This document shows, piece after piece, positions 1 to 62,766 of a stretch of DNA of 62,766 nucleotides. How positions within the stretch are numbered: position 1 is the stretch's first letter; every line of letters begins with the position of its first letter. A program made the translations under genes and the position numbers. The stretch spans positions 1-62,766 of the forward strand of contig JACPGT010000001.1 in assembly GCA_016188965.1 (NCBI GenBank), written 5' to 3'. The notes under the pieces were generated by a model. That model searched no databases, had not been told where the DNA came from, and saw nothing but the letters and a program-made list of their open reading frames with translations. The stretch comes from Microcaldota archaeon (lineage in GTDB: Archaea; Micrarchaeota; Micrarchaeia; Norongarragalinales; Norongarragalinaceae).

Positions 1-3000
1 CGACACCGACACCGAAGCCGACGTCAAAGTACCATTCAACACCGACGCATTCGAATACACCGAAGAACCGTCGACGTAAACCGTACACGACGCCGTGGAC
101 GAAACCGCATCACTAAACGAAAAAACCAACGACGAGAGCGACGAGAGCGCCGCCGAATCCGCCGGACTTGAAAGCGACACCAAAGGCGGCGTCGCATCAT
201 CCGTCAACGTAACAAAACGGCGAACGGAATTATTCCAATTCCCGGCCGAATCATTCGCCCACACCGTATAATTAAACGCCCCATTATTGAGAATCGTCAC
301 ATTACCAAAACACGAATTCCCACTGCGGTTCATCGAATAATTGGCCGCCGTACCATTATTGAACTCCAACAAACACGAATCCGGATTCGCTTCAGTGAAC
401 GACACGTTGACTTCCGAATAATTCAACGCCGACTCCGAACCATTCGCCAACCCCGACGGCGTCGTGTTGTCAATGCGGATCGTGAAGTTTGCTGTCGACA
501 AAGCGCCTTCAGCAGACCGGTCAAAACAACCCACACTCCACCGATAAAAACCGTCCGAGGAAAAAGTGACGGAAATCGTGTTGTTCGAACCGTTAGTGAT
601 ACTGGACGCGTTGGAAGCCTTGATGGACCACGCGGTCTCGTTCGTCCACACCGAACAATTCAAAAACGTCACATCATCCGCATCCGTCGGCACATAACGG
701 AAAATGATAGTCCGACTCCGATTAAACAAACCATCCAACGGACTTGACAAAACCACCACCGGCGGAACATTCAGGAGGACTACGTAATCGCCGGATTGGG
801 TGACGCTTAAAAGTGTCGAATTGATTGCGCCTGACTTGTTCGCCGTGAAATTGTAGGACGACACGTTGTTGGTAGCCACGCCGGTGGCAAAAAATTCAGT
901 CAAGACGACCCGCGCCAGTGAACCGTCGGACGCGGCCGTGCCGGCAACGCTGACACCGCTCTCATTCAACGCGGTCGTGTTGACTACCGAAAGCGAAGAG
1001 CCGATGGAAGCGGCGCCTTCGAAGGTGCGTACATACGGCGCTACATACCACCGAACCGTCACGTTGCTGGACGCGTCCGCAAACGTCACACGGCTCTTGT
1101 TGAACGTCACGTTCAGCAAAACAGCCGAAGAGGATTGGTTGAGCCAGAAGTGGTCGGCGCCGCCGGAGCTGGAAATCGTGACGTTGGTGAAAGTGACATC
1201 GGTGGAAGAGTTTTGCATCACGATGTGGGCGGTGTCGCCGGTGGCCGTGTCGCGGTACGTGTCGCCGATGAATTGGTTGCGGCCGCCGTCGTTGAGGAAG
1301 ACGGCGCGGCCCAACGCATTGGAAACGAGGTTGTTGTAGAAGTAGTTGTCGTACGAGCCCAGTTCGATCAGCATGCCGCTGCCGGAACCGGATACGTTCA
1401 GCAGGTCGTTTTCACGGAAGGTGTTGTTGGAGGACTGCGATTTGACGTGGAGGCTGTACGTCTGCATGAATTCCATCGTGTTGTTGATGAACGTGTTGTT
1501 GGTTGAATGGGTAGTCAGCTGGACCGGTGAGCCGTAGCGGAAGGTGTTGTTTTCGAAGGTATTGAAGGAGGCGTTGGATACTTCAAGGACGCGGTGGGCG
1601 GCGGTCTCGAAGAAGTTGCCTACGAAGGAATTGTAGTTGGACAGCGTGTCCAAGTATCCGGCTTGGATGGAAGAGTTGAAGAATTGGTTGTACCGCAGGG
1701 TGTTGTAGGTCGAGTTGCTGATGACCAGGGCATTGGCCTGGTCGAAGGACGCGTTGTTGTAGTCGACGAAGTTGCGCGTGGCGGCGCCGGTGAGGCGGAT
1801 GCCGTAGCCGGTGATGGGTCCGGAGTTGGTGCCGTTGATCAGCCTGTTGTTCAGCACGTAATTGTCCGCGGCGTACGTGTCCAGTCGGATGGCGTCGGCG
1901 GAGTGGTTGACGACGACGTTGCCGCGAAGCGTGTTGTTGGACGAAGAAGCCTCCACCAAAAATCCGTAGCCGGGGGTGAAGTAGACGGAGTTGTTCTCGA
2001 GCGTGTTGTTATAGGCCTGGGCGGTGAGGGAGAATCCGGCTTGCGTAAAGTTGGCGGTGTTGCGCAACAGGGAGTTGAAGGAGGAGTTGGACACGTAGTA
2101 GGCGAACGTACTGCTACCGCTTTGTCCGGTGACGAAGTTATCCTGGAGGGTATTGTAGGTGGAAAGGATAATCAGTTGGACACCGGTCGCGGTCGTATTG
2201 GAAATGCGGTTGTACGACAGGTTGTTGTACGACGCGTTGTTGATATCCAAGGCCTGGGCCAGAAATCCAAGGGTGAAGTTGTTCAAGTACACGTAGTTGG
2301 ATGAGGAATTGCCGTAGATGGAAAGCCCCTTGCTTCCACTGAAATTGGTCAGCGTGTTGCGTTCCACTCGGTTGCGGAAGGCGTAGATGCCGATGCCGTA
2401 CCCGTAGCCCGAGGTATTGGATAGCGTGTTGTAGGATGCATTGTTGTCGCTGGTGTTCTCAAAGCGGATGCCGTAGGCGTTGGAGAAGACGAACGATATC
2501 GTGTTCTGAAAGACGGTATTGTTGTGGGACAGCGCCCAAACTTGGATGGCGTCACTCGACGTATTAGTCACGGTGTTCAATGAGATCGTGTTGCGGGCAG
2601 CATAGGTCCCCAACCCGATGCCGAGGTTGGTGCTGTTGATGATTCGATTGTAGGACAACGTGTTGTCCGTGGCGTTGTCCACGTTGATGCCGGCGCCAGC
2701 GTAGATGAAGCTGACATTGTTGTATTGCGCGACGTTGCCGTAGGCGCCCTGGGTCATGCCGATGCCGTCGGTGCCCGTCGTATTCACGATCGTGTTGTTC
2801 AGAATATAGTTATCGTGGGAGTAATCGAAGACCAGGATGCCGACGCAGGTGACGTTGGTGATGGTATTCTTGAAGACCGTGGTGTTCTGGACCCGGTCCT
2901 GCAGGGAGACGCCACAGGAGGACTGCAAGATGACGTTGTCGCGGATGGTGGTGTTGGTACTGGAAACCAGCAAGGCGATGCCGCCGACGCCGTAGAGGTC

Positions 3001-4074
3001 GTTGGTTTCGATGCGGCTGAAGTTTAGACCGAAGCTGTCACCGCGGATGCCGGGCTGTCCGTTGGTGGAATTGTGCACCGTGTTGTTGGTGATGTTAAGG
3101 TACGTGGAGGATTGAGCGTGGATGCCGATGCCGGAAGTGTTGTAGACCGTGTTGAAGCGGATGTTGGACAAGTAGGCATCTCCGACGTAGATGCCGCCGC
3201 CGTAGTTTTCGTGCACAGTATTGTAGTTGATTTCAGTCGTGTTCTCTCGAGTGTCGGCCCGGATGCCGGTGCTGGACTGGTTGTAGACGTTGTTGTAGCT
3301 CACGTTGGCGCCGAGCCCGGTTTGGAGGAAGATGCCGTAGCCGGAGTTGTTGTACAGCGTGTTCTGGTAGATTTTGGAACCGATGGAACCAGCCAGGTAA
3401 ATCCCGCCGGCGGAATTGTTGTAGAAAGTGTTGTTGAACAGGTAGGTGACATTCTCGTTCGTGTCGGTGCGGATGCCGAATCCAGTATTATTCCAGATGG
3501 TGTTGTTCGTCACGTTGTTGCGGGTGCCGGACTGCAGCAGCAGGGCGTAGGCGGACGCGTTGTAGATGCGGTTGTTGTAGAATTCGCTGTCGTCGAATTC
3601 GGCGGACTTGATGTTGTACTCGGAGTACGAGACGGTGTTGTTGTAGACGTGCGTGGAGTTGCCGTGGCCACCGCCCTGGTTCTCCAACAGGATGCCGCTA
3701 CCCGTGTTGTTCCAGAGGCTGTTGTTCCAAATGCTCACGTTGCTGGAGGTGCGGACGGTGATGCCCTGGCTGAAGTTCAGGATCCGGCAGTCGTACACCG
3801 TCACGTTGTTGGCCGGACCCACGCGGATGCCGATGGATGCGCCGGTCAGGTTGCCGAAAAGCAGGTTGCCTCGGCAATCCAGATCGACGTCGGACGCCGA
3901 GATGTCGATGCAGGCGTTGGATGAGCCGTTGACCGTCTGGTTGAACTGGTACATGCCGGCGACGTTGATGACCTGGCAGGCCGTGACGTTGGTCGCAGCG
4001 GCCTGGACCGAGGGCAGCAGTACGAGGGCAGCAATGACAAAAATCAAGGATAGGTAAAGGTGGGAACGTGGCAT
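1..4074 (-). CDS. giant secreted right-handed beta-helix (NosD-like) surface protein, partial
   Basis: I translated the minus strand from the ATG at 4074 and found one uninterrupted frame of 1358 codons to the left edge, so the C-terminus lies outside the window. Residues 1-26 form a signal peptide (MPRSHLYLSL, then a hydrophobic stretch ending near VQA). Residues about 45-950 are short repeats built around N-N-T, Y-N-N and G-I motifs, the signature of NosD/parallel beta-helix repeats. From about residue 1100 (VPPVVVLSSP) the protein changes to Ig-like or fibronectin-like repeats. N-x-S/T sequons are extremely dense, which suggests a heavily glycosylated extracellular protein. A role in adhesion, the S-layer or polysaccharide binding is inferred. 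Plus-strand open frames here are mirror artefacts of the repetitive codons. Confidence 0.9.
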   Translation of the reverse strand, partial: MPRSHLYLSLIFVIAALVLLPSVQAAATNVTACQVINVAGMYQFNQTVNGSSNACIDISASDVDLDCRGNLLFGNLTGASIGIRVGPANNVTVYDCRILNFSQGITVRTSSNVSIWNNSLWNNTGSGILLENQGGGHGNSTHVYNNTVSYSEYNIKSAEFDDSEFYNNRIYNASAYALLLQSGTRNNVTNNTIWNNTGFGIRTDTNENVTYLFNNTFYNNSAGGIYLAGSIGSKIYQNTLYNNSGYGIFLQTGLGANVSYNNVYNQSSTGIRADTRENTTEINYNTVHENYGGGIYVGDAYLSNIRFNTVYNTSGIGIHAQSSTYLNITNNTVHNSTNGQPGIRGDSFGLNFSRIETNDLYGVGGIALLVSSTNTTIRDNVILQSSCGVSLQDRVQNTTVFKNTITNVTCVGILVFDYSHDNYILNNTIVNTTGTDGIGMTQGAYGNVAQYNNVSFIYAGAGINVDNATDNTLSYNRIINSTNLGIGLGTYAARNTISLNTVTNTSSDAIQVWALSHNNTVFQNTISFVFSNAYGIRFENTSDNNASYNTLSNTSGYGYGIGIYAFRNRVERNTLTNFSGSKGLSIYGNSSSNYVYLNNFTLGFLAQALDINNASYNNLSYNRISNTTATGVQLIILSTYNTLQDNFVTGQSGSSTFAYYVSNSSFNSLLRNTANFTQAGFSLTAQAYNNTLENNSVYFTPGYGFLVEASSSNNTLRGNVVVNHSADAIRLDTYAADNYVLNNRLINGTNSGPITGYGIRLTGAATRNFVDYNNASFDQANALVISNSTYNTLRYNQFFNSSIQAGYLDTLSNYNSFVGNFFETAAHRVLEVSNASFNTFENNTFRYGSPVQLTTHSTNNTFINNTMEFMQTYSLHVKSQSSNNTFRENDLLNVSGSGSGMLIELGSYDNYFYNNLVSNALGRAVFLNDGGRNQFIGDTYRDTATGDTAHIVMQNSSTDVTFTNVTISSSGGADHFWLNQSSSAVLLNVTFNKSRVTFADASSNVTVRWYVAPYVRTFEGAASIGSSLSVVNTTALNESGVSVAGTAASDGSLARVVLTEFFATGVATNNVSSYNFTANKSGAINSTLLSVTQSGDYVVLLNVPPVVVLSSPLDGLFNRSRTIIFRYVPTDADDVTFLNCSVWTNETAWSIKASNASSITNGSNNTISVTFSSDGFYRWSVGCFDRSAEGALSTANFTIRIDNTTPSGLANGSESALNYSEVNVSFTEANPDSCLLEFNNGTAANYSMNRSGNSCFGNVTILNNGAFNYTVWANDSAGNWNNSVRRFVTLTDDATPPLVSLSSPADSAALSSLSSLVFSFSDAVSSTASCTVYVDGSSVYSNASVLNGTLTSASVSVS

Positions 4075-4149
4075 ATGGCGCAATCCATATCATTACGGAT
4101 TGATAATTAATAAACAAGACGCGGCTGGCCGAGGCAGGTTGCCGGCTGT

Positions 4150-4839
4150 TCAGACGGATGCTTCCAGTTTTTTCTTGATTTCCGACAGGCCCAATTTCGT
4201 CACGGCCAAGGGGATGCCTTCGCTTTCAGCGATTTTTACGGCAAGGCGGTCGACTTTGTCGGCCGGTAAATCGTGGAGGATGACCATGGCCGGCTTGATG
4301 GGGGCCAAACGGACGGCGACCATGGGGCTGCGTCCGGTCGAAGTGCCGGTGAACAGCAAAGCGCGCTGGGAAGTGGTGCTGTAGATGCGCACGAAGCTCT
4401 CATAGGGAAGTTCCAAGATGATCTTGATGGAGTCCAGGATGGTCACGCCGTACAGCGGCAGTTCGTCGACTTTCCGGCTGCAGGCCACGCATTCGCCTTG
4501 GATGGCTTCCAGCAGCTTGGCGCCGGTGGTGGCTTTGGAAAAATCGACGGCTTCGAAGAATTTCTGTTCCGGCTCGGCTTCCATGAAGCGCTTGATCAGC
4601 TCGCCGCCGGCTTTCAGGTCGATTTGGAACAGGGCGTCGACGAAGCGGCGGATGACGCCGATGCCCGGACTCTTGCGGCGGTTGCTTTCGTAATCGCTGA
4701 TGGTCGAAGGCGAGATGCCCAAGTAATGGCTCAAATCGCTTTGGGAGACGCCGAAGACTTCGCGCCATTTTTTCATGGCGTTGCCCGGGTCGGAGCTGAG
4801 GGCGATTTCGCCGGCAATCTTGACTTTGAGCTGGTCCAT
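4150..4839 (-). CDS. XRE-type HTH transcriptional regulator, COG1709-like
   Basis: A 229-residue protein from the ATG at 4839 (MDQLKVKIAG). The frame extends 14 codons further upstream, but that part is AT-rich and probably untranslated. Residues about 25-65 form a Cro/C1-type helix-turn-helix (GVSQSDLSHYLGISPSTISD), followed by a long alpha/beta region of the kind found in archaeal COG1709 predicted regulators. Two cysteines (CVACSRK) lie mid-protein and could bind metal or sense redox; that is a guess. It is divergent from the small gene at 5008 and separated from it by an AT-rich promoter region. Its targets cannot be read from the sequence. Confidence 0.75.
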   Translation of the reverse strand: MDQLKVKIAGEIALSSDPGNAMKKWREVFGVSQSDLSHYLGISPSTISDYESNRRKSPGIGVIRRFVDALFQIDLKAGGELIKRFMEAEPEQKFFEAVDFSKATTGAKLLEAIQGECVACSRKVDELPLYGVTILDSIKIILELPYESFVRIYSTTSQRALLFTGTSTGRSPMVAVRLAPIKPAMVILHDLPADKVDRLAVKIAESEGIPLAVTKLGLSEIKKKLEASV

Positions 4840-4965
4840 TGCGATATTAGTCCACCGGAATTTTTGGGGCCGACAATTCAATAAAAGGCTTTGCTTCTTG
4901 ACGAAGGGTCATTCGGCAGATGGCTAATAGTATCTCTAAATGCCAGAAAAAGCATCTCAAAGATA

Positions 4966-4980
4966 GTTATATATACATAT
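4966..4980 (+). promoter_or_regulatory. archaeal TATA box for the small gene at 5008
   Basis: An isolated run of alternating T and A (TTATATATACATAT) lies in an otherwise GC-rich region, about 30-40 bases before the ATG at 5008. This is the distance expected for an archaeal TATA element with a very short leader. The same AT-rich stretch separates the gene from the divergent HTH regulator. Confidence 0.65.
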
Positions 4981-5007
4981 AGTTGTATAGATAAATTTAG
5001 AGTTTGG

Positions 5008-5244
5008 ATGACGCTTTTCTTTCACTTGAAGGCCCAGACGGAGCAGATGTTCCGCGAAACGGCCATGAAAAAATACGGCTACTCCAAAGGTGCGCTCAAA
5101 TCAGCCTTAGAGGAAGCCATCGAGGATTGGTTACGAAAACATGACGCCCACCCAGTGGAAGAAAAAGAAAACGCCAATCCAAACGAAAAAAACAAGAAAA
5201 ACGAAAACAACCCAGAAAAACAACAGAACACAAAAGAGAAGTGA
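5008..5244 (+). CDS. small charged protein with RHH/antitoxin-like core
   Basis: A 78-residue protein from the ATG at 5008; a later ATG at 5047 is possible. The core around residues 14-43 (FRETAMKKYGYSKGALKSAL) resembles the KYGYSKGAL..ALEEAI pattern of small archaeal ribbon-helix-helix or antitoxin-like proteins. The tail (residues about 45-78) is low-complexity Lys/Glu/Asn and probably disordered. It lies directly upstream of the PIN/PilT/KH gene on the same strand, and its TATA box is at about 4966-4980. Function is unknown; DNA binding is inferred only from the core pattern. Confidence 0.6.
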   Translation: MTLFFHLKAQTEQMFRETAMKKYGYSKGALKSALEEAIEDWLRKHDAHPVEEKENANPNEKNKKNENNPEKQQNTKEK

Positions 5245-5252
5245 GACCATAT

Positions 5253-5356
5253 ATGAAAAAAATCGTACCCGATGAGCTTCTTGGGGAGAAACGCGGTTTC
5301 CCCCCGCGAACCTCGGACGCATCCCCCTTTCCAAACCAGCTAGGTGAATCCATCAA
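5253..5356 (+). repeat. partial duplicate of the PIN/PilT gene start plus hairpin-rich insert
   Basis: Bases 5253-5273 repeat the first 21 bases of the gene at 5357 with two mismatches (MKKIVPD versus MKTIVPD). They are followed by an 83-base insert (5274-5356). The insert contains, on its reverse strand, a 15-base string (GGGGGAAACCGCGTT) also found in the trpB insert at about 39713-39727. The false start opens a 35-codon frame through the insert whose TGA overlaps the real ATG (ATGA), so translational coupling is conceivable. This matches the other gene-end duplications at 9180, 9500, 33328, 33780, 36014 and 39654. Confidence 0.7.
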
Positions 5357-6910
5357 ATGAAAACAATCGTACCGGATACCGGCGTCCTGATCGATGGCCG
5401 CATTACGCAACGCCTCGAACAGATGCAACATCCCCTCAAACTCCTAGTTCCCGAAGCCGTAGTGGCCGAATTGGAATACCAGGCCAACAGCGGAAAGGAA
5501 ATCGGATTCGCCGGACTTTCCGAACTGAAAAAGCTGTCCGACCTGGCCAAAGAAGGCAAGATCGAGATTGAATTCGCCGGAACGCGGCCCAACTCTTCGG
5601 AAGTCGAGCGCGCCAAATTCGGCGAAATCGACGCCAAGATCCGCGCCGTCGCCAAAGAGCGCAAGGCCGTCCTGTGGACCACCGACAAGGTGCAAAGCAA
5701 GGTCGCTGAAGCTGAAGGACTCGTCGTGGAATACCTGGAGCCCATCGTGGCCGAAGTCCGCCTCACGCTGGAGAAGTTCTTCACGCCCCAGACGCTTAGC
5801 GTCCACCTCAAGGACGGCGTCATCCCCAAAGCCAAGAGGGGCAAGCCCGGCGCATTCGAACTGGTGCCCATTGCCGAAAAGACCACGACCCGCAAGGAAA
5901 TCGAGCAACTCATGAAGGAAGCGGTGGAGTTTTCCAAACAGCACGAGAAAAGCTTCATCGAAATCGACAAGCGCGGCGCGACCGTGATGCAGGTCAAGGA
6001 TTTGCGCATCACGTACACCCGGCCGCCGGTGAGCGAGGCGTTCGAAGTCACCATCGTGCGGCCCATCACCAAGCTGTACATGGATGACTACGAATTGGGC
6101 GACAAACTCCGCGAACGGCTGGAAGGCGAAGCCGAAGGCATCCTGATTGCCGGGCCCCCCGGATCGGGCAAGTCAACGTTCGCCACGGCGTTGGCCGAAT
6201 ACTACAATTCCAAACGCAAGATTGTAAAGACATTGGAGTCGCCCCGCGACCTGCAAGTATCCGCGGAAATCACGCAGTACGCCCCGATGGATGGGAAAGC
6301 CGAAAACACGGCCGACATCCTGCTTTTGGTGCGGCCCGACTACACCATCTATGACGAAGTGCGCAAGCCGGATGACTTCCGCGTCTTTGCGGACCTGCGC
6401 ATGGCCGGCATCGGCATGGTCGGCGTGGTGCACGCCTCCAAGCCCATCGACGCCATCCAGCGCTTCATCGGAAAAATCGAGTTGGGCATGATTCCGCAGG
6501 TCATCGACACCATCTGCTTCATCGCCAAAGGCCAGGTGGCCAAGACGTACATGCTGACGTTCGTCGTCCGGCCGCCGCACGGCATGCCGGAAGCCGACTT
6601 GGCCCGGCCCGTGATCGAAGTTCGGGACCTCGAAACGGGGGTCCTGGAGTACGAAATCTACAAGTTCGGCGACGAAACGGTCGTGTTCCCGCTGAAGAAC
6701 GCCAAACCGGAAAAGAAGGTGGACGAGCGGCACGTGCAGAAGGTGTTGGACCGCTTCATAAAAGACGACTACACGTACGAAATCAGCGGCCGCACCGTCA
6801 TCCTTTCGGTTCCTGAACGCGCCATGAGCGCCATCATCGGCAAGAAGGGCAAGAACATCATGCAGCTGGAGAAGATGCTGGGCCTGAAAGTCGACGTCCG
6901 TGCCGATTGA
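5357..6910 (+). CDS. PIN domain - PilT/VirB11-like ATPase - KH domain protein (COG1855-type)
   Basis: A 517-residue three-domain protein common in archaea. Residues 1-130 form a PIN-like domain with acidic residues in VPDTGVLIDG and WTTDK. A central PilT/secretion-type ATPase has its Walker A motif GPPGSGKST at about 267-275, followed by an acidic Walker B-like DYTIYDEVRKP. A C-terminal KH RNA-binding domain (about 480-515) carries the GxxG loop as IIGKKGKNI. The combination suggests an RNA-linked ATPase with possible nuclease activity; the true role is not established. The start is set by homology of MKTIVPD and by the ATGA overlap with the leader frame of the upstream insert. Confidence 0.93.
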   Translation: MKTIVPDTGVLIDGRITQRLEQMQHPLKLLVPEAVVAELEYQANSGKEIGFAGLSELKKLSDLAKEGKIEIEFAGTRPNSSEVERAKFGEIDAKIRAVAKERKAVLWTTDKVQSKVAEAEGLVVEYLEPIVAEVRLTLEKFFTPQTLSVHLKDGVIPKAKRGKPGAFELVPIAEKTTTRKEIEQLMKEAVEFSKQHEKSFIEIDKRGATVMQVKDLRITYTRPPVSEAFEVTIVRPITKLYMDDYELGDKLRERLEGEAEGILIAGPPGSGKSTFATALAEYYNSKRKIVKTLESPRDLQVSAEITQYAPMDGKAENTADILLLVRPDYTIYDEVRKPDDFRVFADLRMAGIGMVGVVHASKPIDAIQRFIGKIELGMIPQVIDTICFIAKGQVAKTYMLTFVVRPPHGMPEADLARPVIEVRDLETGVLEYEIYKFGDETVVFPLKNAKPEKKVDERHVQKVLDRFIKDDYTYEISGRTVILSVPERAMSAIIGKKGKNIMQLEKMLGLKVDVRAD

Positions 6911-6915
6911 GGCAT

Positions 6916-7323
6916 TCAGGCGCGGCCGTGCGGATGCCTCGACTCATTTCGGAACCGTGCTTCCAACCCGCGGAACGTGGTGGACAAGATGGCAGTGGCG
7001 GCAGGGCCGTCTTTGATTTCATCCAAGTGCACCACCGTCGGGACATGCGCCAATTCTTCACGTTCCCGTTCGCTCTCCGTCAGGCCACGGATGTCCCTGA
7101 TCAGCGCCTTCAAATCGGAGGAAATCCGCGGGTCCCGGACCACGAGAGCATGGTGTTCCTGAAGCATGCCGAAAAGCGTATGCGCCAAATCCTCACGGTC
7201 AGCATCAACCGTTTCGTGTGAAAAATCGATTCGAAGGCCCTTGACTCTGCGACTGGCAGCATGCTCATGTTCCAACGGATGCGTGGCGGAGGAAAGAAAG
7301 ACGACGGAAGGCCGGACGACCAT
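6916..7323 (-). CDS. conserved-looking hypothetical protein, 135 aa
   Basis: Reads from the ATG at 7323 and converges on the PIN/PilT/KH gene with a 5-base gap. A TATA-like stretch (ATTTATAG on the minus strand, about 7344-7351) lies roughly 25 bases upstream, favouring a leaderless transcript. The protein is soluble and mixed alpha/beta, rich in His, Glu and Arg (RVKGLRIDFSHETVDADRED), with no signal peptide or membrane span. I recognise no family. The promoter sits against the double-hairpin element at 7364. Confidence 0.6.
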   Translation of the reverse strand: MVVRPSVVFLSSATHPLEHEHAASRRVKGLRIDFSHETVDADREDLAHTLFGMLQEHHALVVRDPRISSDLKALIRDIRGLTESEREREELAHVPTVVHLDEIKDGPAATAILSTTFRGLEARFRNESRHPHGRA

Positions 7324-7363
7324 GACGGACTAAACGACAGGCGCTATAAATCCGTTTGTGCTA

Positions 7364-7454
7364 TAGCAAACCGCGAAAGTCTTCCGAGACTTTCGCGCCG
7401 TTTGCTAGATAGCAATCCACGACTAATTTGTCGGGTTACTTTCGTGGATTGCTA
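7364..7454 (-). repeat. 91-base double-hairpin element, copy 1
   Basis: Two adjacent near-perfect hairpins, 7364-7407 (44 bases) and 7410-7454 (45 bases), separated by two bases. The reverse complement matches the element at 31671-31761 in order, length and spacing. Conserved blocks are CCACGAAAGTAACCCGAC and AGTCGTGG in the first hairpin and CGAAAGTC / GACTTTCG in the second. Stem bases that differ between copies change on both sides (CAAT/ATTG against TCGA/TCGA; a G-C pair against a T-A pair), so the structure is conserved. Each hairpin begins with TAG and ends with CTA. It may be a REP-like element or a structured RNA. Confidence 0.8.
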
Positions 7455-7500
7455 TAACGCTGCACGACCGAAGTGAAACCACTTGGACGAATCCGACGCA

Positions 7501-7686
7501 ATGAAACACCACGACATATTCATGGGCGAAAAAGAAGGCTGGACGCAAGTCGCCGCCGCCCTCAAGATGACGCCGGACGAGCTTTGGCACGCAGTTCGGA
7601 CCGGCAAAATCAAGGCCGTCGAAACGCACGAGCGCGTCTACATCATCCCGCCGGACGAGGAGTTGCGGCTGACGGGAAAAATCTAA
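7501..7686 (+). CDS. small HTH/excisionase-like protein, 61 aa
   Basis: From the ATG at 7501 the product is MKHHDIFMGEKEGW followed by VAAALKMTPDELWHAVRTGK. This resembles a MerR/excisionase-type helix-turn-helix in which a short helical repeat is followed by a K-A-V-x-x-x-x-R-V-Y-I-I-P strand. An in-frame TTG at 7483 is an alternative start. It lies just downstream of the double-hairpin element, whose edge (GCTATAA, 7451-7457) could act as its TATA box. Function unknown; a small DNA-binding protein is most likely. Confidence 0.6.
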   Translation: MKHHDIFMGEKEGWTQVAAALKMTPDELWHAVRTGKIKAVETHERVYIIPPDEELRLTGKI

Positions 7687-7710
7687 GGACTGCAACGCCA
7701 ATTCAAGCGG

Positions 7711-8337
7711 TTATTGAAACAATACTGCGCGTGCCGGTGCCGCCTCGCGGCCTTTGAGCTTCAACGGCAGGCAGACGAGGAAATAGCGGCCCGCCGCGAC
7801 GTCCCGAAGGCGGAGTCCTTCGATGATGTTCACGTCGTGGTCCAGAAGCGCGTGGTGCGTCGGGTGGGAGCCGGAGCGGAATTTGTCCACCGACAGGCCG
7901 TCGACGCCCACGGTCTTGACTCCGGTTTTCGCCAGCCAAGCCGCGGCTTCGACGTCAAGATAGATGAAGTCCTCGCGCCAGGCGTGCTCGGATGAGTTGC
8001 GCGTTTTGAGCAAAACGATGTCGCCTTTTTTCACGTCCGTCTTCTTCAACAAGTCCAGCGTGACTTTTTCCTTTTCCGCCGTCGCGTCGATGACTACGGA
8101 CTCGCCGACGAACGCCGAAAGCGGCACTTGGTCCAAGGAAGCCGCACCGGCCTTGAAGTGCAACGGCGTGTCGACGTGGGTGCCCGTGTGCGCGCCAAGC
8201 GACATGCGGGTGACGAAGGAGGCGTTTTCCGGGATTTTCTTGGCCCATTCGAAAGCCGGAAGGGGGTCGCCTTTGTAGACGGCCATGTCTTCCGACACGG
8301 TCGTCGAAATGTCAAACATCTTGGAGTACTGCATCAT
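7711..8337 (-). CDS. cyclase/kynurenine-formamidase-like hydrolase (paralogue 1)
   Basis: A 208-residue protein of the cyclase family (Pfam PF04199 type). The hallmark is the metal-binding segment LGAHTGTHVDTPLH (about 47-60), followed by GKKG-type strands and the conserved VGVDGLSVD near residue 145. Relatives hydrolyse N-formylkynurenine or act as amide hydrolases; the substrate here is unknown. It is 13 bases downstream of the phosphoglucose isomerase gene on the same strand, so the two are probably cotranscribed. A second family member is at 56133-56753. Confidence 0.85.
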   Translation of the reverse strand: MMQYSKMFDISTTVSEDMAVYKGDPLPAFEWAKKIPENASFVTRMSLGAHTGTHVDTPLHFKAGAASLDQVPLSAFVGESVVIDATAEKEKVTLDLLKKTDVKKGDIVLLKTRNSSEHAWREDFIYLDVEAAAWLAKTGVKTVGVDGLSVDKFRSGSHPTHHALLDHDVNIIEGLRLRDVAAGRYFLVCLPLKLKGREAAPARAVLFQ

Positions 8338-8350
8338 CGGTCAGACACCC

Positions 8351-9142
8351 TTATTCCTTCAATACGATGTCCCGAGGGTCCACCAGGAAGCCGAAGGAAT
8401 CCGGATTCTTCAGGAACAACTCGTAATTGAATCCGCCGTCAAGAAAATCGGCCAGTTTGGCACTGACCAAGCGGTTGAACTGCGGCGCGCGCATTTTTTC
8501 TAATTTGGGCAAATCGACGAAGGCCGGATTCGGCCGCTCGACGGCTCTTCCGTCCTGGCGCAGCAGATAGTACGCAGCTCCATGGCGCTGGACGTACGGC
8601 TCGTAGACGCTCTTGAACGTCCGCTCGACGAGGTTATCCATCACGACGGGCTCAAAGCCGGCGTTGATGGTGACGTGGCCGTAATCCGGCGGCATGATGG
8701 CCTTTTCGCCGGCGCGCGTCTCGACCAGGAAGCAGCGCTCGATTTCCAGGGTTCCTGTAGGCGTGGCTTTGCGCTTTTGTAGCAAGTAATGGGCCGTGCC
8801 GTGCAGGACTTCGTACAATTCCGGATAGCTCAACGGCGGGCGGATGGAATAGGGGTGGTAGTGGCCCAGCGTCTTGTTGTATTCCTCGCCCAGCATGACG
8901 GGGGGCACGACGGTGATGTCGTACCGCAGCGAGCGTTTCGCAAAGGCATCGCGGTCCTGCGGCCGGCACGACTCGCGGTACATCTGGTACAGGCCTTGGG
9001 AGTCCATGAGATTAACCGCTCCAGCCAAGACGGGGCGCATCTGTTTGACGGTCCGCACGTCCGGCTCCAAGACCTGGCCTTCGATGGACAACTTCAAGTC
9101 AGCGGAAAGTTCGGTAAGCAAGCCGGGATTTTGAAACTCCAT
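8351..9142 (-). CDS. cupin-type phosphoglucose isomerase
   Basis: A 263-residue protein from the ATG at 9142 (MEFQNPGLLTEL). The frame runs further upstream only because it enters the repeat element. The archaeal cupin PGI signature is clear: a metal-binding GHYHPYS block near residue 115, the matching Glu in YPELYEVLHG and a later His in YGHVTINAG. It interconverts glucose-6-phosphate and fructose-6-phosphate, consistent with the nearby aldolase and FBPase. Its upstream region is occupied by the insert beside tRNA-Thr, so the original promoter may have been displaced. Confidence 0.88.
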   Translation of the reverse strand: MEFQNPGLLTELSADLKLSIEGQVLEPDVRTVKQMRPVLAGAVNLMDSQGLYQMYRESCRPQDRDAFAKRSLRYDITVVPPVMLGEEYNKTLGHYHPYSIRPPLSYPELYEVLHGTAHYLLQKRKATPTGTLEIERCFLVETRAGEKAIMPPDYGHVTINAGFEPVVMDNLVERTFKSVYEPYVQRHGAAYYLLRQDGRAVERPNPAFVDLPKLEKMRAPQFNRLVSAKLADFLDGGFNYELFLKNPDSFGFLVDPRDIVLKE

Positions 9143-9179
9143 GCAAACACCTTGAACGTCCAAACAAATAAAACCAAAA

Positions 9180-9320
9180 GCCCAGGGGGGGAGGATCGCA
9201 ACGGTCGCCCCGGGGAACCCAGGTTCGCACAAGCCGCTTGGCGCCTTGTGGAACCCGCAAGTCCTTCGGACCTGCTACGGTTCCCCCTGGCCCGCCCTGG
9301 GCCTCGCCCCTCCAGGGACT
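9180..9320. repeat. partial tRNA-Thr 3' copy plus hairpin element A
   Basis: Bases 9180-9202 (GCCC then a G run and AGGATCGCAAC) are an imperfect copy of the tRNA-Thr 3' end at 9341-9360. The 118-base insert that follows (from 9203) is over 90 percent identical over about 108 bases to the insert before trpG (36056-36165). It folds into nested hairpins: an outer GGGGAACC with GGTTCCCC, a middle GGTTCGCACAAG with CTTGTGGAACC, and a small AAGTCC-TTC-GGACCT hairpin. Both copies keep the conserved unpaired strings CCCAGG and CCCGCAAG. Confidence 0.8.
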
Positions 9321-9339
9321 AAAAACGAATCAGAAAAAA

Positions 9340-9411
9340 AGCCCCGGGGGAGGATCGAACTCCCGACTTCCTGTTTACAAAACAGGCGCTCTACCGCTGA
9401 GCTACCGAGGC
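9340..9411 (-). tRNA. tRNA-Thr (TGT)
   Basis: A 72-base cloverleaf on the minus strand. The acceptor GCCTCGG pairs with CCGGGGC (one G-U). A D-arm GCTCAGCGGTAGAGC, an anticodon stem CCTGT/ACAGG with loop TTTGTAA giving anticodon TGT, and a T-arm GGGAGTTCGATCCTCCC follow. The discriminator base is U, as in many archaeal tRNA-Thr. No intron. Both ends are flanked by partial copies of itself next to hairpin inserts. Confidence 0.93.
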
Positions 9412-9522
9412 ACGAAAGACGTTTGATGCGCAAGGACTATAGTGTTTTCTTTGGCGGTAGGCCGCCCCTTTCTTCTCCAAAAGAAAGGGGCGACCGCGTC
9501 TCTACCGCTGAGCTACTGGGGC
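9412..9522. repeat. hairpin insert plus partial tRNA-Thr 5' copy
   Basis: Bases 9500-9522 repeat the first 23 bases of tRNA-Thr with two mismatches. Between this copy and the real tRNA lies an 88-base insert with a perfect 12-bp stem, CGCCCCTTTCTT (9463-9474) against AAGAAAGGGGCG (9481-9492). CTATAG in the insert (9437-9442 region) is about 27 bases before the tRNA start on the minus strand, so the insert may now supply the tRNA promoter. The motif GGTAGG next to a hairpin and GACC also appears in the insert 3' of tRNA-Ser. Bases 9523-9725 hold no gene that I can see. Confidence 0.75.
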
Positions 9523-9725
9523 TTTTGAGCAAAACCATCGGTCTGGCAACGTGCGCGTTATCATCCGCTGGACTTGGTCGATGCCAAGTCTGCGCGTGCA
9601 GCCGCCCACGATGGCAAACTCCGCTACTTCTTTTTTTTTCTTTCTTTGAGCAGAGGGAAATACTTGTATCCTTGATGCTATTTATACGATTGAAAACAGC
9701 AGTTTCATGTAAAAGGTGAAACCCG

Positions 9726-10031
9726 ATGGAAACCTTCGTTTATTCATGCGCCGACCTCAAGGAACTCAAGAAAGTGCTGGACGCCGACCCGTTGGCCGAC
9801 GACTCGTTCACGCGCTTAGGCTACATCCTGCGCGAAGGCAAACTGTACGGCCTCCAGGGCTACGTCGTCCACTTCAAGGCCGACGCGTCCGTGGCGAAAA
9901 AGTACCAGGACCGCATGGCCTCGGTGGCCGGATGCGCGCCGCTGGGCGAGGCGGACCGCAAGAAAGTTGTGGACGCGATCGAAGCGGAAGAGAACGCCGC
10001 CACCGCGGGCTTCGGCAGCCTCTTCGGCTGA
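9726..10031 (+). CDS. conserved hypothetical protein, 101 aa
   Basis: A short soluble protein starting METFVYSCADLKELKKVLDA and ending in a Gly/Phe-rich tail (GFGSLFG). A TATA-like CTATTTATACG at about 9678-9688 and a purine-rich AAAGGTGAAA before the ATG support the start. The pattern of a beta-strand (YVVHFKADASVAKKYQDRM) and helices suggests a small alpha/beta fold with one or two Cys. I do not recognise the family. Confidence 0.65.
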   Translation: METFVYSCADLKELKKVLDADPLADDSFTRLGYILREGKLYGLQGYVVHFKADASVAKKYQDRMASVAGCAPLGEADRKKVVDAIEAEENAATAGFGSLFG

Positions 10032-10132
10032 AACCGAGAGGGACACCGCCTTGCGATGCGGTTGAGTTTGAAGCCCGTGCGGACGCGCCGGCATTCCTAT
10101 ATAGTCATGTTGCGTGCGTTGTTGGATAAACT

Positions 10133-11086
10133 ATGTTGCGGGCATTGGCAGCACACAACGGAACGGTTGAGGAAATCACCGACTTGGAAAAACTCCAGGC
10201 CGAACTCAAGGACGCGCACAAGCGGTTCTGGATTGATATCGAGAAACCCACGACTGAAGAGTACGGATTCCTCGACAAGACGCTGGGCCTGCACAGCCTA
10301 GTACTTGAAGACATAACGCATGAACGCCAGCGGCCGAAGGTGGAGCCATACGACGAGCACATCTACGTCGTGCTGAAAGTCTTCGAGAACGGCCGCACCA
10401 GCCAGGTCAGCCAGCTGAACCTCGTGCTGGGACCACACTACGTTCTTTCCGTCCGGTCCAAACCCATGCCTTTCCTGGAGGAAGTATGGGAACGCGCGAA
10501 GAAGAACAACGGCATGCTCAGCCGCGGGGCCGACTTCGCGCTCTACAGCATCCTGGACGCGTTCGTCGACAGCCTGTTCCCGCTGGTCACGGAGCTGGAT
10601 GCGGAATTGGACGCCGTCAGCGAAAAAGTCTTCAAGGATTCCTCACCGGAAGTCATGAACCGCCTCTTCACTCTCAAGCGGCGCCTGTTCAACACCCGCA
10701 AGGCCGTCGCCCCCCTGCGCGACGTCTTGACGACGTTGTCCCGCCACGACAGCACGCTGATCAACAAGAAAAACGCAGTATACTTCCGCGACGTGTACGA
10801 CCACATGATTCGTATCATCGAATCGCTAGACAACGACCGTGAAGCCACTTCTTCCGCCATGGAAGGCTACCTTACCGGCGTGTCGAACAACCTGAACCAG
10901 GTCATGAAGAAGTTGACGGCCATCACCGCCATCATCATGGTTCCCAGCCTCATCGCGGGCATTTACGGCATGAACTTCGGCAACATCACGGATTACGCCT
11001 TCGGCGGTGCTTCCGTAGCCTTTTTGATGATGGCCGCAGCCGTGCTGGCGCTGGGCATCTACTTCAAACGCCGGCAATGGTTGTAA
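10133..11086 (+). CDS. corA: CorA-family divalent cation channel
   Basis: A 317-residue protein with a large cytoplasmic N-terminal domain and two C-terminal transmembrane helices (about 255-310). The family selectivity motif appears as GMNF after the first helix (IAGIYGMNFGN). It forms pentamers that import Mg2+ or related ions. A TATA box CCTATATAG at 10096-10104 lies about 30 bases before the ATG, so the gene has its own promoter. Confidence 0.93.
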   Translation: MLRALAAHNGTVEEITDLEKLQAELKDAHKRFWIDIEKPTTEEYGFLDKTLGLHSLVLEDITHERQRPKVEPYDEHIYVVLKVFENGRTSQVSQLNLVLGPHYVLSVRSKPMPFLEEVWERAKKNNGMLSRGADFALYSILDAFVDSLFPLVTELDAELDAVSEKVFKDSSPEVMNRLFTLKRRLFNTRKAVAPLRDVLTTLSRHDSTLINKKNAVYFRDVYDHMIRIIESLDNDREATSSAMEGYLTGVSNNLNQVMKKLTAITAIIMVPSLIAGIYGMNFGNITDYAFGGASVAFLMMAAAVLALGIYFKRRQWL

Positions 11087-11167
11087 GAAATCGGCTACCG
11101 GGAAATCCAATCGCGTTTTTAAGTCCCAGGCTCCACTCTTTGTTTTCCGTGATGAAGCATATGAGTG

Positions 11168-11452
11168 ATGAGCGTCGGGCCTTGGATCGTCTCGGTTTTC
11201 GCCGGGACTTGGCCCGTCGCGATGATGACGATCTTGAGTGCTGAAATGAAATCAAAAATCAGTAAGAAAGACGCGCGCCTTTTTGTCGGCGGCATCGGCA
11301 TTGGCATATTTGGAAACATTGCCGCAAATCAGATTGCAAAAGCTTGGAAAGAAAGTCCAAGTCTCGGAGGCGAAAACGCCTTAGGACTAATTGCAATTAT
11401 CATTTGCTTTGCAGTTGCAGCATATCTAATTTGTTATGTAGAAAAGAAGTGA
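11168..11452 (+). CDS. small membrane protein, 94 aa, uncertain start
   Basis: The frame from the ATG at 11168 gives up to three hydrophobic spans: WIVSVFAGTWPVAMMTI, then FVGGIGIGIFGNIAANQI and LGLIAIIICFAVAAYLICYV. A TATA-like GTTTTTAAG at 11116-11124 fits this start. A second candidate start is the ATG at 11246 (MKSKISKKDARLF), where base composition drops and which would leave two spans. The 3' part has lower GC than its neighbours, hinting at a different origin. No family recognised. It ends six bases before the oxidoreductase gene. Confidence 0.5.
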   Translation: MSVGPWIVSVFAGTWPVAMMTILSAEMKSKISKKDARLFVGGIGIGIFGNIAANQIAKAWKESPSLGGENALGLIAIIICFAVAAYLICYVEKK

Positions 11453-11458
11453 CGTCAA

Positions 11459-12196
11459 ATGATCGATGCCGATTTGACCGTTTCGAAAATCGTGCAGGAA
11501 GCGCACGACGTCAAGACCTTCCGATTCAGCCTACAGGAGTTGCCGGAAGACCAAGCGTTGGCGCAGAAACCCGGACAGTTCGTCTCGGTGCAGGTCCAAA
11601 CGCCGGAAGGCCTTCAGGTGCGCTCCTTTTCCATCTCATCTTCGCCCTTGGAGCAGGACCACTTGGACATCACCGTCAAGTGCTATCCGGACAGTTCCGC
11701 CGCCCAGGCCTTGCACCAGCTGAAGGAAGGGGACAAACTGCACGTCCGCGGGCCGTTCGGACAGTTCGTCTTGAACGACGAAGACCACGACGTCGTCTTC
11801 ATCGCCGGGGGCAACGGCGTGACGCCCCTGATGGCCATGATGCGCTACATCGTCGGAAAAAGACTGCCCGTCAAGCCGATTCTTATCTACAGCAACCGCA
11901 CGCAGGCGGACGTCATCTTCAAGGACGAGTTGGAACGCTTGGGCCGCGAAGGCAGGATCGTGGCGGACATCACGTTGACGAATGAGCCGCAAGGCAGCGG
12001 GTGGGCCGGTTTGACGGGCCGTATCGATGGCGCCATGATTGAAAAGATGGCCGCTCCCGTCAAGGACAAAGCGTTCTTTCTCTGCGGTCCGCCGGAAATG
12101 GTGCGCGCCATGCATGCCGCCCTGTTGAGCGTAGGCGTGCCGGAACAACAAATCCGCATGGAGCAGTTCATCCGGCCGGCCAAGAAGACCGCCTAG
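11459..12196 (+). CDS. ferredoxin-reductase-type FAD/NAD(P)H oxidoreductase
   Basis: A 245-residue FNR-superfamily protein. Residues about 1-100 form the FAD-binding barrel with the flavin motif RSFSISSSP. From about 110 comes the NAD(P) domain, with FIAGGNGVTPLMAMMRY binding the pyrophosphate and a C-terminal FFLCGPPEMV motif. There is no fused ferredoxin or iron-sulfur domain, so an external electron acceptor is expected. It is stand-alone here; the partner is unknown. Confidence 0.88.
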   Translation: MIDADLTVSKIVQEAHDVKTFRFSLQELPEDQALAQKPGQFVSVQVQTPEGLQVRSFSISSSPLEQDHLDITVKCYPDSSAAQALHQLKEGDKLHVRGPFGQFVLNDEDHDVVFIAGGNGVTPLMAMMRYIVGKRLPVKPILIYSNRTQADVIFKDELERLGREGRIVADITLTNEPQGSGWAGLTGRIDGAMIEKMAAPVKDKAFFLCGPPEMVRAMHAALLSVGVPEQQIRMEQFIRPAKKTA

Positions 12197-12213
12197 CGCA
12201 GGAGGCTCGAACC

Positions 12214-12657
12214 ATGTACGTGGAAAAACCGCCCAAATCACTCTGGCTTTCCGCCGGCCTAACCATTGCACTCGTAGCCGCCGGGTTTGCCACGTGGACC
12301 GCCGTCACCACGCCCAACACGCCGACAGGAATCGTGCCCATCGTCGTCGGCGTCTTCGCTGCAGCGGCGTACTTCGTGGCCGCACTTTACTTCATGGAAT
12401 ACCGCATCACCGCCACGGACTTGCAGATTGTTTATCCGCCTTTTACGTTCCGCATCGCACGCCGCAGCATCCGGGCCGTCCGCGTGCGCTCGACGCCGTG
12501 GTGGATGGGCGTGGGCGTCAAGATCTTCGGCCGACGCATCGCGTTCACCACACGGTGGGGTCAAATCGTGGAAATCGAAAAGGACAGCGGCGTCTTCCGC
12601 CAGGTGTGGCTAAGCCCGGAAGACCCGGAACGCTTCGCTGACCGGTTGAAAAAATAA
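12214..12657 (+). CDS. membrane protein with bacterial PH-like domain
   Basis: A 147-residue protein with two N-terminal transmembrane helices (about 10-30 and 40-65). A soluble PH-like (DUF304/YcxB-type) domain follows: EYRITATDLQIVYPPF, then RRSIRAVRVRSTP and a C-terminal helix. An AGGAGG ribosome site precedes the ATG. It follows the oxidoreductase by 17 bases and may share its transcript. A second protein of similar design is at 19332-19886. Confidence 0.72.
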   Translation: MYVEKPPKSLWLSAGLTIALVAAGFATWTAVTTPNTPTGIVPIVVGVFAAAAYFVAALYFMEYRITATDLQIVYPPFTFRIARRSIRAVRVRSTPWWMGVGVKIFGRRIAFTTRWGQIVEIEKDSGVFRQVWLSPEDPERFADRLKK

Positions 12658-12699
12658 GAAAAAGGCCTTGAATCGGCCCACAGGGAAAAAGAAAACACG

Positions 12700-13812
12700 T
12701 CAGTGCTGACTCGTGACGATCTTGACCAGTTCGTCCAAGGCTTCCTTGACCGCGGCTTGCAAATCCCAGTTCTGGAAGTGTTCCGGCCGGTCCTTGGGGT
12801 TGACCGCGAAGACTTTGCCTTTGACCGTCAGGCGGGCCTTGACTTCGTATTGCCGGCGCTTACCGCCCACGGCTTTGGCCTTGACGTTGACGACTAAGTC
12901 GTCATCCGGCTGCAAGTCCACGCGCGTGGAAAGCTTATCCCAATACTTGGTCGCCAACGCTTCGAGGGAAGCCTTGAAGATGTGTTCTTCCTTGTCCAGG
13001 CCGATGAATCGCACGTTGGCCGCTTGCGGCACCAGGCATGCGGAAAACACGTCGCGCGACGTCAGCACTCCGACCAGTTTGCCGTCCTGGGTGATGACGA
13101 GACTGGACACGCCGTGTTTCTGCAGCAGGGCTACGGCTTCCAAGACCGGTTTTGCGGCGTCCAACGTCTGGGCAGGCGAGGTCATGATGCTGCTGACCGG
13201 TTCCGCGTCGGCGCGGATTTTCGGCGTTGAGAAATAGTAGTACTGCCGGCGTTTGTCCTTGGGGTCGGACTGGGCGCGCGTGGCGATGTCAAAGGAAGAA
13301 ACGACTCCCGAGACCTGGTTTTTGGAATCCAGCACGACCAATCGGAAGACTCCGTGCGCCTTCATCAACGCACGGGCCTGCGCGATGGTGGTCGTCTCCG
13401 GGACGCTGACAGCCGGTGCGCTCATGAATTCGGCCACTTTCTTTCCGTGCAGAACGGGGGCGGACTTGACCAGGCCCAACGCAGTCCAGCGCGTCACCAC
13501 GCCGACGACGTGGTCGGACTTGTCCAGGACGGGCAAGACTTTCGTCCGCGTGGCCAGGAGTTTTTCCACGACGGACTCGTCCGAATCCGTCTGGCGCAAC
13601 ACGGGCGCGTTGCAGGCCACGGTGAGGCATTTGGTCTTGGACGGGTCTCCGTCGAAATCGCGCAGGACGCGGCTGTCCACCACGCCGACGTAGGCCGTTC
13701 CGTCGGCGACCACGAAGTAGTCGTCCCTGCGCTTGTTCAATTGGCCGATGGCTTTGGAAAGCATCTCGTTTCCATCCATGACCAACGGCGCCTGGATGAT
13801 GTTGGAATCCAT
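12700..13812 (-). CDS. four-CBS-domain protein with HPF-like C-terminal domain
   Basis: A 370-residue protein with four CBS motifs in tandem (recognisable as VVGVVTRWTALG, VSGVVSSFDIA and LVGVLTSRDVFSA segments). Its C-terminal domain of about 105 residues (FKASLEALATKYWDKLSTRV ... YEVKARLTVKGKVF ... AVKEALDELVK) resembles the S30AE/ribosome-hibernation fold. CBS pairs usually sense adenine nucleotides. Some archaeal CBS proteins have been reported as ribosome-binding dormancy factors, so a nucleotide-sensing translation role is plausible but inferred. It converges on the PH-domain gene. Confidence 0.8.
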   Translation of the reverse strand: MDSNIIQAPLVMDGNEMLSKAIGQLNKRRDDYFVVADGTAYVGVVDSRVLRDFDGDPSKTKCLTVACNAPVLRQTDSDESVVEKLLATRTKVLPVLDKSDHVVGVVTRWTALGLVKSAPVLHGKKVAEFMSAPAVSVPETTTIAQARALMKAHGVFRLVVLDSKNQVSGVVSSFDIATRAQSDPKDKRRQYYYFSTPKIRADAEPVSSIMTSPAQTLDAAKPVLEAVALLQKHGVSSLVITQDGKLVGVLTSRDVFSACLVPQAANVRFIGLDKEEHIFKASLEALATKYWDKLSTRVDLQPDDDLVVNVKAKAVGGKRRQYEVKARLTVKGKVFAVNPKDRPEHFQNWDLQAAVKEALDELVKIVTSQH

Positions 13813-13939
13813 AACGAGTTCACCTCAAGCTAACAAACAGGGCAAGATCAGCTTCGTTTGTCGTCAAACAAGAACGCAGACAAAGTAGAATAAGCTTTCG
13901 CGCATCGTTGTCGGACGGGGCCGCAACGGCGCGGTTTTT

Positions 13940-14290
13940 TCACTGGTTTTTCCAGTCATGGATCTTCAGAAGCATGAGAAAACGGGTCAGAAAACACGGG
14001 TCGAAGGAGTGTATCGTCCGGCCATCGGCCGAAAGGATGGCGACGATGCTGTGCGGACGCCGCTTTTCGATGACCCATTCCTAGTCGCCGCGGCCGGTGC
14101 GGATTACGAAGTTTGGCGGGGGACTGATGGACGAGGGATCCAACAGGGCGTTGCCTTTGAGCGAAAAGGTCACCTTCCCTTTCGGCCCGACCGCATGGTC
14201 GATATCCGCGGTCTGAAGTGGCTGATTCGTATGCAACGTGTGAAAGTGGGCCAGCCACTTCTTGGCGATCCGGATATCCTGGCGGTTCAA
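13940..14290 (-). pseudogene. small gene interrupted by an in-frame TAG
   Basis: From the ATG at 14290 a 69-codon frame (MNRQDIRIAKKWLAHFHTLH...) reaches TAG at 14081-14083. The same frame then continues for 46 codons (EWVIEKRRPHSIVAILSADG...) to TGA at 13940. Codons on both sides end mainly in G or C like real genes here, and the second part has no start codon of its own. It lies 30 bases downstream of tyrS on the same strand. TAG is an ordinary stop for several genes in this window, so a nonsense mutation (or sequence error) is more likely than recoding. Family not recognised. Confidence 0.6.
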
Positions 14291-14320
14291 TGGGTTTGCA
14301 ATGTTTCGGCCCAGGAGCCG

Positions 14321-15382
14321 TCACCGCGTGATCTTCACGTCCTTGTAGACGTCGAGGAACTTCGGGTTCTTCTCGAAGTGCGTGCGGACCGGCTCCAAGA
14401 TGCGGTCGACATGGACGGAGACGGCGGACTTCAGGTCCATCGGGTGCAATTTGCCTGCCGCAAAATCGGACTCCAGATTGGCGTAGGACTCGTACCACAC
14501 GTCGCCGCCGAACTTGGCGGGACGTTCCACTCGCAAGCTGCCGATGGATGGAAAGACCAAGTACTTGGCCCAATCCAGCACCGGGTTGTCCGCAACTGCC
14601 CTTTCCGGGCAGAAGGCCTTCTTGAATTTGCCGGCAATCTGGTCCTTGGAGTCGTGGATGAATACGGCCGAATCCGGCTTGGATTTGGACATTTTCTGCA
14701 GCATGACGCGCTCTTCGACGTCGTCGACTTTCGGCGGCTCGCCCAACGCGGGCAACAAATGGTGGTGGACGGCGACCGGTGGCTTCCAGCCCATCTTGGG
14801 ATAGACCTCGCGGGCCAAAACGTGGATCTTGCGTTGGTCCATGCCGGCATGCGCAATGTCGGCGCCTAATTCGTGGATGTCGACGCCTTGCATGGACGGG
14901 TAGAAGAACTGCGACACGTGCAGCGTCTCTTTTTCACTGCGGCCCATGATGGTCAGACAGCGCGTGGCGCGCGCCAGGGTGACGTGGTTGGAAAACTCGA
15001 GGACCTTGCGCCAGAACGCGTCGTTCGACTTGTACAAGTCCGAACCGTGGACTATTTTCACGCCGGGACAGAAGAACTTGAATGCTTCCTCGTAGTACTT
15101 GGAGGCCTGCTGGATCTTGTCCCAGTCGCCTTCCATCTTGCGGTTGATGAAGGAATGCCAATCCGCTAAAAAGACCTGGCACTGCACTCCGGCTTTGATC
15201 ATGTTGTTGATGACCAAACCGTTGGCCACCAGCGAGCCGACGTGGAGCAGGCCGGAGATCTCAAAACCGATGTAGTGCTTCGGCTTGCTGTTCGTCTCGA
15301 AAAGTTGTTTCAGTTCGTCTTCGACGAGGATTTCCTGCACCGGCGCGGCGGACACCAGGCCGACTTTGGTTTGAACGTCCAT
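14321..15382 (-). CDS. tyrS: tyrosyl-tRNA synthetase, archaeal/eukaryotic type
   Basis: A 353-residue class I synthetase that charges tRNA-Tyr. It has the HIGH-equivalent segment GLLHVGSLVANG (about 45-56), Tyr-pocket features typical of archaeal TyrRS, and the KMSKS loop (LQKMSKSKPDSAV) near 230. The length matches archaeal enzymes that lack the bacterial C-terminal domain. It starts at 15382 with a TATA box (CCTTAAAAAC on the minus strand) about 25-30 bases upstream that overlaps the divergent promoter of the JAMM gene. The small disrupted gene follows it. Confidence 0.95.
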   Translation of the reverse strand: MDVQTKVGLVSAAPVQEILVEDELKQLFETNSKPKHYIGFEISGLLHVGSLVANGLVINNMIKAGVQCQVFLADWHSFINRKMEGDWDKIQQASKYYEEAFKFFCPGVKIVHGSDLYKSNDAFWRKVLEFSNHVTLARATRCLTIMGRSEKETLHVSQFFYPSMQGVDIHELGADIAHAGMDQRKIHVLAREVYPKMGWKPPVAVHHHLLPALGEPPKVDDVEERVMLQKMSKSKPDSAVFIHDSKDQIAGKFKKAFCPERAVADNPVLDWAKYLVFPSIGSLRVERPAKFGGDVWYESYANLESDFAAGKLHPMDLKSAVSVHVDRILEPVRTHFEKNPKFLDVYKDVKITR

Positions 15383-15403
15383 AGCTCATTGGCTTGGAAA
15401 ACG

Positions 15404-15416
15404 GGGTTTTTAAGGC
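15404..15416. promoter_or_regulatory. overlapping divergent TATA boxes for tyrS and the JAMM gene
   Basis: The string GTTTTTAAGG reads as a TATA element in both directions. It lies about 25 bases from the tyrS ATG (15382, minus) and about 28 bases from the ATG at 15441 (plus). With a single shared site, the two genes probably compete for, or share, pre-initiation complex assembly. Confidence 0.55.
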
Positions 15417-15440
15417 CTCGCTGGTGCAAAAGGAAAAGCC

Positions 15441-15857
15441 ATGGCAAAAAACAGATCCGCTGAAACTGCTGCCCCGACGGTGTCCATCCGCAAGACCGCC
15501 CTCCTATCGGCACTGCAGGGTGCCAAGAACATGCATCCGGACGAGTTCATCGCGCTCTTTAGGGGCGAAAACGCCGCCGACGGCCAGTTGGTGCTGACCG
15601 AACTGATCATCCCGCCGTTTGCCACCGGCGACGAGGATTCCTCCTCGTACTCGCCTTATTTCATCCCGGCCAATTCCAGGGAAAAGGCGTCGTTCCACTC
15701 GCATCCCGACCCGGACACGGCTTACCCATCGGATGAGGATTTGTATTATTTCTCGAAGGAAAGCGGCATCCACTTCATTGCCTGCTGGCCTTTCCGCCTG
15801 CAGGACGTGGCGTGCTTCGACGCAGACGGAATCGAAATCGCGTTCACAATCGTGTGA
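15441..15857 (+). CDS. JAMM/MPN-domain metalloprotease-like protein
   Basis: A 138-residue protein holding a compact JAB1/MPN fold. The zinc site is visible as HSHPDPDTAYPSDEDL (H-x-H, then P-S-x-x-D), and an upstream Glu in HPDEFIALFRG could be the catalytic acid. Archaeal relatives remove ubiquitin-like SAMP modifiers or process sulfur-carrier proteins; which applies here is not shown. It has its own TATA box, shared with tyrS. Confidence 0.82.
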   Translation: MAKNRSAETAAPTVSIRKTALLSALQGAKNMHPDEFIALFRGENAADGQLVLTELIIPPFATGDEDSSSYSPYFIPANSREKASFHSHPDPDTAYPSDEDLYYFSKESGIHFIACWPFRLQDVACFDADGIEIAFTIV

Positions 15858-15960
15858 AGCGAAGCCTCAAGACCTGCAACCCGTTTTTAATGGCTTGCGT
15901 CCAATAGCTCACCCGGGGACGAAAACGTTCGAAACGTTTCACGAAAAGGTGCTGGATACT

Positions 15961-17160
15961 ATGCGGATTGCTCGCCGTTTGGATGGAGTGACGTACGCCG
16001 TGCGCGACGTGGTGGCCGAAGCGTCGAAACTGGAAAAACAAGGCCACCAAATCCTCAAACTCAACATCGGCGATCCGAACGTCTACGACCTGGACACGCC
16101 GAACTACATCAAGGACGCGCTGGACAAGGCCGTCCGCTCGGGCCACAACGGTTATTCCGATTCGCAAGGCTATTTGCCGCTGCGCGAGGAAGTTTGCCAC
16201 TACAACAAAGGCAAGGGATTCGACTCCACGCCCGACAACGTCGTGGTGACCTCCGGCCTATCCGAAGCGGTCAACCTGCTTTTGGGCGCCATGGTCGAAC
16301 CGGGCGACAACGTCATCATCCCCTCGCCGTCCTACCCGCTGTACGACGCGTTCGTGTCCTATTACGGCGGCGAAAAACGCCTGGCCCTCTTGGACGAATC
16401 CAACGGCTGGGCGCCGGACGTGGACGACTTGCGCAAGAAGATCGACGAGAACACGCGCGCCATCGTCGTGATCAACCCCAATAACCCCACCGGCGCGCTC
16501 TATCCGGAAAAGACGCTGCGCGACGTCATTTCAGTGGCCGGCGAGTATGACATACCCATCCTGGCTGACGAGATTTACGACGAACTGGTCTACGAAAAGA
16601 AGCACACCAGCATGGCCGCGCTGTCCAAGGACGTTCCCATCATCGCGATGAACGGCCTGTCAAAGAACTTCATCGCCCCCGGCTGGCGCGTGGGTTGGAT
16701 CACGTTCTGCAACTTTCCGGACGACACGCTGAAGAACGCCTTCATGCAGCTGGCGCGCATCCGCCTTTCCTCGTCGTTCCCGGCGCAAGTCGCGTCGATT
16801 GAAGCATTGAAGAACCGCAAGGCGTACGCCGAAGCCAAAAAGAACTTCATCCCGAAACTTCAGAAACGCCGCGACATCACGTACCAGCGGCTCAACGAAA
16901 TCCACGGATTGTCGTGCGTCAAACCCGAAGGCGCCTTTTACGCGTTTCCGCGCATCAACGAGGGCCCGTGGCCCACGGACAAGGAATTCGTCTTGCAGCT
17001 GCTGCGGGAAAAACATGTGTTGACGGTGTACGGCATCGGTTTTGCCGAACCGCACGGCACGCGCCACTTCCGCACCGTCTTTCTGCCCAACGAGCAGATC
17101 CTCGAGGAAAGCTTCAACCGGATTGAACAGTTCATGAAAGAAAACGTGTCAAAAAAGTAA
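15961..17160 (+). CDS. class I/II aminotransferase (alanine/aspartate type)
   Basis: A 399-residue PLP enzyme. The start at 15961 (MRIARRLDGVTYAVRDVV) is the first Met matching the family; an upstream in-frame extension runs out of the JAMM gene and is spurious. Typical motifs are LNIGDPNVYD, VVINPNNPTGALYP, ILADEIYDELVY, the PLP-lysine segment LSKNFIAPGWRVGW and a C-terminal Arg in HGTRHFRTVFLP. Alanine or aspartate transamination is likely. A TATA-like GTTTTTAATGG lies at 15882-15892. Confidence 0.9.
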   Translation: MRIARRLDGVTYAVRDVVAEASKLEKQGHQILKLNIGDPNVYDLDTPNYIKDALDKAVRSGHNGYSDSQGYLPLREEVCHYNKGKGFDSTPDNVVVTSGLSEAVNLLLGAMVEPGDNVIIPSPSYPLYDAFVSYYGGEKRLALLDESNGWAPDVDDLRKKIDENTRAIVVINPNNPTGALYPEKTLRDVISVAGEYDIPILADEIYDELVYEKKHTSMAALSKDVPIIAMNGLSKNFIAPGWRVGWITFCNFPDDTLKNAFMQLARIRLSSSFPAQVASIEALKNRKAYAEAKKNFIPKLQKRRDITYQRLNEIHGLSCVKPEGAFYAFPRINEGPWPTDKEFVLQLLREKHVLTVYGIGFAEPHGTRHFRTVFLPNEQILEESFNRIEQFMKENVSKK

Positions 17161-17178
17161 TCAGCGGAGGTCGGACAC

Positions 17179-17544
17179 ATGGAGGAAGGAAGACTTTGGA
17201 GCAAGGAAAGAGGGCAAGCCATCTGGCACCTGAATGAAAGCCATAACGCAAACGCACGCACCGGCTTGGACAGCGCCGCGATTGCCCAGGAAGGACAAAC
17301 CCAACGCATCGAATTCACCCATCAAAAAACGGGCGCATTTCTGGAGTTTGACCGTAGCGGGGGTGTCCGGCACTTAACCGGAGCCGAATCGGAACTTTCC
17401 GACGCGAAAAAACAAGCCATGGCAAAAGCCCTGCACGAAGTCATCCGCAAAGGACTTACAAATTCAGAAATGCCGCTTAACACGACCCACTTGGGCGGGT
17501 TGAAAGCGTATATTGACAGTTTCAGGCTAAAGAAAGCGGCGTGA
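17179..17544 (+). CDS. orphan hypothetical protein, 121 aa
   Basis: Follows the aminotransferase by 18 bases, with AGCGGAGG as a ribosome site. The protein is soluble, with a strand-rich middle (TQRIEFTHQKTGAFLEFDRS) and a helical C-terminus (DAKKQAMAKALHEVIRKGL). No recognised domain. It resembles in style the orphan proteins at 17681, 31789 and 32440 and may be lineage-specific. Confidence 0.6.
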   Translation: MEEGRLWSKERGQAIWHLNESHNANARTGLDSAAIAQEGQTQRIEFTHQKTGAFLEFDRSGGVRHLTGAESELSDAKKQAMAKALHEVIRKGLTNSEMPLNTTHLGGLKAYIDSFRLKKAA

Positions 17545-17680
17545 ACCAGCGGATGAAACCGACCGGCCAGGTGGGTATAGGGTCCGGACGGATTTCGGAG
17601 CCACGGTCGTGGAAAGAAGGGGCCAGGAAGCGCGGAAAACCTTTAAACAGGCCGGGCGATTAGGGTTACGGGTGCATTAT

Positions 17681-18058
17681 ATGAGACCTGCGGCAGAACT
17701 GGAACGGCGGACAAGAGAAACCTATTGGACACGGGATAGCAAGGGAGTGTTGACGGTAAACCGAGGGGTTCATAACCGATTGTTCGGTGACCACCAATTG
17801 TTCTCGATGGTGAATGAAGCAACCATGCCTAACCGCTTTGAATTGCGCGTCAAATTGAAATATGGTGGCGCACACGTCGTGAGACTGCCCGGGCATCCGG
17901 ACGGGGCCGGAATGACGACGTTATTTGGCGAGCGTCCGTCCCAAGCAAACGAGGCGTTGCTGAATGTGTACACAAAAGAAGCGCTGAGGCAAGGCCAACG
18001 TTCAAGCAGGCTTAACGTATTTTTTCCAAGTCCGAGAGAACGCAGCACTCATCCCTAA
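17681..18058 (+). CDS. orphan hypothetical protein, 125 aa
   Basis: Starts MRPAAELERRTRETYWTRDS at 17681. CCTTTAAACAGG (17639-17650) gives a TATA box about 30 bases upstream, so the longer frame from 17609 is unlikely. The middle has beta-rich segments (FELRVKLKYGGAHVVRLPGH). No motif or family recognised. Bases 17545-17680 otherwise hold only this promoter. Confidence 0.55.
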   Translation: MRPAAELERRTRETYWTRDSKGVLTVNRGVHNRLFGDHQLFSMVNEATMPNRFELRVKLKYGGAHVVRLPGHPDGAGMTTLFGERPSQANEALLNVYTKEALRQGQRSSRLNVFFPSPRERSTHP

Positions 18059-18129
18059 ACAAAAAAAAGATAGCTGACAAAACGTCTCCACAAGAGTGAG
18101 CGCCAGTCAACAACCAATAGGTAAACGGC

Positions 18130-19335
18130 ATGTCAGAACCAAAGGACTACTACCGGGCGTCGTTGGACCTGCACCGCAAGGTCCGCGGCAAGCTATCGAC
18201 GGAGTCCAAAGTGCCGTTGAGCACTAAAGACGACTTGAGCATTGCCTACACGCCGGGCGTGGCCGAGCCCTGTAGGGTCATAGCCAAGGACCCGAAAGCA
18301 GCGTTTGACTTGACCATCCGGGCCAACACGATAGCGGTCGTGTCGGACGGCTCGGCAGTCTTGGGGCTCGGAAACATCGGCGGACCCGCGGCGCTTCCCG
18401 TCATGGAAGGAAAAGCGTTGTTGTTCAAGGAATTCGGCGGCGTCAACGCGTTTCCCATCTGCGTGCACACCCAGGACCCGGCCAGAATCGTGGACTTGGT
18501 GTGTGAAATCGCGCCCAACTTCGGCGGCGTCAACCTGGAAGACATCGCGTCTCCCAACTGCTTCCAAATCGAGGACGAACTGAAGAAACGCCTCGACATC
18601 CCCGTTTTTCACGACGACCAGCACGGCACGGCCATCGTCGTCATGGCGGCGCTCATCAACGCGTGTAAGGTGACGGGAAAGAAGTTTTCCGACCTGAATG
18701 TGGCTTTTTCAGGCGCTGGAGCCGCGGGATTGGCCATCACGCGATTCTTGATGGGCCGCGGGCGCAAAGCGGACGATTACATCGTCAAGGACATCGTGCT
18801 GGCGGACAGCAAGGGCATCGTGTCGCGCGACCGCACGGACCTCAACTGGGCGAAGGCCGAAATCGCCAAAATCACGAACAAAAAAAACAAGACCGGCAAA
18901 CTAAAAGACGCTATGAAGGGCGCGGACGTGTTTATCGGCGTGTCGGTCAAAGGCACCGTTACCAGGGACATGGTCGCCGGCATGGCCAAAGACGCCATCG
19001 TGCTGGCCATGGCCAATCCGGAGCCGGAAATATGGCCGCAAGACGCGCTTGCGGCCGGGGCGAAAGTCGTCGGCACCGGACGGTCGGACTTGCCCAACCA
19101 AATCAACAACGTGTTGGCGTTTCCCGGCGTGCTTCGCGGCGCCCTGGACGCCCGCGCCACCCAGATTAATGAAGAGATGAAACTCGCAGCTGCTTTGGCC
19201 ATTTCGAGCCATATGAAAAAGCCGACGGCGGACCAAATCGTGCCGTCGGCTTTGGACCGCGACGTGGGCAAAGCTGTGGCGAAAAGCGTGGCGGATGCGG
19301 CGCGAAAGACGGGTGTGACTCGTGGATTGCGGTGA
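18130..19335 (+). CDS. malic enzyme (malate dehydrogenase, oxaloacetate-decarboxylating)
   Basis: A 401-residue short-form malic enzyme converting malate to pyruvate and CO2 with reduction of NAD(P). Motifs include the catalytic Tyr/Lys region YTPGVAEPCR and NTIAVVSDGSAVLGLGNIG, the metal site VFHDDQHGTAIVV, and the Rossmann FSGAGAAGLAITRFL. The length fits the bacterial/archaeal form without a phosphotransacetylase tail. It supplies pyruvate or NAD(P)H. The next gene starts within its stop codon. Confidence 0.95.
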   Translation: MSEPKDYYRASLDLHRKVRGKLSTESKVPLSTKDDLSIAYTPGVAEPCRVIAKDPKAAFDLTIRANTIAVVSDGSAVLGLGNIGGPAALPVMEGKALLFKEFGGVNAFPICVHTQDPARIVDLVCEIAPNFGGVNLEDIASPNCFQIEDELKKRLDIPVFHDDQHGTAIVVMAALINACKVTGKKFSDLNVAFSGAGAAGLAITRFLMGRGRKADDYIVKDIVLADSKGIVSRDRTDLNWAKAEIAKITNKKNKTGKLKDAMKGADVFIGVSVKGTVTRDMVAGMAKDAIVLAMANPEPEIWPQDALAAGAKVVGTGRSDLPNQINNVLAFPGVLRGALDARATQINEEMKLAAALAISSHMKKPTADQIVPSALDRDVGKAVAKSVADAARKTGVTRGLR

Positions 19336-19886
19336 ATGACTCCATGCTCAAAATAGAATCCGAAAACGCATCCGAGCTCGTTTTATCGAACATCGAGCGT
19401 TGGGTTCGCATCCAACAGGCCATTTGGGCCGCGATTGCAATCGTCCTCGTGGCGGTGACCGTCCATCAAATCCTTCTTTTTCCAGAACCGCGCTTCACGG
19501 TCATGGACCGCGCCATCGGCGCAATCCTGGTGCTTTCCTGCGCGTTGGTCGCGTCGTATATGGCTTTGTCTACCGGCGTGGAACGGTTTGTGGTCGATAA
19601 GAAGAAACGGACAATAACAAAAAGCGACGACGCCGTTTTGAATAAAAACACATGGTCGGTTTCGTTCGACCAAATCGATCACATCCAATTGCAGGATCTC
19701 TCTTTGTTGACCGACAGCTATTCTCTGCACATCGTATGCGTTGATGGAACCCGTTTGAGCTTGAGCTTCTTTCATCATAGCGGACTTAGCACCATGCTCT
19801 GGGGCTGGTCTTGGAAGAAAAAGGACAAGGATATCGCGAAGAAACTGGCTTCGATTTCCGGCAAACCCCTGATTGCCGATAAATGA
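19332..19886 (+). CDS. two-TM membrane protein with PH-like cytoplasmic domain
   Basis: Begins at a GTG overlapping the malic enzyme stop (GTGA), or at the ATG at 19344. Two transmembrane helices (about 28-48 and 62-80) are followed by a strand-rich domain (FVVDKKKRTITKSDDAVL ... DQIDHIQLQDLSLLTDSYSL), similar in layout to PH-like DUF304 proteins. AT content rises relative to the malic enzyme. Function unknown. Confidence 0.65.
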   Translation: MNDSMLKIESENASELVLSNIERWVRIQQAIWAAIAIVLVAVTVHQILLFPEPRFTVMDRAIGAILVLSCALVASYMALSTGVERFVVDKKKRTITKSDDAVLNKNTWSVSFDQIDHIQLQDLSLLTDSYSLHIVCVDGTRLSLSFFHHSGLSTMLWGWSWKKKDKDIAKKLASISGKPLIADK

Positions 19887-19894
19887 CGTACTTC

Positions 19895-20401
19895 CTAAAG
19901 CAGGCGCACGAACATCAGCACGTCCTTGTCCCAGAGCTTTTGCACCAGTTTTCCATGCCGCTGGAATCCGGCCTGCTCGTAGATGCGGATGGCTTTGGCG
20001 TTGGATTCCTCCACCAGCATGACGGCCTGCGTGCAGCCGATGTCCTTGGCTTCGCCCAAGGCCGCGGCCAGCAGTTTCTTGCCCCAGCCTTGGCCCTGCA
20101 GTTCCGGAACGACGCAGAGGCCCAAAATCTTGGCCGTCTTCGGGCTTGAAAGCGGCGGTTTTTCCGCGGTGGCGTGGCGGGGATTCGGCTCGGCGTTCAA
20201 TTCGAAGTCGATGAACCCCAATACTTCGTCGTCGCGGGCCAGGACGAAGTAGACGATGCCGTTTTTGATTCGCTCAAAGACGTGGTCGGCCGACAAATGG
20301 ATGTACGGAAAGAAGCGCTTCGTCAAATCGGCGAGGCGGACGCTGTCGGTCGTGACGGCGCGGCGGAGGGTCAAAGCGGACGAGTCAGTTAAGGGATCCA
20401 T
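19895..20401 (-). CDS. GNAT-family N-acetyltransferase
   Basis: A 168-residue protein from the ATG at 20401 (MDPLTDSSALTLRR). The longer frame overlaps the neighbouring nuclease gene and is not needed. The acetyl-CoA-binding motif A is LCVVPELQGQGWGKKLLAAA, followed by the family's SNAKAIRIYEQAGFQRHG motif. The substrate is unknown; ribosomal-protein, N-terminal or small-molecule acetylation are all possible. Its start overlaps the end of the PLD-type gene by 13 bases, so the pair is probably an operon. Confidence 0.87.
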   Translation of the reverse strand: MDPLTDSSALTLRRAVTTDSVRLADLTKRFFPYIHLSADHVFERIKNGIVYFVLARDDEVLGFIDFELNAEPNPRHATAEKPPLSSPKTAKILGLCVVPELQGQGWGKKLLAAALGEAKDIGCTQAVMLVEESNAKAIRIYEQAGFQRHGKLVQKLWDKDVLMFVRLL

Positions 20402-20946
20402 GGTCGGGCGATGCTCCAATCGGATTCGAAAATCTTTTGGAACGAGCCGGCTATTATTGGGTGGTGGATAACGACGGCGGCTTCTCGGTTCAGCTGCATG
20501 GCGTGGCGCGACCAATTCGTCGAGCCGACGAACACGGATTGGCCGTCAGAAACGAGGAATTTGGCGTGGGTCGACGCAAAGTCGCGGGACGCCCACCGCA
20601 CGGGGATGCCGAAACGAGCCAGTTTTTCGGCGGTATAAAGATTGGCCTCGATTTTGGGGTCCAGGATTAGGCGGACGCGGACGCCGCGGTTTTGCGCATC
20701 AATCAAGGCGTCCTGCAGCGGCGTAAAAGAGAATTGGTACACCATGACGTCCAAGCCGCTTCGTGCGGAGGCGATGATGGCAAGCAACGCCGGCTCGCTT
20801 TGACCTGGCGAGAAGACCGTTTCGATTGACGCCACGTCGACGGACGGCGGCGAAAACGCGGCGTTGGCGAAAAAGCCGGCAGCGAATGCAAACGGTAGCA
20901 GGGAAAAAAGGAGGGCATACCGAAAACGGAAAGGCATGGCGCGCAT
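20389..20946 (-). CDS. secreted/anchored phospholipase D-family nuclease (Nuc-like)
   Basis: A 185-residue protein with an N-terminal hydrophobic signal or anchor (YALLFSLLPFAFAAGFFANA) and a single PLD domain. The HKD-type motif is complete: HAKFLVSDGQSVFVGSTNWS. Single-HKD proteins of this size form dimers and are usually nonspecific DNA endonucleases (Nuc type). The signal places it outside the membrane. It lies next to the type IV-secretion-like operon, so a role in processing external DNA is worth considering. Confidence 0.85.
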   Translation of the reverse strand: MRAMPFRFRYALLFSLLPFAFAAGFFANAAFSPPSVDVASIETVFSPGQSEPALLAIIASARSGLDVMVYQFSFTPLQDALIDAQNRGVRVRLILDPKIEANLYTAEKLARFGIPVRWASRDFASTHAKFLVSDGQSVFVGSTNWSRHAMQLNREAAVVIHHPIIAGSFQKIFESDWSIARPWIP

Positions 20947-21040
20947 CAGCCCGATAGCGTCGGCCGCGCACATATGGATTTCGGATAGCTTTTTTCAACC
21001 CGCGAAAGCGTCTTTTAGTCGCAACGTGGCCGTGACGAAC

Positions 21041-21859
21041 TCAATAGGACGCTTCGATCCAGGCGCCGACTCCGAGGACGAAGACGGCTAAAATCAGCAG
21101 GATGAGCACTTCGATGAAGACGTGGCGGAACAAATCGGGCTTGGAAAAGCCGCGTTTCATGAATTCCATGGAGAACAGGCCGCCGGCGATGCTGGCCAGG
21201 AAATAGGCGGAAAGTTCGAAGATGCCGTGGGGCAGCAGGCCAAAAAAGCCATAGACGGCGCCCATGAGCCCCAATTCATGCACTTTGGTGCCGATGACCA
21301 CGCCGATGATGGAGGCATTCCAGAGCAGCAGGTAGATGGACCCGATGCCGTAGACTAGCGAGAACAAAAGCATGAGGCCCATGACTTGCATGTTGTGGTT
21401 GAACAGGAACCAGAATTGGTTTTCCTGCGCCACCGAGTTGAACAACTGGCCTTGGATGGCCGACCCTCGGATGAGGTTGACTTCGCGCAGTTGGTCGGCA
21501 AAAAGCGTGCTGGTCGTCTCCGGTGGCAGCAAGGCGAACCAGAACGTGTAGGCCAAGGCGGCGCCCAAGAAGAAAAAAGCGAAGACTTCCCAGAGGTCGA
21601 CATGGTGGGTGAACAGGCTCAAGCGGCCTTTGCCGTGCTTCCAAGCATCGACTTGCGCTTCCTCCTCTTCTTCTTCCTTCATCAACACGTTCCAAAGAAG
21701 CGGAATCAACGGCACCATGGCAAAAACGATGATCGAGCCGCGGATGGGCAAGTACAATTCGACCAATACGCCGAAGGAAACGAATACGAACGTGGCCAAT
21801 ATGAGCGACCAAGGCTCCTTCGTCGCCTGGCCCGGGGACACCAGGAAATCCAAGACCAT
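21041..21859 (-). CDS. SpoIIM-family (DUF95) membrane protein
   Basis: A 272-residue protein with about six transmembrane helices. The C-terminal two-thirds match SpoIIM/DUF95: the HNMQVMGLMLLFSLVYGIGS and LLPHGIFELSAYFLASIAGG segments are typical. A short charged loop (KEEEEEEAQVDAWKHG) follows the first helices. Archaeal homologues are common but of unknown role. A TATA box (GCTATATAAG on the minus strand, 21886-21895) lies about 27 bases upstream, so it is transcribed separately from the operon before it. Confidence 0.85.
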   Translation of the reverse strand: MVLDFLVSPGQATKEPWSLILATFVFVSFGVLVELYLPIRGSIIVFAMVPLIPLLWNVLMKEEEEEEAQVDAWKHGKGRLSLFTHHVDLWEVFAFFFLGAALAYTFWFALLPPETTSTLFADQLREVNLIRGSAIQGQLFNSVAQENQFWFLFNHNMQVMGLMLLFSLVYGIGSIYLLLWNASIIGVVIGTKVHELGLMGAVYGFFGLLPHGIFELSAYFLASIAGGLFSMEFMKRGFSKPDLFRHVFIEVLILLILAVFVLGVGAWIEASY

Positions 21860-21974
21860 ACCGGACGACGTTTAGCCCTCCCAGGCTTATATAGCAAAGC
21901 GTGCAAATGGCACGACTCGTTGACCGGGAAACGGCCATGGTTTGCCGCAAACCTTGAGCCGCCGGCCGGACCCT

Positions 21975-23474
21975 TTACCGGAATCGGACCGCACACAACG
22001 CCAGGACAACGATGACGCCCAAGAGGAGCCCGTCGTAACGGCGGAGGACGCCTTCGGAAGATATCGGTTCGGAATGCACATAGACCACGGCGTCGGCGAA
22101 AGTAGGCGCCAGGCCCGCACTGCCCAAAAAGCGGGCGACGATGCGGTGGGCTCCAGGCTGCCGGAATGTGATTTGGGCGCGTGCAAGACCCCGTGCGTCG
22201 GACGTCAGGTTTTGAAGAACCTCTGACGTTTCCAGGACAAAAGGAAGGCCAGAAAGCGGGCGAGCCGCACGGTCCGATAACCTCACGGATACGCCCACCG
22301 GTTGACCGACCGGGATGGATGCGGGCGACAATTCGACGGACAAGCGGGCCGAATCGTGGCCCAAAAAGTCTTCCTGCAGCTGGACGGCATCGTTGAAGAA
22401 ATCGCGGGCCGAAACGGCCCACGTATGGACGCCGGGGCCTATGCGGGAATCGAGGGCTTGGTCGACCCGGTACGCGTAACGGTACGACGTGCTTGCAAAG
22501 GACTGGAACCGGGCGGGACTGACGTCGTGGGAACCGGCGGATCGGTTCGGAACGGACACGACCGACAGCGCGCCGCGCGCATCCGGCCGTGCATCGAAGC
22601 TTTGGAACCGCTGGTAGCCCGTCCGCATGCCATCCCAGAGGGATTCAAGCCAATACAGCGACGTGTTGGAATAGAAGTAGGCCTGCATCGACGGCAGAAA
22701 AAGGCTGAAGTTGCGTATCCACGGCGTGAATGAAACGGTCTGGTTGGCCGGATGGACCAAGGGCAAAGAAACAGATGGGGAAGACGCGGAGTAATCATAG
22801 ACGGGCGAATCGTGAGATATGTCCACCCAGGACTGGACCGAACAGCCGTTCCAATAGCAGAACGAACGGCATTGGACGGTGTGGACTTCGCGATCATATT
22901 GGAGGAATATCCGTCCGTCCAATGTGACGGAAAGCGGACCGCGGGATGAGGAAAGTTCGGCCGAATCGAAACCGGAAAACGCCGGGCTCGACGGATTCTC
23001 GTGTACGCGCAGGACGCCGGGCAATTGCGAGTGCAGCCTGAATTGGCCGCTGACGCCATCCAAACGCATTCGCGAGCGGTTCGAACCGCAACCGGAAAGC
23101 GAACCGTCCCAGTCGAAGTCGGTTTGGGCGTCGTACGACCAGCCCCACAGCACGCGGGGCGGATGATTGGAGGAAACCATGCCATCCACCGATGGATAGA
23201 CCGCGTGGACGTCAATCGAGAAAAAACGGAGCGGGTGGCTCGGAGGCCGTGTTCCGCCTATGGGAACGCGGATGCCTTGGAGCAAGGGGCCCAGTTGGTC
23301 GTTATGCCGGGCCACTTCGGCATGCGGAGGGTCGGCATAGAACGCGGCCGAAAAACCGCCAAGACAAAAAAGAAAAGCCAACGCCAAAGCGGACCGGCAC
23401 CGCGGTGCGGGAATCAAGCCGGACGTACGCGCATCAACCCCTTTTGTGCGAAACGGCGGTTTCAAGACCATCAT
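21975..23474 (-). CDS. large secreted ectodomain protein of the VirB-like operon
   Basis: About 499 residues from MMVLKPPFRTKG. An N-terminal signal or anchor (SALALAFLFCLGGFSAAFYA) is followed by a long Ser/Tyr/Asp-rich extracellular region with several N-x-S/T sequons. An Ig-like domain near 375-460 (ASIPVGQPVGVSVRLSDR) precedes a single C-terminal transmembrane helix (LLLGVIVVLALCAV). It overlaps the preceding gene by 41 bases, indicating coupling. No enzymatic motif. As the last gene of the VirB2/B6/B4-like set it could be a surface receptor or pore cap; this is inference. Confidence 0.75.
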   Translation of the reverse strand: MMVLKPPFRTKGVDARTSGLIPAPRCRSALALAFLFCLGGFSAAFYADPPHAEVARHNDQLGPLLQGIRVPIGGTRPPSHPLRFFSIDVHAVYPSVDGMVSSNHPPRVLWGWSYDAQTDFDWDGSLSGCGSNRSRMRLDGVSGQFRLHSQLPGVLRVHENPSSPAFSGFDSAELSSSRGPLSVTLDGRIFLQYDREVHTVQCRSFCYWNGCSVQSWVDISHDSPVYDYSASSPSVSLPLVHPANQTVSFTPWIRNFSLFLPSMQAYFYSNTSLYWLESLWDGMRTGYQRFQSFDARPDARGALSVVSVPNRSAGSHDVSPARFQSFASTSYRYAYRVDQALDSRIGPGVHTWAVSARDFFNDAVQLQEDFLGHDSARLSVELSPASIPVGQPVGVSVRLSDRAARPLSGLPFVLETSEVLQNLTSDARGLARAQITFRQPGAHRIVARFLGSAGLAPTFADAVVYVHSEPISSEGVLRRYDGLLLGVIVVLALCAVRFR

Positions 23475-25398
23475 CCAAAGACCGCCATGCCTTGGCGCCA
23501 AGGCGGCGGATGCGGCCGCGGGCAGGGTCCGTATCGATGACCATCTTCTTGCCGGCCTGGCGGCAGGACAAGCGGTTGCCGTTGCGACGGAACGTCCATC
23601 CGTCAAGAATCAGCCGATCGGCCAACCGCTTCCAGAATACGGCCGCCAAAGCCTCCGCGTCGGAACGATACCAACCGGATAGCGTCACGAAATCACCGTG
23701 GAAAACCACGATGCCAGCCAGAGCCGCCTGCCGAAGCAGGTGCCTGACGGATTCTTCCTCGATGACGAGCATCGGATCGCCTAGGACGGCATGCAGTCGT
23801 GAGGAAAATTCCCTTACTGAAAGAGGCATCGGGTCCCGCCGAGTCCGGTTGGCCATCGCGCGCAGGATATGCTCTTTCGACACGGACACGCGCCGGCCGT
23901 GCACGACGGGAGGCAGGAGGCGGATGCGGACGGGGGCCTGCCGTTTGAACCACCATGCGGTGCAGAAGAGGCCGACGGCGCCCAACGCCAGCAGCCGGTC
24001 CGGCCACGAGGACAGCAACCCGGCCGGGACGGAATACTCAAAGAACAAGGATTGTCCATCCACGACGAGTGACCGTCGGTTGGGGCCGCCGGAAAGGTTG
24101 GCATCAAAGAGTCGGAAGACGCCTTCCGAATCGGTGCGGATGGAAGTTCCGGCCCATTGCAAATCCGTGCGGGCGGCCGGACGCTCTCCGGCCCAAAGGT
24201 GCGCCGAAATGGTCTTGGAAGCGGAATCAACGTGGTCGACTTGTACGCGGTGGGAAAACAAGTGTAGGGCTGAATACGATTTGGACCCGTCGGAACCGGA
24301 CACTTCCAGCACGTAATCTCCCGTCGCCAGGTCCCATGTCGGCGTCTTGGAATGCCAAGTCAGGCCTGAAGGAAAACCGCCCAACGCCTGCCGGTGCAGG
24401 GCTTGGGTGCCGTCGTGTACGGACAATTCGAAAGAAACAGGGGAAGACAGGTTGGAAAGAAAGGAGACGGAAAACGGACGTTTGGCCCGTGAAATCGAGG
24501 GATGGATGATACGGAGGGACGGCGGTTGCCAACGCACGCGGCGGTGCGTCGTGCCGAGGTCATGGATTCGGACCCACGCCTCCTCGGCCGTTCCGTCGAA
24601 AGCCGGCGAGAACAAGAACCGGCCAGGCGTCGCGTTGGCCGAAAAAGAAACCAGCGGGCGCGTCCAACGAGCCTGGCGTATGAACTCCGAATAAAAATCC
24701 GCTGCGTCATCTGCGCCGGAAAACGACGCGTCCAACAAACCGGGAAACACGACCAGCGCACCGCGACCGTGCTCCACCACCTGTCCGCGGCCCGAGAGCC
24801 ACGACGAACCACGCCGGACCGAAAGTGGAACATCCGAAACGGGGTCCATCGCTTCGAAATCGACCCCCAGCCGTTCACGTTGGGCCGGCCACTGTGGGTT
24901 GGCCACGATGCGCCCGTCGGACTGCATGAGCGACAATGCAAAGCCCGAATAGAGGACGACCCAACCGCGGTCCAGAAGTTCAATCCATGAACCGTTCAAA
25001 GCCAGTTCGGAAGGCATGGCTGAACCGGCCACAATCAGCACGCCAGGTTCGACGGCCCGCAAATCCGGCATGCGGGCACGGCGGACTGCAATCGACTGGT
25101 TTGACAAGCGGGACGCAAGGCCGGCGGAAAAAGCCTCGAATTTTTCCTGGTCGGACTCGGCCCAAATCAGGACTTTTTCCGGCATCGTACGGCGGAAGAT
25201 GGTGATGTCCACGGGTACGGGAAGCATCGAGTCGAAGAGAAAAAAAGCCGTGGTCGCGTTGCCATCCGCCCATGCCAGGCCGGACCGGACCAATCCGGCA
25301 CCTTGGGATTCAACCACCGGACCGGGCAATCCTCCGACCAGCCAATAGATGGAAAAGGATGCCGCGGCCAACAGCAACGCCAAAGCCAACGGTTTCAC
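23434..25398 (-). CDS. large membrane-anchored ectodomain protein with cytoplasmic tail
   Basis: A 654-residue protein. A signal or anchor at residues 1-22 is followed by about 430 extracellular residues containing a glutamine-amidotransferase/TldE-like flavour (VLIWAESDQEKFEAF, GVLIVAGSAMPS, GALVVFPGLLD) and beta-rich regions. A transmembrane helix (LLALGAVGLFCTAWWF) comes near 470. A basic cytoplasmic domain of about 170 residues follows with winged-helix-like segments. It starts inside the VirB4-like ATPase stop (ATGA overlap), so it is clearly part of the operon. I do not recognise the family. Confidence 0.75.
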   Translation of the reverse strand: MKPLALALLLAAASFSIYWLVGGLPGPVVESQGAGLVRSGLAWADGNATTAFFLFDSMLPVPVDITIFRRTMPEKVLIWAESDQEKFEAFSAGLASRLSNQSIAVRRARMPDLRAVEPGVLIVAGSAMPSELALNGSWIELLDRGWVVLYSGFALSLMQSDGRIVANPQWPAQRERLGVDFEAMDPVSDVPLSVRRGSSWLSGRGQVVEHGRGALVVFPGLLDASFSGADDAADFYSEFIRQARWTRPLVSFSANATPGRFLFSPAFDGTAEEAWVRIHDLGTTHRRVRWQPPSLRIIHPSISRAKRPFSVSFLSNLSSPVSFELSVHDGTQALHRQALGGFPSGLTWHSKTPTWDLATGDYVLEVSGSDGSKSYSALHLFSHRVQVDHVDSASKTISAHLWAGERPAARTDLQWAGTSIRTDSEGVFRLFDANLSGGPNRRSLVVDGQSLFFEYSVPAGLLSSWPDRLLALGAVGLFCTAWWFKRQAPVRIRLLPPVVHGRRVSVSKEHILRAMANRTRRDPMPLSVREFSSRLHAVLGDPMLVIEEESVRHLLRQAALAGIVVFHGDFVTLSGWYRSDAEALAAVFWKRLADRLILDGWTFRRNGNRLSCRQAGKKMVIDTDPARGRIRRLGAKAWRSLDDGLETAVSHKRG

Positions 25399-26915
25399 GG
25401 CGCCAGCACCAATGCCGCCACCTTGACGCCAGAAGGAAGGCGGCGGGAAAACAATCCGGACATCGTCCGCGCGACGTGCTCATCCGGCAATCCGGCTTCC
25501 TGGAGGTGGTGGCGGATGGCGTCGCGGGAAAGGCCGCATTCCTCCAGGGCCGCGCTCCAGCTGACCGTATCCAGCACGTGGTTCCTCCGCTGGAGCAACG
25601 CGTCCAGATGGGCGACCCGCTGCTCACTCACCCCTTCGCGCCGCAAGCCGTCCAGAACCGCCTGTTTTTCCAACGTCCATTCCATGCCGAATCCCTCCAA
25701 AACGACCCACTGCAGCAGTCCTTCGCCTTCGACGCGGGATATGAAGAACAAGTCGGAGCGGGCCCGGTCCGCCCACTGTAACTGCGCCGCGCACGCGCCT
25801 TGCGGCAGTTGCGCGATGTCCGCACGCACGCCGTCCGGAAAACGCAGGGTACGCTGTAAAAAGTCCAGCGAATCGGAGAACGCCGTCCGGAAGACGAAGA
25901 GGCTGCCGACGTTGGAAAAAATGACGGGGTTCAAATCAGAGGGAGTCTGGGATGCGACCAACAACCCGAAGGCATATTTGCGCCCCTCGCGCACGATGGC
26001 CACCGGGTCGCCGTCTTCCTGGCAGATCTTCCACGCCTCGTCCAGCACGACCATCAAATCCAGACCCCGTCCTTCTGCCGGCCCGCGCGAACGCATCGAC
26101 TCGCGTACGAACTGCAGCAAACACAACCCGGCCAAGGAACGCAAAGACTCGCTGGGCAAGCCGCTCAAGTCGACGCAGGTGAGGCCGGATGACAGCAACG
26201 CATCGAGGCTGAAGGACGTGGGACGGGCGAAGAAGTCCGCGCCGGGCAACGTCAAGGGCCGCAAGAGGTGGTGCGCTCCTTGGATGGCCGGCCGATCACC
26301 ATCCTGATTTTTCCTGCACTGGATGCGAAGCCAAGCCGTCACGTCGTTCAAGGTGGGCGTTCGGCGGATGCCGCCGGAAGCTGCTCGCCGCAATGCATAG
26401 GCCTGTTCGATACCCATGCGCACCCATTGCCGTTCGCGGGGAAAATCCTTCAACTCCGTCAGCAACCGCAGCGACTCGACGACTTGCGCCGTGCGCTGGG
26501 CCGGCGACATGCCACCGAGGTCCAACAGGTTCAACGACTCGGGTCCCAGCGACACGACGTTTCCACCGGCTTGGCGTACCCAAGGCACGTACTCACCGGA
26601 CCAATCCAGAATCAGCGCCCGCGTGCCCCACACGGCGTGCGCGCGCGTCAGGAACGACTTGACGAAAAAGCTCTTGCCCGAACCGGACATGCCCACCACG
26701 CCCACATGGGGATTCGTCAGTGCGGAATACGACCAGGAAAAAGGCACGCTCCAATGGCGCGTGCGGCCAACCGCTACGCCTTGACCGGCTTGCGGCATGA
26801 GCCAAACCGCCGGAGGCTGGGCGGGCCGAATCCACAACGGACGACTGGCCAGCGCGCTGGAAAGAAGCGGCTTCTGCCGGCAAAAACCCATGAGTCGATC
26901 CAAAGAGTCCCACAT
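25395..26915 (-). CDS. VirB4/CedB-like secretion ATPase
   Basis: A 506-residue FtsK/HerA-superfamily ATPase of the VirB4/TraC branch. Walker A is GVVGMSGSGKSFFVK (about 73-87), Walker B is LMVVLDEAWK (about 287-296), followed by the conserved ASQTPSDLN sensor region. The C-terminal 100 residues are helical. It lacks the usual N-terminal membrane-proximal domain, which is encoded separately by the preceding gene. In VirB4/CedB systems this enzyme powers pilus assembly or DNA transfer. No relaxase gene is visible nearby. Confidence 0.88.
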   Translation of the reverse strand: MWDSLDRLMGFCRQKPLLSSALASRPLWIRPAQPPAVWLMPQAGQGVAVGRTRHWSVPFSWSYSALTNPHVGVVGMSGSGKSFFVKSFLTRAHAVWGTRALILDWSGEYVPWVRQAGGNVVSLGPESLNLLDLGGMSPAQRTAQVVESLRLLTELKDFPRERQWVRMGIEQAYALRRAASGGIRRTPTLNDVTAWLRIQCRKNQDGDRPAIQGAHHLLRPLTLPGADFFARPTSFSLDALLSSGLTCVDLSGLPSESLRSLAGLCLLQFVRESMRSRGPAEGRGLDLMVVLDEAWKICQEDGDPVAIVREGRKYAFGLLVASQTPSDLNPVIFSNVGSLFVFRTAFSDSLDFLQRTLRFPDGVRADIAQLPQGACAAQLQWADRARSDLFFISRVEGEGLLQWVVLEGFGMEWTLEKQAVLDGLRREGVSEQRVAHLDALLQRRNHVLDTVSWSAALEECGLSRDAIRHHLQEAGLPDEHVARTMSGLFSRRLPSGVKVAALVLAP

Positions 26916-26932
26916 GGAGCATCAGACTCCGT

Positions 26933-27709
26933 TCAGTCGTCGGCGCCCAAACCCCGCGGAATCGCGGCTTTCCAATCCACGCACCGGCGCAAGTCGTCCC
27001 CCTCCATGGGCCGGACGGACACGTTCAACGCATGCGCCAAGACGGCTCGCAACTCACGGGCCTGCCAGCGGGCCTTTTCCGCCGCCTGCTCGAATGACGT
27101 GCCTTCCGCCGCCGTCGAGACGAAATACGCCGCATCCAAGGGCCGCTGGCCTGCCGACAACTGCTGTAGCAGCCGGCCGCACATGATGCGCTTGCGCTCC
27201 TGTGCAGCCAAAGCGACGGCATCCGGCTTTGGGGACTGGCGAATCCGGTTCATCGCCAACTCGGCCTCCAGCCGCATGGTCAGGACTCCTTCCCGGTATT
27301 TTTCCAAATCCACGGGGTATACCAGCAAACCGAATTGCGCCGGGAACGCCAAGCCGCACAACGCTTTTTCAAAAGCCCCGCCATAGGAAACGGACGCATC
27401 GTGAGGGTGGCAAGAAGGCGAGAAGTGAACGTCCGCTTCCAAAAAAGCCGACGCGACGAACCGCTCGCCGTCCTGCGCCACGACGACGTCGCGGTCCAAC
27501 TGCCAGCCGCCGCGCGTCTCGACTACCCGCACGCCCTTCAACACGAAGGGCAGCAAGACGCCGCCGAAGCGCTGAACGACCAGGGTCAAGAACAGAAACA
27601 AGACCGAAAAAGCGGCCAGCCAGACGTTGGCGGCGACCAACGCCAGGACCAGGCAGAGCAGGCCCGCGGCAAGGCCCGCAAGCGTCACGTGACGGGCGTT
27701 CACGTCCAT
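26933..27709 (-). CDS. VirB3-VirB4 N-terminal-like membrane protein
   Basis: A 258-residue protein with two close N-terminal transmembrane helices (about 8-50), as in VirB3/PrgI-type subunits. A soluble domain follows (KGVRVVETRGGWQLDRDVVV ... QFGLLVYPVDLEKYREGV ... RELRAVLAHALNVSVRPMEG) with the order of strands and helices seen in the N-terminal half of VirB4/TraC proteins. It ends 17 bases before the ATPase gene and overlaps the VirB6-like gene by 10 bases. Reading it as the detached half of VirB4 is inference from position and layout. Confidence 0.68.
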   Translation of the reverse strand: MDVNARHVTLAGLAAGLLCLVLALVAANVWLAAFSVLFLFLTLVVQRFGGVLLPFVLKGVRVVETRGGWQLDRDVVVAQDGERFVASAFLEADVHFSPSCHPHDASVSYGGAFEKALCGLAFPAQFGLLVYPVDLEKYREGVLTMRLEAELAMNRIRQSPKPDAVALAAQERKRIMCGRLLQQLSAGQRPLDAAYFVSTAAEGTSFEQAAEKARWQARELRAVLAHALNVSVRPMEGDDLRRCVDWKAAIPRGLGADD

Positions 27710-28635
27710 AGCACGACCTCCGATGCCAGCACGCGGTACAGAGAACGGGTGAACAGGAAGACGACTAGCAGGTTGAAGAACGGAAAGAACGTCGTCTCGA
27801 CGGTCAAATCCGCCACGAGTTTAGCCAATGGGGCGATGGCCGCAAGGGCCATGTTCCACACGCCGCTGGAGATAAGCGAGGCCACGAAGGCCGAAACCGC
27901 CGCCGGGTTGAGCAAGTCCAGCGAAGACAAGGAGACTTGCGAATTGAATTCCTTGAGGGATTCCAGGCGCGCGTCAATGGACGCATTGGTCTTCTCGACG
28001 GCCGCGGCATTGAACACGTACGTCAGAGGCAGGACGAAATAGGCACCTACGGCCAGCGCCATCATGAACGCGCCCACCGGCCGCGTGAGCGAAAATCCTC
28101 GCAAAATCACGCCGACGGGAAGAAAATAGTACATCATCGTCGCCGAAATGAACAAGAACAGCACGCGTTGGACCTCGTTGAAAAGCTTGACCCATGAAAG
28201 CAAGCCCAGAATCATCTCGGCGTCATGGAGGATCGGATCCAGGCCGGCCAACGGCTTTCCGGACACGTGTACGGGAGCCACTTCGACGCCGACTTCGATT
28301 TCTTTGAGCGCGTCCACCACCATGACGAACAGCGTCGTCGCGCCAGATACGCTCTCGATCCGCCCATTGACCTCTTCCAGGTAATCATCGGCAAAGGCGA
28401 TGGGTTCTTGCCCGCCGGCCAAGTCAACGGCCAGCGCTGAAATGCCCAAGGACAGCGTCAAAAGGACGCCCACCAGCAAAGCCGAGACGACGGATTGGAA
28501 GAACTCCGCCCTCGCCCAGACGCGCAACGCCCGCAGGTCGAAGATGGCGCCCAGTGAGAAGACTAACGCGGAAAGCAGCATGCCGGCCGTGGCGGCGGCC
28601 ACGGCCAGACCTTGCCAACCGGCGACGAATTCCAT
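27700..28635 (-). CDS. VirB6/CedA-like polytopic membrane protein
   Basis: A 311-residue protein from the ATG at 28635 (MEFVAGWQGLAVAAATAG) with about six to seven transmembrane helices and a large external loop (about 85-150). The layout fits VirB6/TrbL or crenarchaeal CedA, the channel subunit of conjugation-like DNA transfer systems. It sits 4 bases after the VirB2-like gene and overlaps the next gene. Sequence similarity in this family is low, so the call rests on topology and context. Confidence 0.65.
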   Translation of the reverse strand: MEFVAGWQGLAVAAATAGMLLSALVFSLGAIFDLRALRVWARAEFFQSVVSALLVGVLLTLSLGISALAVDLAGGQEPIAFADDYLEEVNGRIESVSGATTLFVMVVDALKEIEVGVEVAPVHVSGKPLAGLDPILHDAEMILGLLSWVKLFNEVQRVLFLFISATMMYYFLPVGVILRGFSLTRPVGAFMMALAVGAYFVLPLTYVFNAAAVEKTNASIDARLESLKEFNSQVSLSSLDLLNPAAVSAFVASLISSGVWNMALAAIAPLAKLVADLTVETTFFPFFNLLVVFLFTRSLYRVLASEVVLWT

Positions 28636-28639
28636 CGGA

Positions 28640-28879
28640 CTAGATGCCCGTGAGCCAGTTGACCAGCGTCGGCGCCACGTTTCCGATGATGACGGCGATG
28701 GCGCCACCGATGCCCACGCGGTGCGCCCATGACTTCATCCGCGCGTTCACTTCGTGCGACCCGGCCATGGCGCCGAAGGCATACAAACCGCCGGCCAGAA
28801 GGATGGCAAAAAGGCCAAGCGTCGGCAACAACGTCTGCAAAAGCGCGACCAATTGCTGCACTTGCGATTCGATTCCCAT
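28640..28879 (-). CDS. VirB2/TrbC-like pilin (TedC/CedA1-like)
   Basis: A 79-residue protein with two hydrophobic helices (about 8-38 and 52-78) joined by a short basic loop (SHEVNARMKSWAHRV). This is the layout of VirB2/TrbC pilins and of the archaeal CedA1/TedC pilins. It is the first gene of the operon; a CAGGTGG ribosome site precedes the ATG, and a TATA-like ATTATTATG (minus strand, about 28949-28957) lies upstream. The loop sits where conjugative pilins bind lipid, but residue-level similarity cannot be judged here. Confidence 0.65.
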   Translation of the reverse strand: MGIESQVQQLVALLQTLLPTLGLFAILLAGGLYAFGAMAGSHEVNARMKSWAHRVGIGGAIAVIIGNVAPTLVNWLTGI

Positions 28880-29009
28880 TGCAAAACCACCTGGACGTTG
28901 CCTGTGCGGAGCGAAGAAAAGCGTTGGGTAGAGAAAAATTCAACCGCACACATAATAATCGCCAAAATGAGCGAAGAGATAGGAAAACCTCGGAATCCGT
29001 AAAAGGGAA

Positions 29010-29038
29010 TTTTCCGAAAAACTAAATAAATCGGAAAA
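29010..29038 (+). promoter_or_regulatory. TATA box inside an inverted repeat, likely antitoxin operator
   Basis: TTTTCCG (29010-29016) and CGGAAAA (29032-29038) form an inverted repeat with a 15-base spacer that contains the TATA-like ACTAAATAAA (29021-29030). The vapB-like ATG is 14 bases after the right arm. A repressor bound here would cover the TATA box, as expected for toxin-antitoxin autoregulation. Confidence 0.55.
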
Positions 29039-29051
29039 ACAGCAAACCCCC

Positions 29052-29327
29052 ATGAAAAAGCGCAGGGAAAAAATCATGTTTACCGACGTTGTCAAGATGG
29101 GCAAAAAGGGCCAGATTACGTTGCCCAAGTTAGTCCGGGACGAAGAGAACTACCGCGACGGGGACGAATTCACACTGTCTCAAATGCCTGGAGGAGACCT
29201 CATGCTTCACAAAATAACCGAAAAAACACCGGAAGAAAAATTGCTGGACTTCCTGGAGACCGTCCCAAAGTTTGACTGGCGTAAAGCCTTCAGGGAAATT
29301 GAGGAAGAGCGGAATCGTGAGCGATGA
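29052..29327 (+). CDS. vapB: AbrB/MazE-type antitoxin
   Basis: A 91-residue protein with a SpoVT/AbrB swapped-hairpin DNA-binding domain at residues about 9-55 (VVKMGKKGQITLPKLVRDEE) and an acidic, flexible C-terminus that should bind the toxin. A second Met at 29076 is an alternative start. It overlaps the PIN toxin gene by four bases (ATGA), the usual coupled arrangement. Autorepression through the inverted repeat at 29010-29038 is likely. Confidence 0.85.
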   Translation: MKKRREKIMFTDVVKMGKKGQITLPKLVRDEENYRDGDEFTLSQMPGGDLMLHKITEKTPEEKLLDFLETVPKFDWRKAFREIEEERNRER

Positions 29328-29728
29328 TGATTTACGGCGCGGATAGTTGGTTTCTGTTATGTCTCTGGAACAAAGAGGCAACGGCTCAGCGAATGCTGGA
29401 AGAAGTACAAACGGGCAAAAGCCACCTCGTCATTCCTTACCCCGCCGTCGCCGAAACAACGAAGAAGCTGATGCAGCAGGGAAATCCAGCGGAACGCATC
29501 AGCACGTTCTGGTCCATGTTGGAATCCTCGAAGAAAATCCGGTTCGTCCCACTGGAGAAGACCATTGCAGTGGAAGGCGCCCGCGTCAGCATGACGCACG
29601 GAGTCCCCCTCATGGATGCGCTCATCGCCGCCACGGCCAAATTGACGGGATGCCACGCGCTTTTTTCCTCGGATTCAGACATGGCGGTCCTGGCGAAGAA
29701 AAAATACGTAACCGTAAAATCGTGGTAA
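29324..29728 (+). CDS. vapC: PIN-domain toxin (VapC-like RNase)
   Basis: A 134-residue PIN protein. The acidic metal-binding set is present: Asp in IYGADSW (residue 7), Glu in PAVAETTKKL, Asp in PLMDALIAAT and Asp in FSSDSDM. VapC toxins cut tRNA or rRNA when freed from the antitoxin. The family length is normal and no residue is missing, so the toxin is probably active. Its target cannot be read from sequence. Confidence 0.87.
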   Translation: MMIYGADSWFLLCLWNKEATAQRMLEEVQTGKSHLVIPYPAVAETTKKLMQQGNPAERISTFWSMLESSKKIRFVPLEKTIAVEGARVSMTHGVPLMDALIAATAKLTGCHALFSSDSDMAVLAKKKYVTVKSW

Positions 29729-29852
29729 GCCGTGGACGCAGCCTGACCGGCATCCGCCGTTCCGGCAACTGTTTTTAAATCAATCCGCCTCAAAGCAAGC
29801 TACGACGAGACGATCCGTTCCACGCCGTCTTCTGATCGAGGTGCTTTTTTCC

Positions 29853-30764
29853 ATGCAAATCCCGACCGACATGCTCATCCTTGCTTTTGACCACCGCGGC
29901 TCGTTCAAGAAAAAACTCCTGGGCGCAGCCGGCGAAGAACTGACGCCGGAACAGATGGACAAAGCCAAAGAACTCAAAGGCATGATCTACGCCGGCTTCC
30001 AGAAAGCCATCGCCATGGGCGTGCCGAAAGCCAAAGCCGGCATGCTTCTGGACGAAGAAATGGGCGAGGCGGCACTGATGGATGCCAAAAGCAAAGGCTA
30101 TTTGGTGACCAGTCCGGCGGAGAAAAGCGGACAGGACGAATTCGACTTCGAATACGGCGCCCAATGGCAGGAACACATCAGGAAGATCGACCCGACGTTC
30201 CTCAAGGTGCTCGTGCGCTATAACCCGGAAGCCGACGCCGAATTGAACAAGCGGCAAGCGGCCAAACTCAAGGAACTCGGCGCATTCCTCCAAAGCATCG
30301 ACAAAGGCTACTTGATTGAGCCGCTGGTTCCGGCGACCAAGGCCCAGATGGACGAAGTCGGCGGCAACCAAGCCGCGTACGATTTGGAAATCCGGCCCAA
30401 ACTCATGGTCCGCATGATGCAACAACTCCAACACTACGGCATTTCGCCCGACATTTGGAAGCTGGAAGGCGTCGACCGCCCCGAAGACGCGGCCGCATTG
30501 GTCAAACAAGCCCGTGCGGGCGGCCGGAAAGCCGGCATCGTCACATTGGGCCGCGGCGAGTCGAAGGAAAAAGTGGCGGAGTGGCTGAAAGTCGGCGCAC
30601 ACATCGACGGCATCATCGGTTTTGCCATCGGCCGCACCATCTTCATGGAATCCTTGCAGGCCTACGTCAAAGGCGCTATCACGAAAGAGCAGGCCATTGA
30701 CCAAATCGCGGCCAACTACAAGGAATTCGTTGACTTGTGGCAACGCGAAAAAGGCAGCCGGTAA
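29853..30764 (+). CDS. class I aldolase-like protein, DUF2090/IolC C-terminal family
   Basis: A 303-residue TIM-barrel protein from the ATG at 29853; an in-frame GTG at 29841 is an alternative. The N-terminal LILAFDHRGSF motif and the GIVTLGRG and IDGIIGFAIGRTIF segments are typical of the DUF2090 aldolase family (relatives of tagatose-1,6-bisphosphate and 5-dehydro-2-deoxyphosphogluconate aldolases). The next gene is fructose-1,6-bisphosphatase 21 bases away, so this enzyme may be the cell's fructose-bisphosphate aldolase in gluconeogenesis. That role is inference. TATA: TTTTTAAATC at 29771-29780. Confidence 0.8.
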   Translation: MQIPTDMLILAFDHRGSFKKKLLGAAGEELTPEQMDKAKELKGMIYAGFQKAIAMGVPKAKAGMLLDEEMGEAALMDAKSKGYLVTSPAEKSGQDEFDFEYGAQWQEHIRKIDPTFLKVLVRYNPEADAELNKRQAAKLKELGAFLQSIDKGYLIEPLVPATKAQMDEVGGNQAAYDLEIRPKLMVRMMQQLQHYGISPDIWKLEGVDRPEDAAALVKQARAGGRKAGIVTLGRGESKEKVAEWLKVGAHIDGIIGFAIGRTIFMESLQAYVKGAITKEQAIDQIAANYKEFVDLWQREKGSR

Positions 30765-30785
30765 GACGCACGGGGATGATGACGC

Positions 30786-31664
30786 ATGGCTGATGAACTG
30801 TTCGACCACGTGTATGCCGCCGCTACGGCCGAATTGGCGCGTCTGATTGACGCCATCGCCAAGGCCAGCATTGACATCCGCCTCGAATTTCCCTACCGCA
30901 TGGGCATCGTGGAAGGCGAGGAAAACAAGTACGGCGAACAACAGCTCAAGCTGGACCAATGGACGAACCAGTACTTGTGCGATCGTATGATCGAGACGAA
31001 CCTTGTCAAGGCGGTGTATTCCGAAGAATTGGTGCAACCGGCTTCCGGGCTTCCGGACGCGCCGTACGTCGTTTGCATGGACCCGCTGGACGGCTCGTCC
31101 AACGTCAAGAGCAACAACACCTGCGGCACCATCGTGTCCATCTACAAACGCGAAATCGGGAAGGGCTCCGAACAGGTCGCCGCGTTATTCAAGCTCTACG
31201 GTCCGGTCACCACCTTGACGTACACCGTGGGCAAAGGGACGCACCAGTTCATCCAGCAGCTAAAGCACGAGCCGCAATACGTCTTGAGCCACGAAAACAT
31301 CACGCTGCCAAAATCAGGGGGCGTGTTCGGCATCGGCGGCAAGAAGAAAGAATTCACACCCGCATTGACCCGGTTCGCGGAAGGCTTGGAGGCGCGCGGC
31401 TTGAAGCTGCGCTATTCCGGCACCATGGTGGCCGACTGCAACCAGGTCCTGCACTACGGCGGCCTCTTCGCGTACCCCAAACCCAAGCTCCGCCTCAACT
31501 ACGAAGCCAAACCCATGGCGTTCATCCTTGAACAGGCCGGCGGCAGTTCGACCAACGGCATCCAGAGCCTGATGGAGGTGGTTTCCGACACGCCGGATGC
31601 ACGCACGCCCGTATTCCTGGGCAGCAAGGAACTCATTTCGGAAATCGAGCGTCTGAATCGGTAA
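30786..31664 (+). CDS. fbp: fructose-1,6-bisphosphatase, class I
   Basis: A 292-residue class I FBPase. The metal-binding DPLDGSSNVKSNNTCGTI block is intact, with EELVQPAS upstream supplying another acidic ligand, and the C-terminal PMAFILEQAGGSSTNG is family-typical. It releases phosphate from fructose-1,6-bisphosphate. Most archaea use the bifunctional class V enzyme, so a class I enzyme suggests transfer or a distinct lineage solution. It shares an operon with the aldolase-like gene and ends six bases before the double-hairpin element. Confidence 0.94.
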   Translation: MADELFDHVYAAATAELARLIDAIAKASIDIRLEFPYRMGIVEGEENKYGEQQLKLDQWTNQYLCDRMIETNLVKAVYSEELVQPASGLPDAPYVVCMDPLDGSSNVKSNNTCGTIVSIYKREIGKGSEQVAALFKLYGPVTTLTYTVGKGTHQFIQQLKHEPQYVLSHENITLPKSGGVFGIGGKKKEFTPALTRFAEGLEARGLKLRYSGTMVADCNQVLHYGGLFAYPKPKLRLNYEAKPMAFILEQAGGSSTNGIQSLMEVVSDTPDARTPVFLGSKELISEIERLNR

Positions 31665-31670
31665 GGATTA

Positions 31671-31761
31671 TAGTCGACCACGAAAGTAACCCGACTTAAG
31701 AGTCGTGGTCGACTATCTAGCAAACGGCTCGAAAGTCTCGGCGGACTTTCGAGGTTTGCTA
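31671..31761 (+). repeat. 91-base double-hairpin element, copy 2
   Basis: A 45-base hairpin (31671-31715), two bases, then a 44-base hairpin (31718-31761), the inverse orientation of the copy at 7364-7454. The first stem base is TCGA/TCGA where the other copy has CAAT/ATTG; one inner pair is T-A where the other has G-C. It begins six bases after the fbp stop, and its right edge (GCTATAATA) may serve as the TATA box for the gene at 31789, about 28 bases further on. Confidence 0.82.
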
Positions 31762-31788
31762 TAATAAGTCAAACCGGTTGAACAAAAC

Positions 31789-32406
31789 ATGATTCGAGAA
31801 CGAGAAAGCCAACAACGGACACTCGGCCTCAAACCAAGCCGTTTCCTTTTCGAAGGAAGGAGCCTGGACATCCAACGGCATGGATCCGTCATCCCCCAGA
31901 TGATCCATCCGGAAACCGGCCAGGAATTCTTCCACGAGTCCCACGCCGAGTCCAGGGCCATGTGGAAGGAAAACGGTGTTTTTCACCTCAACTACGTCGC
32001 GCCCCATACCCCTTTAACCGACCGGCGGAAGCTCCAGGAAGCCCTGAATAAGCACATCGTGACGGCGTATCAACAGGTCGCCAACGAATTCAACCGCCAC
32101 GAATTGCCATTGCCGGAATCCGAAGCCCATGAAACGACCATCGGCCTGAAAGTCAGCGGCCGCTCATTGCAACGGGCAGGATTGCCGGATGGCCGGGGCC
32201 TTTTGTTTAATCACGTGGGCGTGCAAGCCCGCTTTGACCCGTATATTGAGCAATTGAAGGACGCGGAACAGAGGGAAGTCGCCCGCCGGATTCTGGCCCA
32301 GGCGATGGACGGGCTTCACCGGAACATCCAAGGAACCCTAAAGGGGGCGGTTTCCGGTACTGCCGACGTCCGGCGCCGGATGGCCGAAAACTACCGGCCC
32401 AACTGA
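31789..32406 (+). CDS. orphan hypothetical protein, 205 aa
   Basis: A soluble helical protein beginning MIRERESQQRTLGLKPSRFL. It has His/Glu-rich stretches (ETGQEFFHESHAESRAMW) and long amphipathic helices (KLQEALNKHIVTAYQQV). No membrane span, signal or recognised domain. A leaderless start fits the TATA at the edge of the double-hairpin element. It is convergent with the gene at 32440. Confidence 0.6.
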   Translation: MIRERESQQRTLGLKPSRFLFEGRSLDIQRHGSVIPQMIHPETGQEFFHESHAESRAMWKENGVFHLNYVAPHTPLTDRRKLQEALNKHIVTAYQQVANEFNRHELPLPESEAHETTIGLKVSGRSLQRAGLPDGRGLLFNHVGVQARFDPYIEQLKDAEQREVARRILAQAMDGLHRNIQGTLKGAVSGTADVRRRMAENYRPN

Positions 32407-32439
32407 ATGAGAACGGCACTCGTTCCGTGCATGGCGGGG

Positions 32440-33054
32440 CTACTTTAGCCCTAAAAAATGAAGAAAACGGCTGACAAGGCCGCCATGCGGAAGCGTCTTT
32501 ACCCGTCCAACGTCCAGTCCGCTTGGCGGCGTGCCGTGCGGTTTCTCCGGCGTTTCCATGCGCGCTTCTTCGAAAAATTTCTCAAGAACGTGTGGCGGGA
32601 CGTCCTGGGTCCAGTTGTCGGTCAAGTCCCATAACCGGCCCACTTGCGGACCAGTCAGGGCGTGTATGTACACGTAGGCTTTCTGGTTGCTTCCGAGGTT
32701 TGCGCAGGCGCGCTCACCTTCGCGCAAAACGGCCTTGCCGGACATCCCCGCACCCATTGCGACCTTATTGCCGATCCAGGTTGGCCGGGGATTCGAAACG
32801 CTGGCGACTATCTCCAGTTGCCCGTTTCGTACCCGCACGTCATACTTCTGCCGCCGTCCGCCGGAGAGCCATGGCAAGTACCGCACGTCTTTGCGTCCCA
32901 AGGCTTTCTTCCCCCGGATCATGAGCGGGCGCTCATCCACCCGGTGCCAGGTGACTATGAATTTTTCAACACCCGCATGGTCTTCCATAATGCCGTGCCG
33001 ATCAACCCGGTGGGCGACGAGCACAAAACGTACGGGTTCCTTGCCTTCGGCCAT
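32440..33054 (-). CDS. orphan hypothetical protein, 204 aa
   Basis: Starts MAEGKEPVRFVLVAHRVDRH at 33054, with a TATA-like TGATAAACG on the minus strand about 25-30 bases upstream. The middle is strand-rich and basic (RKDVRYLPWLSGGRRQKYDV), with segments such as NQKAYVYIHALTGPQVGRLW. No family recognised. Bases 33055-33290 hold only its promoter; I see no further gene there. Confidence 0.58.
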   Translation of the reverse strand: MAEGKEPVRFVLVAHRVDRHGIMEDHAGVEKFIVTWHRVDERPLMIRGKKALGRKDVRYLPWLSGGRRQKYDVRVRNGQLEIVASVSNPRPTWIGNKVAMGAGMSGKAVLREGERACANLGSNQKAYVYIHALTGPQVGRLWDLTDNWTQDVPPHVLEKFFEEARMETPEKPHGTPPSGLDVGRVKTLPHGGLVSRFLHFLGLK

Positions 33055-33290
33055 ACGGACAATATGCCGGGATGACGTTTATCAGCATTTCTCCGATGCT
33101 GGGACCATGAAAGCGCAAGCGGCCTCAAACCCCGGAGACGAAACACGGCCAGCGTATTCGAAAAACGGATATCGCAAAAGACGACGGATAGGCGGATGCT
33201 CAAATCATTGCCACGCATAAGGAAAGGTCGGCCCGAAACGAATTCTTTTCAGCAGGACAAAAAACGCGCCCGTTTTGGAAAAACAAGCGC

Positions 33291-33535
33291 TTTAAAATCG
33301 TCCACTGCAACAATAAATCCCCCAAATGCCGGGGTGGCAGAATCACGGTCGGAACCGCGGGGAACCCAGGTTTGAAGCAAACCTTAGGAGGTTTGCTGCA
33401 TGCTGCAAACACCGAGTGTTTGCTCGCACCCCCCAGTTTCCGCATAAGTCCCAAAAAGGACTTATGGGACCCGCAAATTCAGCAAAATTTGCAAGGTTCC
33501 GTCAATCCTGACCCCTTCCTGCGAAACGTAGCCTC
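33291..33535 (+). repeat. duplicated tRNA-Ser promoter and 5' end, followed by a four-hairpin insert
   Basis: TTTAAAATC at 33291-33299 and the 17-base GCCGGGGTGGCAGAATC at 33328-33344 copy the tRNA-Ser promoter (33536-33544) and 5' end (33573-33589), with identical 37-base spacing. The 17-base block is identical. The following insert has four hairpins: 33376-33397, 33405-33423, 33443-33466 and about 33474-33491. It keeps the strings GCGGGGAACCCAGG and GGGACCCGCAA that also occur, around different stems, in the inserts at 9203 and 36056. The truncated tRNA copy still has a promoter and could drive transcription of the insert. Confidence 0.78.
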
Positions 33536-33572
33536 TTTAAAATCAGCTCCTGCCAAAGAATAATTCCCCAAT

Positions 33573-33696
33573 GCCGGGGTGGCAGAATCCGGTAACGCGC
33601 TAGACTCGAGGCCATTTCTCTTTGTTAGTTTGGGAGAAAACCAGCGAGCCATCTAGTGGTCTTCGGACCTTCCGAGTTCAAATCTCGGCCCCGGCG
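33573..33696 (+). tRNA. tRNA-Ser (CGA) with intron
   Basis: Acceptor GCCGGGG pairs with CCCCGGC, discriminator G. The anticodon stem CTAGA (33600-33604) pairs with TCTAG (33652-33656). The loop C-T-CGA-G gives anticodon CGA. A 40-base intron (33611-33650) follows position 37. A long variable arm GGTCTTCGGACC and T-arm GAGTTCAAATCTC confirm a serine tRNA. The intron position is the canonical archaeal bulge-helix-bulge site. A TATA-like TTTAAAATC starts 37 bases upstream. Confidence 0.9.
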
Positions 33697-33798
33697 TATT
33701 CATCTTTCAATCCGCAAAAACAAGACTCGGGGGATCGGGGTAACGTAGGACTAAGGGGCGCTCCCCTTGGTCCCGGTTGCAAATCTCGGCCCCGGCGT
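33697..33798 (+). repeat. insert plus duplicated tRNA-Ser 3' end
   Basis: The 19 bases CAAATCTCGGCCCCGGCGT at 33780-33798 repeat 33679-33697 exactly; just upstream the copies differ (CCCGGTTG against CCGAGTT). Between them is about 82 bases with an AAGGGG-CGC-TCCCCTT hairpin and a GGTAACGTAGGAC string reminiscent of the insert 5' of tRNA-Thr. A T-rich run (TTTTTTCTTTT) after the second copy could be the tRNA terminator. Confidence 0.72.
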
Positions 33799-33850
33799 TT
33801 TTTCTTTTCATTCGCCTAAAGCGCAAGCGTTTTGCTGGTCCAACCGCACA

Positions 33851-33973
33851 ATGAAAGATATGCCGGCCGCATCGAAGAAACGCAAGACCTGCAGCCGCGG
33901 GCATGCATACGAAGGCCGCGGGCCGTGCCCGGTTTACTGGCCGAAACGCAACCGTTGGGAAAAACCGCGATAG
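33851..33973 (+). CDS. tiny zinc-ribbon-like protein, 40 aa
   Basis: Starts MKDMPAASKKRKTCSRGHAY and continues EGRGPCPVYWPKRNRWEKPR. The C-x3-H ... C-P-V-Y-W-P pattern resembles small archaeal C-x-x-G-H / C-P-x-C-W-P zinc ribbons, with the last Cys replaced by Tyr, so metal binding may be weakened. Basic residues suggest nucleic-acid binding. The short length makes this a tentative call. Confidence 0.42.
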   Translation: MKDMPAASKKRKTCSRGHAYEGRGPCPVYWPKRNRWEKPR

Positions 33974-34012
33974 GCGGAATGCCAAGCGAGGTTCGGTCCG
34001 GACGGACGTCAC

Positions 34013-34525
34013 TCAATAAACACTCATTTTTTTGACGCAGGAAAGCGCGCTGAGTTCTCCTAACACCTTAGCCAGTGGTTTCTTCTGCAACACGATAAAC
34101 AGCTTGGGCCGCTCGAACAGCTCAGGATCCTGCGACAGGATTTGTCGGATGGGTACGCGGTTTCGTGCAAGGCACGCCGTGATTTGCGCTACGATTCCGA
34201 ATTTAGACGCGACGGACGCCGGCGGCTCCAATTCCAGCACGGTCAGGCCAAGCGCCGAAGCGTTCTGCACGAAAAGGGGGCCGGCCGGCTGGAGACTCTC
34301 GAACACGGGCCGCAAGAAGTCGTCGGATTGGATGCGTGCCACGGTGGCGGATACGACGCGGCGGTCCACGCCGCAGGCCTGGGCAAGGGAGACGTCCTTG
34401 ACTTGCACACCGGCGGAATTCACGGCACTGTTGCGGACGGAAAGGCCCAACTCCAACATCTTTTCGGCCACGGCTTTCTGCGCCGGAAAATCGGCGAACG
34501 CAAGGCGGACGCGCTCCAGGATCAT
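34013..34525 (-). CDS. trpY: TrpY-like regulator of amino acid metabolism with ACT-like domain
   Basis: A 170-residue protein from the ATG at 34525; an upstream TTG is less likely. Residues about 15-90 are helical with a possible HTH (VSLAQACGVDRRVVSATVAR). The C-terminal 80 residues look like an ACT domain (GIVAQITACLARNRVPIRQI). This matches COG2150-type regulators and TrpY of Methanothermobacter, which is divergent from its trp operon and binds TGTACA boxes. Both features occur here: divergence from trpE, and TGTACA at 34538. Tryptophan-responsive repression of the operon and itself is likely. Confidence 0.78.
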   Translation of the reverse strand: MILERVRLAFADFPAQKAVAEKMLELGLSVRNSAVNSAGVQVKDVSLAQACGVDRRVVSATVARIQSDDFLRPVFESLQPAGPLFVQNASALGLTVLELEPPASVASKFGIVAQITACLARNRVPIRQILSQDPELFERPKLFIVLQKKPLAKVLGELSALSCVKKMSVY

Positions 34526-34560
34526 GATGAACAATTATGTACAACAAAGATATAAATATT
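34526..34560. promoter_or_regulatory. divergent trpY-trpE control region with TRP-box-like sites
   Basis: TGAACA (34528-34533) and TGTACA (34538-34543) lie four bases apart and together form an imperfect palindrome. The GATATAAATATT block (34549-34560) reads as a TATA box in both directions, about 29 bases from the trpY ATG and about 27 from the trpE ATG at 34581, so both mRNAs are probably leaderless. TGTACA is the known TrpY recognition core. A regulator bound here would affect both promoters. Confidence 0.72.
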
Positions 34561-34580
34561 ACGTTGGGCACGCTCAAGGC

Positions 34581-36008
34581 ATGAAACCGCCAAACGCAGG
34601 CACCTCCGCAAGCCACGCCGCAATTTCGGATAGCGGGTTCCTGGGCGCGCGTTCCGGCTTTTCCTCGCAACCGTTGGATCTTTTGGACCCGTTAAAGGCC
34701 TTCGAGCGGCTCTACACGGAGTGCGAGCATTGCTTCCTGTTGGAGTCGTTCGAACAGGACGGCACGCTGGGGCGCTATTCTTATCTGGGCTTCAACCCGG
34801 AGACGAGAGTCCTCATCAAGGACGGCATCATCCGCGTCGGGACGGAGGAACGCGAAGAAGACCCATTCTCGTTTCTCAAGTCATACACCAAGACGTCGGA
34901 CCGCAAGGGTTTCCGCGGCGGCCTCGTCGGATACCTGGCCCACGACGCAATCCAATACGTCGAGGACTTCAAACCCAAGCGCGGCACGTTTGCCGACATG
35001 GAGTTCGGACTCTACCTGGACGGAGTCGTCTTCGACCACCTACAGCACTCGGCACGCTACGTGACGGCCGGAAAAGACCGGATGGACGAATTGAAAAGCC
35101 TCCTGGTACAAACGGAGGCACCGGATGACGGGAACGACGAGATGGACGCCAAGCTCTTCGAACCGTTCGTCAAGCAGGATGCCTTTTCCGATTCCGTGCT
35201 CAAGGCGCAGGAGCGCATTGCCGCCGGCGACGCGTTCCAAGTCGTTCTGTCCCGCAAGTTTCCCGTCCGCATCAAAGGCAGCAAAATGCCGTTCTACCGC
35301 CAGCTTCGGCAGACCAACCCGTCCCCGTACCAGTATTTCCTGAAGATGGGCAAGCGGGAAATCATCGGCTCAAGCCCCGAGATGCTGGTGCGCGTGGAAA
35401 ACCAGACAGCAACCACGTTTCCCATCGCCGGGACGCGCCCCCGCGGCCGCAACCCGGCCCAAGATGCACAGCTAGAAGCAGAGTTGCGGGCCGATGCCAA
35501 GGAAAATGCGGAACACGCCATGCTGGTGGATCTAGCGCGCAACGACATCGGCCGCGTCTGTAAGCCCGGCACGGTCAAAGTCTCGGCGTATGGCCAGGTC
35601 AAGAAGTTTAGCCACGTGCAACACCTGGTTTCCGAAGTCTCCGGACAGCTGTTCGGCACCAGCACCGACGCGCTCAAATCCGTCTTCCCCGCCGGCACAT
35701 TATCCGGCGCGCCCAAACTATCGGCGCTCAAGATCATCGACCAACTCGAACCGCAACCCCGCGGCCCGTACGGCGGCGCCGTTGGCTTTCTGTCGCTGGA
35801 CGGATCGTGCGATTTTGCCATCAGCATCCGAACGCTCTTCTGCGACGGCGACACGGCGTTCGTTCAGGCCGGCGCCGGCATCGTGAAGGACTCCGACCCG
35901 AAGGCCGAATTCAAGGAAACAGAATACAAAGCACAAGCCCTCCTTGATTGCTTGAAACCGCAAATGGAAGAAAAGGGAAAAACAAAAAACCGCATTGGCA
36001 CGATGTGA
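34581..36008 (+). CDS. trpE: anthranilate synthase component I
   Basis: A 475-residue chorismate-binding enzyme. It makes anthranilate from chorismate with ammonia from TrpG. The N-terminal Trp-binding motif LLES (FLLESFEQDGTLGRYSYLG) and the C-terminal catalytic FPIAGTRPRGRNP and DLARNDIGRVCKPGTVKV blocks are present, so feedback inhibition is probably retained. It heads the trp operon with its own TATA box. The stop is five bases before the false trpG start at 36014. Confidence 0.96.
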   Translation: MKPPNAGTSASHAAISDSGFLGARSGFSSQPLDLLDPLKAFERLYTECEHCFLLESFEQDGTLGRYSYLGFNPETRVLIKDGIIRVGTEEREEDPFSFLKSYTKTSDRKGFRGGLVGYLAHDAIQYVEDFKPKRGTFADMEFGLYLDGVVFDHLQHSARYVTAGKDRMDELKSLLVQTEAPDDGNDEMDAKLFEPFVKQDAFSDSVLKAQERIAAGDAFQVVLSRKFPVRIKGSKMPFYRQLRQTNPSPYQYFLKMGKREIIGSSPEMLVRVENQTATTFPIAGTRPRGRNPAQDAQLEAELRADAKENAEHAMLVDLARNDIGRVCKPGTVKVSAYGQVKKFSHVQHLVSEVSGQLFGTSTDALKSVFPAGTLSGAPKLSALKIIDQLEPQPRGPYGGAVGFLSLDGSCDFAISIRTLFCDGDTAFVQAGAGIVKDSDPKAEFKETEYKAQALLDCLKPQMEEKGKTKNRIGTM

Positions 36009-36013
36009 AACTC

Positions 36014-36181
36014 ATGGCTCCGCGGATTTTGGTATTGGACAACTTCGACTCCTTGGTCGCCCCGGGGGAACCCAGGTTCGCACAAGCCGCTTGGCGCCTT
36101 GTGGAACCCGCAAGTCCTTCGGACCTGCTACGGTTCCCCCTGGCGCGCCCTGCGCCTCACCCCTTCCTGACGTGATTTGAC
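36014..36181 (+). repeat. duplicated trpG start plus hairpin element B
   Basis: Bases 36014-36052 encode MAPRILVLDNFDS, a near copy of the trpG start (36182-36220, MSPRILVLDNFDS). The 39-base copies have nine mismatches: five codons differ, four of them synonymously, and the last 20 bases before the final codon position are identical. Element B (about 36056-36165) is over 90 percent identical to element A at 9204. The false start opens a 54-codon frame through the element ending at 36175, seven bases before the real ATG. Without the insert trpE and trpG would be five bases apart. Confidence 0.82.
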
Positions 36182-36754
36182 ATGAGCCCAAGAATTCTCG
36201 TATTGGACAACTTCGACTCGTTCACCTACAACTTAGTCCAGCTGTTTCAAGTGGCCGGCGCGGAGTGCCTCGTCTTCCGCAACACCGCATCATACGAACA
36301 GGTACTGCGGACCAAACCGGATGCCATCATCATCTCGCCCGGACCCGGAACCGTGGAAAAACCCAAGGACTTCGGCGTATGCGCCCGCGTCATCCGCGAA
36401 CTGGACGTGCCCCTGCTGGGCGTCTGCCTGGGCCACCAAGGCATCGCCTACGCGTACGGCGCCAAAATCGTACGAACCACGCCGGTGCACGGAAAGACAA
36501 GCCAAGTCCTGCACGACGGCAAAGGCATTTTCCAAGGCGTCAAAAATCCGCTCCTCGCGGCGCGCTACCACTCCCTCGTCGTCGATCCGGCCACCGTGCC
36601 GGACGTCCTGGAAGTGACGGCCCGCACGCCGGACGGCCAAATCATGGCATTGCAACAAAAACAAAAGCCGCAGTACGGAGTCCAATTCCACCCCGAATCG
36701 TTCATCACCGAAGACGGCCGCAAAATGGCCGATAACTTCCTCAAGCTGGTCTAA
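36182..36754 (+). CDS. trpG: anthranilate synthase component II (glutamine amidotransferase)
   Basis: A 190-residue class I amidotransferase supplying ammonia to TrpE. The catalytic triad is complete: Cys in LLGVCLGHQGIAYA, and His and Glu in QFHPESFITEDG. The start at 36182 matches the family N-terminus (RILVLDNFDSFTYNL); the copy at 36014 is a decoy. The next gene begins immediately after the stop. Confidence 0.96.
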   Translation: MSPRILVLDNFDSFTYNLVQLFQVAGAECLVFRNTASYEQVLRTKPDAIIISPGPGTVEKPKDFGVCARVIRELDVPLLGVCLGHQGIAYAYGAKIVRTTPVHGKTSQVLHDGKGIFQGVKNPLLAARYHSLVVDPATVPDVLEVTARTPDGQIMALQQKQKPQYGVQFHPESFITEDGRKMADNFLKLV

Positions 36755-37750
36755 ATGGACGCCCTTCTTTCAAGGATTGACAACCAGCATGACCTGGACG
36801 AAGACCAGGCACGCACCCTAGCGGACGGCTTCTTTGACGGCGGTCTGGACGAAAGCGCCATGAAGGCCACGCTGCTGGCCTTGAATGCCAAAGGAATCAC
36901 CGTGGGAGAATTGGTCGGGTTTGCAAGAAGCATGAAGACACATTCCATCGCCATCCGCCCCGACATCGAAGCCATCGACACGTGCGGCACCGGCGGGGAC
37001 GGCATGCGCACGTTCAACATCTCCACCGCGGCCGCCATTTTAGTCTCCGCCTGCAACGTGGCCGTGGCCAAGCACGGCAACCGCGGACAGTCAAGCTCAA
37101 CCGGGTCTGCGGATGCGCTGGAAGCACTGGGCATCCCAATCGACTTGCCACCGGAAAAGACGCGCGAACTCATCAACTCGACGGGCTTCGGCTTTCTTTT
37201 TGCGCCGCAATACCACCCGGCCATGAAGCGCGTCGCGCCCGTACGCAAAGCCCTGGGCACCAAGACCATATTCAACATGCTGGGCCCGTTGACGAACCCG
37301 GCCAACCCGTCCGCCCAGGTCATCGGCGCCTACAGCCCCGAGGCACAGGAAAAGATGGCGCAGGCCTCCGCCCGCTTGGGCATCCGCCGGGCGCTCGTAT
37401 TGCACGCCGAAGGCCACGATGAAGCCGGACTGGCCTGCACGCGCGTGCTGGACATCCAAGGCAGCCAAATCAACGAGTCATACCTGGAGCCAACGGAATA
37501 TGACATGCAGGTAAATGCCACGGAGTTTTTTGTCGCCAATGCCGTCCAAAGCGCTGAAAAAATCCGCTTGGCCTTGAGCGACGCCGCGACGATGGAAAGC
37601 CGCATCGTCTGCCTGAATGCCGGATTGGCGCTTCAGGCGGCCGGAAAGGCGGCGGATGCGCAAAGCGGTTTTCAAATGGCACAGCAAGCCGTGCAAAGCG
37701 GCCGGGCCGCCGCCAAACTGGCCCAAATAACGGAGGCCGCGAAGGCATGA
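36755..37750 (+). CDS. trpD: anthranilate phosphoribosyltransferase
   Basis: A 331-residue enzyme transferring the phosphoribosyl group of PRPP to anthranilate. The family motif DTCGTGGDGMRTFNIST is intact, followed by KHGNRGQSSSTGSADALEAL and NMLGPLTNPA. It begins directly after the trpG stop and overlaps trpC (ATGA). Confidence 0.96.
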   Translation: MDALLSRIDNQHDLDEDQARTLADGFFDGGLDESAMKATLLALNAKGITVGELVGFARSMKTHSIAIRPDIEAIDTCGTGGDGMRTFNISTAAAILVSACNVAVAKHGNRGQSSSTGSADALEALGIPIDLPPEKTRELINSTGFGFLFAPQYHPAMKRVAPVRKALGTKTIFNMLGPLTNPANPSAQVIGAYSPEAQEKMAQASARLGIRRALVLHAEGHDEAGLACTRVLDIQGSQINESYLEPTEYDMQVNATEFFVANAVQSAEKIRLALSDAATMESRIVCLNAGLALQAAGKAADAQSGFQMAQQAVQSGRAAAKLAQITEAAKA

Positions 37751-38529
37751 GCTTCCTGGACGAAGTCGTCAGCGGTGTGCGGCAGAACATGAAGGCGGGG
37801 CATTACGACGTGCCGGAAGGCCGCGCCAACCTCGGCATACAACCAAGGGGCTCAAACTGGTTCCAAAAGGCATTCCAAGACGGTTTTGGCATCATCGCCG
37901 AAATCAAGCCGAACTCGCCCAGCGCCGGCAAATTGTATTCCGGGGACATCGGAAGTCTGGCAATGGCATATGCCCGCGGCGGCGCCACGGCGTTGAGCGT
38001 GTTATGCGAAGGCACGCGTTTTGGCGGCTCACCGCAGAACCTGGATGGGGCCAAAGCAGCCGGGATTCCGTTGTTGGCCAAGGACTTCGTGGTCTCAACA
38101 AAGCAAGTGGAATCGTATGCGGCGCATGGCGCGGATGCCGTGCTAATGATTCAAGAGCTATTCGACCGAAAGAAGACTGACGCGCCGCGCGAAGAGATGA
38201 TCCAGGCGGCGCATGAGATGGGGCTTTGCGTGCTTTTGGAAGCGCATGCCACGGAGGCCGTCTTGAAGGCGCTGGAATCGGATGCGGATTTCGTCGGCAC
38301 CAACAACCGTTCCCTTGACGACCTGTCGATGAACCCGTTGCATTACCTGAACGTGATTTCCGAAATCGGGCCTGAAAAAGCCAGCCAGAAGCCGATGGTC
38401 GCGGAAAGCGGATTTTCCACAAAATCCGACGTGGAACTAGCCAAGGCAAATGGGTTTGCCGGCGTGCTGGTGGGAACATCGTTGCTGAAATCAAAGGACG
38501 CGGAAGCCGCAGTGAGGGCGTTGCAATGA
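37747..38529 (+). CDS. trpC: indole-3-glycerol-phosphate synthase
   Basis: A 260-residue TIM barrel that closes the indole ring. Catalytic blocks [41 protein letters not shown] and [10 protein letters not shown] are visible. The length is that of a stand-alone enzyme; there is no fused TrpF domain. It overlaps both neighbours by four bases. Confidence 0.95.
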
Positions 38530-39851
38530 ACCCGAAAGAAGAACCCGCGGAAAGGAAAAACGGATACTTCGGCCCGTACGGCGGCCGCTTCGTTCCCGAA
38601 ACGCTGGTCGAGCCGCTGCGCCAGGTCGAGGAGGCGTATGAGCGGGCGAAGAAGAACCCGCAATTCCAGGCGCGCTTTCAGCAATTGCTGCGCGAATACG
38701 CCGGACGGCCCAGCGAATTGTATTTCGCTGAAAACCTATCCTTGCGGACGGGCCGGCGCATTTACCTAAAACGCGAAGACTTGCTGCACACCGGATCGCA
38801 CAAGATCAACAACGCGTTGGGCCAAGGCCTTCTGGCCAAAGCCATGGGCAAAAAGCGCGTCATCGCGGAGACGGGAGCCGGCCAGCACGGCGTTGCATCG
38901 GCCACGGCCTGCGCCTTGCTGAAGATGCCGTGCGTCGTGTACATGGGATCGGAAGACGTCGAGAGGCAGAAATTGAACGTCTTTCGAATGAAACTGTTGG
39001 GCGCAGAAGTGGTGCCAGTTGAATCCGGTTCCAAGACGCTCAAAGACGCCATCAACGAGGCATTGCGGGATTTCTGCGCGCATCCGGACAGCTACTACCT
39101 CATCGGCTCGGTCGTAGGGCCTTCGCCGTACCCGGAAATGGTGCGCGACTTCCAACGCGTCATCGGCGATGAGACCAAGGAGCAAATATTGCAGAAGGAA
39201 GGCCGACTGCCGGATGCAATCGTGGCCTGCGTCGGCGGCGGCAGCAACGCCATGGGATTGTTCTATCCGTTCGAGGACGATGCCGGCGTGAAGAAAATCG
39301 GCGTGGAGGCCGCGGGCGCCGCATCTATCGTCAACGGCAAAGTCGGCGTCCTGCATGGCGCCAAAACAAAAATTCTACAAACCAGGGACGGCCAAATCGA
39401 GGGCACGCATTCCATCTCGGCGGGATTGGATTACGCCGGCATCGGGCCGGAACATGCGTATTTTGCCGATGAAGGCATCGTGCAGTACGTTCCGGCGGAC
39501 GATGCCGACGCGCTCGAGGGCGTCCGACTTTTGAGCGAGTCGGAAGGCATCATTCCGGCGTTGGAGTCGGCGCACGCCGTAGCGTTCGGCATCCGGTACG
39601 CGAAAACGCTTCCGGAAGGCGCGATCGTCGTCATCAATTTGAGCGGGCGGGGAGACAAGGACGTGCCGACACTCATGCAACACTGGAAGGGGGCGAGGAC
39701 GACGGATGTCCAGGGGGAAACCGCGTTGCCCCCGGGGATCCGGGCGGACAAGGACGTTCCCACATTAATGGAAAAACTTGGCTTGGAAAAAACGGAAGTC
39801 AAAGAAAAAACGAAATCTTTTGATGTGAAGGAAAAAGTTGAAACCGCTTGA
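38526..39851 (+). CDS. trpB: tryptophan synthase beta chain with a C-terminal insertion
   Basis: A 441-residue TrpB1-type subunit joining indole and serine. The PLP lysine lies in [13 protein letters not shown], the phosphate-binding loop is [10 protein letters not shown], and the end motif is [10 protein letters not shown]. The family normally ends soon after GRGDKD. Here DKDVPTLM occurs twice (residues 377-384 and 408-415), separated by 23 residues encoded by a repeat-like insert, and a Lys/Glu-rich tail follows. The frame is kept, so the enzyme is probably active, but the surface near the C-terminus is altered. Confidence 0.95.
39654..39770 (+). repeat. in-frame insert in trpB flanked by 24-base duplications
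   Basis: GACAAGGACGTGCCGACACT.. (39654-39677) and GACAAGGACGTTCCCACATT.. (39747-39770) match at 20 of 24 bases; all four differences are synonymous, so both encode DKDVPTLM. The 69-base insert between them (39678-39746) is a multiple of three and contains GGGGGAAACCGCGTT, which is also on the reverse strand of the insert at 5274-5356. A GGGGG..CCCCC pairing gives a short hairpin. Confidence 0.8.
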
Positions 39852-39868
39852 AGTGAAGTGAGAAAAAA

Positions 39869-40648
39869 ATGAAGTTCTCTGCCATGTTTGAAAAGACGCC
39901 GTTTGCCTTCCTGCCCTACGTATGCCTGGGCTATCCTACGTTGGACGCAAGCATCGACATCGTGCGGGCGCTGGAGCCGTTTGCGGACGGTTTCGAATTG
40001 GGCATTCCGTTCAGCGATCCGGTGGCCGACGGGCCCGTGCTGCAGAAGGCTTCCGAAAAAGCGCTGCAGAACGGCTTTCAAGTCAAGCAGGCGTTTGACG
40101 CCATCCGCTCCATCCGCCAATTCACGCAAAAGCCGCTGGCCGTCATGACGTACGCCAACCCCGTGTGGGCCATGGGAATTGTTCGATTCGCAAACGAAGC
40201 GGCGGACGCCGGTGCGGATGCGCTCATCGTGCCGGACGTGCCGCTGGAGGAAAGCGACGTCTTACGCGAGGCATGCCACGGACGGCTGGAAGTGCCGCTG
40301 TTCGCCGCGCCGACCACCACGCCGCAACGGTTGGAACGCATCGTCGGGGCCGCCCAAGGTTTTGTCTACGTCGTGTCGGTTGCAGGAGTGACGGGCGCGC
40401 GCCGCGACGTGCCCCAGGAGGCGTTGGAGCTCGCGGGAAGCATCCGGGCAAAACCGGCCGTCATCGGCTTTGGCGTCAGCGCGCCGGAACATGCAAAGGC
40501 GGCCCGACAAGCCGGAGCACGGGGGGTCATCATCGGAAGCAAAATCGTCCAGGCGTACGAGGAAAGCGGTTTGGACGGCGTTTCTGCCTTGGCCGAATCA
40601 CTAACTTTAATAAGCGGCATCGGGACAAGTCTGAAAAGCAAGGGTTAG
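39869..40648 (+). CDS. trpA: tryptophan synthase alpha chain
   Basis: A 259-residue TIM barrel cleaving indole-3-glycerol phosphate. The catalytic Glu lies in FELGIPFSDPVADGPVLQ and the Asp in DALIVPDVPLEES; phosphate-binding YVVSVAGVTGARRDV and GFGVSAPEHAKAA are present. It begins 17 bases after trpB and ends the operon. Confidence 0.95.
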   Translation: MKFSAMFEKTPFAFLPYVCLGYPTLDASIDIVRALEPFADGFELGIPFSDPVADGPVLQKASEKALQNGFQVKQAFDAIRSIRQFTQKPLAVMTYANPVWAMGIVRFANEAADAGADALIVPDVPLEESDVLREACHGRLEVPLFAAPTTTPQRLERIVGAAQGFVYVVSVAGVTGARRDVPQEALELAGSIRAKPAVIGFGVSAPEHAKAARQAGARGVIIGSKIVQAYEESGLDGVSALAESLTLISGIGTSLKSKG

Positions 40649-40913
40649 TTTCCATGAACCAAGCTAGATTGAATCGCACGTATCGGGCGTTTTGGTTTAG
40701 CTTTGGCTATTTTGGCTAAAGCCGCAGAGCCCGAAAAAAACCGGCTTTGCGATGGCGGCAAAACCGGTTTGACAAGCTGTTTTTGCCGCGCTGGAAAACC
40801 TTGCAACATTGAGAAACGTCCCCTTGTGGACTTTTTTCGGCATTCTTTCTTAGGTTGCAGCCGGCAGGCGACGCAACGGGTTTTCCTATCCAGTCCACGG
40901 AGGGAAACGCGAC
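40649..40913 (+). other. intergenic region with hairpins between trp and aro operons
   Basis: This 265-base gap holds no gene I can support. A stem AAACCGG/CCGGTTT with an inner TTTGC/GCAAA (40738-40770) could terminate trp transcripts. Downstream is a short GTCC...GGAC stem followed by six T (about 40827-40846), then a possible leader for the first DAHP synthase. A ribosome site GGAGG lies at 40900-40904 region before the ATG. No TRP-box core (TGTACA) is present. Confidence 0.5.
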
Positions 40914-41711
40914 ATGAATTTACAATTAGTCGGAAAAAAAGGAAGAACTCAAATCCGAATCGGCAACGTGACGGCGGGCCGCGACATGGCCTTGATTGCC
41001 GGGCCGTGCAGCGTGGAGAGCCGCGAACAAATCGTCGGCATTGCGCACGCGGTGAAAGCCGCGGGCGCCAACGTGTTGCGGGGCGGCGCGTTCAAGCCGC
41101 GCAGCTCGCCGTACAGCTTCCAAGGCTTGGGCCGATTGGGTTTGGAACTTTTGGATGAAGCGCGTGCGGAAACGGGCCTGCCGTACTGCACGGAAGTGCT
41201 GGACACGCGCGACGTCGAACTGGTATCGACCCACGCCGACGTGTTGCAGATCGGTTCGCGCAACATGCAGAACTTTTCCTTATTGAAGGAAGTCGGCAAG
41301 GTCCAGACGCCGGTGTTGCTCAAGCGCGGCATGAACGCCACGCTGGACGAATTACTGCAGGCCGCGGAGTACGTGTTGGCCGGAGGCAATCCCAACGTCA
41401 TGTTGTGCGAGAGAGGCATCCGGACGTTCGAGACGTACACGCGCAATACGCTGGATCTGAACGCCGTTCCGGCACTCAAGGAACTGACGCACTTGCCGGT
41501 CATCGTCGATCCGAGCCACGGCACCGGACGCAAAAGCCTCATTGCGGCCATGAGCCGGGCGGCCATCGCGGCAGGCGCGGACGGCCTCATTGTGGAAGTG
41601 CACACGGAGCCGGAAAAGGCGTTGTCGGACAAGGAGCAGCAGCTGACTCCCGTCGAGTTCAAAAGCCTGGCCGAACAGATAAAAAGAGTGCACATGGTGA
41701 TTCCCGCATGA
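40914..41711 (+). CDS. aroF: DAHP synthase, class I-beta type, without regulatory domain
   Basis: A 265-residue enzyme condensing PEP and erythrose-4-phosphate. Motifs [61 protein letters not shown] and [10 protein letters not shown] are characteristic. It has only a minimal N-terminus, so a built-in ferredoxin-like feedback domain is absent. It overlaps the second DAHP synthase (ATGA), making a tandem pair. Confidence 0.93.
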
Positions 41712-42721
41712 TTATCGTCTTCGAGCCGGCCGCCACGGCCGAACAGGTCCAACACGTCTACGACCGCCTCCAGGAATGGGGCTTCACGCCCGTTTTGCAG
41801 GAAGGAGCGCAGGCCAGCATCGCCATCACCGGCGACAGCTCATCGTTGAAGGCCGAGACGTTGGAAGCGTTCGACGGCGTGCAGAAAGCCGTGCGCCTGA
41901 CGCAGCCGTACAAGCTGGTGGCGCGCGAATTCAAACCCGAAGGCACCATCATCGAGCGCGACGGCGTCAAGATCGGCGGAAAGCACTTCGCGGTCCTAGC
42001 CGGGCCGTGCAGCGTCGAGACGGAAGAGCAGTATCTGGCCACCGCACGGGCGGTCAAGAAATCAGGCGCAAAGGTATTGCGCGCCTGCATCTACAAGCCC
42101 CGCACCTCGCCGTACGACTTCCAAGGCGTGGCGGAAAAGGGCCTGCCGTGGCTCAAGAAAGCGAAGGACGAGACGGGACTGCCGCTGTGTACGGAAGTGA
42201 TGGACGAGCGCGCCATCGAAAAAACGCTGGCACACGTCGATTTCTACCAGGTCGGCGCCCGCAACATGCAGAACTACGACTTGCTGCGCGCGTTGGGAAA
42301 GACGGACAAGCCCATCGTGCTCAAACGAGGCCTCTCCGCTACGGTCAAGGAACTGCTTCTGGCCGCGGAATACATCATGGCCTACGGCAACCATGACGTC
42401 ATCCTTTGCGAAAGAGGCATCCGGACCTACGAGACGGCCACGCGCTTTACGTTGGACGTCGGCGCCGTTCCGGTGCTGCGGCAGTTGACGCACTTGCCCA
42501 TCATCGTGGACCCGTCACACCCAGCTGGAAAGCGGTCACTGGTGCCGGCACTCTCGAAAGCAGGCCTGGCCGTGGGCTCCGACGGCCTGATCATCGAGAC
42601 GCATCCCGACCCGGAGCGGGCCTGGTCCGACGCGGCGCAGCAGTTGACGTTCGACCAATTCGACCAACTCATGAAGGAACTTCGGCCCATCGCCGGCGCC
42701 GTCGGCCGCACCATGGATTGA
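41708..42721 (+). CDS. aroF: DAHP synthase, class I-beta type, with N-terminal regulatory domain
   Basis: A 337-residue enzyme. Residues 1-75 form a ferredoxin/ACT-like domain ([20 protein letters not shown]), as in Thermotoga-type DAHP synthases inhibited by Tyr or Phe. The catalytic barrel repeats the motifs of its neighbour ([61 protein letters not shown]). Having one regulated and one apparently unregulated copy suggests either differential control or assembly of mixed oligomers. Confidence 0.93.
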
Positions 42722-42729
42722 CCGCTGCC

Positions 42730-43791
42730 ATGACTGACCTTGTCCTGGACCTCGGATTGCATCCCGTTCTTCTGGGAGACGGAGCCTTGGCCCGCACCTC
42801 CGTTTACGCCCCCCGCTCGCGGCAGGCATTCGTCGTCCACCAGGACGCCGCCCGCGCGTATGCCCAAACCGTTGCCAAAAGCCTGAAGGCCGCCGACGCA
42901 CGGGCCACGATCCACCTCGTGCCGGTTCCGGACGGTGAAAAAACCAAGGAACTGGACCAAATCCGGAAACTCTACGAAAAAGCGCTGGAGGCCCGCCTTG
43001 AGCGTTCCGACGTCGTCTACGCCGTGGGCGGCGGATGCGTGGGCGACGCCGCCGGATTCTTCGCCGCGACCTACCTTCGAGGACTGCCGCTGGTTCACGT
43101 GCCGACCACGCTTTTGGCGCAAGTGGATTCGTCCATCGGCGGCAAAGTCGGCGTCAATTTGGGCAAAACCAAGAACATGGTCGGCGCGTTCTACCAGCCC
43201 AAACTGGTCGTCGACGACGTGGACACGCTCAAGACCCTGCCGGTTGAGCAAATCAGTAACGGTTTGGCCGAAGCCATCAAGTACGGCCTCATCCGGGACG
43301 CGGAGTTCTTCGGCTACATCCAGAGGAACCTGGACCAAATCCGGGCCAAGCAAACCATAGCCTTGCGACACGTTGTGCAGCAGAGCGTCCAGCACAAAGG
43401 CGCCGTCGTCGCGCAGGACGTGCACGAATCCGACGAGCGCATGAAACTCAACTTTGGCCACACCTTGGGTCACGGCATCGAGACGATTGCCGGCCTGCCG
43501 CACGGCTTTGCCATCAGCGTCGGCATGCACGCCGCCGGCCTGCTGTCAGTCGAAAAGGGCCTGTTGGAAAAAGACGAACTTAAGAAACAGAACGACCTGC
43601 TGCAAGCGGCGGGCCTTCCATTGTACGCCAAGGCGGACGCGGATGCCGTCATGGAAAAAGTGCTCAACGACAAGAAGCGCGCGCAAGGAAAGCTCCGCAT
43701 GGCCCTTATGGAGCGCATCGGGTCCTGCCGCATCGTCGAAGTGACGCAAATCGAGGCGCAGGCCGCCTTGGAACAGGTGCTGACATGTTGA
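42730..43791 (+). CDS. aroB: 3-dehydroquinate synthase, bacterial type
   Basis: A 353-residue NAD- and metal-dependent enzyme. Family motifs are VYAVGGGCVGDAAGFFAATY, HVPTTLLAQVDSSIGGKVGV, GLAEAIKYGLI and the metal ligands in NFGHTLGHGIE. Many archaea instead use the AroB-prime route from aspartate semialdehyde, so this canonical enzyme with real DAHP synthases shows a bacterial-style pathway. It overlaps aroD by seven bases. Confidence 0.95.
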   Translation: MTDLVLDLGLHPVLLGDGALARTSVYAPRSRQAFVVHQDAARAYAQTVAKSLKAADARATIHLVPVPDGEKTKELDQIRKLYEKALEARLERSDVVYAVGGGCVGDAAGFFAATYLRGLPLVHVPTTLLAQVDSSIGGKVGVNLGKTKNMVGAFYQPKLVVDDVDTLKTLPVEQISNGLAEAIKYGLIRDAEFFGYIQRNLDQIRAKQTIALRHVVQQSVQHKGAVVAQDVHESDERMKLNFGHTLGHGIETIAGLPHGFAISVGMHAAGLLSVEKGLLEKDELKKQNDLLQAAGLPLYAKADADAVMEKVLNDKKRAQGKLRMALMERIGSCRIVEVTQIEAQAALEQVLTC

Positions 43792-44474
43792 CCGAAGAGC
43801 GATTCATCGTGCCCGTCGTGGCCAAGACGGCGGCCGAAGCCAAAGAACAGAGCCTCAAAGCAGAAGGCGACGTCGTCGAACTCCGCTTGGACGCCATGGA
43901 GTCGGTCACGCCGGAGGAACTGCGCGAGCTGACCGCGTTGCGAAAGACGCTGGTCACGGACCGGCGCAAATTCGAAGGTGGCTTCAAGTCGCAGACCGAC
44001 ACGGAACGCTTCGACGCCATCCACGCCGCCATCGAAGCGAAGCCTTGGGCGGTGGACATCGAAATCCAGTCGCCCCGCATCTTTCGCCGGAAACTGATCC
44101 AGCTGGCGCGCGACAATGGCGTCAAGGTTATCTCGTCGTACCACAACTACAACAAGACGCCGCCGGCGCACAAACTGTTGGAAATGCTCAAGGAAGGCCT
44201 CTCCGATTCGGACTACGTCAAGATCGTCTGCACGCCTGAAAGCGAGGATGACGTGACGGCGCTTTTGAACCTGGTGAGGCTCCGTCCGGGAAAAGTGGCG
44301 GCCTTCGGGCTTGGAGAAAAATACGCCCACACGCGCATCCTCTCGCTCAAGCTGGGCGCGCCGTTCGGCTACGCCAAAGGCACCACGTCCACGGCGCCGG
44401 GCCAGATGACGGTAGAGGAAATGAAAAAGCAACTCGCAGAGGGCATCAAGGAAAAACAAGGAAAAAAAGCATGA
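43785..44474 (+). CDS. aroD: 3-dehydroquinate dehydratase, type I
   Basis: A 229-residue Schiff-base enzyme forming 3-dehydroshikimate. Typical features are GDVVELRLDAMES, the VISSYHNYNKTP block, the DYVKIVCTPES segment with the reactive Lys, and the C-terminal TTSTAPGQMTVEEM. It overlaps aroE by four bases. Confidence 0.93.
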   Translation: MLTEERFIVPVVAKTAAEAKEQSLKAEGDVVELRLDAMESVTPEELRELTALRKTLVTDRRKFEGGFKSQTDTERFDAIHAAIEAKPWAVDIEIQSPRIFRRKLIQLARDNGVKVISSYHNYNKTPPAHKLLEMLKEGLSDSDYVKIVCTPESEDDVTALLNLVRLRPGKVAAFGLGEKYAHTRILSLKLGAPFGYAKGTTSTAPGQMTVEEMKKQLAEGIKEKQGKKA

Positions 44475-45301
44475 ACACCGCCAAGACCCGCCTCGTCGCG
44501 CTCATCGGCGACCCCGTGGCGCACAGCCTTTCACCCGCCATCCACAACGCGGGTTTTGCCGCGCTGGGGATGGATTGGGCCTACGTCGCGGCAACCGTCA
44601 AGGCGGATGAGTTGTCGGACGCCGTCAAGGGCATGCAGGCACTTGGCTTTGAAGGATTCAACTCGACCATGCCGCACAAGACGGCGCTCGTGCCGCTGAT
44701 GGACGAAACCGACGCGTTCGCCGAGTTCTGCCAAGCCGTCAACACCGTCACCCTGCGGGGCGGCCGGTTGCACGGGTACAACACGGATGGACCAGGTTCG
44801 CTCAACGCGCTTAAGGCGGCAAAGGCCGACGTGAGTAACGCCGTCATCCTGGGCGCCGGAGCTGCCGGACGAGCCATGGCCTTGGCACTGGCAGAAGCCG
44901 GATCGAAAGTCACCATCCTGAACCGTGAAGCCAAGAAGGCCGACGGCGTGGCGGAAAAACTGAAAAAAAGCGGGCATGACGCTACGTCCGGCGCGCTTGG
45001 AACCGCACCACGCCAAATCAAAAACGCCACCGTGTTGTGCAACGCCACGGCCGTCGGGATGCATTCAAATGAGACGCCCGTGACGAAAAGCGCGCTGCAT
45101 AAGGGCTTGACCGTGCTGGACGCCGTGTACGCGCCCCGCCACACGCGCCTCATCCAAGACGCCAAAGCCGCCGGCTGTTCGATCGTTGCCGGCGAGGACA
45201 TGTTGCTGCACCAGGCCATGATCGGCTTTGAATTGTGGACGGGCAAAAAGGCTCCCGAATCGGCCATGCGAAAAGCGATGGAAGAGGGATTCCGCAAATG
45301 A
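44471..45301 (+). CDS. aroE: shikimate dehydrogenase
   Basis: A 276-residue NADPH-dependent enzyme reducing 3-dehydroshikimate. The substrate site is DPVAHSLSPAIHNAG and NSTMPHKTALVP; the Rossmann motif is LGAGAAGRAMALAL; NTDGPGSL and the C-terminal GEDMLLHQAMIGFELW are conserved. It overlaps the aroK-aroA fusion gene by four bases. Confidence 0.95.
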   Translation: MNTAKTRLVALIGDPVAHSLSPAIHNAGFAALGMDWAYVAATVKADELSDAVKGMQALGFEGFNSTMPHKTALVPLMDETDAFAEFCQAVNTVTLRGGRLHGYNTDGPGSLNALKAAKADVSNAVILGAGAAGRAMALALAEAGSKVTILNREAKKADGVAEKLKKSGHDATSGALGTAPRQIKNATVLCNATAVGMHSNETPVTKSALHKGLTVLDAVYAPRHTRLIQDAKAAGCSIVAGEDMLLHQAMIGFELWTGKKAPESAMRKAMEEGFRK

Positions 45302-47106
45302 ACATCCTCCTGGTCGGCTTCATGGGCTCGGGTAAGACCACCGTAGGCAAGGCCTTGGCCGAAAGCCGGCAAATGGCGTTTTTGGATTTAGATGCCGAAT
45401 TGGAAAACCAGGAAGGCAAGACAATCTCTACGATTTTCCAAGAGCAAGGCGAATCCGTTTTCCGGGAAAAAGAGTCGGCATTGCTGAAGAAGTGGGCGGA
45501 ACAGCAGTTGGACAACACCGTCATCTCGACGGGAGGCGGCATCGTGCTGAGCGATGTCAACGTGCAACTCATCCGCAAGATGGGCCGCACCGTCTGGCTG
45601 GACGTGTCCGCGGAAGAAGCCCACCGCCGCATCGGCATGCAAGACCACCGGCCTCTACTTCAGACGGAGAATCCGAAAGAGAAGATGCTGCAGTTGTTGG
45701 ATAGCCGGAAAGGATTGTACGCCCAGGCCGAAATCCGCATTCCAGTCGACGGAAAAGAAGTGCCGCAAATCGTGGACGAAATCAACGAACAACTCCGTCA
45801 AACGTCCAAAACCGCATTGCGCGAACGCGTTCTTTCGGCAATCGGCCAATTGGAAGGCAAGACCCTGCGCATCGAGCCTTCGGCCTTGCAGGGCAGCGTC
45901 AAGGTGCCGGCGTCCAAAAGCATCACGCATCGCGCCTTGATCTGCGCCGCTTTGGCGCAAAAGCCCTGCCGCGTGGCCAACGTCCTGATTTCCGACGACA
46001 CGCTGGCCACGGCCGCCGCGCTCAAAGTGTTAGGCGCCACGTTTTCCGGCGACCAGGTGGACGGAAGCGGGTTGTTCAAGACCGGCGGAACGCTGTATTG
46101 CGGCGAATCCGGTTCCACCCTGCGTTTCCTTTTGCCTCTGGCTTGCCTGGGCCAGACGAAGAATGCGCTGACGGGCACCGGCCGGCTGCTTCAACGGCCC
46201 ATCCAACCCTTGGCCGATGCCTTGCAACAATTGGGCGGACGCGTCCAGACGACCGACGGCTTGGCGCCGATCACCACGCTGCCTGGACTTGCCGGCGGAA
46301 ATTGCACGTTGCCGGGCGACGTCAGTTCGCAATTCGTCTCCGGTCTGCTCATGGCGTTGCCGCTTTGCGCAAAGCCCAGCCGCATCCAGCTGACAGGCGC
46401 GTTGGAATCCGCGCCCTACGTCGAACTCACGCTGGAAGTCATGGCGCACTTCGACGTCAAAGTCAAGACGGAGCGCGACCCGCAGGGCAAGCCCACTGCC
46501 TTTGAAGTCCAGCCCCAGGCCTACCAGGCGCGCGACTTTGCCGTGCCGTCGGATTGGTCGTCTGCCGCGTTCTGGCTCGTCGCCGGATCCATCGGAAAAA
46601 GCATAACGATTGAGTCCATCGCGCCGGATTCGCAGGCCGACGCCGCAATAGTACCCCTGTTGCAGAAGATGGGCGGTAAACTCACGATCCAGGCCGGCCG
46701 CGCCAAAGCGGAAAAATCCGCGCTGTCCGGAATCGAAGTCGACGTGTCGCAGTGCCCCGACTTGGTGCCCATCCTGGCCATGGCCGGATGCTTTGCTTCG
46801 GGAACCACGCGATTGTACAACGCCGCCAGGTTACGCTTGAAAGAAAGCGACCGCCTGGCGGCCGTGGCATCCGAACTGCGCAAGATGGGCGCGCGCATCG
46901 AAGAAAAGCCCGATGAGCTGATCATCCAACAAAGCCCGCTGAAAGGCGCCGCCCTGCAGAGCCACGAGGACCACCGCATCGCCATGGCGTTGAGCATCGC
47001 CGCGGCGAACGCCGAAGGTCCGTCCGTCATCGACGGCGCGGACTGCGTGGCCAAGTCCTATCCGGCATTCTACCACGATTTTCGCGCATTGGGGGGAAAA
47101 GCATGA
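45298..47106 (+). CDS. aroKA: fused shikimate kinase - EPSP synthase
   Basis: A 602-residue bifunctional protein from the ATG at 45298. Residues 1-165 are a bacterial AroK-type P-loop kinase (MNILLVGFMGSGKTTVGKAL, STGGGIVL lid and substrate site). A linker follows (about 165-190), then a full EPSP synthase (KVPASKSITHRALICAAL, GESGSTLRFLLPL, LKESDRLAAVA). It phosphorylates shikimate and adds the enolpyruvyl group from PEP. Archaea normally use a GHMP-type shikimate kinase, so both kinase type and fusion are unusual. There is no frameshift between the halves. Confidence 0.93.
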   Translation: MNILLVGFMGSGKTTVGKALAESRQMAFLDLDAELENQEGKTISTIFQEQGESVFREKESALLKKWAEQQLDNTVISTGGGIVLSDVNVQLIRKMGRTVWLDVSAEEAHRRIGMQDHRPLLQTENPKEKMLQLLDSRKGLYAQAEIRIPVDGKEVPQIVDEINEQLRQTSKTALRERVLSAIGQLEGKTLRIEPSALQGSVKVPASKSITHRALICAALAQKPCRVANVLISDDTLATAAALKVLGATFSGDQVDGSGLFKTGGTLYCGESGSTLRFLLPLACLGQTKNALTGTGRLLQRPIQPLADALQQLGGRVQTTDGLAPITTLPGLAGGNCTLPGDVSSQFVSGLLMALPLCAKPSRIQLTGALESAPYVELTLEVMAHFDVKVKTERDPQGKPTAFEVQPQAYQARDFAVPSDWSSAAFWLVAGSIGKSITIESIAPDSQADAAIVPLLQKMGGKLTIQAGRAKAEKSALSGIEVDVSQCPDLVPILAMAGCFASGTTRLYNAARLRLKESDRLAAVASELRKMGARIEEKPDELIIQQSPLKGAALQSHEDHRIAMALSIAAANAEGPSVIDGADCVAKSYPAFYHDFRALGGKA

Positions 47107-48188
47107 ACCAGCATTACGGCAAACTCTTCGAAGTGCAACTGGCCGGCGAATCGCACGGATCCGGCGTCGGCTGCATCGTCCAAGGATGCCCCGCCGGCAT
47201 GCCTTTGGCTGAAAGCGACATCCAGGCCGAGCTTGACAAACGCAGGCCGGGCCAGAAACTGACCACGACGCGCAACGAGAAAGACCAGGTGCAAATCAAA
47301 AGCGGCGTTTTCCAAGGAAAAACCACGGGTGCGCCAATCCTCTTGTGGATCGATAACGAAGACGTCCAGTCGGCGTCGTACGAAAAACTCAAGGAGACGC
47401 CGCGGCCCGGACACGCTGACATGACGGCTTCGGCCAAATACGGCGGTTACAACGACTACCGCGGCTCCGGCCCGTTTTCCGCCCGCCTCACCGCGGCCTT
47501 GGTGGCTGCCGGCGCCATTGCCCGCAAACTGCTCGCCATGCAGGGCGTCGAAATCCTGGGCCATGTCCAACAACTGCACGGCATCCGCACCGACGTGACG
47601 GATGCGCAAATCCGCGATTACGCGTACCAAAGCGCGGTGCGTTGCGCCGACCCGAAAATCGAGAAGAAATTCCAGGACGAACTGCAATCGGCGTTGAAAG
47701 CCGGCGACTCGCTGGGTGCCGTGATTGAGTGCCGCGTCAACGGCCTTCCCGTCGGTGTTGGCGAGCCCCGCGCCCAATCCGTCGAATCCGTCATCGCAGC
47801 CAACGTCTTGGCCATTCCGGCGGCCAAAGGCGTCGAATTCGGCTCCGGATTCGCCTCCGCCGCCTTGTTGGGAAGCCAGAACAACGACGCGTATGAGGAA
47901 AAAAACGGCAAAGTCGTCACCCGAACCAACCACTCCGGCGGAGTACTCGGCGGCATCACCAACGGAATGCCACTGGTCTTCCGCGTGGCGTTCAAGCCGA
48001 CGTCCAGCATCGCCAAGACCCAAATCACGCTCAACACGAAAAGCCACAAGCAAACCGAACTGAACGTGGCCGGCCGGCACGACCCGTGCGTCGCGCTGCG
48101 TGCCGTGCCCATCGTTGAAGCGGCAGCCGCCCTGGCGCTGGCCGACTTGATGCTGCAGGCACAAAAAATCCCAAAGGTGCTGAAGTAG
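47103..48188 (+). CDS. aroC: chorismate synthase
   Basis: A 361-residue FMN-dependent enzyme making chorismate. Conserved blocks are GESHGSGVGCIVQGCPAGMP, TGAPILLWIDNED, RPGHADMTASAKYGGYNDYR, SARLTAALVAAGAIA and GRHDPCVALRAVPIVEAA. It overlaps the fusion gene and ends one base before pheA. Confidence 0.96.
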   Translation: MNQHYGKLFEVQLAGESHGSGVGCIVQGCPAGMPLAESDIQAELDKRRPGQKLTTTRNEKDQVQIKSGVFQGKTTGAPILLWIDNEDVQSASYEKLKETPRPGHADMTASAKYGGYNDYRGSGPFSARLTAALVAAGAIARKLLAMQGVEILGHVQQLHGIRTDVTDAQIRDYAYQSAVRCADPKIEKKFQDELQSALKAGDSLGAVIECRVNGLPVGVGEPRAQSVESVIAANVLAIPAAKGVEFGSGFASAALLGSQNNDAYEEKNGKVVTRTNHSGGVLGGITNGMPLVFRVAFKPTSSIAKTQITLNTKSHKQTELNVAGRHDPCVALRAVPIVEAAAALALADLMLQAQKIPKVLK

Positions 48189-49346
48189 ATGGCGGAAACC
48201 AAATCACCCGAAAAGGGTCCGAAAACGGAAGAAAACCAAAACGGTTTGGACGCGACGCGCGAAAAAATCGATTCCATCGACGAGCAAATCACGAATCTTT
48301 TAGCGCAGCGCATGCACCTCGCCCGCCAGACCCGTGCCGAAAAGCAGGCACAAGGTAAAAGTGTGGAAGATGCCGGACGCGAGAAAAAAGTGTTGGAACA
48401 CGTCGAAGCCGTTGCCAAGCGCGAAGGCCTGGATGGCGCCATCGCGTTGCGCGTGTTCGAAGAAATCATGGCCGCCAGCCGCTCGCGGCAAATCATGGAC
48501 CACGCCCCGACGCATACATCGGAATTGGCCCCGAAGACGATTGCGTTCCAAGGCGAACGCGGCGCGTACAGCGAAGAAGCCTTGAGCGCCGCCTGGCCCG
48601 ATGCGCAACCGGTGCCGTGCAAGGAATTCGCCGACGTCTTTGCCGCCGTAAGGCAAGGCCGCACCGATGCGGGTTTGGTGCCCATCGAGAACAGCACGGA
48701 AGGCAGCATCAACTGGACGTACGACTTGTTGCTGAATTCCCAACTGACTATTGCCGGTGAAAAGTTCCTCCGCGTCAGGCATTACCTGCTGGCCAAAAAA
48801 GGCACGAAGATTGAAGCCGGACTCAAAATCTACTCGCACCCCCAAGCCTTGGCGCAATGCCGCGACTTTCTGCACGAAAAAGGCCTGCAAGCCCTGCAAT
48901 ACTACGACACGGCTGGCGCTGCCCGCGACCTCGCCGCCGAAAAAATACCGGAAGGCGCCGCGGCCATTGCTTCGCGCAAAGCCGCCGAACACTACGGATT
49001 GCAAGTCTTGGCCGAGGGGATTGAAGACAACCGCAACAACTACACGCGCTTCATCCTCATCAGCAAAACCGCTCCGATTCCGCAGGCGGATTTCAAAACG
49101 TCCATCGTGTTCAGCACGCAGCACAAACCCGGCGCGCTGTTCCGCGTCCTCAAGGCGTTCGCCGACGCGCAGATTAACCTGACTAAGCTTGAATCACGTC
49201 CGACTAAGTCGACTCCGTGGGAGTACTACTTTTATCTGGACTTTGAAGGCTCCGCCGTCCACGCGCCCGGAAAGGCCGTGCTTGAAAAAATCAAGCCGGA
49301 CACGTTGATGCTCAAGGTTTTAGGCTGTTATCCGAAGGCAAGGTGA
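48189..49346 (+). CDS. pheA: bifunctional chorismate mutase - prephenate dehydratase
   Basis: A 385-residue P-protein. Residues about 20-105 are an AroQ chorismate mutase (REKIDSIDEQITNLLAQRMH). Residues about 113-300 are prephenate dehydratase (AFQGERGAYSEEAL, VPIENSTEGSINWTYDLL, NNYTRFILIS). The last 80 form an ACT domain (QHKPGALFRVLKAFADAQIN), which should give Phe feedback control. It makes phenylpyruvate for the aminotransferase downstream. Confidence 0.95.
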   Translation: MAETKSPEKGPKTEENQNGLDATREKIDSIDEQITNLLAQRMHLARQTRAEKQAQGKSVEDAGREKKVLEHVEAVAKREGLDGAIALRVFEEIMAASRSRQIMDHAPTHTSELAPKTIAFQGERGAYSEEALSAAWPDAQPVPCKEFADVFAAVRQGRTDAGLVPIENSTEGSINWTYDLLLNSQLTIAGEKFLRVRHYLLAKKGTKIEAGLKIYSHPQALAQCRDFLHEKGLQALQYYDTAGAARDLAAEKIPEGAAAIASRKAAEHYGLQVLAEGIEDNRNNYTRFILISKTAPIPQADFKTSIVFSTQHKPGALFRVLKAFADAQINLTKLESRPTKSTPWEYYFYLDFEGSAVHAPGKAVLEKIKPDTLMLKVLGCYPKAR

Positions 49347-49469
49347 AAAATCAAATCGGACATCCGATATCGGATACGCTTGAAAACGGCTTACCCGATA
49401 TTTGAGCAAAAAGCAACATAACGGGCAAAACCTTGAAAAAGGCGGCAACGCCCATTACCCAACGGTCAT

Positions 49470-49567
49470 CTTTTCTTTTTCAAAAAGACCACGCAAAGCA
49501 AAGCTTTGCGGGGCCCAGCAAACGCCGACGCGTTTGCCCGGGAAAGCTGGCCTGTCCAAAAGAAAAG
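49470..49567. repeat. hairpin element upstream of the aminotransferase gene
   Basis: Outer arms CTTTTCTTTT (49470-49479) and AAAAGAAAAG (49558-49567) enclose a palindrome GCAAAGCTTTGC (49498-49509) and a hairpin GCAAACGC-CGAC-GCGTTTGC (49518-49537). The string GCGGGGCCCAG between the hairpins resembles GCGGGGAACCCAGG of the insert at 33345. No clear flanking gene-end duplication is seen. Bases 49347-49469 also contain a 14-base palindrome ATCCGATATCGGAT and no gene. Confidence 0.6.
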
Positions 49568-49600
49568 CAATTAGCGCGCGAATCCAAACAGGTGGCCTAA

Positions 49601-50677
49601 ATGTCGCTGTACAAACTTTCCGAACGCATCTTCGAACTGGAAAAGCAAGGCCGCATGATCGTCAAGCTGAACATCGGCAACCCCGGCCTGCCGACTCCGG
49701 CACTTCTTGTCCAAGCAGCGGAAAAAGCCATTGCCGACGGCAAGACGTTCTACGCCTCCGGGCAAGGCGAAAAAAAGCTGTTGGAAAAAATCGCGTCCAT
49801 GCACGGCGCCGAGGTCAAGAACGCCACGGTGACGCCCGGCTCGAAGTGGGCCATTTACGGCCTGATGAAGATCCTCCTCCAGCCCGGCGACAACATCGTC
49901 ACACCGGGGCCTTTTTGGAGCGCGTTCGAACTGATCGCCAAGAACCTCGGCGGGTCCTGCAAACTGGTCAAGACGCACGCGGAGGACCGCTGGAACTTCG
50001 AACCGGACGCCCTGATCGAAGCGGTCGATTCCAAGACCAAGCTGATCATCGTCAACAGCCCGCTGAACCCCACGTCGACCGAGTACGACACCAAAGACCT
50101 CCGCGCCGTGTATGAATACGCCCAGGACAAGAAAATACAAGTATTGGTCGACGAGGCCTACCGCGACTTGTCATTCCAAAATACGGACCTGACCCACTAC
50201 GAAGAATACGTCAACGTGACCAACACGTTTTCCAAGGCTTACTGCATGAGTGGGTGGCGCGCCGGCTACCTGGTCGCTTCGGAAGAGCTGTCCAAGAAAC
50301 TGGTCGAATTGAACCAGATTACGTTCACCAACGTGCCGCTGTTCACGCAGGCCGCCATGCTGGCCGGACTTGAGAACCGCCAATCCGTGACCAAGGCCAC
50401 GCGCGACGCGTGCGCCAGCCGCCTGAAGATGGCCGAGGAGGTCTTTGACGGCATCGAGTACGTCAAGCCGGATGCGGGTTTCTACATGTTCCTCAAATGT
50501 CCCGGAAAGAACGGAGGCAAGGTGGCGGAGGCGGCGTTGGAAAAAGGCGTGGCCATCGTTCCGGGCGCGAATTTCGGAGGCTACAACGAATACGTCCGCA
50601 TTTCATTGTCGCATCCAGAAGCCGTCCTGCAACCGGCGTTGGAGAAAGTCCGCCAAGCAATGGATGAAAACGGCTGA
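49601..50677 (+). CDS. class I/II aminotransferase, probably aromatic
   Basis: A 358-residue PLP enzyme. It shows VKLNIGNPGLPTPALL, IVNSPLNPTSTEYD, VLVDEAYRDLSF and the PLP-lysine motif TFSKAYCMSGWRAGYLV. Its place between pheA and tyrA suggests transamination of phenylpyruvate and 4-hydroxyphenylpyruvate. Sequence alone does not fix the substrate. Confidence 0.88.
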   Translation: MSLYKLSERIFELEKQGRMIVKLNIGNPGLPTPALLVQAAEKAIADGKTFYASGQGEKKLLEKIASMHGAEVKNATVTPGSKWAIYGLMKILLQPGDNIVTPGPFWSAFELIAKNLGGSCKLVKTHAEDRWNFEPDALIEAVDSKTKLIIVNSPLNPTSTEYDTKDLRAVYEYAQDKKIQVLVDEAYRDLSFQNTDLTHYEEYVNVTNTFSKAYCMSGWRAGYLVASEELSKKLVELNQITFTNVPLFTQAAMLAGLENRQSVTKATRDACASRLKMAEEVFDGIEYVKPDAGFYMFLKCPGKNGGKVAEAALEKGVAIVPGANFGGYNEYVRISLSHPEAVLQPALEKVRQAMDENG

Positions 50678-50743
50678 AAAGACCAACACGCGGCCAAGCG
50701 GCAGAAAGTAGAAAAAGCGGAGTCGGCCTAAATCTGCTATTGC

Positions 50744-52117
50744 ATGTACTACCGCGAGTACGACATCGCCATCCGCCCGTTTACGGCGCAGCTTATCCAC
50801 GAGGTCATGTGCCGGCAGGTGCGCCACGTCGCCGGGGAAGCAATGAAGAGCATCTTCGTCGTGTTCGAAAACGGCACCGGAAAAGGGTATTTCCGCCGCG
50901 AGGATTTCCGCACCGTCGGCGACGCCTTGGTACAGAAACTCGTGGACGGCCAGCTTCATGCCAATTTGCTGAAAGGGCGTTTCGAACGCGAAATCAGGCC
51001 ATTGTTCGAAGTGGTCCGGCAGAACCCAGCAAAGATGGACGACTCCCAACTGGCCTCGGCCGTGGAGACATTCTGCGACGTGTTCAAAGCCAGCTACGTC
51101 GGCGGCGTGGTTCCTTTTTTGGCCGCCTTCTCGCTGGAGGAAGCCGCAGCGCAGTCGCTCAAGGAAGATGTCGGCGCGTCCAAAGTCGCGGAATACTTCC
51201 AGACGCTCGCGGCACCAACCGGACCTTCGTGGGACGCCTTGGAGTGGTACGACTTATCCCGCCTTTCCGGCGACGACCTGCCCCTTCACGCCCAACTGTG
51301 GAAGTGGTTGGCCTACAATTACGAAAGCGGGGCGTTGCCGTTGGAACACTTCCAAGACCGTTGGCCCGAAAGCCTCGCGGACAAGCCAAAATCGCCTTGG
51401 AACAAAATCCACCAAGGCCTCCAGCGCAAGGACGAATTGGAAAAGAAGCTCAAACTGTCCCGCAGGAGCCGCATCCTCTTTGACGCCATCGGCGATTTGA
51501 TTTACTTCAAGGAATACCGCAAAGGACTCCAAAGCCAAGCCCTGTGCTATTTCGAGCCGTTCCTGCGGCAGTCCGCCAAACGCCTCGCCTTGAGCTTCAA
51601 CCAACTCAAGTTTCTCACTCCGGAAGAAGTCATTTCAGCCTTACAGGGGGACGAATTGCCGAACGACTTGGCGGAACGCACGGCGTTTTGCGTCCTCATT
51701 CAGAATACAGAAGCCACGCGCCTCATCTCCGGGGCGCATGCCCACCGGTATTACGACGAAGCGCCGCGCGAAGACAAAAATTTAGGCGTTTTACGGGAAC
51801 TGAAGGGTTTCTGCGCCAATCCCGGCACTGCTCAAGGACATGCCTGCATCATCCGCACGCCGGAAGACTTGCCTAAGATGAAGGAAGGCGACGTGCTGGT
51901 CTCGCCCATGACCACGCCGGAACTGGTGCCGGCAATAAAACGGGCGTCGGCCATCGTCACGGATACCGGCGGCATCACGTGCCACGCGGCCATCGTCTCG
52001 CGCGAATTGAACAAGCCGTGCCTCATCGGAACGCACCACGCTACACGAGTGTTCAAAGACGGAGACTTGTTGGAAGTGGACGCGGCGGCCGGCTGGGTCA
52101 GAAAGCAGCCTAAATAG
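50744..52117 (+). CDS. PEP-utilizing-enzyme mobile (His) domain protein of unknown function
   Basis: A 457-residue protein. The last 110 residues are the swivelling phospho-His domain of PEP synthase/PPDK enzymes: GNPGTAQG-like CANPGTAQGHACI, then VTDTGGITCHAAIVSRELNK with the His at residue 414. The first 340 residues are helical and show neither the ATP-grasp domain nor the PEP-binding TIM barrel expected of those enzymes. It is embedded in the aromatic cluster, where PEP is used twice. Its partner or reaction is unknown. Confidence 0.75.
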   Translation: MYYREYDIAIRPFTAQLIHEVMCRQVRHVAGEAMKSIFVVFENGTGKGYFRREDFRTVGDALVQKLVDGQLHANLLKGRFEREIRPLFEVVRQNPAKMDDSQLASAVETFCDVFKASYVGGVVPFLAAFSLEEAAAQSLKEDVGASKVAEYFQTLAAPTGPSWDALEWYDLSRLSGDDLPLHAQLWKWLAYNYESGALPLEHFQDRWPESLADKPKSPWNKIHQGLQRKDELEKKLKLSRRSRILFDAIGDLIYFKEYRKGLQSQALCYFEPFLRQSAKRLALSFNQLKFLTPEEVISALQGDELPNDLAERTAFCVLIQNTEATRLISGAHAHRYYDEAPREDKNLGVLRELKGFCANPGTAQGHACIIRTPEDLPKMKEGDVLVSPMTTPELVPAIKRASAIVTDTGGITCHAAIVSRELNKPCLIGTHHATRVFKDGDLLEVDAAAGWVRKQPK

Positions 52118-52142
52118 GCAGGAAAATCCTACGTTTCCGGAC

Positions 52143-52913
52143 ATGAAAACGATCGGAATCATCGGATTTGGAAACTTCGGCCGCTTTGCCGCCTCGCACC
52201 TCAAAGCCCACTTCGACGTTTGCGTCTGCGGTGAGGGCAACGTCGAAGCGGACGCGAAAAAAGCCGGCGTGAAGGCCGTTTCTTTGGACGAAGTGGCCGC
52301 CTGCGACGTCGTGCTGCTCTGCGTGCCAGTACAAAGCCTTGAAAGCGTTCTTGAAAATATCGAACCGCATCTGAAAAAAGACGCATGGGTCGTAGACGTC
52401 TGTTCCGTCAAGCAGAAACCCGCGGACTTGATGGAAAAAAGCCTGCCCAAAACCGTGCAAATCATCGGCACGCACCCCTTGTTCGGACCCCAAAGCGGCA
52501 AAAACGGCATCGCGGGCCTTCAAATCGTCATCTGCCCCATCCGAGCAGAAAAAGCGGCCATGCAAAAAGCCACCAAGTTTCTCTCAGACCAACTGGGCCT
52601 CCAAGTGGTCAAAATGACTCCGAACGAGCATGATGAATGGATGGCCCGCACGCAAGCCGTGGCGCACTACGTCGGACGGGCGGCCAAGGAGTTGGACTTG
52701 CCGCAAGCCCCGTTCCGCTTGGCCACGTACGACGCGCTGTTGGCTTTGCGGGACTTGGTCAAAGACGATTCGGACGCGCTCTTCGACACCATCCAGAATG
52801 AGAATCCCCACGCCGCAGGAGAGCGGAAGAAGTTCGAAAGCAAGTTGGCCGAAATCGGAAAACGCCTGGAAAGCAGGAAAGCGGCAGTCAACAAAGCCCG
52901 AAAGCAACCTTAA
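52143..52913 (+). CDS. tyrA: prephenate (or arogenate) dehydrogenase
   Basis: A 256-residue enzyme oxidatively decarboxylating prephenate toward tyrosine. The Rossmann motif is IIGFGNFGRFAASHL, CSVKQKP and the catalytic IGTHPLFGPQSGKNG follow, and the helical dimer domain holds the conserved His in AVAHYVGRAA. There is no fused chorismate mutase. Substrate preference (prephenate or arogenate) is not readable. Confidence 0.92.
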   Translation: MKTIGIIGFGNFGRFAASHLKAHFDVCVCGEGNVEADAKKAGVKAVSLDEVAACDVVLLCVPVQSLESVLENIEPHLKKDAWVVDVCSVKQKPADLMEKSLPKTVQIIGTHPLFGPQSGKNGIAGLQIVICPIRAEKAAMQKATKFLSDQLGLQVVKMTPNEHDEWMARTQAVAHYVGRAAKELDLPQAPFRLATYDALLALRDLVKDDSDALFDTIQNENPHAAGERKKFESKLAEIGKRLESRKAAVNKARKQP

Positions 52914-52940
52914 ACAACATTCCGGAGCTAAGCAAAACCG

Positions 52941-54056
52941 ATGAAAAAGGAACTTGACCCGTGGTCCAACCAGCTGGTTTCCGACTACGAGTACCTCTTC
53001 ACCGAATTCGGACTGCAGCGCATGAGCCCCGCATTGGTCAAAGCGCTATCCGGCCACCGCCTCTATCGCCGGGGCATCGTCTTTGCTCACCGCGACTTGG
53101 ACAAGTTTCTATTGGCCTCCGAAGCTGGAAAAAAGACGGCGGTGATGACGGGCATCAAGCCGTCCAGCGAGTTCCACTTAGGCTCGCGCATGACGGCCGA
53201 GCAGATCATCTTTCTGCAGAAGACGTTCGGCTCCAAAGTGTTCTACTGCATCGCCGACGTGGAAGCGTACGCCGACAACGGCCTGCCTTTCGAGGACAGC
53301 CACGCCAACGCCGTGGACAACGTGGCCGACTTGCTGGCGTTGGGCTTAGACCCGGAGAACACGTTCCTCTACAAGCAGTCGCAGAACATGCACGTGACCA
53401 ATTTGGCCAATATTTTCGCCCGCAAGACCACGCTGAACACGCTTGAGGCGCTTTACGGGCATCAGAACCTCGCCCTCTATTTGGCCGTCCTGACGCAGGC
53501 CGGCGACATTCTGGCCCCGCAACTGGAGGCCTTCGGAGGACCCAAGAACGTCGTCGTGCCCGTGGGAGTCGACCAAGACCCCCACATCCGCTTCACCCGC
53601 GATTTGGCAGACAAATTCAAGGAAGAATTCGGCTTCCTGGCGCCAGCGGCGACGTTCCACAAGTTCTTCCGCGCGCTCAATGGAGAAACGAAAATGTCCA
53701 AACGGGACCCGTTGGGCGTGATGACGCTCAACGACACGCCCGAGCTATTGAAGAAGAAGCTGGCCAACACGCTGACCGGCGGCCGGGCGACGGCGGAAGA
53801 GCAACGTCGTTTGGGCGCGGAGCCGGAAAAGTGCGTCGTGTTCGAACTGATGCAGTACCACTTCTACGATGAGGATGCCGACCTGAAGAAGATGGAATCC
53901 GACTGCCGCTCAGGATCGCTGTTGTGCGGCGAGTGCAAGGCCATCCGCCTCAAGCACATCCAGGATATTTTCAAGAAGCACCAGGAACGCAAGAAGAAAC
54001 TGCTGCCTAAAGCCGGGAAGATGCTGGAAATGCCGATTGCGTTCAAGAAAAAATAG
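52941..54056 (+). CDS. trpS: tryptophanyl-tRNA synthetase, archaeal/eukaryotic type
   Basis: A 371-residue class I synthetase charging tRNA-Trp. The ATP motif is GIKPSSEFHLGSRMTAEQ, the loop GETKMSKRDPLGV is the KMSKS equivalent, and VPVGVDQDPHIRFTRDLA is characteristic of the archaeal form. It closes the aromatic supercluster, 27 bases after tyrA, linking synthesis with charging. Confidence 0.95.
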   Translation: MKKELDPWSNQLVSDYEYLFTEFGLQRMSPALVKALSGHRLYRRGIVFAHRDLDKFLLASEAGKKTAVMTGIKPSSEFHLGSRMTAEQIIFLQKTFGSKVFYCIADVEAYADNGLPFEDSHANAVDNVADLLALGLDPENTFLYKQSQNMHVTNLANIFARKTTLNTLEALYGHQNLALYLAVLTQAGDILAPQLEAFGGPKNVVVPVGVDQDPHIRFTRDLADKFKEEFGFLAPAATFHKFFRALNGETKMSKRDPLGVMTLNDTPELLKKKLANTLTGGRATAEEQRRLGAEPEKCVVFELMQYHFYDEDADLKKMESDCRSGSLLCGECKAIRLKHIQDIFKKHQERKKKLLPKAGKMLEMPIAFKKK

Positions 54057-54213
54057 AAAAACCAGCCGAAAACGCTTCAGCACGTCGGCGATTGGAAATA
54101 GTATTTTAAAGCAAGCCCGCGTTTTGGGTGTGGGGAAAAAAAGTTCAAACCGATACTGGAAAGAATGCACAAGCGTCGTTGATTTTCTGTGGGGAAGTGA
54201 TTAACCGCCGTAC

Positions 54214-55341
54214 ATGCTGATTGATTTTAGACAAGCCAAGAAACTGGTAGCACAGCACGACTCGCCGTTGATGGTCATCAGCAAGTCGCGCATCCGCCAG
54301 AACTACCACACCATCAAGAAAGGCATCCCCCGTGCGGAAATCCACTACGCCATGAAGGCCAACCCGCATAAAGGCATCCTGAACATCCTGCGCGAGGAAG
54401 GCTCCGATTTCGACGTCGCGTCCTACAACGAGATCAAGATGTTGCTGGATATCGAAGTCGACTCGACCAACATGATCTACGCCAACCCCGTCAAGTCCAT
54501 TCCCGACTTGGTGCGCGCGTACAACGTCGGCGTCGAGAAGTTCGTATTCGACAACGACGCGGAACTGCAGAAGATGGCCCGTTACGCGCCGGAAAGCGAC
54601 GTCCTGCTGCGTCTGGCGGCCAGCGGCGACAACGCATACTACAAACTATCCACCAAATTCGGCGCACAGTCCAAGGACGCCATCCGGCTTCTGAAGAAAG
54701 CCAAGAAGCTCGGGTTGGACCCGGTGGGCATCTGTTTCAACGTGGGCTGCCAGGTGACGCGATCGGACGGCTACATCCAGGCCATCCAAGCGGCCATGAA
54801 GGTGTTCAAAGAAGCCCGCAAGAACGGTATCGAGCTGTCGGTGCTGGACATCGGCGGCGGCTTTCCCGTGCGCTACGGCCACAAGAAGACGGACATGGGC
54901 GACGGATTCGACTCCAAGCAGATCATCGCCGAAGTCAACGCGGCCATCGAGGAGTACGTTCCGGAGCACGTCAAGATCATCGCGGAGCCGGGCCGCTTCA
55001 TCGTGGGCGACGCCGCCGTGCTGATCATGCGCGTCATCGGCATTTCCAAACGCAAGGGCGTCATCTGGTACTACGTCGACGACGGCTACTACCACACCTT
55101 CAGCGACATGCATGCCTCGGGCTGGAAGTTCGACTTCATCCCGCAAAGCAAGGGCCGCAAACTCCGCTCGGTCCTGGCCGGGCCCACGTGCGACTCGTTC
55201 GACGTCATCGCCAAGAGCATCTGGCTGCCCGAATTGGAACTGGGCGAACTCATCATGAGCCCCAACATGGGGGCCTACACGTCGGGCCTCTCCACGCATT
55301 TCAACGGTTTTCCGCCGGCCAAGACCGTATTCGTCGACTGA
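54214..55341 (+). CDS. type III PLP decarboxylase (ornithine/lysine decarboxylase-like)
   Basis: A 375-residue alanine-racemase-fold enzyme. The PLP lysine is in IHYAMKANPHKGIL, the glycine loop in VLDIGGGFPVRYG, EPGRFIVGDAAVLI binds phosphate, and GPTCDSFDVI supplies the catalytic Cys and Asp. This pattern fits eukaryotic-type ornithine decarboxylases rather than diaminopimelate decarboxylase, suggesting polyamine synthesis. A TATA-like ATTTTAAAG lies at about 54104-54112 with a long leader; 54057-54213 holds nothing else I can call. Confidence 0.88.
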   Translation: MLIDFRQAKKLVAQHDSPLMVISKSRIRQNYHTIKKGIPRAEIHYAMKANPHKGILNILREEGSDFDVASYNEIKMLLDIEVDSTNMIYANPVKSIPDLVRAYNVGVEKFVFDNDAELQKMARYAPESDVLLRLAASGDNAYYKLSTKFGAQSKDAIRLLKKAKKLGLDPVGICFNVGCQVTRSDGYIQAIQAAMKVFKEARKNGIELSVLDIGGGFPVRYGHKKTDMGDGFDSKQIIAEVNAAIEEYVPEHVKIIAEPGRFIVGDAAVLIMRVIGISKRKGVIWYYVDDGYYHTFSDMHASGWKFDFIPQSKGRKLRSVLAGPTCDSFDVIAKSIWLPELELGELIMSPNMGAYTSGLSTHFNGFPPAKTVFVD

Positions 55342-55425
55342 ACCGAAGAGCCGAAAACGGCCGCCAACCGCGGCACGACCCTTCATTCGATTAACGAAAA
55401 AAAATTTCAAAAAGGAAACAGAACC

Positions 55426-56136
55426 ATGACTCACAAAAAAGCAAGCCCGGCACCTGAAAGCCCTTCCGTGTTTTCAATCGCGACGAAGGTGTGGCCGCTG
55501 GCATTCGTCCCGCTGACCATCCTGGCCGTCCAGCGCATGGGCCACGACGGGGGCAACGTGCTGTTGGGTGCGCTTTTCTTCTATCTTTTCATCAAGAAAG
55601 CCGACATCAAAGTGCGCCGCCTCATGATCGTATTGGCGGTATTCTCCTCGCTGTTCGAAACGGCGAACGTCGCATCCGGCGCCTACACGTACTTCGGTAC
55701 GCTCGGCTCGCCGTTGTGGATCGGGTTGGGCTGGGCCATCTTAGGCTGGTGGTTCGTCCAGCTTCAACAAGCCGCCGGAAAGATTTCACCCCACCACGCG
55801 TTCGGTGCCATCGCCGTCGCGATTGCCACGGCATCGTTTTTCAACCACACCCTGGGCCTGTCGACGGCCATCGCCATCTTGGGGCTTTACGCCTTGGGCC
55901 TGGCCGTCCGGCAACCGTTCGCCTTGTATGCGTTCACGGCGCTGTTCGCCATGATTGCCGAGTGGTCCGGCACGTACGCGGGCATCTGGGGCTATTTTGA
56001 CTTGGCCCACCAACCGGTCCCGCCGGATTTGGCCATGTTGGCGCTGGCGTACTCCGTCGTCATGGCATTTTCCATCTGGATTTCTGGATTCGAAAACCCG
56101 GAAAAACCGGTGCGGAAGAACGCGTCGTCGCTTTAA
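55426..56136 (+). CDS. polytopic membrane protein, 236 aa
   Basis: About seven transmembrane helices. Two similar segments recur, FETANVASGAYTYFG and AEWSGTYAGIWGYF, each followed by a Pro-containing loop and a helix. Such E-x-G-x-Y/W-x-Y/F patterns recall carotenoid-hydratase/lycopene-cyclase-like membrane proteins, and a carotenoid cluster lies 3 kb away, but I cannot assign a family. A ribosome site AAAGGAAAC precedes the ATG. Its stop overlaps the convergent gene end. Confidence 0.65.
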   Translation: MTHKKASPAPESPSVFSIATKVWPLAFVPLTILAVQRMGHDGGNVLLGALFFYLFIKKADIKVRRLMIVLAVFSSLFETANVASGAYTYFGTLGSPLWIGLGWAILGWWFVQLQQAAGKISPHHAFGAIAVAIATASFFNHTLGLSTAIAILGLYALGLAVRQPFALYAFTALFAMIAEWSGTYAGIWGYFDLAHQPVPPDLAMLALAYSVVMAFSIWISGFENPEKPVRKNASSL

Positions 56137-56753
56137 GGCGTTCTTGCGAACACGCGGCAAGGCGCGCCATCGGCATGACGGATTTTAAGAGGCGCTACGA
56201 TTGTGTCAACTCGTTTGTCCGCTATCGGAGCCAGGCCCACGAGATTTTCCAAGATCAGGATGTCATTTCGGAAAAACAACTTGTGCAAATCATACGGCGC
56301 GTTATCAGGCGTCCAGGAATCCAAACCCACCATACCCACTTTTTTTTCAACCAGCTGTTGCGCTAACTCTAAAGATAGAACCGGATTAGTTTTGTAATAA
56401 TTAGATCCATGAGCCTCTTCAGAATGTCCAGTATAGAAAAAAACAAAGTCTCCTTTTCGAACACGATCCAAGTAACAGTGTTCGGGTTTGATTACCGAAT
56501 GACCCCGAACATAGTTGACATCTGCTTTCCCGACGAACCGCTCCGGCAAATAGGTGTCCAGCGACTTGCCGTCCTTGACCATGTGCAACGGCGCGTCCAT
56601 GTGCGTGCCGAAGTGGGTGTTGAACGTCATGCGCATGGCGTTCCAGCCCTCGCGGTCGATGTTCGCAAAGCAGGAGAACTCACCGCACGGATCGCCCGGA
56701 TAGACCGGCGTCTTTTCGTCCAACAACATCGTCAAGTCCATCCACGTCATGCG
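56133..56753 (-). CDS. cyclase/kynurenine-formamidase-like hydrolase (paralogue 2), mosaic composition
   Basis: A 206-residue protein from MTWMDLTMLLDEKTPVYPGD (the longer frame to 56789 overlaps the promoter). The metal-binding motif is NTHFGTHMDAPLHM, with VGLDSWTPDNAPYD later. Same family as 7711-8337 but clearly divergent. The C-terminal two-thirds (plus-strand 56180-56530) is distinctly AT-richer than the N-terminal part and its neighbours, suggesting that part of the gene was replaced by recombination. Substrate unknown. Confidence 0.85.
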   Translation of the reverse strand, partial: RMTWMDLTMLLDEKTPVYPGDPCGEFSCFANIDREGWNAMRMTFNTHFGTHMDAPLHMVKDGKSLDTYLPERFVGKADVNYVRGHSVIKPEHCYLDRVRKGDFVFFYTGHSEEAHGSNYYKTNPVLSLELAQQLVEKKVGMVGLDSWTPDNAPYDLHKLFFRNDILILENLVGLAPIADKRVDTIVAPLKIRHADGAPCRVFARTP

Positions 56754-56823
56754 AAAGTCACCCTCGAGAACAAGCCAATGGCAAGCCAACTAAATAATTA
56801 CCGTAGCGGCAGAATTCATCCGC

Positions 56824-57510
56824 ATGGAACTCAAATTCGTCGCGGGCGAGCCGGCCGCCGTCTTGGACGACGCCTTGGTCATCGGCGACGTGCATCTTGG
56901 GATCGAATACGAGCTACAGCGCAAGGGCTACAACATCGCATTGCAATACCGAAAAGTGGCCGAGCGGCTCAACGGTTTGTTGAAACAGACGAAAGCCGAT
57001 ACAGTCATCTTCCTGGGCGACTTGAAACACGACGTGTACGGCATGCGCGACCAGGAAGAACGCATGCTGAACGCATTCTTCCGCCTCCTCAAGGCCAAGC
57101 GCATCATCGTGTGCAAAGGCAACCACGACCCGTACATCGAGAACTGCAAAGGCATCCAAGTCGCGCCCCCAGAAGGCATCCTTTACGAAGACACTGAAAC
57201 CTTGTTGTTGCACGGCCACGCACTGCCCGATTCCAAACTGCTCAAAGCCGCCAAAACCATCTGTTTCGGACATGAACACCCGCTGGTCCGGATGGAAGAC
57301 GGCAAACATGCCTGGACCGAGAAAGTCTGGATCATCGGCCAACAAAAAGGCAAGAAGTTCGTCATCTTCCCGCATTTTTGCGACCTTGTCGGCGGCCGCG
57401 AGTTCGACCCCGAGCACCACCTCGTCCGCTTCTTGACGAAAGACGCCTGCCGCAAGGCCGACGCATACCTGTTATCGGGACTGAAGTTGGGAAAAATCAG
57501 CCGCATTTAA
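56824..57510 (+). CDS. metallophosphoesterase (COG1407-type)
   Basis: A 228-residue calcineurin-like phosphoesterase. Metal ligands are ALVIGDVHLG, VIFLGDLKHD, KGNHDPYIE, LLHGHALPD and FGHEHPLV, the complete set of the family. Archaeal homologues are predicted nucleases or phosphodiesterases; the substrate is unknown. A TATA-like CTAAATAATTA (56790-56800) is about 28 bases before the ATG and also faces the divergent cyclase gene. Confidence 0.9.
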   Translation: MELKFVAGEPAAVLDDALVIGDVHLGIEYELQRKGYNIALQYRKVAERLNGLLKQTKADTVIFLGDLKHDVYGMRDQEERMLNAFFRLLKAKRIIVCKGNHDPYIENCKGIQVAPPEGILYEDTETLLLHGHALPDSKLLKAAKTICFGHEHPLVRMEDGKHAWTEKVWIIGQQKGKKFVIFPHFCDLVGGREFDPEHHLVRFLTKDACRKADAYLLSGLKLGKISRI

Positions 57511-57641
57511 GAGGTAACCATCGGCAAACAAGCGTTTTTTAAGCGGGTTTTTCCATTCTAAAACCGTTATTTCCGAGTTAGTGGACATCTTCGAGGTCTA
57601 ATCGACGTCGGCTATTCGGCATTCGCATTAGGTGATTCAAT

Positions 57642-58100
57642 ATGGGTCGTGGACGAGAACGCATGATTACGTGTGCCCAGTGTGGCCGGCAGGTGCGTCG
57701 CGACAAGGCCGTGACCATTGAAAAACCCGTGTTTACCAACCCGCTGGACCGCGAGGAAGTGGCCGACGAGCAATACACGCGCATGCTGACGCGCGAATTC
57801 TCGTACTGTCCTTCCTGCGGCAAGCACTTCCGCATCTACCAGAAGAAGACGCAGCAGAACGAACGCTCTCGCGAACGCGAGCGCAACAAGCAGTTCTTCC
57901 AACGCCGCCCGTACGGCGCCCCCCGCCCGGCAGGCCAAGGCGCGCCCGGACAAACCCCGGCAGCCACGCCCGCCCAGGCAGAGCAGCCGGCCGAGACGGT
58001 CAACAAGGAACAAGTGGCCGTCGCGCAAGGCGAAGAAAAGCAAATGGAAGCCGACGAGGCATTCGACGAGGAAAACGCCGAGTCGGACAAGACCGCGTAA
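57642..58100 (+). CDS. ribosomal protein S26e-like zinc-ribbon protein with long tail
   Basis: A 152-residue protein. The N-terminal ITCAQCGRQVRRDKAV and the YCPSCGKHFRIYQKK segment about 40 residues later match the C-x-x-C-x-R-x-V-x-x-D-K-A ... Y-C-x-S-C pattern of eukaryotic/archaeal S26e. Four Cys should bind zinc. The C-terminal 85 residues are Gln/Pro/Ala then acidic and probably disordered, unlike typical archaeal S26e. A short AGGTGA precedes the ATG. A zinc-ribbon factor other than S26e remains possible. Confidence 0.65.
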   Translation: MGRGRERMITCAQCGRQVRRDKAVTIEKPVFTNPLDREEVADEQYTRMLTREFSYCPSCGKHFRIYQKKTQQNERSRERERNKQFFQRRPYGAPRPAGQGAPGQTPAATPAQAEQPAETVNKEQVAVAQGEEKQMEADEAFDEENAESDKTA

Positions 58101-58116
58101 AGCGGTCCTTTTTTTC
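58091..58116 (+). terminator. hairpin terminator after the S26e-like gene
   Basis: GACCGC (58091-58096) pairs perfectly with GCGGTC (58102-58107) across the stop codon and is followed by CTTTTTTT. Archaeal termination depends mainly on the T-run, which is clear here. Confidence 0.7.
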
Positions 58117-58197
58117 ATTTTTCAAAACGCATAGCGTCCGCCTTGCCCGGCGAATGACAAAAGGCTTTTCTTTCGTCACGGGGTGATTGGAGGTGCC

Positions 58198-58530
58198 ATG
58201 GCCTCGTCGTTGGACTTCAAGAAGCTGCAATTCGTCATTTTGGCGGCATTGGTCGTGCTGGCAACGGCCATGCTGGCCAATGGCTCGGACGGCAAGACTT
58301 TTCCCACGTGGGCAAAGCCGCTGTTCGGCGTGGCCGGCATGTCGCTGGTCGTCATCCTGGCGTTCAAATTCGCCAACACCTTCAAAGCCGACAAGAAGCC
58401 GGACAAGAAGGACGTCTTTGATTACACCGACCGCACCACGTCGTCGGCCGTTCTTGGAAAGCTGGCGGAAATCAAGTACGGCGAACGAAAGTCGCGCGAC
58501 CGCTTCGAAGACTATTACAAGAACAAGTAG
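58198..58530 (+). CDS. small two-TM membrane protein, 110 aa
   Basis: From the ATG at 58198 (MASSLDFKKLQFVILAAL), preceded by a strong GGAGGTG site. Two transmembrane helices (about 10-30 and 40-62) are followed by a charged tail (ADKKPDKKDVFDYTDRTTSS). No recognised family. The tail could face the cytoplasm and interact with RNA or other proteins. Confidence 0.65.
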   Translation: MASSLDFKKLQFVILAALVVLATAMLANGSDGKTFPTWAKPLFGVAGMSLVVILAFKFANTFKADKKPDKKDVFDYTDRTTSSAVLGKLAEIKYGERKSRDRFEDYYKNK

Positions 58531-58603
58531 GAAAGGCAGCGAAGGCTGAAAAAATGTTTAATAAACGCCGAGGTCCAACGTTCTAAAATCCTCTTCCATC
58601 TAC

Positions 58604-58675
58604 GGGCCCGTAGTCGAATGGTAAGACGTCACTCTCACACAGTGAAAATCGCCGGTTCGATTCCGGCCGGGCCCA
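58604..58675 (+). tRNA. tRNA-Val (CAC)
   Basis: A 72-base cloverleaf. Acceptor GGGCCCG pairs with CGGGCCC, discriminator A. D-arm TAGTCGAATGGTAAGACG, anticodon stem TCACT/AGTGA with loop CTCACAC (anticodon CAC), T-arm GCCGGTTCGATTCCGGC. No intron. A TATA-like TTCTAAAATC lies about 24-33 bases upstream and a T-run (TTTTTTT) follows. Confidence 0.93.
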
Positions 58676-58745
58676 TACCGCCTTCTTTTTTTAACCAAAG
58701 CGGCCTAGACTCATGGGAGCCGAAAAGGCATTGGGGGCCGATTGC

Positions 58746-59420
58746 ATGAACATCAGCATCGCAGGTAAAATCATCACGCTCTGGGGCGTGCTCGTCTTTC
58801 TGGGTTGGGCCTTTTCGACCCAGGCATTGGATTTCTTCGGACTGAAATACGTCGCATCGGCATTGCTGCTTTGGAGCGTGCTCATGGCCATCGGCCTGGT
58901 GGCGACGTACAAGTGGTTCCCCGCCGCGGTGAATAACAAGGTCGTGAAAGTCTGGACCGTCATCGTCGTGGTCGGCATGCTGATCAACTTCGCCAACTTC
59001 TACCGCCTGCTGCCCTCCGCAATCGCGCCGTACGTTTACTTGCACGGCTGGGTGTTTCTGACGGCCATCGGTTTTGCCTTGACGGCGTTGTGGTGGACGC
59101 CGAAGTCCAAGATGATCTACGCCGCCGGCGCCGTGTTGAACGTCATCCTGCTTGGATTGTTGCTGGCCAAAGTGCCGCAAGTGATGCCTTACGGCTTGTG
59201 GCTGGCCGCCATCGTGGCAGGCGGGCCGATCGTGTTGGACGGATTGCTCAATTACGACATCCCGAAGCCTGCCGTACCCGCACCTCAAGCCTCCGCTCCT
59301 CGGGCTGCTCCCAAAGCGCCGGGTCCGTCCGCGTCCCGTGTGCCAGCAGCGGCCCGGCCCGCAACTGCGTCGTCTTCGGCGCCGCGCAAGCTCGTCGTGA
59401 ACATCGTGCCCAAGAAGTAA
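58746..59420 (+). CDS. polytopic membrane protein with Pro/Ala-rich tail
   Basis: About 224 residues from MNISIAGKIITLWGVL; an upstream ATG at 58713 is possible. Five to six transmembrane helices precede a Pro/Ala/Ser tail of about 55 residues ending RKLVVNIVPKK. No family recognised. It precedes the lycopene cyclase genes by 40 bases on the same strand, so a link to carotenoid metabolism or membrane organisation is possible but unproven. Confidence 0.62.
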   Translation: MNISIAGKIITLWGVLVFLGWAFSTQALDFFGLKYVASALLLWSVLMAIGLVATYKWFPAAVNNKVVKVWTVIVVVGMLINFANFYRLLPSAIAPYVYLHGWVFLTAIGFALTALWWTPKSKMIYAAGAVLNVILLGLLLAKVPQVMPYGLWLAAIVAGGPIVLDGLLNYDIPKPAVPAPQASAPRAAPKAPGPSASRVPAAARPATASSSAPRKLVVNIVPKK

Positions 59421-59460
59421 GCCGGAACCCGCCTGAAATAAGGACTTCATTTTGTTTTTC

Positions 59461-59793
59461 ATGTCCGTCGAATACGCTGCATATCTCGCGTTCGTCCTTC
59501 TCGGCACGCTGGCGTTGGCGCACGTTTTTCGCCTGCGGCTGGACGTGAGACGGCTTTTGATGGCCCTCGTTCCGGTCGCCGTTCTTTTCGTCGCGTGGGA
59601 CGCGTGGGCCGTGGCGTCGGGGCATTGGTCGTTCGACGCGCGGTTCATCACCGGGTTTTTCGTGGGCAACCAGCCAGTGGAGGAAATCGCGTTTTTCCTC
59701 GTCGTTCCGCTTTTCTACGTCGCCGTTTGGGAAATATCGAAAGGCAAGGCACCCGGTTCACACATGCGAAAGCAAGGAGGCGAAAGGCGGTGA
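59461..59793 (+). CDS. crtYc: lycopene beta-cyclase small subunit, CrtYc-type
   Basis: A 110-residue protein with three transmembrane helices, starting at the ATG at 59461 (the TTG at 59452 is less likely). The diagnostic motif NQPVEEIAFFLVVPLF is the P-x-E-E block of heterodimeric CrtYc/CrtYd and CarR-type cyclases. It closes beta rings on lycopene with its partner, whose GTG start overlaps its stop. Confidence 0.85.
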   Translation: MSVEYAAYLAFVLLGTLALAHVFRLRLDVRRLLMALVPVAVLFVAWDAWAVASGHWSFDARFITGFFVGNQPVEEIAFFLVVPLFYVAVWEISKGKAPGSHMRKQGGERR

Positions 59794-60116
59794 CGGAGTA
59801 CACCGTTGCAGCCGTTTTCATGTTCGTCCTCGGCATCGGCGCGAATTTCGCGTGGAACCCAATGGTGCGCAAGAACCCCGAGGCCTTACTCGCAGCGCTG
59901 GGCTGGGCCGCATTGGCGCAACTGGTCTTTGACAACCTCACGGTGGCACGGGGATTCTGGCACTTTAATGATGCGGCCGTTTCAGGCATCCGGATTCCGT
60001 TCATGCCGGTGGAGAACTTGTTTTTCGGAATGGCGTTGTTCCTGTTCACGGTCCTGGCATGGGAACTTGCAGCTACCAAAACAGGCAAGGCGTTCAAGTC
60101 GGGTTTTCGTGCGTAA
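59790..60116 (+). CDS. crtYd: lycopene beta-cyclase small subunit, CrtYd-type
   Basis: A 108-residue protein with three transmembrane helices, starting at a GTG overlapping the crtYc stop with GGAGGCGAA upstream. The motif FMPVENLFFGMALF is the CrtYd counterpart of the P-x-E motif. Together the two subunits form a beta-cyclase, so beta-carotene is the expected product. Its 3' end overlaps the convergent crtI gene by 23 bases. Confidence 0.83.
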   Translation: MTEYTVAAVFMFVLGIGANFAWNPMVRKNPEALLAALGWAALAQLVFDNLTVARGFWHFNDAAVSGIRIPFMPVENLFFGMALFLFTVLAWELAATKTGKAFKSGFRA

Positions 60117-61569
60117 TCCTCTCGACCACGTTGTTGGCGGAGAACAGGACGATGGGGATGCCGGAGCCGGGGTGCGTGCTGCCACCGACGAAGTAAAGGT
60201 TCCGGATTGAAGGGTCGCGGTTCTGCGGCCGGAAAAACGCGCTCTGCGCAAGCGTAGGGGCAAGTCCGAAAGTGCTGCCCCATTCCAGCGAGTATTGGTC
60301 GCGCCAGTCTTCCGGCGTGACGATGCGCTCGAACGCCACGTCGGCATCCTTGAGGCCCAACAGAAGCCAGGCGTTAATCTTGTCCAGCACGCGTTTTCGG
60401 AAAGCAAGGCGTTCTTTTTTCCAGTCGATGCCAGCTTGCAGGTTGGGAACGGGCACCAGGACGTACAGCGCGTCGCCGTTCTTCGGCGCCATTTCCGGAA
60501 AAAGCTTGGACGGACAGTTCAGGTAGATGCCGGGATCTTCCGGCAGCGTCCGGTTTTTGAAGATGGCGTCCAACCCGGCGAGGAAGTCCTGCGGCAACAG
60601 GAAAGTGTGCGGACCGATGGGCAGTTTGCGTTTGACGCCGAGGTAGAGCATGAAGGCGCTGCAGGACGGCTCAAGCGTACGGGTCTGAACCGGACTGCTT
60701 TTTTCCGGAAGCAAGTGTGCATACGAGTACGGCAAATCGGCGTTGGACACGACGAGGTCGGCAGCCATGAAGGTTCCGTCGGATAGATCGACGCCGACGG
60801 TTTTTTTTCCTTCAAGGCGGATTTCCCGGACTTTTTTTCCCGTCAATACTTTCGCTCCGCAGTGAACGGCGGCGCGCTCCATGGCCGAAGCGATTCGGTT
60901 CAGTCCGCCGGGTACGGCCCAGGCGCCTTGCGTGGCTTCCACGTATTGGATAAGTCCGTATGCCGCCGGGATGTCGCGCGGCGATGCGCCGACGTAGATG
61001 CTCTGGAACGAGAAGGCCGCCCGGAGGCGCGGATCGTCGAAGTACGTGCAGACGTGGTCCCAATACGATCCGGAAAGGCCCACCTTGAGAAAAGCGGAGA
61101 CGACGGACGGCTTGACGAAGTCCGAAAGGCGGTGGACGTTGGCCTGCAAGAAGGCGTGCAGTGCCGCGTCGTAGTACTGGCCGCTTTTTTGCAAGTAGGC
61201 GGAATACCGTTCGGAATCATGGGGAGAAAATGCCGCGATGTTGGCCGCCATTTTGGCCACGTCCGATGAAAGGTCCAACGCCGGCTGTCCGCGGGCGAAG
61301 TGTACGCGGGAAACCGGGTCCACCGGCACGATGGGCAGGAAGTCTTCCCGCCGCATGCCGACTCGTCTGAAGAAATCGTCCAGCACCCAAGGCATCAGAA
61401 GCAGCGTGGGCCCGGCGTCGAACGTGTAGCCTTCGGCGGAAAAGCCGGAAAGCCGGCCGCCCACGCGGGCGTTCTTCTCCAGCACGGTAACGTCGAATCC
61501 TTTTTTCGCCAGTTGGGCCGCGCAGGACAGGCCGCCGATGCCGGCACCGATGACGACGATTTTCTTCAT
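60094..61569 (-). CDS. crtI: phytoene desaturase
   Basis: A 491-residue FAD enzyme from the ATG at 61569. The dinucleotide-binding motif is KIVVIGAGIGGLSCAAQLAK, DAGPTLLLMPWVLDDFF follows, and the C-terminal FVGGSTHPGSGIPIVLFSA is the CrtI signature. It desaturates phytoene to lycopene. Its start overlaps the crtB stop (ATGA), so the two are cotranscribed. Confidence 0.94.
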   Translation of the reverse strand: MKKIVVIGAGIGGLSCAAQLAKKGFDVTVLEKNARVGGRLSGFSAEGYTFDAGPTLLLMPWVLDDFFRRVGMRREDFLPIVPVDPVSRVHFARGQPALDLSSDVAKMAANIAAFSPHDSERYSAYLQKSGQYYDAALHAFLQANVHRLSDFVKPSVVSAFLKVGLSGSYWDHVCTYFDDPRLRAAFSFQSIYVGASPRDIPAAYGLIQYVEATQGAWAVPGGLNRIASAMERAAVHCGAKVLTGKKVREIRLEGKKTVGVDLSDGTFMAADLVVSNADLPYSYAHLLPEKSSPVQTRTLEPSCSAFMLYLGVKRKLPIGPHTFLLPQDFLAGLDAIFKNRTLPEDPGIYLNCPSKLFPEMAPKNGDALYVLVPVPNLQAGIDWKKERLAFRKRVLDKINAWLLLGLKDADVAFERIVTPEDWRDQYSLEWGSTFGLAPTLAQSAFFRPQNRDPSIRNLYFVGGSTHPGSGIPIVLFSANNVVERITHENPT

Positions 61570-62450
61570 GCGGAACCCCGGGGCACGGGCGAAAGCAGGA
61601 GCCGGACGGCCAGTTGAACCTTCTTGGAAAAAGGCACGACGGCGCGGCCGGAAAGCGGCGAAAAGCCGGGTTTGGACAACTCGTCGAGTATGGAGCGGTA
61701 GAACGCCGAACACAGGCGGACGCACAACTGGGCATCGAAAGGCAAAAACGCGATGCCGGCATCCGCGGAATCATAAAGTTGCCGCGCGCGGCGGATTTGT
61801 TGGGCGAGCAGGCGGTTGAATGAATCAGACGGCACGCCGGCCAACAGTTCGGAGTCCGAGTACCCGGCTGCGTCCAACTCCGTCGCCGGCAGGTAGACCT
61901 TGCCGCGCGCCGCGTCTTCCTTCAGATCGCGCAGGATGTTAGTCAACTGCATGGCGACGCCTAGGTCCGCGGCGTGTTTTTCCGCCCGCTTGTCGGTGCA
62001 TCCCAACACCTTGAGCATCATCAAGCCGGGAACCGCGGCCACCTGGAAGCAGTAGCGCTCCAATTCGGCCTGGGTGCGATAGCGGTCGGTGGACAAGTCG
62101 GAAGACAAGCCGTCCAGCAGTTGGAAGACGAGGCGGCGGGAAATGCCATGCGCACGGCAGACGCGCACGAAAGCGGAAAGCACGGGGTCATCGGATTGAC
62201 CCGACTTGAATGCCGTTTGAACGGCCGCCCGCCACTGCCCGAAGTTTTCAGTCGAATCGAAGCCTCCGGCGTCGACCAAATCGTCGGAAACGCGGGAAAA
62301 CGCGTACACCACCCACGCCGCCTCGCGCTTTTCGCGGGGCAACGCCCATGAAGCGAGGTAAAAACTCTTGGCGTGGTGCCGGCAGATGGCCTGGCAACGG
62401 CGCACCGCGGATTGCGGAAGGCAAAGAAGCAGCTTAGATGTCGGACGCAT
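61566..62450 (-). CDS. crtB: phytoene synthase
   Basis: A 294-residue squalene/phytoene synthase joining two geranylgeranyl diphosphates. The first Asp-rich motif is VVYAFSRVSDDLVD and the second MQLTNILRDLKEDA, followed by GKVYLPATEL. It starts at the ATG at 62450 and precedes crtI. Product and context fix the assignment. Confidence 0.94.
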   Translation of the reverse strand: MRPTSKLLLCLPQSAVRRCQAICRHHAKSFYLASWALPREKREAAWVVYAFSRVSDDLVDAGGFDSTENFGQWRAAVQTAFKSGQSDDPVLSAFVRVCRAHGISRRLVFQLLDGLSSDLSTDRYRTQAELERYCFQVAAVPGLMMLKVLGCTDKRAEKHAADLGVAMQLTNILRDLKEDAARGKVYLPATELDAAGYSDSELLAGVPSDSFNRLLAQQIRRARQLYDSADAGIAFLPFDAQLCVRLCSAFYRSILDELSKPGFSPLSGRAVVPFSKKVQLAVRLLLSPVPRGSA

Positions 62451-62520
62451 GGGAAAAAGCAAACGCTTGATGTGAAAAAGAAGCTATAAAACCCCGTTTC
62501 CACACGAACATATCTCTTCT

Positions 62521-62629
62521 GCTCTGTTCGTCTAGACCGGTCAAGGATTCCAGACTCTCAATCTGGCATTCGAAAACCGACTGCCAAAAGAGCTATCTGG
62601 CGACCCGGGTTCAAATCCCGGACAGAGCA
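62521..62629 (+). tRNA. tRNA-Glu (CTC) with intron
   Basis: Acceptor GCTCTGT pairs with ACAGAGC, discriminator A. Anticodon stem CCAGA (62550-62554) pairs with TCTGG (62596-62600), with loop C-T-CTC-A and anticodon CTC. A 34-base intron (about 62561-62594) follows position 37 and contains its own TGGCA...TGCCA hairpin. T-arm CCGGGTTCAAATCCCGG. A CTATAAAA TATA box (62484-62491) is about 30 bases upstream. The repeated ATCTGG at both intron edges makes the exact splice point ambiguous by homology. Confidence 0.9.
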
Positions 62630-62766
62630 TAATCCTTTTTTGCACCTTGCACAGCCGGAGGCTTGAACCTAATACCGCGCCAAACTACCCCCCCCCCCAC
62701 GGCCCGGCCACGAAACGGTTTTACGATTAAGGGCGCACGCTGGGAAAAGAAAAAAAAAACGGAAAA
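62630..62766. other. right-edge intergenic segment
   Basis: No gene is supported in these 137 bases. A T-run after the tRNA (TTTTTT) may terminate it. A tract of 11 C residues near 62688-62698 and an A-run near the right edge are notable only as simple sequence. Confidence 0.4.

Follow-up and report, generated by a model that had tools for sequence, protein, structure and literature searches.

Hairpin elements between duplicated gene ends in one family of Micrarchaeota and their possible part in gene-end replacement

Tyrosine-recombinase elements at tRNA genes carry a gene end in their attP, and integrase sites in tRNA genes lie in the T-loop and the D-arm. Rickettsia palindromic elements are short, mobile, palindromic and GC-rich, IS200/IS605 insertion makes no duplication, and we know of no description of replaced gene ends for the Rickettsia elements, the GC clusters of yeast mitochondria or the hairpin elements of sponge mitochondria. 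The GC clusters are flanked by repeats of 2-3 nt (AG, ACT) (PMC4478555). Fungal mitochondrial mORFs, known in atp6 of Allomyces and in atp6, atp9, cox2 and nad3 of Glomus, encode a homing endonuclease, occur at gene 3' ends and number few per genome (PMC3630166).

For the window (the whole 62,766-nucleotide stretch of DNA analysed here), an earlier note had described seven junctions within 35 kb at which a hairpin-rich, non-coding insert lies between two copies of a gene end. All seven were found at or very near the positions first given (Table 1), and the inserts belong to a dispersed set of related families whose spread runs well beyond those 35 kb. The repeats are copies of gene ends, as had been claimed, but mostly inexact ones, of ~15 to >90 bp. 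The order of parts is constant: old outer flank, truncated gene end (E), hairpin element of fixed polarity, spacer, complete gene end (E') and gene body. The same anatomy and polarity were seen in 71 loci of two genomes, the set kept after hand curation, with ~46 loci in the 1.37 Mb metagenome-assembled genome (MAG) of Candidatus Micrarchaeota and ~25 in a MAG of the same genus. At the window loci E' restores the gene, leaving tRNA-Thr, tRNA-Ser and the ORFs intact. Our main reading, to which we give a probability of roughly 0.4, is that these are non-coding structured mobile elements of one Micrarchaeota family that replace gene ends with those of another lineage's homolog, via hairpin-directed recombination. 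The imported piece would take the form of a tRNA end, of terminal codons, or of a region with the promoter or the ribosome-binding site, and the old end E would stay outside as a fossil.

Table 1. Positions of the gene-end copies and hairpin elements in the window.
Feature	Position	Strand	Remarks
E, truncated old start, PIN/PilT/KH gene	5253..5273	+	21 bp repeat, 90% identity to 5357-5377; G001 orthologous site empty
Hairpin element, GAGC-TCTT-type left end	5274..5332	+	related copy C1:206387-206442
E', complete start, PIN/PilT/KH gene	5357..5377	+	ORF 5357-6910
E, old tRNA-Thr 3' end fragment	9180..9202	-	23 bp repeat; +1 nt before element (GATCG-C-AAC)
Hairpin element, GGTCGCC type	9203..9313	+	extra hairpins nested in hairpin 1; 96% identity to trpG insert over 110 bp
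Intact tRNA-Thr(TGT)	9340..9411	-	ARAGORN, Rfam; its 3' and 5' ends serve as E' to the inserts on either side
Hairpin element, AT-rich GGTCGCC..TTTCTTT type	9449..9495	-	
E, old tRNA-Thr 5' end fragment	9496..9522	-	+1 nt (TAGAG-A-CGC); 23 bp repeat, 91% identity to 9389-9411
E, old tRNA-Ser promoter and 5' end	33290..33349	+	+1 nt (GAATC-A-CGGT)
Hairpin element, CGGAACCG type	33350..33519	+	nested hairpins; relatives C12:27591, C17:49721
E', promoter and 5' end of intact tRNA-Ser	33535..33589	+	tRNA-Ser is 33573-33696; 55 bp repeat with TATA-like box, 76% identity
E', 3' end of intact tRNA-Ser	33672..33697	+	repeat also present on this side
Hairpin element, CCGGGACC type	33722..33776	-	
E, old tRNA-Ser 3' end fragment	33777..33798	+	T-loop break
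E, truncated old trpG start (MAPRILVLDNFDS)	36013..36054	+	42 bp repeat, 79% identity to E'
Hairpin element at trpG, GGTCGCC type	36055..36167	+	two nested hairpins
E', intact trpG start (MSPRILVLDNFDS)	36181..36222	+	G001 site empty
E', end region of intact trpB body	39648..39680	+	ORF 38526-39851; 33 bp repeat, 79% identity
Hairpin element at trpB, CGGATCC type	39686..39744	-	model R1 match, 64 bits
E, old trpB end fragment	39745..39773	+	G001 site empty

The likeness to mORFs is extensive. In both, a foreign end, or here an apparently foreign one, joins the gene while the old end stays (downstream in mORFs), the gene becomes a chimera whose two end copies differ mainly by synonymous changes, and some inserts are read through in frame; at trpB, E' in the gene body has no stop codon and the reading frame continues through the element. 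Unlike mORFs, the hairpin elements are non-coding, 50-250 nt long, found at ~46 curated loci in one genome and placed at 5' ends, 3' ends and tRNAs, and the curated inserts are too short to encode a homing endonuclease. With tyrosine-recombinase elements at tRNA genes they share an incoming end that restores the gene, an old fragment on the far side and breaks in the T-loop or D-arm, but they hold no integrase, have no common core, sit mostly in protein genes and measure only 50-250 bp.

The core element is ~60 nt long, with two covarying hairpins and hairpin-forming ends. Its two termini lack mutual inverted repeats. Instead the left end is paired to a loop inside the element, as seen for the 5' terminal 5 nt in 35 of 37 elements (mean 16 and maximum 24 after shuffling). 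Within the window only tRNAs matched Rfam above the gathering score, and matches elsewhere were weak and at chance level. Like Rickettsia palindromic elements, sponge mitochondrial hairpin elements (PMC2800124) and yeast GC clusters (PMC4478555), these are short, mobile, palindromic, GC-rich and constrained by structure, form composite or nested copies and have no known dedicated enzyme. A MITE has terminal inverted repeats and a short target-site duplication of fixed length, whereas the hairpin elements have neither and their duplications vary.

The earlier note had set the two copies beside target-site duplications, and the differences between E and E' do not support reading them as ordinary ones. 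Across compared codons, 321 are identical, 69 differ synonymously and 52 non-synonymously, the last figure inflated by a few loci read in the wrong frame, where random change would give ~25 synonymous and 114 non-synonymous; by codon position the differences number 31/45/89. At trpG, four codon changes are synonymous and one is not. Changes are concentrated at the extreme gene end, where the fraction of changed codons is 0.43 for the outermost third and falls to 0.19 and 0.18 in the two inner ones, and identity can give way sharply to divergence, as at locus L245 of G002, where 68 identical bp are followed by mostly synonymous differences. Since the differences are mainly synonymous and lie mainly at the extreme end, the terminus of the complete copy seems to be foreign and to come from a diverged homolog. 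Where E and E' differ, the G001 ortholog agrees with E' at 44 sites and with E at 27, in an alignment anchored on E'; this split does not mark E' as the foreign one of the two and counts against our main reading. Ordinary insertion with an exact target-site duplication of variable length, followed by divergence in place, would account for the 100% identity of 22 of the 71 scored blocks and for the wide spread of identities, which resembles a spread of ages. A detached fragment should, however, drift at all codon positions, so the synonymous bias counts against it, as do the duplications that often start exactly at ATG, even with 100% identity, and the three transcription-factor-B ends (C6:15972-16330), which all keep one peptide. 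In near-identical pairs the differences are confined to terminal codons, and at locus L211 the amino-acid replacements are conservative, as between orthologs, and we consider ordinary insertion unlikely.

If hairpin-directed recombination is at work, the incoming DNA would begin at the hairpin and run through element, spacer and gene end. One side would pair with the recipient gene by homology, while the other, a hairpin-capped end with its terminal 5 nt base-paired, may escape trimming and be joined illegitimately slightly inside the gene, which would leave E duplicated. E' meets the gene at the homologous position, and the element's left end meets varied sequences. Such a process would need no enzymes beyond those of the host and would amount to homology-facilitated illegitimate recombination directed by a hairpin; that known process likewise has one homologous and one illegitimate junction and integrates small linear foreign DNA (PMC3240628), but its known cases are sporadic, whereas the elements always have the same hairpin end at one junction and leave a duplication. 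The model would depend on competence in Micrarchaeota, on protection from exonucleases and on the joining of flaps. Several points count against this recombination model. It does not account for the one extra nucleotide that about a third of the loci have 3-5 nt before the element, nor for how an element first arrives at a new, unrelated gene. Some exact target positions are also re-used: tRNA 3' insertions fall at the T-loop, thiI is hit in both G000 and G001 by different subfamilies, and one gene start is hit at the same position in G000 and G008, which suggests some site selection.

Re-used positions are what one would expect of a trans-acting site-specific enzyme (a tyrosine integrase, a homing endonuclease or another nuclease) that cuts gene ends, with repair from an element-bearing homolog and the hairpins as non-autonomous passengers, as in homing or tRNA-gene integration. 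The T-loop and D-arm breakpoints resemble integrase sites, and in fungal mORFs a homing endonuclease produces the same kind of duplicated, synonymously diverged ends (PMC3630166). G000, G001, G002 and G008 have tyrosine integrases, as do few other family members; all four family-f1 genomes that match the strict element pattern have one, although G005 and G006, which have none, also show weak model matches. None of the integrases examined adjoins an element, and their neighbourhoods look like ordinary integrated DNA. The targets are dozens of unrelated sequences with no shared core and no motif past the junction. A palindromic target at coding-gene junctions was rejected, the region being less structured than the gene body. 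Enzyme-bearing long copies, sought as gene-end duplications 0.5-80 kb apart, were not found. LAGLIDADG proteins as cargo of the elements were rejected too: most matches lay in long ORFs and are probably inteins, or belonged to an intron of 16S rRNA, as did the free-standing LAGLIDADG gene near a tRNA on C4. On balance a trans-acting enzyme seems to us somewhat less likely than our main reading.

Other enzymes were sought in MAGs that are 71-90% complete. The earlier note had raised Cas1 or casposon integration, which finds no backing here: Cas1 (PF01867) had no match in the six family-f1 genomes with model matches (G000, G001, G002, G005, G006, G008), and casposon/Cas1 duplications are of fixed length, whereas these are ~15 to >90 bp and diverged. 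Its remark that the window holds no transposase gene proved right. REP/RAYT and IS200/IS605 systems likewise have dispersed hairpins with a bulged stem that may pass through a single-stranded intermediate, but their Y1 transposase (PF01797) had no match in G000, G001, G002 or G008, and reverse transcriptase (PF00078) had none in 29 genomes of the order. TnpB (PF07282) is present in G002 and G008; as a common enzyme it was rejected, having no match in G000 or G001. This gap, together with the lack of any PAM/TAM-like motif seen beside the native junction, also bears on whether the truncated copies are conserved because they function as guide sequences or as leader peptides on a structured RNA. 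E does retain its coding sense and is followed at once, on its 3' side, by a compact structured element, but 5', 3' and tRNA ends are treated alike, a leader peptide is impossible at tRNA ends, and for most genes G000 and G001 do not share the insertion; such a function is very improbable.

In most genes, in fact, an insertion in one of these two genomes has no counterpart in the other. Comparison of orthologous sites, proposed in the earlier note, found many empty in the relative, and the insertions therefore appear recent and lineage-specific. Inserts that are related to one another at sites that are often empty are the opposite of ancestral, mutually unrelated ones, and the idea of one insert family has held. 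The proposed search of the genome and its relatives gave, beyond the two curated MAGs, further positive family members, with duplications also in G002, G008 and G022. Genome-wide, 154 local direct repeats (score at least 20, 50-450 bp apart), some of them tandem repeats inside protein genes, stand far above the 0-2 at control offsets, and the flanks of 36 of 48 model-detected elements hold a duplication beyond the 1% null. Every genome is a MAG, and E and E' resemble alleles of two strains, as an assembly artefact from mixed strains would predict. Independently assembled MAGs, drawn from several groundwater samples, nevertheless show the same element families, polarity and duplications, and strain mixing alone could not produce shared non-allelic inserts, which makes an artefact extremely improbable. 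No element matches were found in viral contigs, phages or plasmids, and there is no replication-strand bias of the kind expected from lagging-strand-only insertion. When 84,980 species were scanned for the exact pattern, the result was Micrarchaeota and scattered matches in other, mostly GC-rich genomes, the latter judged to be chance.

More tentatively than the main reading, we suggest a new class of selfish element, in which an enzyme-less, non-coding hairpin captures gene ends and spreads among related archaea by homology and a capped end, rewriting the ends of essential genes. Prokaryotes would then have a counterpart to the gene-end replacement of mORFs, one that affects many genes in a genome and for which no enzyme was detected, and whether structured DNA alone can be a mobile element becomes testable. 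If true, the essential genes of a DPANN archaeon have been invaded repeatedly without loss, and each fossil E is a snapshot of a former allele, so that exchanges of gene ends between lineages have left a record that can be dated. The elements would also make gene starts and stops harder to annotate in such genomes. Invaded genes include tRNAs, trpG, trpB, GAPDH, transcription factor B and thiI, and in G002 trpG carries a separate insertion (L201).

All seven insertions of hairpin DNA between duplicated gene ends listed in the earlier note were found in the window (contig C14 of G000, a MAG of 1.37 Mb, 58% GC and 21 contigs), and BLAST against the genome bore out that the inserts are related, placing them in families whose copies are scattered around it. 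Local direct repeats with a score of at least 20, lying 50-450 bp apart, numbered 154 pairs, against 0-2 at control offsets. After protein tandem repeats were discarded and every site was read individually, 71 element loci were curated, 46 in G000 and 25 in G001 (JACQQD01), which like G002 (JACRGH01) and G008 (JACROM01) is a groundwater MAG named Candidatus Micrarchaeota. Additional sites were noticed outside this curated set.

From the outside to the gene body, all curated loci have the same order: outer flank, a truncated old copy of the gene end (E), the element's left end, the element, a spacer, the complete gene end (E') and the body. Polarity is fixed, the left end always touching E and the right end always lying toward the outside of the complete gene, and both ends of protein genes and of tRNA genes are targets. 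Many duplicated coding ends start exactly at the ATG, even where the copies are 100% identical (C12:24752, C1:38909), and at tRNA-Ser a TATA-like box and the tRNA end match between copies while the intervening spacer differs. Two intron-containing tRNA genes in the window were detected by a covariance model and missed by ARAGORN. Repeated invasion of one gene, with three successive gene-end copies and two different elements between them, was also seen. In trpB the reading frame stays open across the element and the old end of the gene, and the predicted TrpB carries an additional segment of ~22 residues plus the duplicated end.

Comparison of E with E' gave 321 identical, 69 synonymous and 52 non-synonymous codons, where random placement of an equal number of changes would give ~25 synonymous and ~114 non-synonymous; the true bias is stronger, since some non-synonymous counts come from a wrong frame picked by the script (e.g. 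C5_3894, C1_138590) or from alignment beyond the stop codon. Differences by codon position were 31/45/89, and the fraction of changed codons was 0.43 in the outer third, 0.19 in the middle and 0.18 in the inner third. In near-identical pairs (G1C9:97876 and G1C8:43991 of G001; C1:347514) the differences are synonymous and confined to the last 1-3 codons. At locus L245 of G002, 68 identical bp switch abruptly to another 27 bp with mostly synonymous differences, and L211 of G008, read by eye, shows ortholog-like divergence, in which synonymous changes are accompanied by replacements of the type I/V, S/T and Q/E. These synonymous, end-concentrated differences are not what a dead fragment drifting in place would produce, and the two copies do not form a simple target-site duplication. 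From the sequences we conclude that the copies diverged while each was still functional, and therefore that one copy, most simply the end of E', would have come from the homolog of another lineage. Where the copies differ, the G001 ortholog agreed with E' at 44 sites and with E at 27, in an alignment that was anchored on E' and does not single out the foreign copy.

The same gene-level signature is known from fungal mitochondrial mORFs, in which most differences between the inserted gene end and the native one are synonymous and the latter stays outside (PMC3630166), and at the element level GC clusters and other mitochondrial hairpin elements are reminiscent (PMC4478555, PMC2800124). Neither, however, fully matches the combination of features, and there is a sizeable chance that the Micrarchaeota elements are a new class.

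Comparison of orthologous sites, as the earlier note had suggested, showed many to be empty in G001 (trpG, the PIN gene, trpB, GAPDH, C20:5240, C17:104375, C17:95735, C12:24752 and C1:347514); three genes (thiI, transcription factor B and the C5:3894 gene) carry an insertion in each of the two species. Of 295 genomes of the class, at least 6 gave covariance-model matches to the element; these belong to one family, with many copies in G000, G001, G002 and G008, at least two in G006 and at least one, weak, in G005. At 36 of 48 model-found elements, flank duplication exceeded the 1% point of a null in which the left flank of one element was matched with the right flank of another, some G002, G006 and G008 loci having left and right swapped because they were not set in element orientation. 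Related subfamilies, also with duplications, occur in G022, from another family of the same order.

Left ends vary by subfamily (GGTCG, CGGAT, CTAAG, GTAAG and GCAAG, among others). Short elements commonly consist of P1 (5 nt), CCCC, hairpin 1, (T)TGG, hairpin 2 and TCG-(A)CCCC. The elements match no Rfam family. Both hairpins show compensatory changes in an alignment of 29 short elements (hairpin 2, columns 50-58: GC 12, CG 10, AU 2), and P1 pairs with 5 nt of the hairpin 2 loop in 35 of 37 elements (shuffles: mean 16.3, maximum 24). Inspection by eye showed that hairpin 1 has a bulged T and that the changes A/G, TTGG/CTGG and TCGA/TCGC are coupled.

The pattern calls for a process in which the left end is joined at varied in-gene positions and homology to the gene joins the other side. 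Homology-facilitated illegitimate recombination, which works in this way with small linear DNA (PMC3240628), could do both: gene homology would join one side and the element's left end the other, and a hairpin with paired terminal nucleotides may shield the incoming DNA end and act as the constant partner at the illegitimate junction. Yeast without flap endonuclease acquires duplications and palindrome-linked insertions (PMC5677150), which suggests, only by analogy, that unprocessed hairpin flaps can give related outcomes. Insertion on the lagging strand only was not supported, as element orientation shows no clustering.

Alternatively, a site-specific enzyme acting in trans could move the elements. 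This would fit the re-use of exact positions (the tRNA T-loop, thiI, and a gene start used in both G000 and G008) as well as the distribution of tyrosine integrases, which each of the four element-rich genomes has and which are less common in the rest of the family, but the targets have no common sequence. No tyrosine integrase adjoined an element in the neighbourhoods viewed. Y1 transposase, reverse transcriptase and Cas1 were not found in the incomplete MAGs G000, G001, G002 and G008, which counts against the Cas1-like integrase suggested earlier, nor was TnpB in G000 or G001; gene-end duplications 0.5-80 kb apart enclosing an enzyme were likewise not found in these incomplete assemblies. 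Of 29 genomes of the order, 27 have LAGLIDADG matches, most of them in long ORFs that are probably inteins; the one traced further, in G000, is an endonuclease gene inside a 16S rRNA gene intron. Neither recombination nor the trans enzyme accounts for the one, sometimes two, extra nucleotides that E carries 3-5 nt before the element at about a third of loci (~18-20 of 55).

Many copies contain additional hairpins nested inside hairpin 1; such mini-hairpins are present also outside it and look like a separate mobile layer. A second, unrelated family of dispersed hairpins (TATAGCAATCC...GGATTGCTAT, with a CGACNNATT-like centre) has many further copies in G000 and G001.

Coordinates of features in the window and in other contigs of G000
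Feature	Location	Position	Detail
Extra nucleotide in E (+1), examples	window	9496-9500; 33345	
Nested mini-hairpins	window; many loci	36077-36130; 33373-33490	stems e.g. CACAAG..CTTGTG, CGCAAGTCC..GGACTTGCG
tRNA-Ser locus	window	33290-33589	
Intron-containing tRNA genes	window	33573-33696; 62521-62629	
trpB with element	window	38526-39851	
Second hairpin family	window	7343-7460; 31670-31716	
Repeatedly invaded gene ends	C6	15930-16330; 11904-12325	
LAGLIDADG endonuclease gene	C4 (retrieved locus L088)	L088:15091-15792	C4 ~35.1-35.8 kb

Follow-up and report, generated by a model that had tools for sequence, protein, structure and literature searches.

The nearest tRNA precedent for the locus described here is the tRNA-Thr(GGU) gene of Caldiarchaeum, where a mobile element is reported to separate a 5′ fragment (nucleotides 1-27) from the reconstituted tRNA downstream of it (PMC3293823). 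The reported case concerns one tRNA and one 1.9-kb insert with a recombinase-like gene. Insertion with a long, variable target duplication is known for restriction-modification genes (Nobusato et al., 2000, as cited in PMC3031569), and transposition of tRNA introns for the Thermoproteales (Fujishima et al., 2010, as cited in PMC4090602). The permuted tRNAs of Thermofilum and of a red alga are joined at position 59/60 (PMC3218864), and partial tRNAs are common beside integrations of about 9-23 kb (PMC9897764).

The gene studied here encodes tRNA-Thr(UGU) and lies in the window, the whole 62,766-nucleotide stretch of DNA that was analyzed, which is contig C14 of genome G000 (1.37 Mb, 21 contigs), from a groundwater archaeon. 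Among named relatives, the nearest are groundwater MAGs assigned to Candidatus Micrarchaeota. The 5′ side of the gene carries one small non-coding hairpin element, R1, and the 3′ side another, R2; the two have very probably inserted independently, each duplicating one of the gene's ends. Unlike the reported Caldiarchaeum case, the inserts here are tiny and non-coding, occur at both ends of the gene and recur at many genes, and the window gene has acquired no new intron. Searches of open-licence PubMed Central by title and start of abstract (on Micrarchaeota tRNA introns or repeats, partial tRNA duplication with mobile elements, palindromic repeats with DPANN, and long target duplication) returned no description of this hairpin family.

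A tRNA gene nested between copies of its own ends

On the minus strand, the locus opens with a copy of the tRNA 5′ end. An insert of 84 nt separates this copy from the intact tRNA-Thr, and a second one, of 120 nt, leads on to a copy of the tRNA 3′ end. The intact gene (9411-9340, anticodon TGT) is normal by both ARAGORN and Rfam (69.1 bits), uninterrupted, and followed directly by a run of seven T; the elements lie beside it. Its outer 5′ copy (9522-9496) is truncated in the D-arm, has one extra D-stem base and matches 9411-9386 over 26 nt at 92% identity. The insert on this side (9412-9495) is composed of R1, with a stem at about 9460-9495, and an A-rich linker. The insert on the other side (9203-9322) holds R2, of which 9203-9311 matches other copies in the genome. 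It is followed by the outer 3′ copy (9202-9181), which is truncated at the T-loop and carries three additional bases, one of them in the loop and the others in the stem; together with its flank to 9162, this copy matches 9360-9323 over 41 nt at 78% identity. Scored against the gene's own ends, the 5′ and 3′ copies reach 18.5 and 12.5, respectively. An Rfam scan of the locus found nothing above threshold except the tRNA itself, and the two outer pieces combined contain no anticodon arm. The original prediction, that a tRNA-Thr is nested between partial copies of its own two ends, is thus borne out by ARAGORN, Rfam and the repeat alignments, and the outer fragments do, as it remarks, differ slightly from the inner tRNA.

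The two inserts meet the outer copies in the same way. The GGGGCGACC end of R1 (read on the plus strand) abuts the 5′ copy, and the GGGGCGACC end of R2 abuts the 3′ copy. The sequences adjoining both fragments can pair (CGGTCGCCCC with GGGGCGACCG) because one element end is present twice, pointing outwards. Upstream of the 5′ copy, another hairpin-rich sequence occupies 9523-9630 and terminates in TTTTGCTCAAAA. Similar sequence immediately precedes the tRNAs L001, L005 and L017 as well as the outer 5′ copies at L002 and L007, and represents a further dispersed repeat.

Orthologous tRNA-Thr genes are found in G001 (contig C10) and G002 (contig C36), next to the same sugar-phosphate isomerase gene, and neither has a fragment within 600 nt. 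Both window fragments therefore arose in this lineage, unless each of the two relatives has lost them.

Short hairpin elements with one fixed end

The elements are short, dispersed and non-coding, and the inserts mostly measure about 40-235 nt. R2 matches 26 places in G000, itself included, three of them at full length. The two further full-length copies share 96% identity with it; one lies at the start of trpG and the other beside another tRNA. Relatives of R1 are present in G000 and across the order, and R1 recurs at other tRNAs and, at C1:390468, at the 3′ end of a protein gene, where the repeat measures 31 nt. Its predicted fold is a single long hairpin (z -5.4), and among 22 copies pair-keeping double changes occur in 4 of 12 consensus pairs; covariation in the terminal part was read by eye only, because MAFFT misaligns that part. 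The folding z-score of R2 is -4.1, and a minimal R2-like copy (z -1.1) folds no better than its own shuffles. R1 is a single hairpin, and the ends of R2 form no clear inverted repeats.

At nearly every site listed, the truncated copy directly adjoins one type of element end, and the opposite end of the element points towards the intact gene. The abutting end occurs as GGGGCGACC, GGCGACC, GGGGATCC, GGTCCGG or GGTTCCGG, and as GGCAAGGC in other genera. Duplications vary in length (about 25-79 nt) and have a fuzzy left boundary, and the target sequences directly after the shared element end are unrelated to one another, with no shared att core. With its ends oriented in this way, the element at each site looks as though it had entered a gene close to one end and duplicated the stretch from the break outward.

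Target duplications of MITEs are usually a few bases long. No Cas1-like integrase, reverse transcriptase (RVT_1) or Y1 transposase was found in any of five genomes, which are 71-90% complete, and no autonomous or coding version of the element was found in about 835 kb, where direct repeats spaced 450-6000 nt next to element ends were sought. As these five incomplete genomes gave no candidate genes, a casposase, target-primed reverse transcription and a Y1 transposase of the IS200/IS605 or REP kind were set aside as movers. The elements resemble small non-autonomous prokaryotic repeats such as MITE and REP sequences (compare PMC2229807) in being short, structured, dispersed and without coding capacity. 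They differ from MITEs in their long target duplication, and the search for Y1 transposase in the five genomes yielded no helper. Long, variable direct target repeats around the insert, recognized by comparing relatives, are shared with restriction-modification insertions; by the cited account, what sets the present elements apart is a non-coding hairpin of 40-235 nt, a location at the ends of archaeal tRNA and protein genes, and one fixed end.

The same process at protein genes

Element insertion also extends to protein genes. An unbiased search counted 40 close direct repeats in 392 kb and 10 in the window, versus one in each of three local shuffles of the 392 kb. By inspection, about 15 of the 40 and 6 of the 10 enclose hairpin inserts, and the majority of the remainder resemble repeats within coding sequence. 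When the whole window was scanned for such repeats, five families emerged, four of them of the element-insert type. For instance, a copy of R2 (36055-36173, plus strand) lies between two copies of a trpG-like gene start (36002-36054 and 36174-36222). The outer copy still codes for nearly identical first residues. Another example, within 39648-39773, is a protein gene at which direct repeats of 33 nt enclose a related hairpin insert (39681-39740). Elsewhere, the duplication spans 34 perfect bases at C1:38909, 45 at C1:347490, 29 at C12:24800 and about 31 at C1:390468. Most junctions at protein genes are exact after the element end. Of 22 protein-type sites, chosen by inspection and judged by reading, 17 have the gene end in the intact copy (a stop or an ATG, with 180 or more open codons), compared with 492 among 3000 places drawn at random.

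Two species have such an element at the start of the same gene (G000:C1:38909 and G001:C6:128346), and the element sequences differ. At two loci G000 and G001 share the element-bearing gene, yet each fragment resembles the gene of its own genome, which would require gene conversion or more than one round of insertion.

The protein genes bear directly on one alternative, namely that the fragments are remnants of integrase-mediated integration into tRNA att sites from which the element body has been lost. The ends and T-loops of tRNAs are usual places of integration, and the partial tRNAs known beside archaeal integrations (PMC9897764) fit this scenario. However, the same short elements adjoin protein-gene ends of unrelated sequence through the same end, so att identity cannot explain them, and inserts of such length leave no room for an integrase gene. 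Past integration of this kind is improbable as the origin of the fragments.

Fragments of tRNA ends across genomes

A census covered 114 tRNA genes from five Micrarchaeota genomes (27, 31, 25, 5 and 26 genes), comparing the ends of each gene with its own flanks at score thresholds of at least 13 and at least 12. Own-end fragments scoring at least 13 accompany 31 of 228 tRNA ends (9 at the 5′ and 22 at the 3′ end), and the lower threshold raises this to 33 of 228; with the flanks reversed as a control, none of the 228 ends reached 12. Counted as 5′ plus 3′ fragments, G000 has 4+8, G001 2+7, G002 2+6 and G008 1+1, and none occurs among the 26 genes of G009, a member of the same family. The tRNA model search overlooked a further tRNA, at C1:116977, which likewise has a copy of its 5′ end.

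The majority of loci carry a fragment on a single side. Ten tRNAs in G000 bear fragments, seven of them on one side only. Those flanked on both sides are the window tRNA-Thr, an Ala gene (C1:303588) and the window gene starting at 33573. The last (33573-33696, plus strand) is a second nested tRNA and contains an intron-like insert. It lies within 33269-33827 between long flanking duplications, the 5′ side being present at 33269-33349 and 33513-33593 and the 3′ side at 33671-33724 and 33771-33827. Upstream of the Ala gene, the 5′ copy occurs twice in tandem, with a separate hairpin after each, which is a case of repeated insertion at one site.

The truncated copies tend to be altered close to the junction. 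One or two extra T-loop bases, about three bases from the element end, are present in 21 of 24 tRNA 3′ copies (23 scripted and that of the window added by eye; one weak 5′ row from G002:C32 was left out), three of the 21 needing a compensating stem deletion. The copies without an extra base are G001:C12:19255, G001:C8:76214 and one at G008:C16. Two copies in G006, with a different element end, have the same extra T-loop base, and several 5′ copies have an extra D-arm base. Junctions at protein genes are mostly exact, so the extra T-loop bases look peculiar to tRNA. They perhaps reflect selection against a spare half that competes in folding.

Apparent introns in the T-loop

In order-level relative G019, five tRNA genes (L274, L276, L277, L278 and L296) appear to be broken in the T-loop after GGTTCAAA or GGTCCAAA, close to position 59/60. 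The inserts start with the R1 end GCCTTGC, and the missing 3′ part of the tRNA resumes about 80-170 nt later. One gene in G020 (L275) is like these cases. Across 29 genomes the T-loop-insert pattern matches only in G019 (4 places) and G020 (1), and its reverse matches nowhere in the 29; a Lys gene with GGTCC was found apart from the pattern search. The exons of all six genes rejoin, by sequence, to complete tRNAs with a normal T-arm, which suggests that the inserts would be removed by splicing. Downstream of L276 lies a second 3′ copy, whose T-loop is one base longer. For G019, only 21 tRNA matches were obtained although it is given as 91% complete, probably because the standard model misses interrupted genes.

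Several tRNA genes have inserts resembling archaeal introns, and other copies of R1 lie in apparent anticodon-loop introns in G007, G008 and G015. Within the window, the tRNA at 62521-62629 probably contains an archaeal intron, an insert of about 35 nt that separates its anticodon arm from its T-arm. The likeness of the inserts across several tRNA genes of G019 and G020 recalls the intron transposition of the Thermoproteales; the window tRNA-Thr differs in being uninterrupted, with the element beside it. The permuted tRNAs of PMC3218864 share the T-loop as break point. Unlike the window locus, they are reported with their halves in reverse order and no intact copy left.

Could the outer pieces themselves be functional, either as a regulatory leader and trailer or as components of a tRNA that is split or spliced? 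Besides the extra T-loop bases of most 3′ copies and the apparent T-loop introns carrying the same element ends in the six G019 and G020 genes, this reading draws on T-runs of at least four, which follow 18 of 24 distal copies versus 11 of 24 proximal ends; the difference is not significant (p 0.065), and as a sign of transcripts reaching the distal copy it is suggestive only. Against a function stand the orthologous tRNA-Thr genes that do without the pieces, the seven-T run straight after the inner tRNA, and the pieces themselves, which are mutated and have no anticodon arm. A functional role is very improbable. Split, trans-spliced or permuted tRNA was rejected as a description of the window locus, given the missing anticodon arm and complementary flanks that are the same element end twice outward.

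Probable independent insertions at the two ends

The original prediction had allowed either two independent insertions or the entry of a tRNA-carrying unit into an older tRNA gene. The former is supported: the two inserts are different dispersed repeats, most fragment-bearing tRNAs in G000 are one-sided, the fragments copy the neighboring tRNA's own end, and the orthologous loci of G001 and G002 have neither fragment. According to the latter, the outer fragments are the two halves of an older tRNA-Thr gene, parted when a unit with a complete tRNA entered it. The slight divergence of these pieces from the inner tRNA and the pairing of their adjoining sequences would suit such a history. However, the halves together would have no anticodon arm, the pairing is explained by the doubled element end, and the same elements duplicate the ends of protein genes in an identical structure. 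The one-sided cases and the plain gene in relatives led to rejection of the older host, and this history has only a very small chance of being correct. The probability of an assembly artefact, conceivable for a metagenome assembly with repeats, is negligible, as the same structure recurs at many genes in four assemblies and neither outer piece is identical to the inner gene.

With dispersed hairpins, long target duplications, one precise end, preserved gene ends and empty sites in relatives all observed, the best explanation is that the locus is part of a lineage-wide process in which short hairpins insert with long target duplication. The process is genome-wide, which goes beyond what one locus could reveal. 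Each insertion would have broken the tRNA-Thr gene near one end, in the D-arm on one side and in the T-arm or T-loop on the other. The duplication would then have run from the break as far as the gene end or beyond, leaving the intact gene to the left of the element and the truncated copy beyond its right end. Two widely staggered cuts followed by fill-in, made by an enzyme acting in trans, could produce this outcome. A gene stays whole only when insertion occurs near its ends, hence the nested picture; survival may be restricted to such insertions, and selection may be the reason for the small insertions in the spare tRNA pieces. The T-loop insertions and the resemblance of some fragments to the gene of their own genome are not predicted by the best explanation. 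It is also weakened by the failure of the searches to find a mobilizing enzyme or a coding version, by duplications of varying length with a fuzzy left boundary, and by the fragment-free tRNA genes of G009.

Implications for tRNA gene evolution

It is tentatively proposed, as a possibility more doubtful than probable, that the hairpin family acts as a mobile proto-intron. Duplicated tRNA ends, produced in the D-arm and T-loop, would supply a spare exon, disarmed by one or two extra T-loop bases and later serving as the sole 3′ exon. Such a path would lead to T-loop introns like the apparent ones of G019 and G020, which have the same element ends; tRNAs permuted at this break point may have had a similar origin. 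For annotators, partial copies of tRNAs and of gene starts in these genomes are probably insertion relics rather than split genes. The loci offer observable intermediates for the origin of archaeal tRNA introns, fragments and permuted genes, and indicate that a short element can repeatedly hit essential single-copy tRNA genes without destroying them.

What the first reader, a model, noticed from the sequence alone, without database searches (positions are those of the whole stretch)
36014..36220. trpG start is duplicated and recoded around element B
MAPRILVLDNFDS and MSPRILVLDNFDS are encoded by 39-base copies with nine mismatches, almost all synonymous (for example CGG/AGA and TTG/CTC), while 20 bases are identical. 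Plain drift of a decoy copy would not keep the peptide. This resembles elements that restore a disrupted gene with a recoded end, or recombination with a diverged relative.
Basis: partly seen in the sequence, partly recalled or inferred. Interest (0 to 1): 0.85.

Follow-up and report, generated by a model that had tools for sequence, protein, structure and literature searches.

The report
Tiny inserts that rebuild gene ends
The start of the trpG gene is doubled because a 113-base gene-free insert sits in it, and the same insert family occurs about 60 times in this small group of archaea, nearly always cutting off the end of a protein or tRNA gene and supplying a replacement end, which in protein genes is rewritten with different codons for the same protein, so that the gene stays intact.

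Summary
The window is archaeal (Micrarchaeota-type, DPANN). Between the two trpG starts lies a structured 113-bp "body" (36055-36167, GGTCGCC...CCCCTTCC). A covariance model finds 63 copies in 5 genomes of one family and none in the other ~300 genomes searched of the phylum. Of 61 copies examined, 50 are flanked by a duplicated gene end (about 2.4 expected from random positions). The targets are 5' or 3' ends of many unrelated protein genes, or tRNA 3' ends. A truncated copy abuts the body's left edge; the intact gene end follows the body. Over 33 coding cases the two copies differ almost only synonymously (pN/pS 0.10), so the truncated copy is not a decaying decoy. Bodies that are 98-100% identical sit at different genes whose two ends have already diverged, so the recoding predates insertion. 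Codon usage favours the truncated copy as native and the intact gene's end as the foreign, recoded one. Empty sites exist in relatives. The sister species' trpG carries its own, different insertion. Best explanation: non-autonomous miniature integrative elements that carry a replacement gene end, moved in trans by a recombinase (perhaps the zinc-ribbon tyrosine integrase). The enzyme and the way new targets are acquired are inferred, not shown.

The parts
36014..36054 (+). Truncated copy of the trpG start (probably the host's original start), 5 bases after the trpE stop codon; reads into the body
   Evidence: MAPRILVLDNFDS; host-like codons CCG, CGG and TTG; same trpE-stop/ATG context as in G002.
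36032..36051 (+). 20-bp identical core GTATTGGACAACTTCGACTC (left copy), the likely recombination core
   Evidence: permutation p 0.0095 for such a long identical run given 9 mismatches in 42.
36055..36167 (+). Element body ('element B'), 113 bp, GGTCGCCCCGGGGGAACC...GGTTCCCCCTGGCGCGCCCTGCGCCTCACCCCTTCC; no gene; covarying hairpins
   Evidence: Covariance-model match E 1.8e-11; hairpin pairs supported by compensatory changes; z-score -3.0 for folding.
36168..36181 (+). 14-base spacer TGACGTGATTTGAC between the body and the rebuilt start codon; looks like a diverged copy of the trpE-trpG junction
   Evidence: Sequence inspection; inference.
36182..36219 (+). Recoded trpG start supplied downstream of the body (MSPRILVLDNFDS); 36200-36219 is the identical core
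   Evidence: rare host codons CCA and AGA.
36182..36754 (+). trpG (anthranilate synthase glutamine amidotransferase subunit), intact, 190 aa
9179..9202 (+). Truncated copy of the tRNA-Thr 3' end (from the T-loop, with one extra base in the T-loop) abutting a second body
9203..9313 (+). Second body in the window, 94% identical to the trpG one, next to tRNA-Thr (9340-9411, minus strand)

Best explanation
The body plus a replacement gene end is a miniature, gene-free integrative element. Shown: a conserved structured body of about 53-160 bp is inserted precisely (its left edge GGTCGCC) 20-100 bp inside the ends of conserved genes and tRNAs; the original end is cut off on the left and a second end, encoding the same peptide with other codons, follows on the right, so the gene stays intact. 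Inferred: the element moves as a small circle or strand in which the replacement end abuts the body; recombination with the target in the stretch nearest the body splits the host gene, leaves the host's own end as the truncated copy, and joins the element-borne, recoded end to the rest of the gene. Because the element encodes nothing, the recombinase must act in trans; the best available candidate is the ~400-aa zinc-ribbon tyrosine integrase, a tyrosine integrase being present in all four element-rich genomes. How one body comes to carry so many different gene ends is not explained; capture of gene ends from related cells' DNA is the simplest guess.
For: 63 body copies in 5 of 60 relatives, none in the other 296 of 301 phylum genomes. 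50 of 61 copies have a flanking duplication scoring >=15, against 3.9% of random positions. Duplications mostly run to the base before GGTCGCC. 33 coding duplications: pS 0.49, pN 0.051, pN/pS 0.10, p about 1e-53 against neutrality. Identical or near-identical bodies at different genes with diverged ends: G008 C20/C116 100% (atpD ends 4/26 different), G001 C11/C10 98% (UPF0147 ends 18/77 different, 15 synonymous codons, 0 nonsynonymous). Mismatches are fewer near the body (77 against 147, p 0.0006). Truncated copies use more host-like codons (14 loci against 5, p 0.008). Empty sites: UPF0147 in G002, atpD in G000 and G002, trpG in G001. Independent insertion in G002 trpG with another body and a joint 36 bases further into the gene. 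Stacked insertions at one gene end: thiC-like in G008, three end copies. Integrases in all four genomes.
Against: No circular form, excision or donor element was seen. Tyrosine integrases also occur in relatives without bodies, no body lies inside a larger integrase-bearing element, and no recognition sequence is shared by the targets. At atpD of G001 it is the intact copy that matches relatives better. Some pairs (G008 C48) have no identical run longer than 11 bases, which is short for a homology-based step.
Confidence: 0.55

Rival explanations
1. The body is an ordinary transposon-like insert (MITE) that makes a long target duplication; the two copies then diverged by mutation.
For: Some duplications are exact (G000 C12 loci, G001 C9) or nearly so over ~80 bp (G002 trpG, G008 C13) and lie close to both body edges.
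Against: Divergence is almost purely synonymous although one copy is truncated. Bodies at different genes are identical while their gene ends are diverged. Duplications vary from ~20 to 100 bp. Protein-gene insertions nearly all leave the right-hand copy intact, while a simple target duplication predicts both orientations. No Y1 transposase in the element-rich genomes.
Confidence: 0.12
2. Ordinary homologous recombination with DNA of diverged relatives, at sites that already carried the body, replaced one of two once-identical ends.
For: The two copies differ as orthologues of different species do (trpG copies pS 0.74; G000/G002 trpG pS 0.60). Mosaic patterns at atpD and UPF0147.
Against: Requires a separate origin for the insertion and duplication, and an exchange tract stopping inside a ~60-170 bp stretch at dozens of loci. 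Does not explain the identical bodies or why the truncated copy is the host-like one.
Confidence: 0.22
3. The truncated copy plus body is a guide-scaffold RNA (as in IscB/CRISPR-like systems) that directs cutting of uninserted alleles, and the recoded end is a resistant copy.
For: Structured, covarying body with stable tetraloop-type hairpins next to a gene-matching segment.
Against: The stretch nearest the body is usually identical in the intact gene (20 bases in trpG), so a guide would hit its own chromosome. No effector was searched for or seen.
Confidence: 0.05
4. Assembly chimera of strains.
For: All genomes here are assemblies of unknown quality, mostly fragmented.
Against: The same body and anatomy occur at dozens of different genes in four separately assembled genomes.
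Confidence: 0.02

Closest known systems
Gene-restoring integrative elements: IMEVchUSA3 at dusA and SXT at prfC (PMC8409611)
   Same: Integrate in the 5' end of a conserved gene and supply a new, diverged N-terminal coding end (dusA: 61% identity over 35 residues).
   Different: Those elements are large, carry integrase and cargo, and use one target each. Here the insert has no genes and is 53-160 bp, with the same body at dozens of targets.
Tn5253 at rbgA (PMC8571831)
   Same: Variable duplication (17-84 nt) that restores the CDS, with the conserved core at the end of the att site; here too identity is highest next to the element.
   Different: One target gene; large conjugative element; the core is a fixed 11-bp sequence, none being shared here.
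Archaeal tyrosine integrase with homology-like activity, Int-pTN3 (PMC5495485)
   Same: A precedent for an archaeal integrase joining any pair of homologous segments, which would allow one enzyme to serve many targets.
   Different: Needs ~100 bp of identity in that work; no miniature elements described. The review of archaeal tyrosine recombinases (PMC8371274) contains none of the words miniature, non-autonomous or DPANN.
REP/BIME and MITE small elements
   Same: Short, gene-free, hairpin-forming, multicopy.
   Different: They are not known (from my own knowledge) to carry host gene ends; no Y1 transposase in the element-rich genomes.

Membership tests
Gene-restoring site-specific integrative element | Flanking duplication of one end of the target gene | tested here: met
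Gene-restoring site-specific integrative element | Element supplies a diverged but functional gene end | tested here: met
   By sequence only: same peptide, synonymous changes, pN/pS 0.10; function not assayed.
Gene-restoring site-specific integrative element | Encodes its own integrase | tested here: not met
   Body and spacer have no gene; no integrase-bearing element bounded by bodies was found.
Gene-restoring site-specific integrative element | One fixed core sequence / one target | tested here: not met
   Many unrelated targets, no common sequence at the joint.
Gene-restoring site-specific integrative element | Circular excised form and empty site | tested here: inconclusive
   Empty sites in related species; circles need reads.
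MITE | Terminal inverted repeats and short fixed target duplication | tested here: not met
   Ends GGTCGCC and CCCCTTCC are not inverted repeats; duplications range from ~20 to 100 bp.
REP/RAYT | Y1 transposase in the genome | tested here: not met
   PF01797: no match in G000, G001, G002 or G008; assemblies are 71-90% complete.
Integron cassette (attC) | Folded site with conserved GTT-type core and an IntI integrase | tested here: inconclusive
   Covarying hairpins are present but the left edge is GGTCGCC with no GTT core; IntI not searched specifically.
Known RNA family | Match to Rfam | tested here: not met
   No match at gathering score in the window apart from tRNAs; best weak match over 36000-36230 has E 0.06.

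The most novel reading that the evidence does not exclude
A new kind of mobile element, little more than a ~55-base structured core, whose target choice is set only by a captured stretch of host gene next to it, so that one recombination system can insert it harmlessly into almost any conserved gene end, each time with a recoded end that keeps the gene working.
Probability: 0.35. Interest if true: 0.93.

Novelty: new variant of a known kind. Interest (0 to 1): 0.85.

Why it matters
Gene-restoring integration is known from large phages and conjugative elements with one dedicated target each. Here a gene-free insert of 53-160 bp does the same at dozens of genes in tiny archaeal genomes. If target choice is set by a captured gene segment, this would be a naturally programmable, non-destructive insertion system. 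It also gives a large natural set of recoded gene ends that makes the origin of such ends testable, and it warns that start and stop positions annotated in these genomes may fall on truncated copies.

Tried and rejected
Neutral decay of a decoy copy: rejected by pN/pS 0.10. Post-insertion drift: rejected where bodies are identical but ends diverged. Autonomous parent element bounded by bodies around the integrases: not found. Y1 transposase as mover: none in the element-rich genomes. Body in IMG/VR viral contigs: one exact pattern, no match; a second pattern was malformed. Rfam: nothing. Deciding native or foreign ends by comparison with relatives gave mixed results, codon usage a modest signal. 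RNA-guided self-targeting was considered and set aside because the segment next to the body also matches the intact gene. Literature searches for miniature gene-end elements, Micrarchaeota mobile elements and DPANN integrated elements gave no description of this; two further searches were malformed. A first ORF-frame assignment was wrong for some loci and was replaced by curated frames; a first integrase comparison missed reverse-strand genes and is used only loosely.

Full report
OBSERVATION. The window lies in a 1.37-Mb genome (G000) of a Micrarchaeota-type archaeon. A genome of the same order (G025) has a trpG contig of 6,546 bases, the length of a public contig titled Candidatus Micrarchaeota archaeon (L011), so this placement is indirect. 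The trp operon runs trpE (ends 36008), trpG (36182-36754) and so on. Bases 36014-36052 repeat the trpG start 168 bases upstream with nine mismatches: four synonymous codons and one Ala/Ser change. The last 20 bases of the first 38 are identical. The upstream copy sits 5 bases behind the trpE stop and reads into the insert.

THE INSERT IS A FAMILY. A search with the locus found copies next to tRNA-Thr in the same window (9203-9313) and next to a tRNA-Tyr on contig 1, plus shorter relatives. Aligning 27 copies gives the consensus NNGGTCGCCCCGGGGGAA...TTCCCCCTGGCNCG(C/G)CCTGNGCCTCGCCCCCTTCC, with optional long hairpins in the middle. The two hairpins have compensatory changes: covariation score 0.286 against 0.121 in shuffles, 31 double-change cells against 10. 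This indicates that the sequence acts as a folded single strand, DNA or RNA. A covariance model finds 63 matches: 23 in G000, 13 and 7 in two same-genus genomes, 19 in G008 of another genus, one in G006. Apart from these five, none of 301 genomes of the phylum has a match. The longer scan used stricter filters, so weak copies elsewhere may be missed.

ANATOMY. Of 61 copies examined, 50 have a left flank that reappears to the right of the body with score >=15, 26 with >=24; random positions give 3.9% and 1.1%. The left copy usually ends on the base before GGTCGCC. About 17 copies are at tRNA genes. There the truncated copy starts in the T-arm and often carries one extra base in the T-loop (for example TTCG[g]AAC). 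The rest are mostly at ends of protein genes: trpG (G000 and, at another position with another body, G002), thiI, atpD (5' end in G001 and G008, 3' end in G000), UPF0147-type gene (G000, G001), trxB-like, metK-like, ppsA-like, lpd-like, thiC-like, Lrp-like, Hsp20-like and class-III-signal-peptide genes. Apart from ThiI (Pfam) and trpG these names are my reading of the translated ends, not database-confirmed. In protein genes the intact copy is nearly always on the right. Relatives show uninserted ends: UPF0147 in G002, where the gene end is followed by the same tRNA; atpD in G000 and G002; trpG in G001. In G008 one gene end (thiC-like) carries two insertions in series with three versions of the end.

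THE RECODING. Over 33 coding duplications there are 145 synonymous differences on 295 sites (pS 0.49) and 56 nonsynonymous on 1,092 (pN 0.051): pN/pS 0.10, p about 1e-53 against neutral proportions. The loci are not all independent and the alignments were chosen by similarity, so the p value is indicative; the ratio is the point. A truncated copy decaying after insertion cannot give this. Nor did the divergence build up after insertion: G008 atpD and an acyltransferase-like gene carry identical bodies (58 positions), yet the atpD ends differ at 4 of 26; G001 atpD and UPF0147 carry bodies 98% identical, yet the UPF0147 ends differ at 18 of 77 with 15 synonymous and no nonsynonymous codons. So the ends were different when, or before, the body arrived. 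This assumes that bodies are not kept identical by exchange among themselves; on average bodies are no more alike within a genome (0.59) than between genomes (0.60), which speaks against general exchange. For scale, trpG of G000 and G002 have pS 0.60 outside the duplication, and the two trpG starts of G000 0.74.

WHICH COPY IS NATIVE. Truncated copies carry codons more typical of the host: mean log ratio 0.33 +/- 0.13 over 95 synonymous codons, 14 loci against 5, p 0.008. In trpG the truncated copy has CCG and CGG, the intact one CCA and AGA, which are rare here. Comparison with relatives is mixed: trxB of G002 and UPF0147 of G000 (against G008) favour the truncated copy as native, atpD of G001 the intact one. 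Mismatches are fewer in the half nearest the body (77 against 147, p 0.0006), as expected if strand exchange happens there; trxB shows it best, 68 identical bases then 10 changes in 32. Overall the host's own end appears to be the truncated copy, and the working gene has been given the recoded one.

MECHANISM. Known gene-restoring elements behave the same way on a larger scale: IMEVchUSA3 gives dusA a new N-terminus, as SXT does for prfC (PMC8409611), and Tn5253 duplicates 17-84 bases of rbgA with the fixed core at the end of the att site (PMC8571831). What differs is size (no gene at all) and breadth (dozens of targets with one body and no common target sequence). A recombinase must act in trans. 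All four element-rich genomes carry a tyrosine integrase; the main G000 one has a zinc ribbon. Such integrases also occur in relatives without bodies, and none lies in an element bounded by bodies, so this is only the best candidate. An archaeal integrase that recombines any homologous pair is on record (Int-pTN3, about 100 bp; PMC5495485), a precedent for targeting by homology. No Y1 transposase occurs in these four genomes. How one body acquires ends of different genes remains open; uptake of gene ends from related cells is my guess.

VERDICT. The finding is real, much larger than reported, and I found no description of it in the papers searched. The anatomy and the recoding are shown; mobility, enzyme and retargeting are inferred.

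Noticed in passing
window 33697-33798: After the intron-containing tRNA-Leu-like gene (33573-33696) lies a different small element ('element A', GGGGTAACGTAGGACTAAGGGGCGCTCCCCTTGGTCCCGGTT) followed by a truncated copy of the tRNA 3' end with an extra base in the T-loop. The same element stands in series with element B at a tRNA on contig 1 and at other tRNAs.
   Followed up: partly
L091 (G000:C11) 671-880: One body lies inside what looks like the intron of a tRNA gene (ARAGORN calls tRNA-Phe; the anticodon region is interrupted).
   Followed up: no
tRNA-associated copies, e.g. window 9196-9202, L166, L183: Truncated tRNA 3' copies often carry one extra base in the T-loop, perhaps to stop them acting as tRNA processing signals.
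   Followed up: partly
L278 (G008:C27): The UPF0147 gene end is followed by a decayed second copy of the end with a few body-like bases between: possibly a scar of a lost insertion.
   Followed up: no
body alignment A1: The right-hand CCCCCTTCC tract follows the left GGGGGAA tract in parallel complement order (GGAGGAA/CCTCCTT), which would fit an alternative pairing or a triple helix.
   Followed up: no
window 9455-9525: Upstream of tRNA-Thr is a fragment resembling the 5' part of a tRNA (TCTCTACCGCTGAGCTACTGGGGC, complement) behind an inverted repeat.
   Followed up: no
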